64,000 nt of DNA, from the NCBI RefSeq assembly GCF_033568475.1, contig NC_133120.1:93142151-93206150 (forward strand), in the 5' to 3' direction. This document shows, piece after piece, positions 1 to 64,000 of this stretch. This DNA is from Henckelia pumila. Lineage: Eukaryota; Streptophyta; Magnoliopsida; Lamiales; Gesneriaceae. The translations under genes and the position numbers were made by a program. The first letter of the stretch is position 1, and each line of letters opens with the position of its first letter. The notes beneath the pieces are model-generated. The model saw only the letters and a program-made list of their open reading frames with translations. It was not told the origin of the DNA and searched no databases.

Positions 1-56
1 ACATCAGCTACATCAGGTATTGATTGAAGCAAATGTTCCAACTCAGCTGGAGGCAC
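1..56 (-). pseudogene. 4-coumarate:CoA ligase-like exon, partial (cut by window edge)
   Basis: Read on the minus strand from a splice acceptor AG at 58-57, this gives VPPAELEHLLQSIPDVADV. That is the stretch after the 'KYK(G/A)(F/Y)QV' region of plant 4CL and 4CL-like acyl-CoA ligases (usually V-A/P-P-A-E-L-E-x-L-L), near the C-terminal subdomain that closes over the adenylate. These enzymes activate carboxylic acids through an acyl-AMP intermediate. Only 19 codons are visible, because the exon runs off the left edge. No other 4CL motif (SSGTTG, GYGLTE) was found at higher coordinates, so upstream exons are either far away or missing. It lies on the inner side of a CACTA-type end (2596-2888) and may be a captured fragment rather than part of a working gene. 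Confidence 0.6.
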
Positions 57-1759
57 CTGTAATATCATGAACTGATCCCATCAATACAGAAAAAATCATG
101 AATCATTCAAAGATTTCTTGGAAAAAATTAGATTACAATGGCTCATGACCATGTAACAGTGGGGAGTATGGAAAATGTATGGCCTCTCATGTGCCTCACA
201 GATACATCCAATGAGCTCCTGGATTCATGAGATGATCAATGTTTTACGTAGCAAGAAGCAAGTTTAACGGCATTGCATCAAAAGAGATTAAAGATCTACA
301 AATGCCATCATCTACCATGTAAAAAAATACAATATGAGAGTAAAATATTATTACAGTAGCTTCAAGCAGTAATAATACTCATAATGGCAGCAAATAAAAG
401 ATGAGGAATGACCAGTGTTGCATTCAAGAGTCCAGCCACTGCCACTGCCACTGCATTACAAATCTGCAGGGAAGAAACAGTAACAAGGAAAATAATAATT
501 TTCAGCAAAAAAATTATCTGAATTAATATTTTATGAATAAATAAAGAAATTAAAGCACAAAAAATCAAACCATATTGCGAATAGAAGACAAGAACATCAC
601 TAGCAGCAGGTCTCAATCAATATTCATTTCATACCTATAATCGAACTCATTCATGAACCATGAAAATTCTGGTCTAGAGTGCCGGACAAAATATAATTTT
701 GAAATAATTAAACAACCTCCTATTATGAAGCTAGAGTGCTAGACATGTAATAGGTCAACAAAAAAAACATATATTTCAAAGTTGTAATCAAATTGATTCC
801 CATATATTGATCAAGATTACGAAATACTCAATCGGGCCTGAAATTCCTACGATCATGCATGAAAGGAAATATATCTTAATAAATAGTAGCTTCAAGGTTT
901 TTCCTCCCCTTATGAACAGAAACTAAACAACATTAATGGGAAGGTCTAAGTTATGATATCGAAATATTTAGTAGTGGAAGTTCTGCTAGTTTTGTAATAC
1001 ATTAAAGTTTGATGATTCAAATTGTAAGTCATCCATTTTAACGGGTTGTGATTCCACTACATGGGTTAATATCTCCTCATAAAGTTAAAGACCCTCTGAA
1101 CTTTCACTAGTGCCTTCATGTTTGTCCATAACTCCTAGCATATTAAAGCTCCAACTATAATAGTAGAGATCAATGCTACAAAGTTGGTAATCAATCATTC
1201 ATAAGAAAGAAACAGATAATGACCGCAATTAAGTACCGGAATATGGTCAAGTTACTCATTGATGGAATGCACTGGGCTTTCTTGAATCTTTTTAAATGAT
1301 TCCCCAAAATCTTTTTTGTTCTGCACTAGAAGAAGAGTTCATAAACAAGGAAGCAAATAAAACAAATCAAGAAGGTGCTACATATAAGTGCATGCACATT
1401 TCTTAAACCGCTAGTCGCAGCAAAATCTTGCATAGAATACAGAAAGTATAACAAATATATAATTTAGTATATCTTTCTTTTAAAAGTAAAACATTAAAAA
1501 GATATAACCGAATTTTGGAATTAGATTCATCCATCTTAGGCACGAAGTGTTTATAACTTGTGTCATGTACCCAATTAACAACTAAATGCTAATGATGTTT
1601 TACATCTATCTAAAAAACATAAAGAACCAAGTAGAGCTATTCTGATTAATCTACAGTACACATCTAATTATTTTAGTAAAGAACTCCCAAAAATTATGCA
1701 CTTCGATGAACAAGGTCATTAAGTAATCTTCATTCTTCAGAGACCAAGAAAGCCCAAAA
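57..1759. other. AT-rich, intron-like sequence with weak minus-strand exon candidates
   Basis: No convincing gene. On the minus strand one short acceptor-to-donor block (about 415-469) would read ICNAVAVAVAGLLNATL, preceded by a pyrimidine-rich tract ending in CAG. Its origin is not recognised. The rest looks like intron or intergenic DNA. Confidence 0.35.
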
Positions 1760-1936
1760 TCACTTAACCGTCTTTGTTGGGACATCATCATTGAAAGCAT
1801 TCTGGTCAACTACACCAGCCTGAGCAATCGATCAACTTAAAATATTACCAAACATTTGAAAAGATAGTATACCTTTTCTATAGTTAATTCAACATATTCG
1901 CATAGAAAATTAGCAGAAAGTAATGGGTCCATATTG
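1760..1936 (-). pseudogene. Unidentified spliced exon pair, terminal exon with stop
   Basis: The minus strand has a 64-bp exon candidate (1873-1936, acceptor AAG, donor GTATAC). It is followed by a 60-bp candidate (1760-1819, acceptor CAG). The phases agree, so the join reads on from ...YVELTIEK to AGVVDQNAFNDDVPTKTVK and a TGA stop. The reading is also open upstream of 1936 to about 2067 but has no ATG. I do not recognise the family. It has the same orientation as the 4CL-like exon at the window edge and the leader-like segment at 2140-2580, so all three may be pieces of one captured segment. Confidence 0.3.
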
Positions 1937-2139
1937 CTTAGAATAAAAATACATACACTGAGCCGTGTCAACTCCCTATTATTTGCAAGGCGTAAATCCA
2001 GCCCCACAGCTCCCCATGAGTTTAAACAGATCGTGCAAGACGCCACTTTCTCTCCCTCGTCGCCCAAGTTTAAACAGAGAAAGGTAAATTCGAAGTCTTC
2101 ACAAGCTCATCAACTACAAGAGCAGAAACAATCTCACTT

Positions 2140-2580
2140 TTAACGACCTGTTGTTGCCTGAAGAGGAGGCAAGACAACCGTTTCTGCAGAATAAAAGAGC
2201 CCAGAAGTACGAAATAAACAAGAAATGAGGAATTTAACACAAAAACTAAAATTGGAAATTCTCCAGCAGAAATTAGCCTCGGAATCGTGATGCTTTGCTG
2301 GACATACAGAAGTTAGAGCCATGAGCTTCGAGGATTTGAGCGGAAATCCAAGCATTCTAGGTCGGAGGAGGAAATAACAGAGGCATTCGGCGGAGCTGGA
2401 GGAAAAAGCAATGGAAATGTCATCGCAACACTGAGGAGGACGAGATTCGGTGAGTTTGTTGGGGGAGACGGAGATGTAGAGAAAAGGGGAGACGATTTCA
2501 TGAAGAAGCGACAATGGAGACGGCGGAGGCACAGGAGGAGGATTTCGGTGGAATTAGATGTTACGGGAAAATGGGCTAGG
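2140..2580 (-). pseudogene. 5'-leader-like segment with open reading, source unknown
   Basis: On the minus strand, starting just inside the subterminal array, lies a CT-rich, relatively GC-rich stretch typical of a plant 5' UTR and first exon ('cctagcccattttcc', several ATGs). One frame is open for about 130 codons from near 2532 and another for 62 codons from 2501. Neither resembles a family I know. Its position against the transposon end parallels the leaders at 11690 and 19860 in the other two CACTA-type elements. From 2270 on it is repeated in the second contig (36931 on). Confidence 0.35.
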
Positions 2581-2595
2581 GTTGTGGTAGGAGAA

Positions 2596-2888
2596 TATTA
2601 ATATATTTTTAATAATAATAAATTATAAATATACAAAGCTTTTTAATAAAAGCGTTGTAGTATATTGTAAAAAAGACGGTCATAGACAACGCTTTTTACA
2701 AAGTGTTGTCGTATATAATAAAAAAACGCTTAAAGACAACACTTTTCAAAAAGCGTTGTCGTATATAATTAAAAAAACGCTCATAGACAACGCTTTTAGT
2801 TAAAAGCGTTGTCTATTAAAAAATAACAACGCTTTTTACAAAAAGCGTTGTCTTTTACGTGTTGTCTTTCACCTTTTTTGTTGTAGTG
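2596..2888. mobile_element. CACTA-type transposon, right end with subterminal repeat array (element 1)
   Basis: The segment ends in the TIR TTTTTTGTTGTAGTG, which reads CACTACAACAAAAAA outward, the signature of CACTA (En/Spm) elements. Inward lie about eight copies, in both orientations, of a motif built on AAAGCGTTGTC. They include a near-perfect palindrome around 2786-2813 (13-bp arms, 2-bp loop). Such arrays are the presumed transposase-binding region. The base after the TIR begins gypsy pol sequence, so the element inserted into that retroelement. The other end is left of the window, so the target-site duplication (expected TGG) cannot be confirmed. No transposase is visible. Confidence 0.75.
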
Positions 2889-2928
2889 TGGGGATTTTGT
2901 TGTTTATTGTGATGCTTCTCACCAGGGT

Positions 2929-4797
2929 TTGGGATGTATTTTAATGCAGAAAGGACATGTTGTTGCTTATGCTTCTCGACAACTAAAACCACATGAGGTT
3001 AGGTATCCGATTCATGATCTTGAATTGGCTGCTATCGTTTTTGCATTGAAAATCTGGAGACATTATTTATACGGCGAGAAGTTTGAAATCTTTTCTGATC
3101 ATAAAAGTCTGAAGTATCTATTCTCACAATCTGAATTGAACATGAGACAACGACGATGGCTTGATTTATTGAAGGATTTTGATTGTGAAATCAAATATTA
3201 TCCGGGAAAATCTAACGCAGCAGCAGATGCCCTGAGTAGAAAAGTATGTGCTCTATCTTTATCTACTATAGGTGTATCTAATTTGATTGAGAATTGTTGT
3301 GTTTCTGGATATGTATTTGAGACAGATAGAAGGCCTATGAGAGTTTATGCAATCAGTGCTGAGCCAGAGTTGTTGATTCGTATCAAAGAAGCACAGAAAG
3401 CTGATCAGAATGTACAGAAATCGATTGAAATGATCAGATCAGGACATCAGTCTGAGTACAAGCTTAGTGACGATGATATCTTGTATGTGAATAACCGAAT
3501 AGTTGTTCCCAATATTGCAGACTTGAGACAGAATATCCTGAAAGAAGCTCATTGTAGTCGCTTTAGTGTTCACCCTGGAGGCAGAAAGATGTACAACGAC
3601 TTGAAGAGTCAGTACTGGTGGAAGCAAATGAAGTCTGATGTGACTGAATTTGTATCCAAATGTTTGAATTGCCAACAGGTGAAGGCTGAAAGAAAGAAAC
3701 CGGGTGGCTTATTACAAAGTTTATCAATTCCTGAATGGAAATGGGATCACATTTCCATGGACTTTGTAACGAAGTTGCCACGATCATCTCGAGGATGCGA
3801 TGCTGTTTGGGTGATCATTGACAGATTGACGAAATCTGCGTGCTTTATTCCTTATCGAATGACTTATCGTCATGATCAAATGGCGGATCTTTATATTCGA
3901 GAAGTGGTAAGACTTCATGGTGTGCCAAAGTCTATTGTATCTGACCGAGATCCGGGGTATACTTCGCACTTTTGGCATAGCCTACAGGAAGCTCTAGGTA
4001 CGCGTTTACATTTGAGTACTGCTTACCATCCTCAAACCGACGGTCAATTTGAACGAACAATTCAGACGCTTGAGGATATGCTTAGAGCTGTAGTACTTGA
4101 TTTTGGTGTTACATGGCAAAATTCTATACCACTCGTGGAATTTTCTTATAACAACAGTTATCAGACGAGTATAGAGATGGCACCATTCGAAGCGTTATAT
4201 GGAAAGAAGTGTCGATCACCTTTGTATTGGGATGATGTTTCTGAGGTACCTGAGTTAGGGCCAGATATGATCAGACAGATGACTGAAAAGGTGAAACTGA
4301 TACATCAGAGAATGAGAACAGCACAGCACAGACAGACCAGATATGCGAATGTACAACGACGGCCGTTATCTTTTGATCAGGGAGATAGAGTGTTTCTGAA
4401 GATTTCACCGTTCAGAAGCATCGTTCGATTTGGTAAACGATGGAAATTATCTCCGAGGTATATTGGGCCGTATGAGATTCTCGAGAAGATAGGCAATCTA
4501 GCTTATCGACTCGCTCTTCCTATGTCTTTATCTGGAATACATGATGTCTTTCATGTATCGATGTTGAGGAAGTACATATCTGATACATCTCATGTGATTC
4601 ACTCTGATGAAGCTGAATTGGATGACACTCTTAGTTATTTCGAGCAACCTATTCAGATTCTTGATAGAAATACGAAGCAACTCCGAACGAAGACCATTCC
4701 ATTGGTGAAGATTCAATGGAGTAGACACGGAGTTGAAGAAGCGACTTGGGAAGTCGAAGAAGATATGAAGCAACGATTTCCTTACTTATTTCATTGA
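2929..4797 (+). CDS. gypsy pol, 3' part: RNase H - integrase - chromodomain-like tail
   Basis: A 622-codon open stretch, fossil part of the element at 2889-6933. RNase H occupies about residues 1-105 ([37 protein letters not shown]). The HHCC zinc-binding region is near 205-255 (ending CLNCQQVKA). The integrase core lies near 268-430 with its acidic residues in [16 protein letters not shown] and [15 protein letters not shown] segment is near 500-520 (RYIGPYEIL), and a chromodomain-like end near 590-620 ([10 protein letters not shown]). The family inserts cDNA into host chromatin. The real polyprotein would start far upstream. The second-contig version is at 37551-39463. Confidence 0.9.
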
Positions 4798-4908
4798 TGT
4801 GAGTTCTTATTCAGATTTCAGTTATTTTTTATTCTTATGAGCATGCGGACTGCATATCTATACTGTTTATGAATTCGAGGACGAACTCATGTCTTAGTGG
4901 GGGAGAAA

Positions 4909-6933
4909 TGTAAGGCCCGGGATTAATTAGAAATTAATTCGAATTTATTTAATTTTAATCCGAGTATATTTAATTTGGGAATATTTAGAGTTTTGATTTA
5001 AATTCTAATATTCTTAAATTATTTAGGATTGAAATTGAATTAAAATAAGGGCCGAGGACCAAATTGCAATTATTGAAGAGTTGAGGGACCAAATTGCAAT
5101 TATCTTATAACTTATCAGATTTTAAGTTTATTAGTCAGCATGAAACGTGTACTTCATTAGATAATTCAGAATTATGAACAGAGGAATCGATTTCTTCCAT
5201 TTTTTTTTGAGTTCTTGATCTTCAAACCCTTATAACTTTTGCTCCGGGTATTGGATTTCGATTCCGAAAAGTGTTTTGGAATCCTTACGACGAGGGCTTC
5301 GATCTTGTGTAAGTTTTATGTTATGTTTTATGGATTTCGAAATTGATATGTGGCAAAGATCAGATTCTAAAATTTTGGAATTGTGCTTGGTGTTCTATCG
5401 TTTGAATATGCAACACCGGAATTGATGAGCTTATGTTATTGTGTCCAAATATGATCTCCAGCTTATGATTGTAGATTATAGCTATTTCAATGAAGATTTG
5501 AATGAGTTATATCAGCTGGTTTGTGAAATATATCTATAAGTTTGAATGATATTGAAAAGAGAAATGATTTCGAAGTCGGGATTACGTCGGTTACCGATTT
5601 TGAATCGCTACGTCGTTTAATCGAGTTTTGGAACTGTTTTGATAGCCGAATTCTGAGTTGAAGTTGTTATTGAGATGTTATCAATGTTAAAGAATGTGTC
5701 TTGTTCAATTTCATTCACGTTTGGAAGGCCAACGACACGAGACGCCGACTTTGAACGAACGAAGAAAGAGTTGAGGTTTGAAATGCGATTGATTGATGAA
5801 TTCTTGATGGTTTTGACTCGTTTCTGAAATGATAGATTGGTATGAAGTTTGATATATGTATTTTGATTATATCTCGCAGATTTGAAGAGTTCAGAACCTC
5901 AATAAACGAAGGTATAATGACAACATCGCGAAGTAGGGACTTTGAAACTCAAGAACGATTATCTTTGAGTTGGCCCGCAAAAATCACATACTTGTTTATG
6001 TTTTGATTTGATTGTGGTGTTGTCGATCCATCTCAGGTAGTGGATCTTTAAATTTGAGTTGATATGATGTTATATCGAATTGAATCTAAGCCAAGGTTGC
6101 GGTTAACCTTATTTGCGAGTCGTTTACGAATTCGTTAGATGGATATCCATGTCAAGATCATTTATGAATCTTGATGGCTTCGAAGTTATGTGAATCAATT
6201 CGTATTTAAAGCGTTTGAGTACTCTATTTGTTGAGTCGAGATTGAAATAGAGTTAATATGATTTATTTAACGTTTTCGATATGTTGGTTATACTGAGAAT
6301 TATATCTCACCGGAGTTTATCCGGCTGTTGTCTTGTTTTGTATGTGTGCATGACAACAGAGAGGGCAGGAGCTGATCATCGACGTCATTGACAGCTGGGA
6401 GAGAGTCTAGCACGTGAGGGCTCGGGTTGTAGATGATGTTTTGAATGTTAGAAGCATGGAACCTTAGAACTTGTGGGTTTTGGAATACATGTATGAAACT
6501 TGAGATAGATTATGTCGTTTATCGTTTCTTTAGCGACTTGTGCGATGTAATAAATTCATGTATAGATGCTTGAGACCTTGTTTATATTAATATGCATGAT
6601 TTGGATCTTTTATATCATGTTTTAGACTTGAGTTTGATGAATTGGAAGGAGTTGAAGGGATCGAATTTGCGGACAAAGAACAGGGCAATTTTCTGCTCCA
6701 GGAGGCGCCCCCGCGGTAATTTTTGACGGCTCGCGCGCAGCCTGGAGATTAGCCTACTGTTTTGGAAAAAAACAGGGGCGCCCCGCGGTAGTTTTTGGCG
6801 GCGGGGGCGCACCCCTTTTTGAAAAAAAAAAAAAATTTTTTTTTTTTTTAGATCCTTTCTTTCCTTATTAGTTTAATGATGCTTATTCATTAAATGCCCT
6901 TAAGATTTGAGATTAGCAACCCGAGGCCCCACA
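4909..6933 (+). repeat. 3' LTR of the gypsy element (about 2.0 kb)
   Basis: It begins TGTAAGGCCC right after the purine tract and ends GGCCCCACA. The termini form a short imperfect inverted repeat (TGT..GGCC / GGCC..ACA). Near 6690-6820 there is an unusually GC-rich patch with repeated GGCGCCCC..GCGGTA(A/G)TTTTTG units in otherwise AT-rich DNA. The 5' partner is missing, so the boundary rests on termini and purine tract only. Confidence 0.75.
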
Positions 6934-7084
6934 AGAAATATATATATATATATAAAATGGTTAAAAATTTAACTCTTTATCGTGAGTAATTCGGATAGTT
7001 TTATTATGCGTATCATTGCATTTATGAATTCTTTTGCAAGAATTGAACCAATCTTCATGAGATTGATTATTTTACTCATAGAGT

Positions 7085-7265
7085 AATTCATGTTTTTGAA
7101 TATAAATCTCATTTCATCAATTTATATTCCCCATTCTTTCTAAGGCATGTTCGGATGACTTGAAGTCATAAAATAATTCATGTTTTTTTAATATAAATCT
7201 CATTTCATCAATTTATATTCCACATGCTTTCTAAGGCATGCTCGGATGACTCGCAGTCATTTTCT
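7085..7265. repeat. Two-copy tandem repeat, about 90-bp period
   Basis: AATTCATGTTTTT-AATATAAATCTC ... AAGGCATG(T/C)TCGGATGACT recurs with a period of 90 bases (7085 and 7175). The second copy overlaps the 3' end of the caulimovirid RNase H reading. It may be a local duplication of the viral 3' region. Confidence 0.6.
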
Positions 7266-9243
7266 GGATCACTTATGATCTCTTTTGTTATTCTGGTACT
7301 ACGGATAGTATAATTTGGATGAAGTTCTCTAGTTAATGCGTCGGGTAATGAATTGTCCGTTCCTTTGACATGCTGGATCTCGAACTGATAATGGTTCAAT
7401 TTCAATTGCCATCTAATTAACCTTGCTGCATTTCTCCCTGCATTTCTTGATATTTTTTTTGTCTTGAAATATGTTAAATTCATATTATCCGTTCTTACTA
7501 AAAATGGTTTAGAAATAAGATAAATCTCATAATTTCTAATTGTATATCTTAAAGCTAATAATTCTTTTTCATTTGAATGATAATTTAGTTGTGCACCTTG
7601 AAAAGTTCCTGATGTATAATTACATAATTCTTCATTATTTCTAGTAGCTGTTTTAGTAAGTTCTTCTAAATTTCTTCTCATGTATAAGCTTTTAAACATG
7701 CTCCCCAGTATTCATCTGAGGCGTCTGTTTCAATTATTATTATGTCTTTATTTGAAGGAAAATATAATTCGGGAAGATTACTAATTATCTTTTTTTTAAT
7801 AGTGTCAATATAATTAGTATCTTCTTTAGACAAATTTCACTTATAGTCTTGTTTAAGTTTTACCTGAAGAGGTTTTCTGATTTCTGCAAGTTTCTTAATG
7901 TAATTTCCAGAATAAGTTAATAATCCTAAAAATCTTTTTAATTGATCTTTATCCTTGATTTCACTAGAAAAATCGTGAATTTTCTTAAGTATATGCTGTT
8001 GTAAACAATGTTTTTCATCTTCTATTTGTAATCCTAAATAATTTATTTTTGTTTTAAACAATTGTGCTTTCTTTTCAGAAAGTATAATTCCATCTTTATG
8101 ACAAATATCTAATACTGTCATGAGGTCTTTATAATGTTGATCTAGTGTTTTTGAATAAATTAATATGTCATCTATATAAACACAACAAAAATCTACATAT
8201 GATTTAAAAGATTCATTCATATATCTTTGAAAGATACCTGATGCTTGTTTAAGTCCGAAAGGTAATACAGTTCATTGATACTGTCCTTTTGGACAACTGA
8301 ATGATGTAAATAATTGTGTTTGTGGTTCTAGCTGAATTTGCCAAAATCCTGATTTACAATCTAAACTGGAGAAATATTTCATTCCTCCTATATAAGATAG
8401 TAAATCATTCTTGTTTGGGATGTAATATACATCCATAATTGTTGCATTATTCATTTTTCGATAATCAATTACCATTTTTTTCTTATCAGTGTCTTTTTTA
8501 CTGACATAAAAGGCTGGTGAAGAGTGTGGACTCTTGCTTGGGATGATTATCTTAAGTTTTAGTAATTCTTGAATCTCTTTTTCGAATATTTTTACATCAT
8601 CCATGTTGCATCTTCTTGGTGCTTCACAGATTGTGATATTAGGGTCTTTAAGTTTTATTGAAGCAATGAATTGTTTTCTTTTCTTAATTTTGTCCTGAGG
8701 ATTTTCAGAACAAATATCATGAAATTTCTTCATGATTTCTTTTTCATGATTAATTGTTAAAATATTTTCTATTTTTAGTTCTATTGGATTTGTATTTCGT
8801 TTATGAAAATTCTTTGTAAATCCTTCATTTTCTATACAAAATGTTGTTCGTATTTTAGGAATATAAATCATTGATGATCCTTTGTTTAAAGTTATGTGAT
8901 TTTCAAATTGTGTAAAAGGAAGATATTCTCTTAAAAAGTTATTTCCTATTATAATGTCCATTCCTGATTCTATTTGGTATATAATGGGTATTACAAATTT
9001 TGTTTCCTCAATTTCTATTTTTAATTTTTCTGCTACTCTATCAAGCATGATTCTTGATCCATCTCCTATTCGAACTTTTAATCCTTTATCATATTTCTTT
9101 CAATAATGATTTGGAAGTATATGTTTGCTTCCTAAACACATACTTGCTCCTGTATCAACATAAGCATGTATATGATGTTCTTTGATTTTAATTTGAATTT
9201 TTATATAAATACTATTTGGATTTGTTTTGTTTTTAGTATCCAT
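7208..9243 (-). pseudogene. Endogenous caulimovirid fossil: aspartic protease - reverse transcriptase - RNase H
   Basis: Old virus copy on the minus strand. Reading from 9243 down: an aspartic protease with DTGAS and IGNNFLREY..PFTQF, as in caulimovirus ORF V; a reverse transcriptase with SPHSSPAFYV, DCKSGFWQI and YIDDILIYS; and RNase H with NYHSNEKELLA and a C-terminal KGTDNSLPDALTRE. The order and motifs match Caulimoviridae, closest in style to genus Caulimovirus, not an LTR retroelement. Coat and movement protein genes were not seen. It is broken, with a few interruptions, and lies directly next to the gypsy LTR. Its age cannot be dated from one copy, but it is clearly degraded. The second-contig version is at 41875-43910. 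Confidence 0.88.
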
Positions 9244-9727
9244 TCTCTCACCTTTTTTTTTTAGTGATTTATTAGGAATTTTAATAGATAAGGGTAGAAT
9301 TGGTATTTTTAAACAAAATTTTCTCTCTGCGGGGAGTAGAAAATAAGTTTTAATGGGTTAGGTATTAAAATGTAAGATGAAAATAGGTTTGGGTATGAAT
9401 TTATAATTTACCCTTTAATTAACCAAGCCTAACACTACTTTATCCCTTGTAGAGTAGATTAGGTAGTTTTAGTAACAAGCCAACCAAACATTGGATTACA
9501 CAAAAATTCACCCATAAACCTACCTAATATTTTGTACCAAACGCAGCCATATATACGAAAAGTTATACGTTAAGTTACACATTGTACTTAAAATTACATA
9601 AATATCTTTTATGTATATTGAAATAAGTTTTTTTAAAATAAAATAGATTGATAATTTTATAATTTCATCTCTAGTCAGCGACGGATCTACAGTGTAGCCC
9701 GTGGCCCTCCGAAATTTTTTAGAATTC
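9244..9727. other. AT-rich intergenic DNA with partial MITE-like inverted ends
   Basis: No gene. Around 9340-9550 a diverged inverted pair is visible (GGTTAGGTATTAAAAT... against ...ACCTACCTAATATTTTGTACCAAACGCAGCC). The outer GGCTGCGTTTGGTAC is typical of a plant MITE end. A short hAT-like end (CAGCGACGGATCTAC) at about 9675 has no partner. Confidence 0.3.
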
Positions 9728-9730
9728 TTA

Positions 9731-10157
9731 CAGTGTGTTTGGATGTCTAAAAAATGAAATTTGGAATTGGATTTAGATTTGGAATTGGATTTGGATTTTA
9801 AAATCCATGGAATTGAAATTTCATTTTGTGTTTGGAAAAAAGTTAAAATATATTTTAGAATTTGATTGTATAAATTTTGGATAAATTATATTTTATAAAA
9901 AATTATTAAAAAAAACTTAAAATATATAAGTAAAGTATATGAATTTATTATTAAAAATAATTTTATTGCTTTATAAACTCAAATCCCGTGAAATCCCGTG
10001 AAATCCGACCAATTTTGTCAAGATTTCACTTAACTAATTGAAATCCCATGAAATCCCATCAAATATTTTGAAATCCCAAATTGCCAAACACTGAAACGGT
10101 ATTTTCAATTCCAAATCTCATCAAATCCCGTCCAATTTCCGTGATCTAAACACAGTG
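9731..10157. mobile_element. Tourist-like (PIF/Harbinger-type) MITE, 427 bp
   Basis: The TIRs are CAGTGTGTTTGGATGTC at the left and, read inward, CACTGTGTTTAGATCAC at the right. The 3-bp target-site duplication TTA is present at 9728-9730 and 10158-10160, which is the PIF/Harbinger preference. The interior is rich in diverged GGAATTGGATTT / AAATCCCGTGAAATCC inverted segments and has no coding potential. The second-contig version is at 44399-44825. Confidence 0.75.
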
Positions 10158-10187
10158 TTAGTATTATATATATTTTTTTGTGAATAT

Positions 10188-10215
10188 TGTGTGTGTGTGT
10201 GTGTATATATATATA
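10188..10215. repeat. (GT)n(AT)n microsatellite
   Basis: A short run of GT then TA dinucleotides directly before the tRNA-like SINE head. Confidence 0.9.
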
Positions 10216-10340
10216 GTTCGCATAATCAAGAAGTCGGAAGTTTTGCTTAGTTGGTAAAGTAATTGGAGTACTCTTGAAAGTTCGATTTTCAAGACCCACG
10301 GTTCATCTTTCTTTTTTTTTTTTCTTTTTTTTTGAGGAGA
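10216..10340 (+). mobile_element. tRNA-derived SINE-like element
   Basis: The A box is TTGCTTAGTTGG (about 10243-10254) and the B box AGTTCGATTTT (about 10280-10290), roughly 37 bases apart as in pol III internal promoters. T-rich runs follow, as in plant SINEs that end in short T tracts. The arms do not fold into a full tRNA, so it is not a tRNA gene. The tail boundary is uncertain. Confidence 0.5.
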
Positions 10341-10555
10341 TCTTTCATTTTGATATTAGCACTTTGTACTTTATTTTCAATTTTTTTTATTAAAAAATGG
10401 ATTATTTTATCAAGTGGGTTAATATTTTGTTAATGTAGAATATTTTTTATTACGTCAATTTTAATCTTTTATTATTGAATTAGCTTTTATTTAAGTGACT
10501 GAATTTCTGTCTTGCCTATTCATTGATATATTTCTATTTTTTTATTCATTGAGAT

Positions 10556-10676
10556 TATGTGTGACATGACTTATAAATCAAATCCAAAATTTTAAATTTA
10601 TATTCAATTATTCTTTTTGTATTGTAAAATATCTAGAAGAGTAATAAAAATAACTATATTTTCTAGCTTTAGATTA
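10556..10676. repeat. Diverged copy of the 3' flank of CASPL-B
   Basis: It matches 25440-25563 at high identity (shared AAATTTATATTCAAT, TTGTAAAATATCTAGAA and AGTAATA blocks), the sequence just beyond the stop codon side of CASPL-B. Together with 11234-11290 it looks like the two flanks of a third unit whose gene is gone. Confidence 0.55.
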
Positions 10677-10748
10677 AATTTTAAAATAAAGAGTAAAATG
10701 ACAAAAGTTTTAAGAAATTAATGCACAAATCACGAAAGAACAAAATGA

Positions 10749-11030
10749 TAATCTGCCTAAAAATTGTTAGCTCTGTCGTTATCGCATATTATCGCTATCT
10801 AATATGCGAACCCTCAAACTTATTGATGTAGCCAAAAATCACTTGTACCCAACACGATGTTTTCGCAAAGTGCGTAGTATCAAAAAATCTTTGTATGTTC
10901 TCCGTGGAGATCTTCAGTGGGTTGTTCCTACGTCACAAAACAATGTCAAAGGAGCCGGGAGAATTTTCGGCAAAGGCAATCCGACGCTCAAGTCAGTGAT
11001 AACTTAAGAAATAATAATCAAGAGTAGAGC
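10749..11030 (+). other. Repeat-like segment with a 67-codon open reading, not a gene I recognise
   Basis: The piece has a relatively high GC end (GGAGCCGGGAGAATTTTC... CAATCCGACGCTCAAGTCAG) and an ORF at 10804-11007. The CCGACGCTCAAGTCAG block looks like a dispersed plant repeat, but I could not search for it. No protein family is recognised. Confidence 0.3.
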
Positions 11031-11233
11031 GTTATAGTGCTAAAGAAAGTATGTATCTTAATAATGAGGTGACTTGAACTATTTATAGATAATTGAATAG
11101 TTTCACGGGCTTGAGTCTCTTATGAACTTTTGTAAAATTCAGGGTCTGCTTGAATTAAATATATATAATAATTAAATAAGTTTGAGACTTAAAAATATTT
11201 TAGGTGTAACCCATGACTTACCATATTGAATCT

Positions 11234-11290
11234 GCCCTAGTTTGCATGATGGCGTCTTATTTATCAAAACACAAGACTAAATTTTACAAT
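11234..11290. repeat. Diverged copy of the 5' flank of CASPL-B
   Basis: ATGGCGTCTTATTTATCAAAAC-CAAGACT here matches 28151-28190, upstream of CASPL-B, with few mismatches. It is the other side of the presumed third, gene-less unit. The CACTA-type element at 11328 lies directly next to it. Confidence 0.5.
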
Positions 11291-11349
11291 GTAAATTGAT
11301 CCAGATTGATCAAGGTGTGCCCATCGTCACTACACCAAATTGTGGTATC

Positions 11350-11640
11350 AACAACACTTGAATGACAACGGTTTTTTTGAAAAACCGTTGTCGTTTGGTC
11401 TTTAACAATGGTTTTCACTAAAACCGTTGTTGTTGGCCCTTTTTTAATGAAAAAAAACAACGGTTTTTTAAAACCGTTGTCTATGAGAATTTTTTTTTGG
11501 CCTACGACAACGGTTTTTATTAACCATTGTCTTTGAGTGGGTTTTTGGGTTCTACGACAACGGTTGTTTTTAACTGTTGTCTTTTTCTATTGTTTTATGT
11601 AGTTTTAGACAACACTTTTCTTAAACCGTTGTCTTTTCTT
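11350..11640. repeat. Left subterminal array of element 2 (ACAACGG / CCGTTGT motifs)
   Basis: About ten copies of GACAACGGTTTT and its complement AAAACCGTTGTC, often as inverted pairs that would fold into hairpins, with short spacers. Some copies are degenerate (AACAATGG, ACAACACT). Confidence 0.85.
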
Positions 11641-11689
11641 TTTCTTTTTTTTTAAACATATATATATTTAATATATATGTATACACATT

Positions 11690-12997
11690 TACCTACAAAA
11701 TCCCTAACCCAACCTCGAACTGTCGCCCCTTCAACCCACCCAGCTTCTTGATTCGATTCTTCTTCGCCTCCTTTCTCTCTTCCGCTCCCTTCCTTACGCC
11801 GCCGCCTCTCATCCTCACCAACCGGCCACTCCTCCAAGAAAATCGCACGCTCTTCACCTTCTTCTTCTCTCTCCACACTTTTCATGTCTTCAATTGATTC
11901 CTTCGAGGCAGGGGCTGCCCTGTTTTGGCTTGCTCCGCCTCTGCCGTAGCTAGGGTTTCGGTTTTACGCCGTCTCTTTGAAGATTTTAGGGTTTGTATTA
12001 CTATCTCCTTTGAACTAAGGTACTGCGGATCGTTCAGCGATGACTATGCAGGTTGGGATAGGGGTTTCGAGGATACTCCTCATCGTTGGAGCATGTATCT
12101 CTAGATTGTGCTTGTTTGTGTGTGTTTCTTTGTTGCAATTTTTATGTTTGAGTTTGATCCGACTTTTTGTGAGAGTTTTGGTTGATTTTATTTGGTGCAA
12201 TTAGGTTATATGGGAACCATACTGATGAAGAACGGGAAATTATCAGATGTATTGGGTGAACTACAGGTACTTGTTCTTCCACCTCTTTTTGTATTCTGAA
12301 TCCAGCTGTATACAGTGTACATTATTTGAAATAAATCTCTTCATTTACCTTGTTGAGCTTCTGTAAGCTGTGTGTATAATTTTTGTCGTGGAGTTATATT
12401 GTCTTTAAGTTGAGGTGAAAAAATTTGTGAATCTCGCAATACTTTTTGTGACCTACTTATTTAATTGTTTGAGAATTAGAAAGATACCGGTTACCCTGAT
12501 TTGTCCGATTTGGAGAAAAACTATATGTCCCCATAGTTTTGTTTTCTGATCTCTTATATCAAGTCAGTATTAAATTTAACTGAATTCGTTGATGGTCGTT
12601 ACAGTAGCTTGCGAAACGGTTTAGAATTGTTAACAAAAGCAGACCCACCTGGAAATTGAGCATCAATAACTCTTCGGTACTTTAAGTGCCCAATAAAAGA
12701 CTTCAATTTGGTTCATTTGTTGGCCTTTCATAGTCATTTATGATTCTTTAGACGCAAATTGGTGACCAATTAATTGATAAGACTGTTCTCATAATTTCAC
12801 GATGCTAACATGTTGTTATGAATGTCTTTTATGGTAAAGCTACCTTGTGCTGCAATCTATTCACTATACATGTCTTGTGTCGTCTACGTTTCACAGTTGT
12901 TTTCAAAGTTCTTTTGGCGTGTGTGTGGCAGAATCTAGTTAAGGGGATGGAGAAATCAGGGGAATCGGAAGGGGATTCTGAGGCAGTTGCTAGCCAG
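11690..12997 (+). pseudogene. Captured 5' part of a DUF1664-family gene (leader plus exons 1-3)
   Basis: A CT-rich leader ('ccctaaccc', 'gctagggtttcgg') is followed by three exons with good splice sites. Exon 1 is 12040-12094 (MTMQVGIGVSRILLIVGA), exon 2 is 12205-12266 (YMGTILMKNGKLSDVLGELQ) and exon 3 is 12932-12997 (NLVKGMEKSGESEGDSEAVA). The phases agree across both introns. This order and wording match the N-terminus of plant DUF1664 proteins, which are small membrane-anchored coiled-coil proteins of unknown function (usual start M-A-M-Q-x-G-L-G-V-S..., then KNGKLSDLLGELQ). The following VRRLAMEVRQLAS region is missing, so it is a fragment. Its promoter-proximal end sits right inside the transposon's left array, so it could be transcribed into a chimera. 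Confidence 0.75.
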
Positions 12998-13292
12998 GTA
13001 TACCGTAATTGATTGAGGATTACTCAAAAAGTTATTTTACTGTTTTTATTGTTCTTTTAAACTTTAATAATTTATTTTATGGTCTATTCTTACGTCCTAT
13101 TTCAATTGCTTTTGTATATCTTTTTGAGTGAAATAAAAAGAGAATTCTATCATTGTTACTTTTATGTCACTCCAATTTAATTGTTCTGTGAGAATTTATG
13201 CTTTCAAGTGCGATGGTTGGCTTTGGGCGTGGGAGATTTCTCTTTGCCTGGTGTATATTAGTTAATTGTACAGTTTTCTTTCTACTTTCTAG

Positions 13293-13430
13293 CATGGCAT
13301 GGGATAGTGTTACGATTATGAGAACGATGTGCGGTGGGCGGACTACTGGTCAAACGTGCTCCTTCCTCCTCACATGTCTTCCAGATCTGATGTCGATCAC
13401 TTCAAGCGCAAGTTCTACCAGCGGTACATT
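13293..13430 (+). pseudogene. Captured exon of a small conserved plant protein
   Basis: After acceptor AG (13291-13292) one frame gives YDYENDVRWADYWSNVLLPP followed by HMSSRSDVDHFKRKFYQRYI, then a donor GTATGC. The wording (RWADYWSNVL, HFKRKFYQRYI) reads like a conserved small plant protein, but I cannot name the family. The 5' end of the exon is not open in that frame (a TAG lies before YDYE), which fits a dead fragment. Confidence 0.5.
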
Positions 13431-13584
13431 GTATGCTCTTCTTTTCTTCATTTATTTTGTATTTAATTGATTTTATATATTGACATTCCTTTCGCAACTT
13501 GTTCTCTCTCACAACAATCTTTAAGGTAATAACTTTCCTCGATCCCATTGATATTAACTCATCACTGATTGATTGAATTTTAAG

Positions 13585-14093
13585 GTCGGATTCCTGAGTC
13601 TTTTGGGAGTCTAGCGCCCTTCTGGAGCTTGATCTCTCCTACAACAAGCTGGATGGCGGGATTCCTCGTGCTTTTGGGAATTTGATGTGATCTCTTTCTC
13701 ATCTTGATCTCTCCGAGAACATGCTTGAGGGTATTATTGTTATCTTATTTTGTTCCACAAGGAATTTGAATTTCAATTAATGAAAGGAAAAAACTAGGTT
13801 TAATTAAATTTAAGTTTTTTTGGAATACTGTAGCAATTGTTCTAGTTGATTTGAGATGTATTCCAATTATTTTGAAGGTCCGATTCCAGAATTTTTGGGA
13901 AATCTAGCATCTGTTCTGGAGCTCCATCTCTCCTACAACAAGCTAGATGGCAGGATTCCCGACTCTTTAGGAAATTTGGTGTCCCTTTCCTCTATGGATC
14001 TCGACGATAACAAGCTGGATGGTGGGATTCCTGATTCTTTGGGGAATTTAAGGTCTCTTTCTTATCTCGATCTCGCCGCTAACATTCTTGAAG
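13585..14093 (+). pseudogene. Captured leucine-rich-repeat fragments (receptor-like protein type)
   Basis: Two blocks, 13585-13730 and 13856-14093, encode plant-type extracellular LRRs of about 24 residues: IPESFGS..ALLELDLSYNK, then FLGNLASVLELHLSYNKLDG, IPDSLGNLVSLSSMDLDDNK and a further repeat ending LDLAANILEG. Both end at GT donors. This is the IP-x-x-L/F-G-N-L pattern of LRR receptor kinases and receptor-like proteins. The first block contains an in-frame stop. No signal peptide, membrane or kinase part is present. A further short trace (SNYFEGGI) is near 14195-14215. Confidence 0.75.
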
Positions 14094-14099
14094 GTATTT

Positions 14100-15417
14100 A
14101 TTCTTGAAAGTCTTTTTATTTCATTTTACAAACTAGGATTCGGGGGAAGGAAATATGATGTATTAATTAACATAAAATCTAAGTTGATGTGTCCTCAAAT
14201 TATTTTGAAGGTGGGATTCTTATGTGCTTCGACTAACCTTGCAGTGATAACCCTTCCAAATGAGCAAATCAAAGATTTCTTACAAGAAATCGATCATCAA
14301 TATATATAAGTACGTACTTCTTGTCATGTTGTTTGTACTGGAGGCTTCTTATGTGAAACATGGGACATCAAATTATGAGATAAAATTCATATTTCAACTT
14401 TGAGATATATATATATATTAATTATACTAAAAATTTGTGTATTAATTGAAATTAAAACTTGTCCTTATGGATCTGAATCGAAATACGGAGTGTTTCATGT
14501 ATCCTGGTGTATGGACCATCTACATCCTCATATTATTCTTCTCATGGCTGGTCGTACTCTCGGTCTTCTGGTGTTCTCCGGGCATGGCATGGACAATTGT
14601 TCATCTCTCCCATTTCGTCCTACGTTTCTTTGATTCCATTTTTTAAAATCTTTGGGTGGATTAATTTGTATGTGTTTGCGGATGCTTGTTTTAAATCTCT
14701 TGCAATTGATTGCTCGTGATGATAGGGAGTAGATGGGTGCTGATTTTGGTTTTCATAATTGCCGTGTATTTTTTTTAGAATCATCGATGAGATGATAAAT
14801 TTATAGATGTGTATGTTTCGTGTTGTTGGTATGCATAGTGGTTATCAAACCTGCGTAAAATGGTCGGTTTGTTTTTCCAAATATCAGTGTACTAGCTAAG
14901 CTTATATATATATATATTGATTTATTATGTGTAATTAATGATGTACCAGTCTAAAATCTCAGCAGATAAAAAAATTAATAAGATAGAAATTGGGCTGCTT
15001 GATCCAGCAAGTGCACATGTTCAAGTTGTTGTGTTTGGACATTGTGCATATTCTTTGAATTACGTTCCTATATATATATTAATTAATCAACTGTTAATGA
15101 CCCTCATCTCGAAAATCTTTCTCAACTTGCGCCTTTCGAGAATTTGATTGGCCAATAGGCATTTATTCTGAATGCATGCATGTAATTTACGCAGGTTCTG
15201 TATCTGGTTATTAATGCCTTTAGCACCTCTGTTCTCTTTCGCTTTTTGGTAATTATGTTCTATCTATTATGAACATGCATGATATGATGGCTAGTTCGTT
15301 GCTCTCACTCTGAATTCCCTCCTTTACCACCACCTAGGTAGAGTACATGATATAATAACAAGTGTATGAGAAGATTTGAAATGTACCTGTATTATTCATA
15401 TTATGAGACTGTCACAG
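14100..15417. other. Interior of element 2, no recognisable coding sequence
   Basis: Between the LRR and glutathione peroxidase pieces there are only short open readings of unlikely composition, AT microsatellites (14403-14420, 14903-14918) and intron-like DNA. Confidence 0.5.
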
Positions 15418-15823
15418 GTTTTGAGATATTGGCTTGCCCTTGTAATCAATTCTTGCATCAAGAACCGGGAACAAGCCAAGAAGCAGAACAATTTGCTTGC
15501 ACCAGATTCAAGGCCGAATACCCTATCTTTCAGAAGGTAATAATTCTGTGTTGGAAGTTTTTTTTCTTTAAAAAGATTGTTGGAATTTTAACATGCTTAT
15601 ATAATTGCATCCCCTGTTTAAATAGTGAAAACAAGATAGCGTCCGGGGAGTTCCGAGGCATAGGGACAGACAAATTTACAATTATATAAAATAACTAACT
15701 AAATTTAAAATTTTAATTTCAGAGCAGAGTTATATAGAACTTATATTCAGGGTTCCTGTATGACATGGAAATTTCCATACTTTCTTGCAGGAAGATATAA
15801 AGAAAGCACTGGGAGAACTTTAA
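15418..15823 (+). pseudogene. Captured glutathione peroxidase exons
   Basis: Exon 15418-15536 (acceptor CACAG, donor GTAATA) reads [20 protein letters not shown] then [19 protein letters not shown]. That is the second conserved block of plant phospholipid-hydroperoxide GPX (usually FEILAFPCNQF...EPG), which reduces lipid peroxides using thioredoxin. A second piece, 15791-15823, reads EDIKKALGEL and a stop, like the C-terminal end of the same family. The exon with the catalytic cysteine (VASKCG) and the WNF block are absent, so it cannot make an enzyme. Confidence 0.72.
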
Positions 15824-16421
15824 AGCAATGACATTCGGTAGCAGAATGAATAAAATCACTGCGTATAATGATTCCGCCTCGTTTGTTGTTTGATAGGGGA
15901 TCAAGGTTGTAGATTTTCTTTTTTCTTTTTTTGTTCAAATGATCAAAATTCAAATCTTGGGCTATGTATTGTCAGGCTTGTTTCTGCGAGTTTATTAGTC
16001 TAATAGGCAATATTTGCTCATCTGTTGCTTCCTCGGATTCCTTGTGTTATTCTTTCTTTCATTTAGCTGTTGCAACACCTATTTTGAGCCTATATGTACG
16101 TGCATGTTACATATCATTACATCTTTCTCGTATCAACCATGCATTTTTGTCTTCTATGTTTCGAGATCTTAGCTACAGTTTTCGTGGGTCAATTAAGATT
16201 TTTTTGGCTAATGTCCAGAGATAATGGTAGTCCCTACTATGAACCATTTGATCATGTCCTTTAACATGATGATTGACAGTTTTACATGTTACTTTTTGTT
16301 GTTTAATTAGTATTATTTAAATCTCTATGCCACTACAGCTACAATGTCTTCAAGGTTGAAATTAAGTTTCTTGGAATATTGTAGATGAATTAACTTGTGG
16401 CATGTTTATTTTTGGTTTCAG

Positions 16422-16787
16422 GGTCGTGGAACTGCACTGAAAGACATTCCAAAGGGTATTCATTTTTCATTAATTTCCTCATTTCTGTACCATGCAAGCA
16501 CGCACATCAAATTATCTTTGTCTCATGATGTCCAATTGGCTGCAATATTGTGATGTTGCTTTGCTGCACTACAACCATGTGTCATTGCATGTAAAAAAAT
16601 TTACTAAACCTAGTCTATTTACACAACAGAATTGAGAATTTTCTTATTCACTTATTATCCATGCCTTTTATTGAAAAAAATAATGTTGTTAACTTAGTGC
16701 ACATTTCATTTATTGTTTTGTTTCTAATTGTAAACAAGCCTCGTGCAGATAGTCGGGATGCAAGTTGTGCAGATAGTCGGGATGCAA
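16422..16787 (+). other. Unassigned exon-like piece and a 24-bp two-copy tandem repeat inside element 2
   Basis: 16422-16455 is an acceptor-to-donor block reading GRGTALKDIPK, source unknown. At 16743-16787 GTGCAGATAGTCGGGATGCA occurs twice with a period of 24. The rest of 15824-17070 is intron-like. Confidence 0.35.
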
Positions 16788-17074
16788 GGGATAATGGTGG
16801 ATGTTAATCTAGAAGGAATGTTCCGAGTTAATTATATAGATTAGTTCATAACTCAATGTATAGGAAAGTTCCGTGTTAATTTATATAGATTAATTCATAA
16901 CTCGATCGATATATTTTCTAGTGTATATTGATTTAGAATTTAGAATTAGAATATTGATTTGTAATATTGAAAAATTGTATATTAAATTTTATTTTAAAAA
17001 TTTTAATTTTTGTTTCATTTATAATATTAAAAATTTGTATATTAAAATTATTTTTTTTTGTTTTTTTTTCGAGC

Positions 17075-17270
17075 TACGACAACGGATAAAATCCGTTGTC
17101 TTTGTCATTTTAAAACTGTTGTAATTTTCGATGTTGTTAAAAGTTCTATATACGACAACGGATAAAAACCGTTGTCGTTTCAAGGAAAAGACAACGGTTT
17201 CAAGAAAAAGACAACGGATGTCTTTTGAAAGCAACGACAACAGATTATATCCGTTGTCGTATCCCGTTTT
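17075..17270. repeat. Right subterminal array of element 2 (ACAACGGAT / ATCCGTTGT motifs)
   Basis: Copies of GACAACGGATAAAA and its complement, in inverted pairs, with ACAACGGTTTC variants mixed in. The right array prefers ...CGGAT, the left ...CGGTT. Confidence 0.8.
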
Positions 17271-17283
17271 TGTTGTAGTGCGT

Positions 17284-19087
17284 TGAAGACCGAAACTGGA
17301 CGAGTTAAGTTGCAGTGATAGTATTTAGCGCCGTACCTGTGTCAGATGGGCCTGATGCGAAAGTAACAAAGTGGACCCTATTATTTGGGTAAATAATTGT
17401 AAAGTTTTGTTCGTAGATAACAAATACAATAAACAATAAATTAATTATTTCAAAAAAATAAAAATTAATATACCTGGAACAATATATAACACCAATAAAA
17501 AGTTAGCAAATATTTGAAATAATTACATAACTATATATTATCTGTCTAGCTGTTTTAGAGATGATAATATTTTCAAATCTATGTACAATAGTTGTCGGAT
17601 AATTTCTTTGTATATATAACATAGTTAGCTAGCTTATTTAATCTATCACGTGTCATTGTTGATCGAAAATAATTTTGATTAAATTCAATTTTGAAAAGAT
17701 TTTTTCTGCCGGTCAATTGTTATTGATATGTTTAATAAAATCTTATAGACAATATAAGTATTGTGAATAAATAATTCAGTTTTGTCAAACATTGTAGCAA
17801 ATCAATTGCTCTTTTTACATTTGATAAATCTCATCTCATGACCATCAACTTCGAACACAAATCATCATCATTAATGTCTTAATGTTAAATGTTAAAGCTC
17901 CACTTCATCAAACTAGTTAAAGATACATTTTTTAATTTCTTCAAATTTAACATAAATCCAAAAGTTTTTTAAATTATTTAAATTGTTCAAACCGAATGTG
18001 AAAAGAATATAAGTCTTAATCAATTACTAGTGCCACTCTGCACACATTGCGTGCTTTTAACATTAAAATAATTATTTAAATATGATAAAAAAAAATTTAT
18101 TTTCAAATCAATAAATTTTAACACTATTTTTTATTAAGAGTGGTATAACTATTTAAAAATTTATAAGTATAGATATGGATTTTAAAATACTTAAATAATT
18201 CAAATTTTGTGAAAATTGGATAATGTTACACCAAGACACCAAAAATTGTTACTTCAATGGTCTAATTCTTTATAAGATAATAATATAGATAACAGAAATT
18301 ATTGGAACAAAATTTTTTTATTTAATATTAATATTATACTAGATTTTTTTTTTCAATGCACCACTAAATCAACATATGTATAGAAATTTTTTTTTAAAAA
18401 AAAAATATTATTTTGGGCCCCTTCCAGGGCTTGGCCTTGAGTCGGAGGCCTCATTGAGCTCATAGATGTTACGGCCGTGATAGTATCCTCACTTTTCCAC
18501 TATCTGGACGGTGTCGCTTTTGTTAGAGTTTTATAAATATCATAGCCCATTTATAATTAGTTTTACGTGTGTTATTGTGCTATACAAACATTTTGGGCTT
18601 GCAAACTGCTGGTAGAGGGCCCAGTTTTGCCCATATAACAAGTCCGCCCTTGAATTGGTTTTACATATTTCACATAAAAATTGTGACAGCGTGTACTTGA
18701 AAACACATTTTATTATCTTCCATATATATCATAGTTTATATATCTCTGGAACAAAATATTAAATTTTGGTTATGCATGTAAGATATATTAAACGCTCGCA
18801 TGATATACTAATTACAATTTACATTAATCAATTCACAATTATATATAAGAACACATGACTTGTAGCTAGCTAGCAAGCAAAAGATTTCACTTGAATTAGT
18901 ACTCCTCGATCCCATACAAACAACATATATAAATATAAAGTAAACTACATAATAATAGACGAATACATGCATACATGATTCTTGCAAGTGCATAATATAT
19001 AGATCCACATTAATGAACAAGCTAATGTTCGAAACCACGAGAAATCGAAACCGAAAACGACATGAAATTATAACTTGAACCGATGGA
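17284..19087. other. Intergenic DNA, AT-rich, no gene seen
   Basis: Only short chance readings. A GC-richer patch (about 18410-18510 and 18590-18650, GGGCCCCTTCCAGGGC, AGAGGGCCCAG) resembles a degraded transposon end, but no partner was found. The last 250 bases are the 3' flank of CASPL-A. Confidence 0.4.
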
Positions 19088-22000
19088 TCAGTGCTCGGAT
19101 GCTAGCCACACAACATCAAAAACAACAGAAACATACAGAAATGAACAGCTTATGAAGGTCAAGACTAGGGCCACATAGACAAGATCACAGAAAGAATGCA
19201 AGGGCTGGCAGAAATCCGGAAGGAGACGTGATGCATTTAATCCTGCACTCGTCAAAGCGAGTGCATTTACCTGCAGCCATGAATATATTTATATATATAC
19301 ACATACGTTAAATTACTCATATTAATTTTTTTTTGTAAATGTATAGAATAAAAATATCAACAAACATTTGATATTAAAATATAATTATGTACATGCATTT
19401 GTGTGCATGGGAGGATTTACCATACCAGATCTGCAGCAAAAAGGGTCCATCCATTTTTCCTAGAAGGAATGATGGGAGGTTTGCTCAACATTCCCCCCAA
19501 TTTTATGCACATTTGACAAAATGAATGAATTGCCACCACGCCACACATTCCGACCAGAAACCTGATGATGATGAGGATTTTTAATATTTTTATTTTGTCA
19601 ACACAAAATTTACGCACTAGTAGAATTGTGGGTTTTTACTTCGCCAATTTTTACTTCAGCATTTATTAATTACGAAGTAATATGTAACAATCAACTTCGG
19701 TAATAACAGTGGCGAAGTAAACACACACATTTTACTTCAGAGTTTATAAAACCCGGGCTTCACTAATAATTTTGATTAACATTTTACCTCGGCATATTAT
19801 ATTTAATGAAGTAAAATGGTAAAAAGAAAAATTAAATTTAAAAATGCCGAAGTAAAAATATGTCCGGAAGCTGGACTTCTGCCTTTCACCTTCATTTTCT
19901 TCAAACTTTTTCTCACTCGTACCGTAAAAAAATCCACCGCGCGATGCCCTTTCTTCTTCAACCCTAGCCATTCCCGTCGGCTTCTTCCCTGCTCGTTTTT
20001 GTCATCAATTCCGTCTGCACAAGTTCGGAGACGGATAGCCCAACCACCCTTTACCCATCTTATACCTTGTTTACCCCGATTGTGGCTTGTAATGGACGAA
20101 TCGAGATCCAAATTTTGGTCGGAACCATAGTCGATCGTGAGTGAAGTTGTGCGCTGTTCTTCTTTGTTTCTTCTGGTGATTTCACTCCGATTTCTGGTTT
20201 TTATCGTCAGCTGTAATTCAAAGCTTAGAATATATCTGAGTCATGCCCAATGTTTTCCAATTGAACCAGCTGCAATCTGGTCTTTTCTGGTGATTTTGAT
20301 GGTTTTAATCCTCGTGATATTGAATTTGGGAATTTTGAACAAATTTATCTTTTTACTGAGTATACTAAATTCGGGAATTTTGAGTTATTTCTTATTTTTT
20401 TCTTCTTCTTGGTGTTTGCTTGTCTATGTGTGAATAAAGGCTACGTGAATGATGACTCTTGCATCCAAAGGTGCAAAATTCATGAAGGAAAATTTTGATT
20501 TTGTTATCATTGTTACTTTCAAGTTAATATTTTTGAATAAAATCTCTAAATATTTTAGTCACTTGTGATTGTGGGGGTGGTTTAGAAGAATTTATCAGCA
20601 CTTCATAACATGTGATGTTTTACAATTTCTATCTATTTTACTTCTATTTCCGATTCATTATTAGCATACTTAGTGTTGCTGGGATGTGCTTTATGGATAT
20701 GGCAATTAATATCCTGGCCTTTTCCAAGGTATGAAACATTATTCGTATCTGTTTTGTGGAGATTCAGGGAGAAAAATGCGAGACATATTGTTCCTAAGAT
20801 GATCTAGTACTGTTGGTGTTCTTGTTTTTGGATGCAGCAATCACAGATACGAACACAAAGGACAGTTTAAACAAACCAGTCGGGGAGGGAAGCATAGTAA
20901 GATTAACTAAGTGTCACATTTCTGCACAGGATTGTATGATATTGTCCAAGAAAGTGTGCGTTTTCGTTCTTCCTCCGTACATTTTATTCTTTAGTATTGT
21001 GTTCTAATTATTTTCACAATGGTAAAACATGAGTAGATTAGAGGAAAAGGGAAGGGAAATTGAAACTGAAGGATTTGACAGAGTACTTCCATCTTCCTAT
21101 CAGTGTGACATCTAAGGAATGAATGTATGAACATCCGCCATAAAAAAAGATATACAGTAGGAAGGCTTATCACGATGGCCTCACAGAAAGGTTCTTTTTT
21201 CTATATTTTAATTTTTGGAAATGTATGTGTATCTTAAGCTTGTTTTCTCAATGTTTTTATGATTGTATCAGTGTATTTTGATGGTGAATTTTTGCGTGAC
21301 GACTGCAGATAATGAGTATCAAGAGTCAAATATCGAAGAAAAAGAAGATATTGAATTCGGGTGATGCGGATGAAAATGAGCGTGCTTTGGAGCAGATACA
21401 TAGCTTGAGCAAGTACTTGAACTTTTTTGTGGAGAAAACGTTGGCTGATATATTTTTTGCTGGCATATATACTGATTTTTCTACAAATAAGTTATCTTTT
21501 ATGAATGAATGTTAAATAAATGAGAAGAGGTAAAGACACGAAGTTATTTTTGAAATAATAAACATGCACGATAGGAGTTGGGTTGATTTGCTTGATGTTA
21601 AATTATGTGTCATGCGACAATGTTTTATTTTTTTTATTATTTAATATTTTTTGATTGATAATTAAATGGTTACCAATTGATTCTATTTCATATTCAACAT
21701 AATTTATACAATAGTTGGATCAAATTCGCATGATAATTTTAATCCAACGAATATGATAAATATGGATATGCATTAATTTTTATTGCAATGTTGCACTCTT
21801 TACAAAAAAATTTAGGGGTACAAAATGATTTTTATCTTCCAGATGCTCGAATTCTTAACAATTTCACCTTTTTATTTTTCATAATTTTTGTATCTTCCTC
21901 CATTAAAAACTTGCACTTTGTTTGATTTGGATAGGGTAAAGTGATTAACAGTGGAGGTGCTGGAAGTTGTGGAACTTGCATAGTGGAGGTAACACACCAA

Positions 22001-25000
22001 GCTTCACATGATTTTATTGCTAAGTTTGTCAGACGATTTCCGGGTAGGGATATTCCTTTACAAACTGTGATTGGTTCTCGGGCTGTGGATACTCTTGTTC
22101 GTACAATTGTATATTTACTTTTTACTAATCGAAATGGTGCTATATATCAGTAAACTGTTGTAAAGTTCTTGTTTGCTCGTCTTATTTTATTTTACCAAAT
22201 CTGAGAGAAAGAGAGTGTTTGGGCAAAATATGGAATTCCAGGTCCTTGTTCATGGTGATGGTTTCACCACTTTCATTTTAAATAGTCCAGGATTCTTTTC
22301 TTGTTGCTCAATGGGTTATGCTAATGGAGTAGTTAGCTCTCAAGGGAGGCAACCTTTGGTTTCCTTCGGGGTGATATCATATGTCCAGTATGCTGAAATA
22401 CCTGATGGCCGCTCATTCCTTGGCGTTCCACACTATTACAGGCATAGCTTGCTTGTTTTGCAAAGAGCAACAAACAATGGAATGAACAACAGCTGAAGTT
22501 TGTGATTAATTTTGGTGATATTGTTGACGGCTTCTGCCCAAAGGACCAGTCTCTAACTGCTATCAATACAATTGTCAACGAGTTTAGTAATTGTGCTCTT
22601 TACTCTTTCTGATGAAAGATAGTAGAAAATGTTTTTTTAAATAAAATTAGTATTTTTCTGATTGCTTCAGCTCAATTGGTTAATTTTCATAGACTTCGTA
22701 TTGATTCCTGCTTTTGGAGTATCATTTCAGGCGACACCGTAAAAAAAATTGAAGGAGAATGGGTACAAGTACAGCTGGGGGAATGTTAATGTGAAGCTTG
22801 CTGAAACCTATGGATTTTGCTGGGGAGTTATGCGAGCTGTACATATTGCATACGAAGCTAGAAAGCAGTTCCCCAACAAGAATAATGAAATGTAACTCTC
22901 GAGCTTAGAGCTTTTACATCAAATGTTATTCATAGTTTACATGTATTGTTTTAGCCAGGGTGAATCAGGTGATAATCGATTGCATATGCAATATTTGACT
23001 GTTTTCCAGTATAGAAAAAGCAGTTTAATTAGAAAGTCCCTTGGGCCACATAATAATGTGATGAAATATTATTTGAACATGGATTGTTTGAGATGGTAGA
23101 ATTTATATAGGTTAATATTGTTTGCAGTGTAACTGATAGAGAAGTGGTATACTTAAAGAGTCATAATGATTTTCCAGAAAATAAATGTGAAGCCTGGCAG
23201 CTACTTTCATCATTAGACCCTCATTGTCATCCTTCTTTGATTCTTTACTTAACATGTCCAAATGCACTGATTAATGATTCAGTGAGGAAATTAACCATCC
23301 ATGTATTCTCTTGTTAATTAAATATGGATAATAAAGTTGAGGAAATTTTGACAACATAGCTCCAATTATACCTTTTTGCTTGTTGAAGGTTTAGCATATA
23401 TTTCCTCAGAAAAAATATTCACGATTATTCTTTATGATATGCTTTGATTTATTATTGTTCTAAGCTGCTGCCATTGGGATTTACAGGATTAATCAACAAC
23501 CGATATTACAATCAATCTCAATATGACCAAGTCAGAAGTAAATGGAGCAAATTCGTCTACTTCTATGTCGGTGCCTAAATGGGTAGTGTACGTTTAGATA
23601 AACTTGTTTATATTGTGGATTTATAGGATATATTTGTGGAAACATTTTTTGTTTTGCGGATACATTTTTAGGTTTTATACGTGATTTGTGGATTTGTGAA
23701 TATTTATCATTTTTTGTATGGATGGATGATTTTATGAATCTAATTAATCATTTGTAGTTTTAGATATTGTGTTATTGTTGTTGTCTATTACTTGTATACT
23801 ATAAATAAAATGGTGAATAATATATATAACAAAAACACTTCGAAAAATTTAATTTGTGGTGAAGTAGAAGAAAATATCTACTTCGCCATATTTAAAATTA
23901 GTGAAGTCGTTCGTAGCAATTACTTCGGTAATTGAAATTCTTTATATGATGAATTACTTCAATATCACCACAATTCAAAAATTGTGAAGTCGTATATTTA
24001 TTTTACTTTGATAATTGTATAATGTGTGAAGTAATAGAGGATTAAATACTTCGTTATTTACAAATTTGATGAAGTAATATACGTGTTTTTTACTTCGGTA
24101 GTGGTCCAATTTCGAACCGATTTGGGTTTTTTGGACCATGCAAAGACTTCGGTAATTATCGATCTGTTAATTCGGTTTTAATGCGAAGTTAAAAATACCC
24201 TTTTATTTTACGTGCATCTACTTCGGTACTAATATGTCTATTACTTCAGTTAATATCTGAAATAATAGGCAGAAATTCTACTAGTGTACATTACTCAACG
24301 ACTCATTTTCATCCATTTAATGTTGGGGTTTTTTCCTTAATTTGCACCATATTTAATTTTTTTTAAATATTTTAAGTTTAACAAGGCCGTACACTTCATA
24401 GCCATATATATGAGCTAGAATTATGTATTTATATATATATCTTCCTTAATTTAATTCTCTGGCCAGCTATAGCTATTTGTTTTGAACGTGAATATATATT
24501 GAATTTCAAAAAGATAATTAAAGATCAGCGGCCTTTTCAGAGTTGTGTCTCCATTATACAACCGTTTGAGGGGGGGGTTAATTATGACAAGGACAAAAGC
24601 AAAATTCCCATAAAAGTTGACATTACAGAGTCATGATAAGGAAATAAATTGAGATAATGGTATCATTAAAACAAAATAGGATTAAGAAAGCAATATATTA
24701 CCTTAATTGTATAGACACATATCAATTTCGTATTTATTAGGTACGACTTTCTAGTTTTATCACCGTGCATGAATGAACCAATATTCACCGGCCACCAGTG
24801 CTCAAAATATTTCTTCATACTGGACTTTCCCAAATTCGATCATGGAAACAAATAACATTGACGAAAACATTTACACACGAGTGATAAGTTTGATGCCAGC
24901 CTTTTCGAGTGATAAGTTTGATGCGGCCCAAAGGGAATAAATAAATAAATATACTGGAATTAATTAAGGAGTCGGAGAAAGAGGTACGTACCATTGGGAG

Positions 25001-25215
25001 TCATAACCGCGGGAAATGGTGGAAGCCTGCAGCTTCGCTGTCATCATCACTAACACGCCTGTTAAGCTTGTCGACGCACACAACAATCGGATCAACGCAT
25101 GCATGACGTCAGCTTTCCCGTACCCAGCCACCTCCTGGCCGCCGTTCCTCCGCCCACCATCCGCCCTCGTCTCAATGACCACATCCACCCCTTCTCTGGA
25201 CCCATTCCTCGCCAT
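19088..25215 (-). CDS. CASP-like membrane protein gene A (three exons; transposon in intron 1)
   Basis: Minus-strand gene. Exon 1 is 24992-25215, exon 2 19426-19561 and exon 3 19088-19270, giving an in-frame 180-residue protein. Start ATG 25215 (MARNGSREGV) aligns with paralogue B. Four membrane segments lie at about residues 38-60, 76-92, 113-130 and 148-176. The CASP-family Arg in TM1 (R43, HALIRLLCAS) and Asp in TM3 (D119, LFAADL) are kept. CASP-like proteins form plasma-membrane scaffolds; Casparian strip CASPs position cell-wall machinery. Odd points: an 8-bp GTACGTAC insertion relative to B truncates exon 1 and provides the only good donor. About 11 residues between TM3 and TM4 are lost, and intron 1 holds a 4.67 kb CACTA-type element. 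It may be expressed or decaying. Confidence 0.75.
19860..20130 (+). pseudogene. 5'-leader-like segment with short ORF in element 3
   Basis: A CT-rich stretch ('cttcttcaaccctagcc') typical of plant leaders starts directly inside the left array and leads to ATGGACGAATCGAGATCC, then a stop at 20128-20130. The open reading at 19816-20130 (104 codons) begins in the array and is not a recognised protein. Further exon-like blocks of unknown origin lie near 20690-20729 (ends at a GTATGA donor), 20836-20950 and 21312-21515. Confidence 0.35.
21935..21988 (+). pseudogene. Captured 2Fe-2S ferredoxin-like exon (NDH subunit PnsB3-like)
   Basis: A 54-bp exon with acceptor GATAG and donor GTAACA reads GKVINSGGAGSCGTCIVE. 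G-x-C-G-x-C is the cluster-binding loop of ferredoxin-like domains. The wording is closest to the plastid NDH-complex protein PnsB3/NDF4 (G-K-V-x-N-C-G-G-G-G-x-C-G-T-C), but a whole-protein comparison was not possible. The next cluster cysteine region is absent. Confidence 0.5.
22203..22494 (+). pseudogene. Unidentified open exon-like segment in element 3
   Basis: About 97 open codons with protein-like composition (VLVHGDGFTTFILNSPGFFS, VPHYYRHSLLVLQRATNN), then TGA. A second open block follows in another frame (22500-22612, INFGDIVDGFCPKDQSLTA). I do not recognise either. The second contig lacks one G of a GGGG run, which closes this frame there. Confidence 0.35.
22731..22891 (+). pseudogene. 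Captured HDR / IspH exon (4-hydroxy-3-methylbut-2-enyl diphosphate reductase)
   Basis: After acceptor TTTCAG one frame gives KENGYKYSWGNVNVKLAE then TYGFCWGVMRAVHIAYEAR and KQFPNK. This is the N-terminal block of plant plastid HDR, where YGFCWGV carries the first cysteine of the Fe-S cluster. HDR makes IPP and DMAPP in the last step of the MEP pathway. The 5' end of the exon needs a frame change in a run of A, and only this one exon is present. Dead fragment carried by element 3. Confidence 0.75.
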
Positions 25216-25297
25216 GATCTCACCTTTTCTTTCTTTCTTAGTTTCTTTGGTTTGAATGAAAAATGGAGTGCAATGCATTATTGGAGGGCTATGAAGT

Positions 25298-25308
25298 TAT
25301 ATATATAG
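25298..25308 (-). promoter_or_regulatory. TATA box candidate of CASPL-A
   Basis: CTATATATATAA on the minus strand, about 85 bases before the ATG at 25215. That spacing would give a leader of roughly 50 bases. Confidence 0.45.
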
Positions 25309-25349
25309 TACATTTTCGGCTAGCTTTTGGTTTTAAACAGAGGGAGTGA

Positions 25350-25355
25350 CACGTG
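25350..25355. promoter_or_regulatory. G-box / ABRE upstream of CASPL-A
   Basis: CACGTG inside GAGTGACACGTGGCA, about 135 bases before the ATG. The same 13-15 bases are kept upstream of CASPL-B although the surrounding DNA has diverged. ACACGTGGC is the classical bZIP-bound ABA-response element. Confidence 0.5.
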
Positions 25356-25439
25356 GCATATATATTTACAACATTACGTGAAATTAAAATGATGGGTCCG
25401 TATAACTGCTCTTAATGTTTTTTTTTTTCAAGTGAAGAA

Positions 25440-25563
25440 ATGATTTTATAATTATGTGTGAAATTAAATCAAACCCAACTTTTTAAATTTATATTCAATC
25501 ATTGTTTTTGATTTGTAAAATATCTAGAAAAGTAATACATATAACAATATTTTTTGGCTTGTA
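25440..25563. repeat. CASPL-B 3' flank, related to 10556-10676
   Basis: Marks the boundary between CASPL-A's upstream region and CASPL-B's downstream region. The adjoining AGCTAGCTAGC..GATTTCACTTGAATTAGT (25560-25600) is shared with the 3' flank of CASPL-A at 18860-18900, so the tandem unit includes downstream DNA. Confidence 0.55.
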
Positions 25564-25756
25564 GCTAGCTAGCTAGCAAAGGATTTCACTTGAATTAGTC
25601 ATCCCATACAAACAACAGATGTAAACCAACTAAAAGAACATAATAGACTAATACATGATTCGTGCAAGTACATAATCCATCCACATTAATGAACAAGGCT
25701 AAGTTCGAAACCATGAGAAAATATTGAAACCTAAAACGAAATGAAAACCGAATCGA

Positions 25757-27542
25757 TCAGTGCTCCGATAGCCACGCAACATCAAGAACCACAGAAACAG
25801 CAAGCAAGAAGCAGCTTAAAAAACGTCAAGGCTATGGCCACAGCAACATGATCACAGAAAGAATGCAAGGGCTTGCAGAAATCCGGAAGGTCCGAATGAC
25901 GGATCCCTGTTCGGTTCAAGTTCGTCACGCCTGATGCAGCTGATCCTGCACTCATCATAGCATATGCAAACATCTGCATCCATGAATATACATATACGTT
26001 ACTTTAATTTACTCATATCATTTTTTTTTTTGTAAATGTATAGTGTATAATTTATATATCGTGCCTAGAAATTAATCAAGGAAAGTACTCGTGTTTCAAT
26101 GAAATTGAGACACATCTGCACCAACATAATAAGCAAGAGCCTCTCACTATAACCACTGTTGGTTTGGCATACATTAATTTTAATTTCCTCATCATAATAT
26201 CTTTAATTATTTTAAACAACAAATCAACATTTGATATTAAAATATAATTATAATGTACATGCATAGCGTGGGAGGCTTTACTACAATATATATTACCTGA
26301 TCTGCAGCAAAAATGAGCCATGCCTGATTCCTAGAAGGAATGATGGGAGGTTTGCTCAACATTCCCCGCAATTTTCCGACCAATTGAACCAATGAATGAA
26401 ATGCCACCACGCCACATACTCCCACCAGATACCTGATTATTATGATTATTATGTCAACACAAAATTTACATTACTCAACTACTCTTTTTCATCCATTTCT
26501 TGTTGCGTTTTCTCCTTAATTAATTTGCACCATATTTAATTTTTAAAGATTTCAAGTTTAACAAGGTACACTTCAATAATGAATCATATATAGTAATAAT
26601 ATAGCCATATATATATATATAATGATCAGCTAGCGCCTAGTACGTGTTTATATTCCTTACTTTTGTGGCTATTTGTTTTGAAGGAGAATATAAATGGAAT
26701 TTCAAAAGATAATTAAAGTGGATTCACGGGTTCTTGTTTTTATACACTCTGGTGTATGGCGTTAAGAAAGAGGGCCCTTTCCTGACTTCTGTCTCCATAT
26801 TATAACAAGGACAATTTCGTGATGAGCAAATAAATTGACATAATGGTATCATTAAAAAAAAAATAGGATTAAGACACCAATATATAATCTTAATTATACA
26901 AACACATCGATTTCGTATTTATTACGACTTTTCTAGTTTTATCACCACTCCCAGGTCCCGTTGCATGAATGAAAATGAACCCATGACCAATATTCACCCA
27001 GTACTCAAAATATAATTTCCCACTGGACTTTTCTGTTTGTTTTTTTTTTTTTTTTATGTAAAAACTCAAATTATAATATAACTTAAACCAAACAAAAACC
27101 TTAAACCAAACAGTACAGGATCGGATGCATATGGTACAAGGCCTTTTCGTACGTACCAAATTAATTAAGGTGTATATATTATGTTGATAAAAAAATTGGA
27201 ATTATAATTTTGTCGAGTGACAAATTAGCTAGTTTGATGCCAAAAAAAAAAAAAAAATTAAGAAACATACTCGAAGGAGTCGGAGAAAGACCACTGGGAA
27301 TCGACGGGGATGTCGAAGCCGTAAAGGGAAATGGTGGAAGCCTGCTTGGCTGTGATCATCACCAACATGCCTCCCATGCTTGTCAACATACACAACCACC
27401 GGATCAACACATGCATGACGTCAGATTTCCGGTACCCAGCCACCTCCTGACCGCCGTTCCTCGGCCCACCGTCCGCCCTCGTCTCCGTCAGCTCAATTAC
27501 CACATCCACCCCGTTTCTGGACCCATTATTATTCCTCGTCAT
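25757..27542 (-). CDS. CASP-like membrane protein gene B (three exons; one extra base in exon 3 in this copy)
   Basis: Exon 1 is 27271-27542 ([11 protein letters not shown]..., donor GTATGT), exon 2 26297-26432 and exon 3 25757-25973. The intended protein is 207 residues with four membrane segments: about 43-65, 92-112, 128-150 and 177-204. R48 in TM1 (HVLIRWL) and D135 in TM3 (FAADQM) are the conserved CASP pair. The N-terminus is hydrophilic, with SR/RN-rich sequence, and faces the cytosol in this family. In this contig exon 3 has six A where the second contig has five (25815-25820 against 60485-60489). The shorter run keeps the frame to ...[11 protein letters not shown] and a stop, so the break here is most likely a consensus error. 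It is the tandem paralogue of gene A, same strand, and has the empty transposon site in intron 1. Confidence 0.85.
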
Positions 27543-27638
27543 CTCTAACCTTTTCTTTCTTTCTTAGTTTCTTTTGGCTTGAATGAAAAATGAAGGGGAC
27601 TTAATTGTATACATTTCCGGCTAGTTTTTGGGGAGTGA

Positions 27639-27644
27639 CACGTG
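27639..27644. promoter_or_regulatory. G-box / ABRE upstream of CASPL-B
   Basis: CACGTG within GGGAGTGACACGTGGCA, about 97 bases before the ATG at 27542. Matches the site upstream of CASPL-A. Confidence 0.5.
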
Positions 27645-27649
27645 GCAAA

Positions 27650-28656
27650 TATGGGAATATCTAGGTTCTAGTTTTTACAACATCACGTGAAATTAAATTA
27701 TATATGAATTAATTATACATTGTAAATCATGAAATGGGTTTTTCAAATAAAGTGGACAAATTAAATAATTTTGAGTAAAGATGTATTCCTTGACTCCATA
27801 AGAATTTCGTTTATTTTTATAAATCAATCACGTATTCTATTTGAAAATTCATATACACATATGAAACGTGAGAAGAATGGAAAGCTAGATTTGAATTGCA
27901 TTGTGCAGGCGGTCCAAATTTAACAAAAACTTCAACTTATCATGTACGTAGTCCATAGTTTAATTGGGCCGATCCAACACAAAGATTAGTGGGTCGTGGG
28001 TAGATGTGAGTTGTGACCTTAAAACTCACACTAATTAATCCCATATTGGCCCGACTCATACGGCACAACACCACAGCTCTAGGCCCAGACGCGTCATGTA
28101 GACATTCAAGATAAGCTTCTTCAATAAACAGAACATCAAGACTCAAAAAAATGGCGTCTTATTTACCAAAACGCAAGACTCTACTTTTCTTTATGTTAAT
28201 CAAACATCATAAATCAGCTATCAGTAAAAAAATATATATATATATATGAGAGTTTTAGTGTAATGCTTCAAATTCGACGATTATCCTACGATATCAAAAC
28301 GAGTCTTTTCAGCATGCTCGTGTCCTCGTTCACATTCACCCTCAAAAAACTTATCCGGGAGTCACTCATCCTGTAACTACTCCAAGTCAAGCAACCCTTA
28401 ACATAAATTTCTTAAGAGAAGAGCTATAAAAAAAAATGCATCTTCTTAATATGAGTAGTATCTTTCATATAGTTTAATCCCTCCTCAACCGTGAAGTTCC
28501 ATGTCAACACAATCTCAGAATCCCTCTCATTTCAGTACGGGATAAGTTCATTCATATCTTCTTTCTCTTATAAGCCTTCCAGGAGCCGCCCAATATTGTC
28601 CTTGCAACCTCTTGGCACCTATCACTACTCGCCCTCGTCACCCCCGGGCGTCAAAT
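27650..28656. other. Upstream intergenic DNA of CASPL-B with repeat-like tail
   Basis: No gene. 28141-28190 matches 11246-11290. From about 28470 to 28656 there is a GC-richer segment (AATCCCTCTCATTTCAGTAC, CCTCGTCACCCCCGGGCGTC) that looks like a dispersed repeat, but its family is not recognised. Confidence 0.35.
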
Positions 28657-28659
28657 TTA

Positions 28660-28969
28660 GTTTCCGTTTGGACATATACTTTAAAAATATTTTCAGTATT
28701 TTATATGTGTGAAAAACTTAGAGTATGTGTTTGGATAATTTTTTGTAAAATGTTTTTGAAAATTTGTTCTTAAAATATAGTTTTTAATTAAAGAACACTT
28801 TAAAGGCGTTTTTAGAATTGCACCGTGAAATGAAAATATGAATAACATTACTTTTGAAATGCTAAAATATTTTTATAAAATAGTTGTTCGAACACATATT
28901 TATTCTTAAAATATTTTTTAAAATATTTTATAAAAATATTTTAAAAAATGTGCATGTCTAAACGAAACC
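28660..28969. mobile_element. Tourist-like MITE, 310 bp, TSD TTA
   Basis: GTTTCCGTTTGGACATA at the left matches, inverted, the right end (GGTTTCGTTTAGACATG read inward). TTA is duplicated at 28657-28659 and 28970-28972. The interior is AAAATATTTT-rich inverted sequence without coding. The second-contig version is at 63326-63635. Confidence 0.65.
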
Positions 28970-28972
28970 TTA

Positions 28973-29754
28973 ACAAAATATCACGTTTTTTTTTTTTGTT
29001 ATTAAATTTATAAATTATGAAGAAGTTGAAAAAAAAAATCAGATCTATATTGTTTGAAAACAAAAATGACAAGTTGAAAATATATTCAAAAGCTGGTAAT
29101 GTTTGATAAATATATGGTTCTACTGACTTTTATTAGAATGATCCATAATTTTGTCGGAGCATACCAGTATCCTAGCTACTAGCTTTTGGATTTCGAATAA
29201 ACTAAGCATATGTTAATTTATTGTGCATAATCAAGGTTCAAAAAAACACATAAAAATTATTATTTCAAGTCAAAAACCAATAATCACCTTTTTTTTTTCT
29301 TTTGGCAATACATGCACGAAACTAAAATATTAATATGTACTCCGGAAACAGTACTACTGTAATCGCCTCGGGCGATGGTGGGATAGTGTATGCATTATTT
29401 GTACCTGAAGTTACGATTCATGTCGAGGGGGAGTGACAGGAAAATGGAGCTAGACATGCATGGGGCACAGTATACCACATACATCACACGTACACTTGAA
29501 TAATATATATATATATAGCAAGAGAAAACATGGTGCATGCGCATCCAATAAGTGCATGTGATCCTCTTCCCCACTCAAACGTGCATATATTAATTGGCGC
29601 ATGTATGTCAAAATTCATGCACTTTCGGGGGCTATATTACAGGCACATGCAATGTACTTGGAACCACATTAATTCATTGTGTTTGTTCCAAGTGATCGTA
29701 TCGGAGCTATATATATGTTGGTAAAAGGAGATGGCCTTATTAGTTATTAGTTGG
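28973..29754. other. Intergenic DNA, nothing recognised
   Basis: AT-rich with scattered AT microsatellites. The second contig stops matching only because the window ends (29335 corresponds to 64000). Confidence 0.5.
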
Positions 29755-29762
29755 AGTGTTGC

Positions 29763-30329
29763 CAGGGACGTAACCAAGATTTTGCGGTAAGGAAGGGCTA
29801 ATTTTACATTAAAAAAATATGAATAAAACTCATAAGGTCAATATACATATTAGATTTATGTTAATATTTTATTATTCATATATCTTTCAACTTGTTTATG
29901 ATTTTAAAAAAAATTGAATATCAATCATGCTAGTAATGACACAAAATTTTAATATATCAATATCCTTATAAATATTTTATATATTCAACAGTGAATTTAT
30001 TTTAATAATTAAATTATATTTTATAAAATATTTTGAAAATTTGATGGTTAATGAATCAAAAAAATTTCTCTTTAAAATAAGTTGAATAATTGTTTTATAT
30101 TTTATAAAGTATAATTTTTTTAATGGGATAATATACATAATTATAGATTTACTTTGAATTTATGATGTTATTTTGTACTCAATAGCATATAATGTTCAAT
30201 ATATTGAATGTTCCATGAAATGATCTATATAAACACAAATTTTATAAGCCTAAATATTTAAATAAAACTCACATATATCAATAAATTAAAAAATCCAATC
30301 AATTGCAATTAATATATATAACTAACTCA

Positions 30330-30367
<38 letters not shown>

Positions 30368-30433
30368 TAACTATATGGGCTGGGCTAGACTGGGCTGAAG
30401 CTCAGCCTAGCTCCCCATATAGTTCCGTCCCTG
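29763..30433. mobile_element. Non-autonomous hAT-type element, 671 bp, TSD AGTGTTGC
   Basis: The TIR CAGGGACGTAAC at the left pairs with CAGGGACGGAAC read inward from the right. A perfect 8-bp target-site duplication AGTGTTGC is at 29755-29762 and 30434-30441, the hAT hallmark. The interior is AT-rich with an (AT)n run near 30335-30360 and no transposase. The perfect TSD suggests a fairly recent insertion. Confidence 0.85.
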
Positions 30434-30496
30434 AGTGTTGCATAGCACAACGATAACAATCAAAACGTGGCTTTTGAAATGTATATATATATATCA

Positions 30497-30974
30497 CGAA
30501 TTAGCTAGTATAGTAATATGAGAAATATAACATTGATATATATTTTAAACTTTAATAACATTTAATTGTTATACTATATGCTCCTTAGTCTATTGATACA
30601 AATATCACGTACGTCTTGAGCATTAACTTCAAAGAACAAAAAAGAAAAAAAGAAGGTAAGAAGGTAAGAATTATCTTTTCATATTTCTCAACATGTTTCC
30701 AGCATTTAATTCTAATCGCATATCCATGCAAGTATACTTGGTACAGCGTACGATGTGATCGATAAATATAAATATAAATAATATATATATATATTCGATT
30801 CCCTAAATTGAGAGGTCAATTATTCGCTGCAATCCATGTTAAATTATTTGTTAGTTATAAATTCATTAGAATTACGACGGTGTCCACTAAATTCGAATTT
30901 AAAATCTTTTTATTTTTCTTTTCGGTTGGGACCAATGCGAAAGGAGGAGACCATGTTCGTATCGTATGTAGACC
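30497..30974. repeat. Local direct duplication, copy 1
   Basis: Matches 31786-32173 (offset about 1289) through several blocks: CGAATTAGCTAGTATA, CACGT..CTTGAGCATTAACTTC, CAACATGTTTCCAGCATT and GGGACCAATGC.AAAGGAGGA. Copy 1 has extra AT-rich DNA near 30725-30800. Neither copy has a recognisable gene. Confidence 0.7.
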
Positions 30975-31785
30975 TCATATTTATTTTTTATAATATGTTC
31001 AATGTCTTTATTTATTTATGTAACTTGCATTGCTATACAGATAATAAATATCAGAATTGAATAAAAAAGTAATTGTATTAAAATAAAAATTATTTGTTAT
31101 ACTTGAGTCAATAAAATCTCTAGCCAACAGTTAGCTTGCAGCGCAACTACTCTAACAATCTCCTACTTGTCCTAAAGCCAACTATTCATGAATTTTAATC
31201 TCATTGCTTCGCGATACTTCTCAACAAGGACGGATCTAGTTTAGACCAGTCTTAGGTTATTGCTCATCCTCAAAATTTTTTTATGACATATGTTAAATTG
31301 TTTTACTTAATCCAATAAAACTTAATTTTGACACCGAAATTAAGCCTAGTTCATCTTCTTAATTCTAATGCACAACTTCACTTTTTTGGGAGGAAAATTG
31401 CATTTTAGTCATGCAAATTTATCATTTTATAATTTTGATTCTTTATGTTATCAAATTTCAGTTTTAGTCACACAAATTTTTTTTTTGTAATTCTACTTTT
31501 TTTTATTGGAAGTGCTAATGTGTCACTATATACTTCAGTGTCATACCAGTAATGCATTGTTTCCATGCATGTCAAAGCCAAGTCGAAAGAAAGATGAAAG
31601 CTGCCAAAAAAAAAAAAAAAACCCAAAGATAGCGAACTAAAATTGAAATTTAACAAAATTGAAGATAAAAATCCTAAAGCCCATGTTGGTCATTCTTGAT
31701 TTATGTGAGTGAATTGTTTGTGCTTGTTTATGCGTTGGTTCTAACTTCTAATGGTTTCGAGTAATCAATCTTCAACATATATATA

Positions 31786-32173
31786 CGAATTAGCTAGTAT
31801 AATTTATTATGGGAAATATAATTGATATATATTTTAAACTTAAATAACATTTAATTGTTATACTAAACGCTCCTTAGTCTATTGATGATACAAATATCAC
31901 GTCTTGAGCATTAACTTCAAAGAACCAAAAAGAAAAAAGAAAGAATATATTACTTATCTTTCATCTTTATCAACATGTTTCCAGCATTAAATTCTAAATC
32001 GAGAGGTCAATTATTCGCCGCAATCAATGTTAAGTTATTTGTTACTCCTATAAATTCATTAGAATTAAGATATATGGTGGTCACTAAATTCGAATTTAAA
32101 ATCCTTTTTTTTTTCTTTTCCGTCGGGACCAATGCAAAAGGAGGAGAGACCATGTTCGTATCGTACGTAGACC
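31786..32173. repeat. Local direct duplication, copy 2
   Basis: Second copy of 30497-30974. The copies are clearly diverged, so this is an old duplication, unlike the contig-scale repeat. Confidence 0.7.
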
Positions 32174-32880
32174 GCAACATTAATTTGCTCCACCGCTCAA
32201 ATTGCTCATACATAAAAATTATTAAAATGTTGTACAAAGATTGAAATTAAAAAGCCCTTCTCTTCGTGACCATATAATATTAATGTTGAAAATTATAGGT
32301 ATTGAATTATTTCCTAAAATACGAATAATTGTAGTTCATTTCTTCAATTATTTGCGCGATTAATGGATCATCCGCAAATCCATGATCAATTAAGATTTGA
32401 TTGTTTGTTTGCTATAAATTTAGAGACAGATGTACAAAGTGAAAGCTACAAATATGGGGAGGGAAGAGCATGTGGCCCTCCATGTGCAATGCCCAATATT
32501 CAAGGAAATAATAGACACAGGCACACAGCACCCTTCACTACAGTCTACACATATGTTATTTATATATATATATATATCCCTTGCACGCATTTCAAACTAT
32601 TAATTGTTTTCATTGCTTCTTTCAATTTGTCACCTTCTGTCTATCTCATTGCAAATTTCAAAAATATTTTATGGCGTAAATTAATTAAAATAATAAATGT
32701 ATGAAATCGTTTTACAAAGCCCAAAGTTGACATTAAAACTCAATTAGTACTCTAGTTTATAAATAAAGATGCTGCATATTTATTTAGTATAATTTTATTC
32801 TATTATTAGTGTTAAAAACGTACATGCGCCTTAGATCAAGAGCCCTGTATCTGGGCCGTCGATGGTGACACGAGGAGCAA
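32174..32880. other. Intergenic DNA downstream of the GATA gene
   Basis: AT-rich, with an AT microsatellite at about 32560-32577. No gene seen. The last 50 bases are the likely 3' UTR of the GATA gene. Confidence 0.45.
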
Positions 32881-33810
32881 TCAACAAATCATCACAACCG
32901 TTTCGGATAGGTTTTCTACTGATTGAGGGTGTTTTTGTCTTCGGAGCTCCAAAACTTTGCGGTGCGAATTCGAATGCTTGGAGGAAAGAAAGGTCGGGCT
33001 GGAAGCGGGTCGGTATTCGGGTACGAGACGACCCGGACTTGAATCTCACTCCACATGCGTTGCACAAAGTTTTTGGGCCCATTGGGCCTGCTCTCCACTG
33101 CGGGGTCTTGTCGGACGCGCAGTGGAGGCATTTTTTGCCGGAGGGTTCCCTTCTGCTCGACGGCGCCGTTTGGGGTCTCGAAGGCGGCGAGATACGGAGG
33201 AGGCGAGTGGGACCAGTCGCAGGGTACGGCTCGCGAACGTTTGCTGCGTGCTTTGGCGGGGATTACGACGTCGTTGGGGAAGATTGGGGGCGGCGAGTTC
33301 TGCGTGGAATTGGCGGTTGGAAACAGCTTTCCGAGGCGGAGCTCTTCTCGGCGACGGCGGTGATAGGGATGAATAGGTGGAGATCGTCGGTTTGGTATGA
33401 TTCCTCCACGAAATTCGAGAGCCATTCAAGCTCCGCTAAATCATCATACTGTGTTGACCAAGATTTGCGAAACGGAATTAGAAATTAAACTAATTTACTC
33501 GGTAATTTCAAATTTTATTTGAAATTGGACTGTGAACTTACCGGTTCACACAGTTCATTTTCAGAGAACTGAGACTCGTTCATTCTAACGTCGTCGTTAA
33601 ACTGTTCGTCGACGCCGCCGGAAAGCGACGAGTTACAGCTGTCAACCGCCGTAATGGTGGAGGTGTGGCAGGAATCGAACTCCTCCTTTGGAAAATCCAG
33701 CATATCATCCACCCTGAAATTGAAGCCATTATTATAGTTGAACTGAGTGACTGTTTCATCGTTCGCCGAAGAAAATTTTGGGTAATCTTTGAGACAGATA
33801 CAGTATCCAT
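32881..33810 (-). CDS. GATA-type zinc-finger transcription factor (class A/subfamily I), frame broken as written
   Basis: Exon 1 is 33542-33810 (acidic, [18 protein letters not shown], donor GTAAGT) and exon 2 32881-33448 (acceptor [25 protein letters not shown]). Further on come [17 protein letters not shown] and the zinc finger [20 protein letters not shown] / [13 protein letters not shown], a C-x2-C-x18-C-x2-C GATA finger. The finger's tail [20 protein letters not shown] and [11 protein letters not shown] are standard for plant GATA2/4/9/12-like factors, which bind WGATAR and act in light and hormone responses. The pieces lie in different frames: about four single-base shifts (after the ATG, mid exon 2, before the finger, and after KSG where GGG replaces the usual GGT). 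This is a pseudogene or uncorrected consensus errors. Confidence 0.8.
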
Positions 33811-34202
33811 AATATGAATGGGATTTTTCTAAAAGTTAACTGCTTTTTATTCTTTTTCCTTTTTTTTTTTTTTGTTTTCCGCAGAGAAGTAGTAGAGAGG
33901 AAAAAGGGTGGAAGTGTGAAGGATGGTGGGAAAATGGTTGGCTTTTGATGACTGAAACTTTTTGGGGAAAAAAAAAAAAAAAAAATAAAAAACCGGGGGG
34001 GGGTAGGGGTGGAAATGCAAATTATCTTTTAAAATCCACATTCCCCCATGCACATGCATTGCTTCATGGTCATAACATAAAATATTCAAGCAATAATTGA
34101 CTAAAATTTGAGGTTATCTATTATTATATGTAAATTTTACGGTTATATTTTCTTTTTATCTAGATAATTTGATAATTTGAGAAAAGTAAATATATAAATA
34201 TG
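33811..34202. other. GATA gene upstream region with long homopolymer tracts
   Basis: Contains T- and A-runs (33859-33874, 33966-33983) and a G9 run (33995-34004). No convincing TATA box was assigned. Confidence 0.4.
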
Positions 34203-34490
34203 GGGCTAATTGCATTCACATCCCCCTGTGGAAAAGTTTAAAAGGCAGTCATTAATTAAACACCCTGTGTAAAATTAATAGCATGGTTTGACCCTATGTT
34301 TTAAAAAAATTAGCATAAAAAAACCTTATGAAAACGGGTATAAATGTGCCTGAATTTGTATATTACATAGGGGTTAAAAGTGTGCTACATTTTTAAAAAC
34401 TGAGGGATGCATTAGCCTATTTAATATTTTTTAGGGGGTTTTTTTTGACTTTTAGACTTTTCACATAAGGGTGTGGATGCAAATTAGCCC
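34203..34490. mobile_element. MITE with long terminal inverted repeats, 288 bp
   Basis: GGGCTAATTGCATTCACATC...CTGTGGAAAAGTTTAAAAG at the left pairs over roughly 40 bases with GGGCTAATTTGCATCCACAC...TATGTGAAAAGTCTAAAAG read inward from the right. The target duplication is unclear (TAT is possible, with one extra G). The family is not assigned. Confidence 0.65.
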
Positions 34491-36830
34491 TATAATTTAT
34501 CGTGTATACTAAATTTTCCCTCACTTTCCAAACGACTAAATTTACTTCAAATTAATATAAAATTGATTTTTATTACAGATCATTTCACTTATAAGTATCT
34601 TCACATAATAATTAATAATTTTTTTTTTTATTTTTAAAAGGGGGGATGGTGAAAATGGGATCCACAATCCAAGCAAAACAATAATTAATCTTTAAATGGG
34701 AAGGGATTTTTATGATGGCTAGTATAAAAACCGTGGGCCTCGGGGGTCCCATTCAACTAGCCCATTAATTTACTTCTATTCACAAATCGGTACTACAAAC
34801 TGGGCTGGCCAGGTCTCCTCTGTCACGCAATAAGACTAGATAATGTAGCAATCGGATAAAGCGCCCAGTGAATAGAAGTTTTGTGCTAATGGAAAACCAA
34901 TTACCCTGTCAAGATATTAAATTGGATTTGCAAAAAGAAGATTTTCAGGGGATTTAAAGTAATCATTTTGAATTTAATGAGTTTCACATTTCCAACTAAA
35001 AAAAAACATGGAAATGAAAATGATGATGTGATGGGAAAGCAGGAGTAGGCATGACTGTGGGGCTGTTAGATTGTGTTCCACCAATAAATATTTGTTATCA
35101 TTACATTCTCCTAAAAATACATAAAATTTCTCCAATAGTTTTGATCCTTTTGATTAGAAGTTAGTTTCCAAAATAACTTATTATGGACTTCTCAATTTAA
35201 AATCCAGTAGAGCATCTCCTCATCAAAGGACCTTTCTTTTTTCCCCCACAATTGGCACTATCAATATTAGGAACGCTAGATAAAAAAAAATCTTTACATG
35301 TATTTTCGTTATAAAAAATTTATTATAGTTCATGTTAACATGAGTATAATATTCTGATACTTAAATCCAAATGTACATACAATTGCCTACAAAAGCAGCT
35401 TCTAATTTCCTCACGAATATGGAGCGAGCGCGAATGATTTGCTACATCATCCATGATATATTAGCAAATAAGCACATACAATATGTATGCTATAAAAAAA
35501 AGAGGAATGAATATGTTTGAGATTTGGGTGGGAATAAAAAACGTAAAAAATGTGGAGAAGTGGGATGATGCGAATTTAAATATTTTTAAAAATAAATCAA
35601 GATATCAATTAATTATTTTAATATGCCCACACTTAATAAATAATAAAAGATATTACAACTCGGGAAAAAAACTTAAAAATCGGATGGTTGTTTTTAAATA
35701 AAAGTAAAAATTGATCCCATTACGTTAAACTTTAATGTTCTAAAACGAAAGGACAGCGAGGAACATGGCGACTCTATAGTCAATGCTGATGTCGTGCAAC
35801 TAATAATTTTAATCATGTCTAAGTAATGTACAACATACGGAAGGCGTCTAATTTTAATTTTTTTTAAAAATGTAACATTTATTTATTTTTAGATTATGAG
35901 AATATTTTAAAAAAATATAACATTTATTTATTTTTAGATTATGAGAATATATAGGAAATTTTTGATGCCCAAGAGTTAAATTCTTGAACTAATGAAATCG
36001 TATGTAAACCACAATAGACACACCACCATGTATGACTTTTGTCAAAACATTTATCTACTAATGTCGATTCGAAATCCCTAAAGAACGTGTAACCCATTTT
36101 TATTTTTTTTACAATTATAATTAGCTCGAATTTTTTAATAGTTTATTTATAAATAGAGAAATAAATTTTCATATCAAACAATTTTAATAATTTTTGTATG
36201 AATAAATTTTTCATATTAATATTTTTCATTTTACTACGACTTAAAAGTATACCGTTCTTTTTTGTCGGCTTTATATAAATATGTTTCTGTAAAAAACATT
36301 ACTTAAAATAGGATATAAGAAACATTAAATATTAGAAAAAGCAATAATATATTTGTGAAAATATGTAATAGTAATTAATACAAACGAGGAGGCGCATGCA
36401 AGACTCTCATGATGAGGTCCAGTGCCAATGCTATTCCCTACAAATCTTTATTCCCTTCTCATTCTACCTGCTCAGTCATCCTCCCGATTTTCCCCTAAAA
36501 AATCTCAATATTTTCATATCAAAAGTTGGTGAGCTAATATGCCAGCCAGCTCAAATCATACAAATTAATGTACAAAATGGCTGGCTAATAAAGTGAGGCA
36601 ATTCCATAAATATATTCAACTTACTTTGAAGGTAATTAAAATAATAATCTTCTCACCAAAACAAATGCTATCCGTTTCCGCTGTAAATCGACATAACGAG
36701 GGTCGAGGAGGGAACTGGACGAGAAAGTATATGTTACATCGAACAAGATGCGTTCACTTGACTTAAATTTTATCTATATTTTGAATGTAATAATTATATA
36801 TACGCAAAATGTTTGATTACGTAAAATAAC
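34491..36830. other. Intergenic DNA to the contig end, with a short tandem repeat
   Basis: No gene recognised. At 35873-35960 TAACATTTATTTATTTTTAG...GAATAT occurs twice with a period of 45. The contig ends at 36830. Confidence 0.5.
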
Positions 36831-36930
36831 NNNNNNNNNNNNNNNNNNNNNNNNNNNNNNNNNNNNNNNNNNNNNNNNNNNNNNNNNNNNNNNNNNNNNN
36901 NNNNNNNNNNNNNNNNNNNNNNNNNNNNNN
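36831..36930. other. Assembly gap, exactly 100 N
   Basis: One hundred N, the conventional placeholder for a gap of unknown size. Sequence right of it equals 2270 onward, not a continuation of 36830. Confidence 0.99.
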
Positions 36931-37256
36931 AAATTAGCCTCGGAATCGTGATGCTTTGCTGGACATACAGAAGTTAGAGCCATGAGCTTCGAGGATTTGA
37001 GCGGAAATCCAAGCATTCTAGGTCGGAGGAGGAAATAACAGAGGCATTCGGCGGAGCTGGAGGAAAAAGCAATGGAAATGTCATCGCAACACTGAGGAGG
37101 ACGAGATTCGGTGAGTTTGTTGGGGGAGACGGAGATGTAGAGAAAAGGGGAGACGATTTCATGAAGAAGCGACAATGGAGACGGCGGAGGCACAGGAGGA
37201 GGATTTCGGTGGAATTAGATGTTACGGGAAAATGGGCTAGGGTTGTGGTAGGAGAA

Positions 37257-37550
37257 TATTAATATATTTTTAATAATAATAAATTATAAATATACAAAGC
37301 TTTTTAATAAAAGCGTTGTAGTATATTGTAAAAAAGACGGTCATAGACAACGCTTTTTACAAAGTGTTGTCGTATATAATAAAAAAACGCTTAAAGACAA
37401 CACTTTTCAAAAAGCGTTGTCGTATATAATTAAAAAAACGCTCATAGACAACGCTTTTAGTTAAAAGCGTTGTCTATTAAAAAATAACAACGCTTTTTTA
37501 CAAAAAGCGTTGTCTTTTACGTGTTGTCTTTCACCTTTTTTGTTGTAGTG
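37257..37550. mobile_element. CACTA-type element 1 right end, second-contig copy
   Basis: Same array of AAAGCGTTGTC motifs and TIR as 2596-2888, followed directly by gypsy pol sequence. The leader-like segment (36931-37240) lies to its left and is cut by the gap. Confidence 0.75.
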
Positions 37551-40500
37551 TGGGGATTTTGTTGTTTATTGTGATGCTTCTCACCAGGGTTTGGGATGTA
37601 TTTTAATGCAGAAAGGACATGTTTGTTGCTTATGCTTCTCGACAACTAAAACCACATGAGGTTTAGGTATCCGATTCATGATCTTGAATTGGCTGCTATC
37701 GTTTTTGCATTGAAAATCTGGAGACATTATTTATACGGCGAGAAGTTTGAAATCTTTTCTGATCATAAAAGTCTGAAGTATCTATTCTCACAATCTGAAT
37801 TGAACATGAGACAACGACGATGGCTTGATTTATTGAAGGATTTTGATTGTGAAATCAAATATTATCCGGGAAAATCTAACGCAGCAGCAGATGCCCTGAG
37901 TAGAAAAGTATGTGCTCTATCTTTATCTACTATAGGTGTATCTAATTTGATTGAGAATTGTTGTGTTTCTGGATATGTATTTGAGACAGATAGAAGGCCT
38001 ATGAGAGTTTATGCAATCAGTGCTGAGCCAGAGTTGTTGATTCGTATCAAAGAAGCACAGAAAGCTGATCAGAATGTACAGAAATCGATTGAAATGATCA
38101 GATCAGGAACATCAGTCTGAGTACAAGCTTAGTGACGATGATATCTTGTATGTGAATAACCGAATAGTTGTTCCCAATATTGCAGACTTGAGACAGAATA
38201 TCCTGAAAGAAGCTCATTGTAGTCGCTTTAGTGTTCACCCTGGAGGCAGAAAGATGTACAACGACTTGAAGAGTCAGTACTGGTGGAAGCAAATGAAGTC
38301 TGATGTGACTGAATTTGTATCCAAAATGTTTGAATTGCCAACAGGTGAAGGCTGAAAGAAAGAAACCGGGTGGCTTATTACAAAGTTTATCAATTCCTGA
38401 ATGGAAATGGGATCACATTTCCATGGACTTTGTAACGAAGTTGCCACGATCATCTCGAGGATGCGATGCTGTTTGGGTGATCATTGACAGATTGACGAAA
38501 TCTGCGTGCTTTATTCCTTATCGAATGACTTATCGTCATGATCAAATGGCGGATCTTTATATTCGAGAAGTGGTAAGACTTCATGGTGTGCCAAAGTCTA
38601 TTGTATCTGACCGAGATCCGGGGTATACTTCGCACTTTTGGCATAGCCTACAGGAAGCTCTAGGTACGCGTTTACATTTGAGTACTGCTTACCATCCTCA
38701 AACCGACGGTCAATTTGAACGAACAATTCAGACGCTTGAGGATATGCTTAGAGCTGTAGTACTTGATTTTGGTGTTACATGGCAAAATTCTATACCACTC
38801 GTGGAATTTTCTTATAACAACAGTTATCAGACGAGTATAGAGATGGCACCATTCGAAGCGTTATATGGAAAGAAGTGTCGATCACCTTTGTATTGGGATG
38901 ATGTTTCTGAGGTACCTGAGTTAGGGCCAGATATGATCAGACAGATGACTGAAAAGGTGAAACTGATACATCAGAGAATGAGAACAGCACAGCACAGACA
39001 GACCAGATATGCGAATGTACAACGACGGCCGTTATCTTTTGATCAGGGAGATAGAGTGTTTCTGAAGATTTCACCGTTCAGAAGCATCGTTCGATTTGGT
39101 AAACGATGGAAATTATCTCCGAGGTATATTGGGCCGTATGAGATTCTCGAGAAGATAGGCAATCTAGCTTATCGACTCGCTCTTCCTATGTCTTTATCTG
39201 GAATACATGATGTCTTTCATGTATCGATGTTGAGGAAGTACATATCTGATACATCTCATGTGATTCACTCTGATGAAGCTGAATTGGATGACACTCTTAG
39301 TTATTTCGAGCAACCTATTCAGATTCTTGATAGAAATACGAAGCAACTCCGAACGAAGACCATTCCATTGGTGAAGATTCAATGGAGTAGACACGGAGTT
39401 GAAGAAGCGACTTGGGAAGTCGAAGAAGATATGAAGCAACGATTTCCTTACTTATTTCATTGATGTGAGTTCTTATTCAGATTTCAGTTATTTTTTATTC
39501 TTATGAGCATGCGGACTGCATATCTATACTGTTTATGAATTCGAGGACGAACTCATGTCTTAGTGGGGGAGAAATGTAAGGCCCGGGATTAATTAGAAAT
39601 TAATTCGAATTTATTTAATTTTAATCCGAGTATATTTAATTTGGGAATATTTAGAGTTTTGATTTAAATTCTAATATTCTTAAATTATTTAGGATTGAAA
39701 TTGAATTAAAATAAGGGCCGAGGACCAAATTGCAATTATTGAAGAGTTGAGGGACCAAATTGCAATTATCTTATAACTTATCAGATTTTAAGTTTATTAG
39801 TCAGCATGAAACGTGTACTTCATTAGATAATTCAGAATTATGAACAGAGGAATCGATTTCTTCCATTTTTTTTTGAGTTCTTGATCTTCAAACCCTTATA
39901 ACTTTTGCTCCGGGTATTGGATTTCGATTCCGAAAAGTGTTTTGGAATCCTTACGACGAGGGCTTCGATCTTGTGTAAGTTTTATGTTATGTTTTATGGA
40001 TTTCGAAATTGATATGTGGCAAAGATCAGATTCTAAAATTTTGGAATTGTGCTTGGTGTTCTATCGTTTGAATATGCAACACCGGAATTGATGAGCTTAT
40101 GTTATTGTGTCCAAATATGATCTCCAGCTTATGATTGTAGATTATAGCTATTTCAATGAAGATTTGAATGAGTTATATCAGCTGGTTTGTGAAATATATC
40201 TATAAGTTTGAATGATATTGAAAAGAGAAATGATTTCGAAGTCGGGATTACGTCGGTTACCGATTTTGAATCGCTACGTCGTTTAATCGAGTTTTGGAAC
40301 TGTTTTGATAGCCGAATTCTGAGTTGAAGTTGTTATTGAGATGTTATCAATGTTAAAGAATGTGTCTTGTTCAATTTCATTCACGTTTGGAAGGCCAACG
40401 ACACGAGACGCCGACTTTGAACGAACGAAGAAAGAGTTGAGGTTTGAAATGCGATTGATTGATTGAATTCTTGATGGTTTTGACTCGTTTCTGAAATGAT

Positions 40501-41600
40501 AGATTGGTATGAAGTTTGATATATGTATTTTGATTATATCTCGCAGATTTGAAGAGTTCAGAACCTCAATAAACGAAGGTATAATGACAACATCGCGAAG
40601 TAGGGACTTTGAAACTCAAGAACGATTATCTTTGAGTTGGCCCGCAAAAATCACATACTTGTTTATGTTTTGATTTGATTGTGGTGTTGTCGATCCATCT
40701 CAGGTAGTGGATCTTTAAATTTGAGTTGATATGATGTTATATCGAATTGAATCTAAGCCAAGGTTGCGGTTAACCTTATTTGCGAGTCGTTTACGAATTC
40801 GTTAGATGGATATCCATGTCAAGATCATTTATGAATCTTGATGGCTTCGAAGTTATGTGAATCAATTCGTATTTAAAGCGTTTGAGTACTCTATTTGTTG
40901 AGTCGAGATTGAAATAGAGTTAATATGATTTATTTAACGTTTTCGATATGTTGGTTATACTGAGAATTATATCTCACCGGAGTTTATCCGGCTGTTGTCT
41001 TGTTTTGTATGTGTGCATGACAACAGAGAGGGCAGGAGCTGATCATCGACGTCATTGACAGCTGGGAGAGAGTCTAGCACGTGAGGGCTCGGGTTGTAGA
41101 TGATGTTTTGAATGTTAGAAGCATGGAACCTTAGAACTTGTGGGTTTTGGAATACATGTATGAAACTTGAGATAGATTATGTCGTTTATCGTTTCTTTAG
41201 CGACTTGTGCGATGTAATAAATTCATGTATAGATGCTTGAGACCTTGTTTATATTAATATGCATGATTTGGATCTTTTATATCATGTTTTAGACTTGAGT
41301 TTGATGAATTGGAAGGAGTTGAAGGGATCGAATTTGCGGACAAAGAACAGGGCAATTTTCTGCTCCAGGAGGCGCCCCCGCGGTAATTTTTGACGGCTCG
41401 CGCGCAGCCTGGAGATTAGCCTACTGTTTTGGAAAAAAACAGGGGCGCCCCGCGGTAGTTTTTTGGCGGCGGGGCGCACCCCTTTTTGAAAAAAAAAAAA
41501 AATTTTTTTTTTTTTTAGATCCTTTCTTTCCTTATTAGTTTAATGATGCTTATTCATTAAATGCCCTTAAGATTTGAGATTAGCAACCCGAGGCCCCACA
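37551..41600 (+). mobile_element. Ty3/gypsy (Tekay/Del-like) remnant, second-contig copy
   Basis: Same fossil as 2889-6933: RNase H, integrase, chromodomain-like tail (to 39463), purine tract, LTR 39575-41600. This version is broken in pol by about three or four interruptions that the first copy does not have, which fits consensus error rather than age. Confidence 0.88.
39575..41600 (+). repeat. gypsy 3' LTR, second-contig copy
   Basis: TGTAAGGCCC...GGCCCCACA, about 2026 bp. It is the same LTR as 4909-6933, not its 5' partner, because the flanking sequence on both sides is also identical. Confidence 0.75.
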
Positions 41601-41751
41601 AGAAATATATATATATATATAAAATGGTTAAAAATTTAACTCTTTATCGTGAGTAATTCGGATAGTTTTATTATGCGTATCATTGCATTTATGAATTCTT
41701 TTGCAAGAATTGAACCAATCTTCATGAGATTGATTATTTTACTCATAGAGT

Positions 41752-41932
41752 AATTCATGTTTTTGAATATAAATCTCATTTCATCAATTTATATTCCCCA
41801 TTCTTTCTAAGGCATGTTCGGATGACTTGAAGTCATAAAATAATTCATGTTTTTTTAATATAAATCTCATTTCATCAATTTATATTCCACATGCTTTCTA
41901 AGGCATGCTCGGATGACTCGCAGTCATTTTCT
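41752..41932. repeat. 90-bp tandem repeat, second-contig copy
   Basis: Copy of 7085-7265. Confidence 0.6.
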
Positions 41933-43910
41933 GGATCACTTATGATCTCTTTTGTTATTCTGGTACTACGGATAGTATAATTTGGATGAAGTTCTCTAGT
42001 TAATGCGTCGGGTAATGAATTGTCCGTTCCTTTGACATGCTGGATCTCGAACTGATAATGGTTCAATTTCAATTGCCATCTAATTAACCTTGCTGCATTT
42101 CTCCCTGCATTTCTTGATATTTTTTTTGTCTTGAAATATGTTAAATTCATATTATCCGTTCTTACTAAAAATGGTTTAGAAATAAGATAAATCTCATAAT
42201 TTCTAATTGTATATCTTAAAGCTAATAATTCTTTTTCATTTGAATGATAATTTAGTTGTGCACCTTGAAAAGTTCCTGATGTATAATTACATAATTCTTC
42301 ATTATTTCTAGTAGCTGTTTTAGTAAGTTCTTCTAAATTTCTTCTCATGTATAAGCTTTTAAACATGCTCCCCAGTATTCATCTGAGGCGTCTGTTTCAA
42401 TTATTATTATGTCTTTATTTGAAGGAAAATATAATTCGGGAAGATTACTAATTATCTTTTTTTTAATAGTGTCAATATAATTAGTATCTTCTTTAGACAA
42501 ATTTCACTTATAGTCTTGTTTAAGTTTTACCTGAAGAGGTTTTCTGATTTCTGCAAGTTTCTTAATGTAATTTCCAGAATAAGTTAATAATCCTAAAAAT
42601 CTTTTTAATTGATCTTTATCCTTGATTTCACTAGAAAAATCGTGAATTTTCTTAAGTATATGCTGTTGTAAACAATGTTTTTCATCTTCTATTTGTAATC
42701 CTAAATAATTTATTTTTGTTTTAAACAATTGTGCTTTCTTTTCAGAAAGTATAATTCCATCTTTATGACAAATATCTAATACTGTCATGAGGTCTTTATA
42801 ATGTTGATCTAGTGTTTTTGAATAAATTAATATGTCATCTATATAAACACAACAAAAATCTACATATGATTTAAAAGATTCATTCATATATCTTTGAAAG
42901 ATACCTGATGCTTGTTTAAGTCCGAAAGGTAATACAGTTCATTGATACTGTCCTTTTGGACAACTGAATGATGTAAATAATTGTGTTTGTGGTTCTAGCT
43001 GAATTTGCCAAAATCCTGATTTACAATCTAAACTGGAGAAATATTTCATTCCTCCTATATAAGATAGTAAATCATTCTTGTTTGGGATGTAATATACATC
43101 CATAATTGTTGCATTATTCATTTTTCGATAATCAATTACCATTTTTTTCTTATCAGTGTCTTTTTTACTGACATAAAAGGCTGGTGAAGAGTGTGGACTC
43201 TTGCTTGGGATGATTATCTTAAGTTTTAGTAATTCTTGAATCTCTTTTTCGAATATTTTTACATCATCCATGTTGCATCTTCTTGGTGCTTCACAGATTG
43301 TGATATTAGGGTCTTTAAGTTTTATTGAAGCAATGAATTGTTTTCTTTTCTTAATTTTGTCCTGAGGATTTTCAGAACAAATATCATGAAATTTCTTCAT
43401 GATTTCTTTTTCATGATTAATTGTTAAAATATTTTCTATTTTTAGTTCTATTGGATTTGTATTTCGTTTATGAAAATTCTTTGTAAATCCTTCATTTTCT
43501 ATACAAAATGTTGTTCGTATTTTAGGAATATAAATCATTGATGATCCTTTGTTTAAAGTTATGTGATTTTCAAATTGTGTAAAAGGAAGATATTCTCTTA
43601 AAAAGTTATTTCCTATTATAATGTCCATTCCTGATTCTATTTGGTATATAATGGGTATTACAAATTTTGTTTCCTCAATTTCTATTTTTAATTTTTCTGC
43701 TACTCTATCAAGCATGATTCTTGATCCATCTCCTATTCGAACTTTTAATCCTTTATCATATTTCTTTCAATAATGATTTGGAAGTATATGTTTGCTTCCT
43801 AAACACATACTTGCTCCTGTATCAACATAAGCATGTATATGATGTTCTTTGATTTTAATTTGAATTTTTATATAAATACTATTTGGATTTGTTTTGTTTT
43901 TAGTATCCAT
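41875..43910 (-). pseudogene. Endogenous caulimovirid fossil, second-contig copy
   Basis: Protease, reverse transcriptase and RNase H parts as at 7208-9243, broken in the same way. It adds no independent copy for dating. Confidence 0.87.
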
Positions 43911-44398
43911 TCTCTCACCTTTTTTTTTTTAGTGATTTATTAGGAATTTTAATAGATAAGGGTAGAATTGGTATTTTTAAACAAAATTTTCTCTCTGCGG
44001 GGAGTAGAAAATAAGTTTTAATGGGTTAGGTATTAAAATGTAAGATGAAAATAGGTTTGGGTATGAATTTATAATTTACCCTTTAATTAACCAAGCCTAA
44101 CACTACTTTATCCCTTGTAGAGTAGATTAGGTAGTTTTAGTAACAAGCCAACCAAACATTGGATTACACAAAAATTCACCCATAAACCTACCTAATATTT
44201 TGTACCAAACGCAGCCATATATACGAAAAGTTATACGTTAAGTTACACATTGTACTTAAAATTACATAAATATCTTTTATGTATATTGAAATAAGTTTTT
44301 TTAAAATAAAATAGATTGATAATTTTATAATTTCATCTCTAGTCAGCGACGGATCTACAGTGTAGCCCGTGGCCCTCCGAAATTTTTTAGAATTCTTA

Positions 44399-44825
44399 CA
44401 GTGTGTTTGGATGTCTAAAAAATGAAATTTGGAATTGGATTTAGATTTGGAATTGGATTTGGATTTTAAAATCCATGGAATTGAAATTTCATTTTGTGTT
44501 TGGAAAAAAGTTAAAATATATTTTAGAATTTGATTGTATAAATTTTGGATAAATTATATTTTATAAAAAATTATTAAAAAAAACTTAAAATATATAAGTA
44601 AAGTATATGAATTTATTATTAAAAATAATTTTATTGCTTTATAAACTCAAATCCCGTGAAATCCCGTGAAATCCGACCAATTTTGTCAAGATTTCACTTA
44701 ACTAATTGAAATCCCATGAAATCCCATCAAATATTTTGAAATCCCAAATTGCCAAACACTGAAACGGTATTTTCAATTCCAAATCTCATCAAATCCCGTC
44801 CAATTTCCGTGATCTAAACACAGTG
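44399..44825. mobile_element. Tourist-like MITE, second-contig copy
   Basis: Copy of 9731-10157 with the same TTA duplication (44396-44398 and 44826-44828). Confidence 0.75.
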
Positions 44826-44883
44826 TTAGTATTATATATATTTTTTTGTGAATATTGTGTGTGTGTGTGTGTATATATATATA

Positions 44884-45005
44884 GTTCGCATAATCAAGAA
44901 GTCGGAAGTTTTGCTTAGTTGGTAAAGTAATTGGAGTACTCTTGAAAGTTCGATTTTCAAGACCCACGGTTCATCTTTCTTTTTTTTTTTCTTTTTTTTG
45001 AGGAG
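44884..45005 (+). mobile_element. tRNA-derived SINE-like element, second-contig copy
   Basis: Copy of 10216-10340; the T-tract lengths after the B box differ by a few bases. Confidence 0.5.
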
Positions 45006-46357
45006 ATCTTTCATTTTGATATTAGCACTTTGTACTTTATTTTCAATTTTTTTTATTAAAAAATGGATTATTTTATCAAGTGGGTTAATATTTTGTTAAT
45101 GTAGAATATTTTTTATTACGTCAATTTTAATCTTTTATTATTGAATTAGCTTTTATTTAAGTGACTGAATTTCTGTCTTGCCTATTCATTGATATATTTC
45201 TATTTTTTTATTCATTGAGATTATGTGTGACATGACTTATAAATCAAATCCAAAATTTTAAATTTATATTCAATTATTCTTTTTGTATTGTAAAATATCT
45301 AGAAGAGTAATAAAAATAACTATATTTTCTAGCTTTAGATTAAATTTTAAAATAAAGAGTAAAATGACAAAAGTTTTAAGAAATTAATGCACAAATCACG
45401 AAAGAACAAAATGATAATCTGCCTAAAAATTGTTAGCTCTGTCGTTATCGCATATTATCGCTATCTAATATGCGAACCCTCAAACTTATTGATGTAGCCA
45501 AAAATCACTTGTACCCAACACGATGTTTTCGCAAAGTGCGTAGTATCAAAAAATCTTTGTATGTTCTCCGTGGAGATCTTCAGTGGGTTGTTCCTACGTC
45601 ACAAAACAATGTCAAAGGAGCCGGGAGAATTTTCGGCAAAGGCAATCCGACGCTCAAGTCAGTGATAACTTAAGAAATAATAATCAAGAGTAGAGCGTTA
45701 TAGTGCTAAAGAAAGTATGTATTCTTAATAATGAGGTGACTTGAACTATTTATAGATAATTGAATAGTTTCACGGGCTTGAGTCTCTTATGAACTTTTGT
45801 AAAATTCAGGGTCTGCTTGAATTAAATATATATAATAATTAAATAAGTTTGAGACTTAAAAATATTTTAGGTGTAACCCATGACTTACCATATTGAATCT
45901 GCCCTAGTTTGCATGATGGCGTCTTATTTATCAAAACACAAGACTAAATTTTACAATGTAAATTGATCCAGATTGATCAAGGTGTGCCCATCGTCACTAC
46001 ACCAAATTGTGGTATCAACAACACTTGAATGACAACGGTTTTTTTTGAAAAACCGTTGTCGTTTGGTCTTTAACAATGGTTTTCACTAAAACCGTTGTTG
46101 TTGGCCCTTTTTTAATGAAAAAAAACAACGGTTTTTTAAAACCGTTGTCTATGAGAATTTTTTTTTGGCCTACGACAACGGTTTTTATTAACCATTGTCT
46201 TTGAGTGGGTTTTTGGGTTCTACGACAACGGTTGTTTTTAACTGTTGTCTTTTTCTATTGTTTTATGTAGTTTTAGACAACACTTTTCTTAAACCGTTGT
46301 CTTTTCTTTTTCTTTTTTTTTAAACATATATATATTTAATATATATGTATACACATT

Positions 46358-47666
46358 TACCTACAAAATCCCTAACCCAACCTCGAACTGTCGCCCCTTC
46401 AACCCACCCAGCTTCTTGATTCGATTCTTCTTCGCCTCCTTTCTCTCTTCCGCTCCCTTCCTTACGCCGCCGCCTCTCATCCTCACCAACCGGCCACTCC
46501 TCCAAGAAAATCGCACGCTCTTCACCTTCTTCTTCTCTCTCCACACTTTTCATGTCTTCAATTGATTCCTTCGAGGCAGGGGCTGCCCTGTTTTGGCTTG
46601 CTCCGCCTCTGCCGTAGCTAGGGTTTCGGTTTTACGCCGTCTCTTTGAAGATTTTAGGGTTTGTATTACTATCTCCTTTGAACTAAGGTACTGCGGATCG
46701 TTCAGCGATGACTATGCAGGTTGGGATAGGGGTTTCGAGGATACTCCTCATCGTTGGAGCATGTATCTCTAGATTGTGCTTGTTTGTGTGTGTTTCTTTG
46801 TTGCAATTTTTATGTTTGAGTTTGATCCGACTTTTTGTGAGAGTTTTGGTTGATTTTATTTGGTGCAATTAGGTTATATGGGAACCATACTGATGAAGAA
46901 CGGGAAATTATCAGATGTATTGGGTGAACTACAGGTACTTGTTCTTCCACCTCTTTTTGTATTCTGAATCCAGCTGTATACAGTGTACATTATTTGAAAT
47001 AAATCTCTTCATTTACCTTGTTGAGCTTCTGTAAGCTGTGTGTATAATTTTTGTCGTGGAGTTATATTGTCTTTAAGTTGAGGTGAAAAAATTTGTGAAT
47101 CTCGCAATACTTTTTGTGACCTACTTATTTAATTGTTTGAGAATTAGAAAGATACCGGTTACCCTGATTTGTCCGATTTGGAGAAAAACTATATGTCCCC
47201 ATAGTTTTGTTTTCTGATCTCTTATATCAAGTCAGTATTAAATTTAACTGAATTCGTTGATGGTCGTTACAGTAGCTTGCGAAACGGTTTAGAATTGTTA
47301 ACAAAAGCAGACCCACCTGGAAATTGAGCATCAATAACTCTTCGGTACTTTAAGTGCCCAATAAAAGACTTCAATTTGGTTCATTTGTTGGCCTTTCATA
47401 GTCATTTATGATTCTTTAGACGCAAATTGGTGACCAATTAATTGATAAGACTGTTCTCATAATTTCACGATGCTAACATGTTGTTATGAATGTCTTTTAT
47501 GGTAAAGCTACCTTGTGCTGCAATCTATTCACTATACATGTCTTGTGTCGTCTACGTTTCACAGTTGTTTTCAAAGTTCTTTTGGCGTTGTGTGTGGCAG
47601 AATCTAGTTAAGGGGATGGAGAAATCAGGGGAATCGGAAGGGGATTCTGAGGCAGTTGCTAGCCAG
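46358..47666 (+). pseudogene. DUF1664 fragment, second-contig copy
   Basis: Exons at 46708-46762, 46873-46934 and 47601-47666, identical in coding to the first copy. Confidence 0.73.
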
Positions 47667-47961
47667 GTATACCGTAATTGATTGAGGATTACTCAAAAAG
47701 TTATTTTACTGTTTTTATTGTTCTTTTAAACTTTAATAATTTATTTTATGGTCTATTCTTACGTCCTATTTCAATTGCTTTTGTATATCTTTTTGAGTGA
47801 AATAAAAAGAGAATTCTATCATTGTTACTTTTATGTCACTCCAATTTAATTGTTCTGTGAGAATTTATGCTTTCAAGTGCGATGGTTGGCTTTGGGCGTG
47901 GGAGATTTCTCTTTGCCTGGTGTATATTAGTTAATTGTACAGTTTTCTTTCTACTTTCTAG

Positions 47962-48099
47962 CATGGCATGGGATAGTGTTACGATTATGAGAACGATGTG
48001 CGGTGGGCGGACTACTGGTCAAACGTGCTCCTTCCTCCTCACATGTCTTCCAGATCTGATGTCGATCACTTCAAGCGCAAGTTCTACCAGCGGTACATT
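47962..48099 (+). pseudogene. Small conserved protein exon, second-contig copy
   Basis: Copy of 13293-13430 with the same HFKRKFYQRYI reading. Confidence 0.5.
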
Positions 48100-48253
48100 G
48101 TATGCTCTTCTTTTCTTCATTTATTTTGTATTTAATTGATTTTATATATTGACATTCCTTTCGCAACTTGTTCTCTCTCACAACAATCTTTAAGGTAATA
48201 ACTTTCCTCGATCCCATTGATATTAACTCATCACTGATTGATTGAATTTTAAG

Positions 48254-48762
48254 GTCGGATTCCTGAGTCTTTTGGGAGTCTAGCGCCCTTCTGGAGCTTG
48301 ATCTCTCCTACAACAAGCTGGATGGCGGGATTCCTCGTGCTTTTGGGAATTTGATGTGATCTCTTTCTCATCTTGATCTCTCCGAGAACATGCTTGAGGG
48401 TATTATTGTTATCTTATTTTGTTCCACAAGGAATTTGAATTTCAATTAATGAAAGGAAAAAACTAGGTTTAATTAAATTTAAGTTTTTTTGGAATACTGT
48501 AGCAATTGTTCTAGTTGATTTGAGATGTATTCCAATTATTTTGAAGGTCCGATTCCAGAATTTTTGGGAAATCTAGCATCTGTTCTGGAGCTCCATCTCT
48601 CCTACAACAAGCTAGATGGCAGGATTCCCGACTCTTTAGGAAATTTGGTGTCCCTTTCCTCTATGGATCTCGACGATAACAAGCTGGATGGTGGGATTCC
48701 TGATTCTTTGGGGAATTTAAGGTCTCTTTCTTATCTCGATCTCGCCGCTAACATTCTTGAAG
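48254..48762 (+). pseudogene. LRR fragments, second-contig copy
   Basis: Blocks 48254-48399 and 48525-48762, as at 13585-14093. Confidence 0.73.
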
Positions 48763-50088
48763 GTATTTATTCTTGAAAGTCTTTTTATTTCATTTTACAA
48801 ACTAGGATTCGGGGGAAGGAAATATGATGTATTAATTAACATAAAATCTAAGTTGATGTGTCCTCAAATTATTTTGAAGGTGGGATTCTTATGTGCTTCG
48901 ACTAACCTTGCAGTGATAACCCTTCCAAATGAGCAAATCAAAGATTTCTTACAAGAAATCGATCATCAATATATATAAGTACGTACTTCTTGTCATGTTG
49001 TTTGTACTGGAGGCTTCTTATGTGAAACATGGGACATCAAATTATGAGATAAAATTCATATTTCAACTTTGAGATATATATATATATTAATTATACTAAA
49101 AATTTGTGTATTAATTGAAATTAAAACTTGTCCTTATGGATCTGAATCGAAATACGGAGTGTTTCATGTATCCTGGTGTATGGACCATCTACATCCTCAT
49201 ATTATTCTTCTCATGGCTGGTCGTACTCTCGGTCTTCTGGTGTTCTCCGGGCATGGCATGGACAATTGTTCATCTCTCCCATTTCGTCCTACGTTTCTTT
49301 GATTCCATTTTTTAAAATCTTTGGGTGGATTAATTTGTATGTGTTTGCGGATGCTTGTTTTAAATCTCTTGCAATTGATTGCTCGTGATGATAGGGAGTA
49401 GATGGGTGCTGATTTTGGTTTTCATAATTGCCGTGTATTTTTTTTAGAATCATCGATGAGATGATAAATTTATAGATGTGTATGTTTCGTGTTGTTGGTA
49501 TGCATAGTGGTTATCAAACCTGCGTAAAATGGTCGGTTTGTTTTTCCAAATATCAGTGTACTAGCTAAGCTTATATATATATATATTGATTTATTATGTG
49601 TAATTAATGATGTACCAGTCTAAAATCTCAGCAGATAAAAAAATTAATAAGATAGAAATTGGGCTGCTTGATCCAGCAAGTGCACATGTTCAAGTTGTTG
49701 TGTTTGGACATTGTGCATATTCTTTGAATTACGTTCCTATATATATATATTAATTAATCAACTGTTAATGACCCTCATCTCGAAAATCTTTCTCAACTTG
49801 CGCCTTTCGAGAATTTGATTGGCCAATAGGCATTTATTCTGAATGCATGCATGTAATTTACGCAGGTTCTGTATCTGGTTATTAATGCCTTTAGCACCTC
49901 TGTTCTCTTTCGCTTTTTGGTAATTATGTTCTATCTATTATGAACATGCATGATATGATGGCTAGTTCGTTGCTCTCACTCTGAATTCCCTCCTTTACCA
50001 CCACCTAGGTAGAGTACATGATATAATAACAAGTGTATGAGAAGATTTGAAATGTACCTGTATTATTCATATTATGAGACTGTCACAG

Positions 50089-50493
50089 GTTTTGAGATAT
50101 TGGCTTGCCCTTGTAATCAATTCTTGCATCAAGAACCGGGAACAAGCCAAGAAGCAGAACAATTTGCTTGCACCAGATTCAAGGCCGAATACCCTATCTT
50201 TCAGAAGGTAATAATTCTGTGTTGGAAGTTTTTTTTCTTTAAAAAGATTGTTGGAATTTTAACATGCTTATATAATTGCATCCCCTGTTTAAATAGTGAA
50301 AACAAGATAGCGTCCGGGAGTTCCGAGGCATAGGGACAGACAAATTTACAATTATATAAAATAACTAACTAAATTTAAAATTTTAATTTCAGAGCAGAGT
50401 TATATAGAACTTATATTCAGGGTTCCTGTATGACATGGAAATTTCCATACTTTCTTGCAGGAAGATATAAAGAAAGCACTGGGAGAACTTTAA
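50089..50493 (+). pseudogene. Glutathione peroxidase exons, second-contig copy
   Basis: Exon 50089-50207 and end piece 50461-50493, as at 15418-15823. Confidence 0.7.
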
Positions 50494-53400
50494 AGCAATG
50501 ACATTCGGTAGCAGAATGAATAAAATCACTGCGTATAATGATTCCGCCTCGTTTGTTGTTTGATAGGGGATCAAGGTTGTAGATTTTCTTTTTTCTTTTT
50601 TTGTTCAAATGATCAAAATTCAAATCTTGGGCTATGTATTGTCAGGCTTGTTTCTGCGAGTTTATTAGTCTAATAGGCAATATTTGCTCATCTGTTGCTT
50701 CCTCGGATTCCTTGTGTTATTCTTTCTTTCATTTAGCTGTTGCAACACCTATTTTGAGCCTATATGTACGTGCATGTTACATATCATTACATCTTTCTCG
50801 TATCAACCATGCATTTTTGTCTTCTATGTTTCGAGATCTTAGCTACAGTTTTCGTGGGTCAATTAAGATTTTTTTGGCTAATGTCCAGAGATAATGGTAG
50901 TCCCTACTATGAACCATTTGATCATGTCCTTTAACATGATGATTGACAGTTTTACATGTTACTTTTTGTTGTTTAATTAGTATTATTTAAATCTCTATGC
51001 CACTACAGCTACAATGTCTTCAAGGTTGAAATTAAGTTTCTTGGAATATTGTAGATGAATTAACTTGTGGCATGTTTATTTTTGGTTTCAGGGTCGTGGA
51101 ACTGCACTGAAAGACATTCCAAAGGGTATTCATTTTTCATTAATTTCCTCATTTCTGTACCATGCAAGCACGCACATCAAATTATCTTTGTCTCATGATG
51201 TCCAATTGGCTGCAATATTGTGATGTTGCTTTGCTGCACTACAACCATGTGTCATTGCATGTAAAAAAATTTACTAAACCTAGTCTATTTACACAACAGA
51301 ATTGAGAATTTTCTTATTCACTTATTATCCATGCCTTTTATTGAAAAAAATAATGTTGTTAACTTAGTGCACATTTCATTTATTGTTTTGTTTCTAATTG
51401 TAAACAAGCCTCGTGCAGATAGTCGGGATGCAAGTTGTGCAGATAGTCGGGATGCAAGGGATAATGGTGGATGTTAATCTAGAAGGAATGTTCCGAGTTA
51501 ATTATATAGATTAGTTCATAACTCAATGTATAGGAAAGTTCCGTGTTAATTTATATAGATTAATTCATAACTCGATCGATATATTTTCTAGTGTATATTG
51601 ATTTAGAATTTAGAATTAGAATATTGATTTGTAATATTGAAAAATTGTATATTAAATTTTATTTTAAAAATTTTAATTTTTGTTTCATTTATAATATTAA
51701 AAATTTGTATATTAAAATTATTTTTTTTTTTTTTTTTTCGAGCTACGACAACGGATAAAATCCGTTGTCTTTGTCATTTTAAAACTGTTGTAATTTTCGA
51801 TGTTGTTAAAAGTTCTATATACGACAACGGATAAAAACCGTTGTCGTTTCAAGGAAAAGACAACGGTTTCAAGAAAAAGACAACGGATGTCTTTTGAAAG
51901 CAACGACAACAGATTATATCCGTTGTCGTATCCCGTTTTTGTTGTAGTGCGTTGAAGACCGAAACTGGACGAGTTAAGTTGCAGTGATAGTATTTAGCGC
52001 CGTACCTGTGTCAGATGGGCCTGATGCGAAAGTAACAAAGTGGACCCTATTATTTGGGTAAATAATTGTAAAGTTTTGTTCGTAGATAACAAATACAATA
52101 AACAATAAATTAATTATTTCAAAAAAATAAAAATTAATATACCTGGAACAATATATAACACCAATAAAAAGTTAGCAAATATTTGAAATAATTACATAAC
52201 TATATATTATCTGTCTAGCTGTTTTAGAGATGATAATATTTTCAAATCTATGTACAATAGTTGTCGGATAATTTCTTTGTATATATAACATAGTTAGCTA
52301 GCTTATTTAATCTATCACGTGTCATTGTTGATCGAAAATAATTTTGATTAAATTCAATTTTGAAAAGATTTTTTCTGCCGGTCAATTGTTATTGATATGT
52401 TTAATAAAATCTTATAGACAATATAAGTATTGTGAATAAATAATTCAGTTTTGTCAAACATTGTAGCAAATCAATTGCTCTTTTTACATTTGATAAATCT
52501 CATCTCATGACCATCAACTTCGAACACAAATCATCATCATTAATGTCTTAATGTTAAATGTTAAAGCTCCACTTCATCAAACTAGTTAAAGATACATTTT
52601 TTAATTTCTTCAAATTTAACATAAATCCAAAAGTTTTTTAAATTATTTAAATTGTTCAAACCGAATGTGAAAAGAATATAAGTCTTAATCAATTACTAGT
52701 GCCACTCTGCACACATTGCGTGCTTTTAACATTAAAATAATTATTTAAATATGATAAAAAAAAATTTATTTTCAAATCAATAAATTTTAACACTATTTTT
52801 TATTAAGAGTGGTATAACTATTTAAAAATTTATAAGTATAGATATGGATTTTAAAATACTTAAATAATTCAAATTTTGTGAAAATTGGATAATGTTACAC
52901 CAAGACACCAAAAATTGTTACTTCAATGGTCTAATTCTTTATAAGATAATAATATAGATAACAGAAATTATTGGAACAAAATTTTTTTATTTAATATTAA
53001 TATTATACTAGATTTTTTTTTTCAATGCACCACTAAATCAACATATGTATAGAAATTTTTTTTTAAAAAAAAAATATTATTTTGGGCCCCTTCCAGGGCT
53101 TGGCCTTGAGTCGGAGGCCTCATTGAGCTCATAGATGTTACGGCCGTGATAGTATCCTCACTTTTCCACTATCTGGACGGTGTCGCTTTTGTTAGAGTTT
53201 TATAAATATCATAGCCCATTTATAATTAGTTTTACGTGTGTTATTGTGCTATACAAACATTTTGGGCTTGCAAACTGCTGGTAGAGGGCCCAGTTTTGCC
53301 CATATAACAAGTCCGCCCTTGAATTGGTTTTACATATTTCACATAAAAATTGTGACAGCGTGTACTTGAAAACACATTTTATTATCTTCCATATATATCA

Positions 53401-53757
53401 TAGTTTATATATCTCTGGAACAAAATATTAAATTTTTGGTTATGCATGTAAGATATATTAAACGCTCGCATGATATACTAATTACAATTTACATTAATCA
53501 ATTCACAATTATATATAAGAACACATGACTTGTAGCTAGCTAGCAAGCAAAAGATTTCACTTGAATTAGTACTCCTCGATCCCATACAAACAACATATAT
53601 AAATATAAAGTAAACTACATAATAATAGACGAATACATGCATACATGATTCTTGCAAGTGCATAATATATAGATCCACATTAATGAACAAGCTAATGTTC
53701 GAAACCACGAGAAATCGAAACCGAAAACGACATGAAATTATAACTTGAACCGATGGA

Positions 53758-56700
53758 TCAGTGCTCGGATGCTAGCCACACAACATCAAAAACAACAGAA
53801 ACATACAGAAATGAACAGCTTATGAAGGTCAAGACTAGGGCCACATAGACAAGATCACAGAAAGAATGCAAGGGCTGGCAGAAATCCGGAAGGAGACGTG
53901 ATGCATTTAATCCTGCACTCGTCAAAGCGAGTGCATTTACCTGCAGCCATGAATATATTTATATATATACACATACGTTAAATTACTCATATTAATTTTT
54001 TTTTGTAAATGTATAGAATAAAAATATCAACAAACATTTGATATTAAAATATAATTATGTACATGCATTTGTGTGCATGGGAGGATTTACCATACCAGAT
54101 CTGCAGCAAAAAGGGTCCATCCATTTTTCCTAGAAGGAATGATGGGAGGTTTGCTCAACATTCCCCCCAATTTTATGCACATTTGACAAAATGAATGAAT
54201 TGCCACCACGCCACACATTCCGACCAGAAACCTGATGATGATGAGGATTTTTAATATTTTTATTTTGTCAACACAAAATTTACGCACTAGTAGAATTGTG
54301 GGTTTTTACTTCGCCAATTTTTACTTCAGCATTTATTAATTACGAAGTAATATGTAACAATCAACTTCGGTAATAACAGTGGCGAAGTAAACACACACAT
54401 TTTACTTCAGAGTTTATAAAACCCGGGCTTCACTAATAATTTTGATTAACATTTTACCTCGGCATATTATATTTAATGAAGTAAAATGGTAAAAAGAAAA
54501 ATTAAATTTAAAAATGCCGAAGTAAAAATATGTCCGGAAGCTGGACTTCTGCCTTTCACCTTCATTTTCTTCAAACTTTTTCTCACTCGTACCGTAAAAA
54601 AATCCACCGCGCGATGCCCTTTCTTCTTCAACCCTAGCCATTCCCGTCGGCTTCTTCCCTGCTCGTTTTTGTCATCAATTCCGTCTGCACAAGTTCGGAG
54701 ACGGATAGCCCAACCACCCTTTACCCATCTTATACCTTGTTTACCCCGATTGTGGCTTGTAATGGACGAATCGAGATCCAAATTTTGGTCGGAACCATAG
54801 TCGATCGTGAGTGAAGTTGTGCGCTGTTCTTCTTTGTTTCTTCTGGTGATTTCACTCCGATTTCTGGTTTTTATCGTCAGCTGTAATTCAAAGCTTAGAA
54901 TATATCTGAGTCATGCCCAATGTTTTCCAATTGAACCAGCTGCAATCTGGTCTTTTCTGGTGATTTTGATGGTTTTAATCCTCGTGATATTGAATTTGGG
55001 AATTTTGAACAAATTTATCTTTTTACTGAGTATACTAAATTCGGGAATTTTGAGTTATTTCTTATTTTTTTCTTCTTCTTGGTGTTTGCTTGTCTATGTG
55101 TGAATAAAGGCTACGTGAATGATGACTCTTGCATCCAAAGGTGCAAAATTCATGAAGGAAAATTTTGATTTTGTTATCATTGTTACTTTCAAGTTAATAT
55201 TTTTGAATAAAATCTCTAAATATTTTAGTCACTTGTGATTGTGGGGGTGGTTTAGAAGAATTTATCAGCACTTCATAACATGTGATGTTTTACAATTTCT
55301 ATCTATTTTACTTCTATTTCCGATTCATTATTAGCATACTTAGTGTTGCTGGGATGTGCTTTATGGATATGGCAATTAATATCCTGGCCTTTTCCAAGGT
55401 ATGAAACATTATTCGTATCTGTTTTGTGGAGATTCAGGGAGAAAAATGCGAGACATATTGTTCCTAAGATGATCTAGTACTGTTGGTGTTCTTGTTTTTG
55501 GATGCAGCAATCACAGATACGAACACAAAGGACAGTTTAAACAAACCAGTCGGGGAGGGAAGCATAGTAAGATTAACTAAGTGTCACATTTCTGCACAGG
55601 ATTGTATGATATTGTCCAAGAAAGTGTGCGTTTTCGTTCTTCCTCCGTACATTTTATTCTTTAGTATTGTGTTCTAATTATTTTCACAATGGTAAAACAT
55701 GAGTAGATTAGAGGAAAAGGGAAGGGAAATTGAAACTGAAGGATTTGACAGAGTACTTCCATCTTCCTATCAGTGTGACATCTAAGGAATGAATGTATGA
55801 ACATCCGCCATAAAAAAAGATATACAGTAGGAAGGCTTATCACGATGGCCTCACAGAAAGGTTCTTTTTTCTATATTTTAATTTTTGGAAATGTATGTGT
55901 ATCTTAAGCTTGTTTTCTCAATGTTTTTATGATTGTATCAGTGTATTTTGATGGTGAATTTTTGCGTGACGACTGCAGATAATGAGTATCAAGAGTCAAA
56001 TATCGAAGAAAAAGAAGATATTGAATTCGGGTGATGCGGATGAAAATGAGCGTGCTTTGGAGCAGATACATAGCTTGAGCAAGTACTTGAACTTTTTTGT
56101 GGAGAAAACGTTGGCTGATATATTTTTTGCTGGCATATATACTGATTTTTCTACAAATAAGTTATCTTTTATGAATGAATGTTAAATAAATGAGAAGAGG
56201 TAAAGACACGAAGTTATTTTTGAAATAATAAACATGCACGATAGGAGTTGGGTTGATTTGCTTGATGTTAAATTATGTGTCATGCGACAATGTTTTATTT
56301 TTTTATTATTTAATATTTTTTGATTGATAATTAAATGGTTACCAATTGATTCTATTTCATATTCAACATAATTTATACAATAGTTGGATCAAATTCGCAT
56401 GATAATTTTAATCCAACGAATATGATAAATATGGATATGCATTAATTTTTATTGCAATGTTGCACTCTTTACAAAAAAATTTAGGGGTACAAAATGATTT
56501 TTATCTTCCAGATGCTCGAATTCTTAACAATTTCACCTTTTTATTTTTCATAATTTTTGTATCTTCCTCCATTAAAAACTTGCACTTTGTTTGATTTGGA
56601 TAGGGTAAAGTGATTAACAGTGGAGGTGCTGGAAGTTGTGGAACTTGCATAGTGGAGGTAACACACCAAGCTTCACATGATTTTATTGCTAAGTTTGTCA

Positions 56701-59700
56701 GACGATTTCCGGGTAGGGATATTCCTTTACAAACTGTGATTGGTTCTCGGGCTGTGGATACTCTTGTTCGTACAATTGTATATTTACTTTTTACTAATCG
56801 AAATGGTGCTATATATCAGTAAACTGTTGTAAAGTTCTTGTTTGCTCGTCTTATTTTATTTTACCAAATCTGAGAGAAAGAGAGTGTTTGGGCAAAATAT
56901 GGAATTCCAGGTCCTTGTTCATGGTGATGGTTTCACCACTTTCATTTTAAATAGTCCAGGATTCTTTTCTTGTTGCTCAATGGGTTATGCTAATGGAGTA
57001 GTTAGCTCTCAAGGGAGGCAACCTTTGGTTTCCTTCGGGTGATATCATATGTCCAGTATGCTGAAATACCTGATGGCCGCTCATTCCTTGGCGTTCCACA
57101 CTATTACAGGCATAGCTTGCTTGTTTTGCAAAGAGCAACAAACAATGGAATGAACAACAGCTGAAGTTTGTGATTAATTTTGGTGATATTGTTGACGGCT
57201 TCTGCCCAAAGGACCAGTCTCTAACTGCTATCAATACAATTGTCAACGAGTTTAGTAATTGTGCTCTTTACTCTTTCTGATGAAAGATAGTAGAAAATGT
57301 TTTTTTTAAATAAAATTAGTATTTTTCTGATTGCTTCAGCTCAATTGGTTAATTTTCATAGACTTCGTATTGATTCCTGCTTTTGGAGTATCATTTCAGG
57401 CGACACCGTAAAAAAAATTGAAGGAGAATGGGTACAAGTACAGCTGGGGGAATGTTAATGTGAAGCTTGCTGAAACCTATGGATTTTGCTGGGGAGTTAT
57501 GCGAGCTGTACATATTGCATACGAAGCTAGAAAGCAGTTCCCCAACAAGAATAATGAAATGTAACTCTCGAGCTTAGAGCTTTTACATCAAATGTTATTC
57601 ATAGTTTACATGTATTGTTTTAGCCAGGGTGAATCAGGTGATAATCGATTGCATATGCAATATTTGACTGTTTTCCAGTATAGAAAAAGCAGTTTAATTA
57701 GAAAGTCCCTTGGGCCACATAATAATGTGATGAAATATTATTTGAACATGGATTGTTTGAGATGGTAGAATTTATATAGGTTAATATTGTTTGCAGTGTA
57801 ACTGATAGAGAAGTGGTATACTTAAAGAGTCATAATGATTTTCCAGAAAATAAATGTGAAGCCTGGCAGCTACTTTCATCATTAGACCCTCATTGTCATC
57901 CTTCTTTGATTCTTTACTTAACATGTCCAAATGCACTGATTAATGATTCAGTGAGGAAATTAACCATCCATGTATTCTCTTGTTAATTAAATATGGATAA
58001 TAAAGTTGAGGAAATTTTGACAACATAGCTCCAATTATACCTTTTTGCTTGTTGAAGGTTTAGCATATATTTCCTCAGAAAAAATATTCACGATTATTCT
58101 TTATGATATGCTTTGATTTATTATTGTTCTAAGCTGCTGCCATTGGGATTTACAGGATTAATCAACAACCGATATTACAATCAATCTCAATATGACCAAG
58201 TCAGAAGTAAATGGAGCAAATTCGTCTACTTCTATGTCGGTGCCTAAATGGGTAGTGTACGTTTAGATAAACTTGTTTATATTGTGGATTTATAGGATAT
58301 ATTTGTGGAAACATTTTTTGTTTTGCGGATACATTTTTAGGTTTTATACGTGATTTGTGGATTTGTGAATATTTATCATTTTTTGTATGGATGGATGATT
58401 TTATGAATCTAATTAATCATTTGTAGTTTTAGATATTGTGTTATTGTTGTTGTCTATTACTTGTATACTATAAATAAAATGGTGAATAATATATATAACA
58501 AAAACACTTCGAAAAATTTAATTTGTGGTGAAGTAGAAGAAAATATCTACTTCGCCATATTTAAAATTAGTGAAGTCGTTCGTAGCAATTACTTCGGTAA
58601 TTGAAATTCTTTATATGATGAATTACTTCAATATCACCACAATTCAAAAATTGTGAAGTCGTATATTTATTTTACTTTGATAATTGTATAATGTGTGAAG
58701 TAATAGAGGATTAAATACTTCGTTATTTACAAATTTGATGAAGTAATATACGTGTTTTTTACTTCGGTAGTGGTCCAATTTCGAACCGATTTGGGTTTTT
58801 TGGACCATGCAAAGACTTCGGTAATTATCGATCTGTTAATTCGGTTTTAATGCGAAGTTAAAAATACCCTTTTATTTTACGTGCATCTACTTCGGTACTA
58901 ATATGTCTATTACTTCAGTTAATATCTGAAATAATAGGCAGAAATTCTACTAGTGTACATTACTCAACGACTCATTTTCATCCATTTAATGTTGGGGTTT
59001 TTTCCTTAATTTGCACCATATTTAATTTTTTTTAAATATTTTAAGTTTAACAAGGCCGTACACTTCATAGCCATATATATGAGCTAGAATTATGTATTTA
59101 TATATATATCTTCCTTAATTTAATTCTCTGGCCAGCTATAGCTATTTGTTTTGAACGTGAATATATATTGAATTTCAAAAAGATAATTAAAGATCAGCGG
59201 CCTTTTCAGAGTTGTGTCTCCATTATACAACCGTTTGAGGGGGGGGTTAATTATGACAAGGACAAAAGCAAAATTCCCATAAAAGTTGACATTACAGAGT
59301 CATGATAAGGAAATAAATTGAGATAATGGTATCATTAAAACAAAATAGGATTAAGAAAGCAATATATTACCTTAATTGTATAGACACATATCAATTTCGT
59401 ATTTATTAGGTACGACTTTCTAGTTTTATCACCGTGCATGAATGAACCAATATTCACCGGCCACCAGTGCTCAAAATATTTCTTCATACTGGACTTTCCC
59501 AAATTCGATCATGGAAACAAATAACATTGACGAAAACATTTACACACGAGTGATAAGTTTGATGCCAGCCTTTTCGAGTGATAAGTTTGATGCGGCCCAA
59601 AGGGAATAAATAAATAAATATACTGGAATTAATTAAGGAGTCGGAGAAAGAGGTACGTACCATTGGGAGTCATAACCGCGGGAAATGGTGGAAGCCTGCA

Positions 59701-59884
59701 GCTTCGCTGTCATCATCACTAACACGCCTGTTAAGCTTGTCGACGCACACAACAATCGGATCAACGCATGCATGACGTCAGCTTTCCCGTACCCAGCCAC
59801 CTCCTGGCCGCCGTTCCTCCGCCCACCATCCGCCCTCGTCTCAATGACCACATCCACCCCTTCTCTGGACCCATTCCTCGCCAT
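53758..59884 (-). CDS. CASP-like gene A, second-contig copy
   Basis: Exons 59661-59884, 54096-54231 and 53758-53940 encode the same 180-residue four-membrane-segment protein as 19088-25215. It has the same GTACGTAC insertion, the same loop deletion and the same transposon in intron 1. It is probably not a separate gene. The G-box is at 60018-60023. Confidence 0.75.
54285..58955. mobile_element. Gene-carrying CACTA-type element 3, second-contig copy
   Basis: Copy of 19615-24286 in intron 1 of the gene A copy, with the same TAC duplication plus extra G. The ferredoxin-like exon is at 56604-56657 and the HDR exon at 57400-57560. Confidence 0.85.
57400..57560 (+). pseudogene. HDR / IspH exon, second-contig copy
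   Basis: Copy of 22731-22891 (TYGFCWGVMRAVHIAYEAR). Confidence 0.73.
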
Positions 59885-60424
59885 GATCTCACCTTTTCTT
59901 TCTTTCTTAGTTTCTTTGGTTTGAATGAAAAATGGAGTGCATGCATTATTGGAGGGCTATGAAGTTATATATATAGTACATTTTCGGCTAGCTTTTGGTT
60001 TTAAACAGAGGGAGTGACACGTGGCATATATATTTACAACATTACGTGAAATTAAAATGATGGGTCCGTATAACTGCTCTTAATGTTTTTTTTTTTCAAG
60101 TGAAGAAATGATTTTATAATTATGTGTGAAATTAAATCAAACCCAACTTTTTAAATTTATATTCAATCATTGTTTTTGATTTGTAAAATATCTAGAAAAG
60201 TAATACATATAACAATATTTTTTGGCTTGTAGCTAGCTAGCTAGCAAAGGATTTCACTTGAATTAGTCATCCCATACAAACAACAGATGTAAACCAACTA
60301 AAAGAACATAATAGACTAATACATGATTCGTGCAAGTACATAATCCATCCACATTAATGAACAAGGCTAAGTTCGAAACCATGAGAAAATATTGAAACCT
60401 AAAACGAAATGAAAACCGAATCGA

Positions 60425-62209
60425 TCAGTGCTCCGATAGCCACGCAACATCAAGAACCACAGAAACAGCAAGCAAGAAGCAGCTTAAAAACGTCAAGGCT
60501 ATGGCCACAGCAACATGATCACAGAAAGAATGCAAGGGCTTGCAGAAATCCGGAAGGTCCGAATGACGGATCCCTGTTCGGTTCAAGTTCGTCACGCCTG
60601 ATGCAGCTGATCCTGCACTCATCATAGCATATGCAAACATCTGCATCCATGAATATACATATACGTTACTTTAATTTACTCATATCATTTTTTTTTTTGT
60701 AAATGTATAGTGTATAATTTATATATCGTGCCTAGAAATTAATCAAGGAAAGTACTCGTGTTTCAATGAAATTGAGACACATCTGCACCAACATAATAAG
60801 CAAGAGCCTCTCACTATAACCACTGTTGGTTTGGCATACATTAATTTTAATTTCCTCATCATAATATCTTTAATTATTTTAAACAACAAATCAACATTTG
60901 ATATTAAAATATAATTATAATGTACATGCATAGCGTGGGAGGCTTTACTACAATATATATTACCTGATCTGCAGCAAAAATGAGCCATGCCTGATTCCTA
61001 GAAGGAATGATGGGAGGTTTGCTCAACATTCCCCGCAATTTTCCGACCAATTGAACCAATGAATGAAATGCCACCACGCCACATACTCCCACCAGATACC
61101 TGATTATTATGATTATTATGTCAACACAAAATTTACATTACTCAACTACTCTTTTTCATCCATTTCTTGTTGCGTTTTCTCCTTAATTAATTTGCACCAT
61201 ATTTAATTTTTAAAGATTTCAAGTTTAACAAGGTACACTTCAATAATGAATCATATATAGTAATAATATAGCCATATATATATATATAATGATCAGCTAG
61301 CGCCTAGTACGTGTTTATATTCCTTACTTTTGTGGCTATTTGTTTTGAAGGAGAATATAAATGGAATTTCAAAAGATAATTAAAGTGGATTCACGGGTTC
61401 TTGTTTTTATACACTCTGGTGTATGGCGTTAAGAAAGAGGGCCCTTTCCTGACTTCTGTCTCCATATTATAACAAGGACAATTTCGTGATGAGCAAATAA
61501 ATTGACATAATGGTATCATTAAAAAAAAAATAGGATTAAGACACCAATATATAATCTTAATTATACAAACACATCGATTTCGTATTTATTACGACTTTTC
61601 TAGTTTTATCACCACTCCCAGGTCCCGTTGCATGAATGAAAATGAACCCATGACCAATATTCACCCAGTACTCAAAATATAATTTCCCACTGGACTTTTC
61701 TGTTTGTTTTTTTTTTTTTTTTATGTAAAAACTCAAATTATAATATAACTTAAACCAAACAAAAACCTTAAACCAAACAGTACAGGATCGGATGCATATG
61801 GTACAAGGCCTTTTCGTACGTACCAAATTAATTAAGGTGTATATATTATGTTGATAAAAAAATTGGAATTATAATTTTGTCGAGTGACAAATTAGCTAGT
61901 TTGATGCCAAAAAAAAAAAAAAAATTAAGAAACATACTCGAAGGAGTCGGAGAAAGACCACTGGGAATCGACGGGGATGTCGAAGCCGTAAAGGGAAATG
62001 GTGGAAGCCTGCTTGGCTGTGATCATCACCAACATGCCTCCCATGCTTGTCAACATACACAACCACCGGATCAACACATGCATGACGTCAGATTTCCGGT
62101 ACCCAGCCACCTCCTGACCGCCGTTCCTCGGCCCACCGTCCGCCCTCGTCTCCGTCAGCTCAATTACCACATCCACCCCGTTTCTGGACCCATTATTATT
62201 CCTCGTCAT
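60425..62209 (-). CDS. CASP-like gene B, second-contig copy (intact frame)
   Basis: Exons 61938-62209, 60964-61099 and 60425-60640 total 624 bases and read through in frame to a 207-residue protein. Exon 3 here is 216 bases (72 codons with stop) against 217 in the first contig, so this is the better version of the gene. Four membrane segments with R48 and D135 as described at 25757-27542; the C-terminus is TM4 followed by LSEH. The ABRE/G-box lies at 62306-62311. Confidence 0.87.
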
Positions 62210-63325
62210 CTCTAACCTTTTCTTTCTTTCTTAGTTTCTTTTGGCTTGAATGAAAAATGAAGGGGACTTAATTGTATACATTTCCGGCTAGTTTTTGGGG
62301 AGTGACACGTGGCAAATATGGGAATATCTAGGTTCTAGTTTTTACAACATCACGTGAAATTAAATTATATATGAATTAATTATACATTGTAAATCATGAA
62401 ATGGGTTTTTCAAATAAAGTGGACAAATTAAATAATTTTGAGTAAAGATGTATTCCTTGACTCCATAAGAATTTCGTTTATTTTTATAAATCAATCACGT
62501 ATTCTATTTGAAAATTCATATACACATATGAAACGTGAGAAGAATGGAAAGCTAGATTTGAATTGCATTGTGCAGGCGGTCCAAATTTAACAAAAACTTC
62601 AACTTATCATGTACGTAGTCCATAGTTTAATTGGGCCGATCCAACACAAAGATTAGTGGGTCGTGGGTAGATGTGAGTTGTGACCTTAAAACTCACACTA
62701 ATTAATCCCATATTGGCCCGACTCATACGGCACAACACCACAGCTCTAGGCCCAGACGCGTCATGTAGACATTCAAGATAAGCTTCTTCAATAAACAGAA
62801 CATCAAGACTCAAAAAAATGGCGTCTTATTTACCAAAACGCAAGACTCTACTTTTCTTTATGTTAATCAAACATCATAAATCAGCTATCAGTAAAAAAAT
62901 ATATATATATATATGAGAGTTTTAGTGTAATGCTTCAAATTCGACGATTATCCCTACGATATCAAAACGAGTCTTTTCAGCATGCTCGTGTCCTCGTTCA
63001 CATTCACCCTCAAAAACTTATCCGGGAGTCACTCATCCTGTAACTACTCCAAGTCAAGCACCCTTAACATAAATTTCTTAAGAGAAGAGCTATAAAAAAA
63101 AATGCATCTTCTTAATATGAGTAGTATCTTTCATATAGTTTAATCCCTCCTCAACCGTGAAGTTCCATGTCAACACAATCTCAGAATCCCTCTCATTTCA
63201 GTACGGGATAAGTTCATTCATATCTTCTTTCTCTTATAAGCCTTCCAGGAGCCGCCCAATATTGTCCTTGCAACCTCTTGGCACCTATCACTACTCGCCC
63301 TCGTCACCCCCGGGCGTCAAATTTA

Positions 63326-63635
63326 GTTTCCGTTTGGACATATACTTTAAAAATATTTTCAGTATTTTATATGTGTGAAAAACTTAGAGTATGTGTTTGG
63401 ATAATTTTTTGTAAAATGTTTTTGAAAATTTGTTCTTAAAATATAGTTTTTAATTAAAGAACACTTTAAAGGCGTTTTTAGAATTGCACCGTGAAATGAA
63501 AATATGAATAACATTACTTTTGAAATGCTAAAATATTTTTATAAAATAGTTGTTCGAACACATATTTATTCTTAAAATATTTTTTAAAATATTTTATAAA
63601 AATATTTTAAAAAATGTGCATGTCTAAACGAAACC
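63326..63635. mobile_element. Tourist-like MITE (TSD TTA), second-contig copy
   Basis: Copy of 28660-28969. Confidence 0.65.
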
Positions 63636-64000
63636 TTAACAAAATATCACGTTTTTTTTTTTTGTTATTAAATTTATAAATTATGAAGAAGTTGAAAAAA
63701 AAAATCAGATCTATATTGTTTGAAAACAAAAATGACAAGTTGAAAATATATTCAAAAGCTGGTAATGTTTGATAAATATATGGTTCTACTGACTTTTATT
63801 AGAATGATCCATAATTTTGTCGGAGCATACCAGTATCCTAGCTACTAGCTTTTGGATTTCGAATAAACTAAGCATATGTTAATTTATTGTGCATAATCAA
63901 GGTTCAAAAAAACACATAAAAATTATTATTTCAAGTCAAAAACCAATAATCACCTTTTTTTTTCTTTTGGCAATACATGCACGAAACTAAAATATTAATA

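Follow-up and report, generated by a model that had tools for sequence, protein, structure and literature searches.

The window (the whole stretch of DNA analysed, 64,000 nucleotides, C1:93142151-93206150) holds parts of two nested transposons, pieces of an endogenous virus, leucine-rich-repeat coding sequence and a GATA zinc-finger gene. It belongs to an assembly of 884.7 Mb in 133 contigs, four of them large (183, 201, 204 and 234 Mb, 822 Mb together). For alignment, 20 kb to its left and 30 kb to its right were added, positions left of its first base being given as negative numbers. Throughout -19999..94000, as in the window itself, there is just one run of N, the scaffolding gap. Coordinates of the features are collected in the table.

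The Ty3 LTR retrotransposon of which the window has the 3′ part is, as a whole, at -7505..6934, with its 5′ LTR at -7505..-5262, and its two LTRs are 99.0% alike. Within its pol region sits a second element, presumably of the CACTA family, and copies of the Ty3 element elsewhere are uninterrupted at the point of this insertion. The left edge of the repeat described below, position 2270, is inside the CACTA-type element and so is straddled by the Ty3 element also; in the left contig both elements continue through it unbroken. Pfam domains identified in the segment are the Ty3 integrase and RNase H, a caulimovirus-type peptidase and the GATA finger, a set that points to a plant. The peptidase belongs with a reverse transcriptase and an RNase H, in three separate frames, to an endogenous plant pararetrovirus present in broken pieces at 7208-9099 and 41878-43766 (both on the minus strand); their double count is an effect of the false duplication argued for below.

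At 12900-14400 there is leucine-rich-repeat coding sequence (the Pfam match is in the right copy, at 48519-48773), and its relatives are many and clustered at C1:105.39-105.54 Mb. Between 18856 and 27592 are several older paralogous segments, 78-86% alike (for instance 25011-25265 with 27326-27592), and their similarity suggests small true local duplication.

Table. Features of the window, with their continuations beyond it (coordinates count from the first base of the window)
Feature	Position	Strand	Remarks
Left flank	1-2269	+	-2606..2269 recurs in the unplaced contig C38, where it forms the final 5,000 b and 2269 corresponds to the last base
CACTA-type transposon, 3′ part	1-2888		Whole element -2321..2888, with 3-b target duplication TGG, within the Ty3 element; ends read in the sequence
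Left copy	2270-36830	+	Tail of the left contig to the last base before the gap; aligned to 36931-71327
Ty3 LTR retrotransposon, 3′ part	2892-6934	+	RNase H, integrase, chromodomain; 3′ LTR 4689-6934
GATA zinc-finger gene, exon sequence	32831-33425	-	Frame broken in the left copy; open for 215 codons in the right copy, at 67497-68141
Stretch of raw-read-like quality close to the left contig's end	33300-35549	+	Mirrored at -2300..-1001, where the errors are in C38
Scaffolding gap	36831-36930		100 N
Right copy	36931-64000	+	Extends past the window to 71327 (C1:93213477)

Extent of the repeat

The first-pass annotation, made on the window, had 27 kb to the right of the gap repeating the sequence from 2270 onward with order and orientation kept, and alignment bears this out: 2270-29335 (27,066 b) and 36931-64000 (27,070 b) are collinear, share their orientation and are 99.897% identical, with 27 gap openings and not one mismatch. 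It had also predicted that the repeat would continue past 64000 as the counterpart of 29336-36830 and would stop near 71,500. In the fetched sequence the match does continue, to 71327, which is opposite 36830, the last base of the left contig; the stop is at 71,327 rather than at ~71,500 because the left copy (34,561 b) is 164 b longer than the right (34,397 b). The extended alignment consists of two blocks, 2270-33958 with 36931-68602 (99.78%; 11 substitutions, all at or beyond 29386) and 34005-36830 with 68604-71327 (95.1%; 17 substitutions), between which 46 bases of the left copy are unaligned.

One locus is thus present twice on one scaffold, in the same orientation and with a gap between. 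The match ends at the last base before the gap and begins at the first base after it, both its boundaries there being contig boundaries. For each of two probes from within the repeat the two copies are the two best matches in the genome, the next-best being 73% over 515 of 1,221 b for the first and 97% over 1,318 of 1,501 b for the second, and a chance origin of the match is out of the question. The right flank beyond 71327 has no second copy, as a 1,501-b probe spanning that edge matches in full length at one place; the end of the left contig is matched too, at 97%, by the first 528 b of the probe.

The unplaced contig at the left edge

A probe from 1500-2700 matches, besides its two known places, an unplaced contig of exactly 50,000 b (C38), at positions 49231-50000, and as far as 2269 the identity is 100%. 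The portion of C38 that was read is 5 of its 50 kb, and this last 5 kb is collinear with the left contig at -2606..2269, 96.3% alike, with most of the differences in one bad stretch. Joining the last 200 b of C38 to the 200 b just right of the gap reproduces the left contig across 2269|2270 with no base lost or gained. Very probably, C38 was once the first 50,000 b of the right contig and was severed from the rest.

Since the last base of C38 directly precedes the repeat, and C38 carries the right contig on into the left flank, the left edge of the duplication would have been made by cutting the right contig. The first-pass reading, that the end of the left contig overlaps the start of the right contig and that the two were placed end to end, remains the best one and its prediction of a continuation held, but the right contig does not naturally begin at 36931, C38 joining there. 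Similarly, the 34.6 kb predicted for the overlap describes the duplication in the scaffold (34.4-34.6 kb), while the real overlap, with C38 extending the right contig leftwards, is ~39.4 kb.

The same join is strong evidence against a real tandem duplication, ~34.5 kb long and very recent, whose junction happens to coincide with the assembly gap. The sequence around the gap would indeed look no different in that case. However, C38 and the right contig together run from the left flank through a single copy to the right flank, so that contigs through the locus do not have two copies and the right contig would have to be collapsed as well. At the junction itself there are 100 N rather than contiguous sequence, though ordinary long reads should cross the junction of a real array and no gap would be expected. 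The edges also lack the homology needed for unequal exchange, the best match between them being 83 b at 67% and the breakpoints sharing 0 and 1 b.

What made the cut is suggested by the sizes of other unplaced contigs. Among the 17 examined, 10 have round sizes, from 10,000 to 127,500 b and all multiples of 2,500, which accords with a Hi-C misjoin editor that cuts in bins of fixed size. Alternatively, the left edge could be due to trimming or clipping, done manually or while overlaps were removed, and clipping of contig ends is known in similar pipelines (purge_haplotigs, as described for Plantago ovata; PMC9883528). Yet the piece removed here survives as an unplaced contig, exactly 50,000 b long, and the round sizes of many unplaced contigs suggest fixed-bin cutting more than alignment-based clipping; we regard trimming or clipping as an unlikely source of the edge.

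That all 50 kb of C38 repeat the left flank is unsupported: two probes of junctions, at ~-12,020 and -7,506, match in full length on C1 only, with no full-length match to C38 among the best 40 of 2,467 and the best 40 of 4,086 candidates respectively. With a probe from the LTR region, C38 is not among the best 40 of thousands of candidates. In the part of C38 that belongs to the Ty3 element, 45001-45284, a copy on C2 matches as well as the left contig does (99%). From these matches C38 probably leaves the locus further left. An editor may have cut the right contig there because of a misjoin close to its position 45,000, where there are a Ty3 copy and sequence of poor support. Further out, a probe from -18,000..-16,800 matches C38:31597-32797 at 98%, in a Copia region and ~2 kb off the collinear place; it might represent an allele or a chance copy, or else point to a misjoin.

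Differences between the copies

Between 2270-29335 and its right counterpart 28 single-letter length differences were counted. With the part left of 2270 taken from C38, the comparison covers -262..29335 (29.6 kb) and gives 32 length differences and 0 substitutions. The extra bases are unevenly shared. In the first half of 2270-29335 the right copy has 13 and the left 4, and in the second half the right copy has 3 and the left 8 (p 0.019 for the contrast between halves). Extra bases are mostly in whichever copy is nearer the end of its own contig, and they increase toward two bad stretches that mirror each other.

The first of these, -2300..-1001, has 119 differences per kb, with 118 extra bases in the right contig (C38) against 3 in the left, and 34 substitutions. 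Compared with a related copy on C6, the left contig matches there at 98% and C38 at only 90%; therefore it is C38 that carries the errors. The second, near the end of the left contig (33300-35549), has 63 differences per kb; here the left copy has 114 bases that the right lacks, the right has 5 that the left lacks, and there are 22 substitutions. In the remaining left tail, 35550-36830, there are 14 differing sites per kb (13 extra bases left, 5 right). These rates leave the 46 unaligned bases of the left copy aside. Over the whole of 2270-36830 MAFFT gives 194 bases extra in the left copy, 30 extra in the right and 53 substitutions, its counts in the bad stretch being somewhat different.

A yardstick for true divergence is at hand in the LTR pair of the Ty3 element at the left edge, an old duplicate in which 2.2 kb of alignment contains 19 substitutions but just 3 gap openings. 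The spectrum of differences between the copies departs clearly from that of the LTR pair (Fisher p 5e-11), and by this comparison the differences look like sequencing error. Reading frames are broken reciprocally: the left copy has the Ty3 frame of 636 codons intact, whereas in the right copy it is interrupted, and the converse holds for the GATA gene. Together with the mirrored gradient of errors, this shows consensus quality to be unequal between the copies.

For a true tandem duplication, zero divergence in 29.6 kb would simply bound the age (upper bound ~1e-4 per site), but differences that are error-like and track the ends of contigs are not what it would leave. With these, the C38 join and edges without homology, it is rejected as very improbable.

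The two contigs might otherwise represent the two haplotypes of a heterozygous plant, i.e. heterotype false duplication. In -2606..-2301 C38 and the left contig differ by 4 substitutions without length differences, and the far-left part of C38 may be an allele or another locus. Nevertheless, such substitutions as exist are in or beside the two error-rich tails, and over -262..29335 haplotype-specific variants are absent, as judged on the assembly sequence. With 0 substitutions over 29.6 kb this origin too was rejected, the chance that it is correct being very slight.

Origin of the duplication and comparable cases

The duplication is almost certainly false: two overlapping contigs of one locus were placed end to end, after the front of the right one had been cut off as C38. 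Two contigs would cover one stretch of the same chromosome, with the left one stopping at 36830 and the right one originally starting ~50 kb left of what is now 36931 and running through the stretch into the right flank. The first 50,000 b of the right contig would then have been cut and kept as an unplaced contig, probably by the misjoin correction of a Hi-C scaffolder (of the 3D-DNA type, as we infer), and its remainder set after the left contig with the standard 100-N gap and the overlap unmerged. The tails of raw-read quality may be why the overlap was missed.

Genes, transposons and the endogenous virus fragment in 2270-36830 are each counted twice in the assembly, and the artificial doubling of genes that the first-pass annotation had proposed is thereby upheld. 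As each copy has frames broken by errors, annotation would list false gene copies and, in addition, false pseudogenes. Claims at this locus of recent tandem duplication, of growth of a gene family or of gain in copy number would be wrong. The join with C38 illustrates that unplaced fragments can settle a case of false duplication from the assembly alone, without reads.

Tentatively, misjoin correction may itself be able to create clean-looking tandem duplications, when a contig is cut within an overlap, its front is discarded as debris and the right piece is left to start at an arbitrary bin edge. This possibility, to which we would give rather less than an even chance, would have the pattern recur at other gaps of the assembly. 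If it is true, duplications of this making could be found without reads, from round-sized unplaced contigs whose last base adjoins the start of a repeat at the side of a gap.

In kind this is an ordinary assembly error, and in all features tested it fits the published class of ‘homotype’ false duplication at contig boundaries (Rhie et al. 2021, PMC8081667), its peculiarity being that a cut forms one of the boundaries. As that class is described, the likeness extends to a locus present twice in tandem, a gap between, contig boundaries, unequal consensus quality and a main part without haplotype differences. Gaps between copies are, with low depth, also given as hallmarks of false duplication by Ko et al. 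(2022, PMC9516828). Unlike the homotype duplications as described, the second copy here starts at a cut inside a contig, and the front survives as an unplaced contig of 50,000 b. The usual homotype size is put at about that of a corrected read (PMC8081667), and the overlap here, ~34-39 kb, may exceed a typical one.

For the cut there is a counterpart in the threespine stickleback Y, where, by the published account, the 3D-DNA misjoin editor removed parts of contigs flanking gaps as debris that could be matched back to their contigs (PMC7368989). There as here, a contig part beside a gap was removed and could be traced to its contig. However, the stickleback debris is described as centromere repeats missing from the scaffold, whereas the end of C38 is sequence already present in the neighbouring contig. 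The need for a merge step after overlapping contigs have been set side by side by Hi-C is shared with the Aedes aegypti assembly AaegL5 (PMC6421076), though the undercollapse there is attributed to alternative haplotypes, and here, as far as is visible, a single haplotype is involved.
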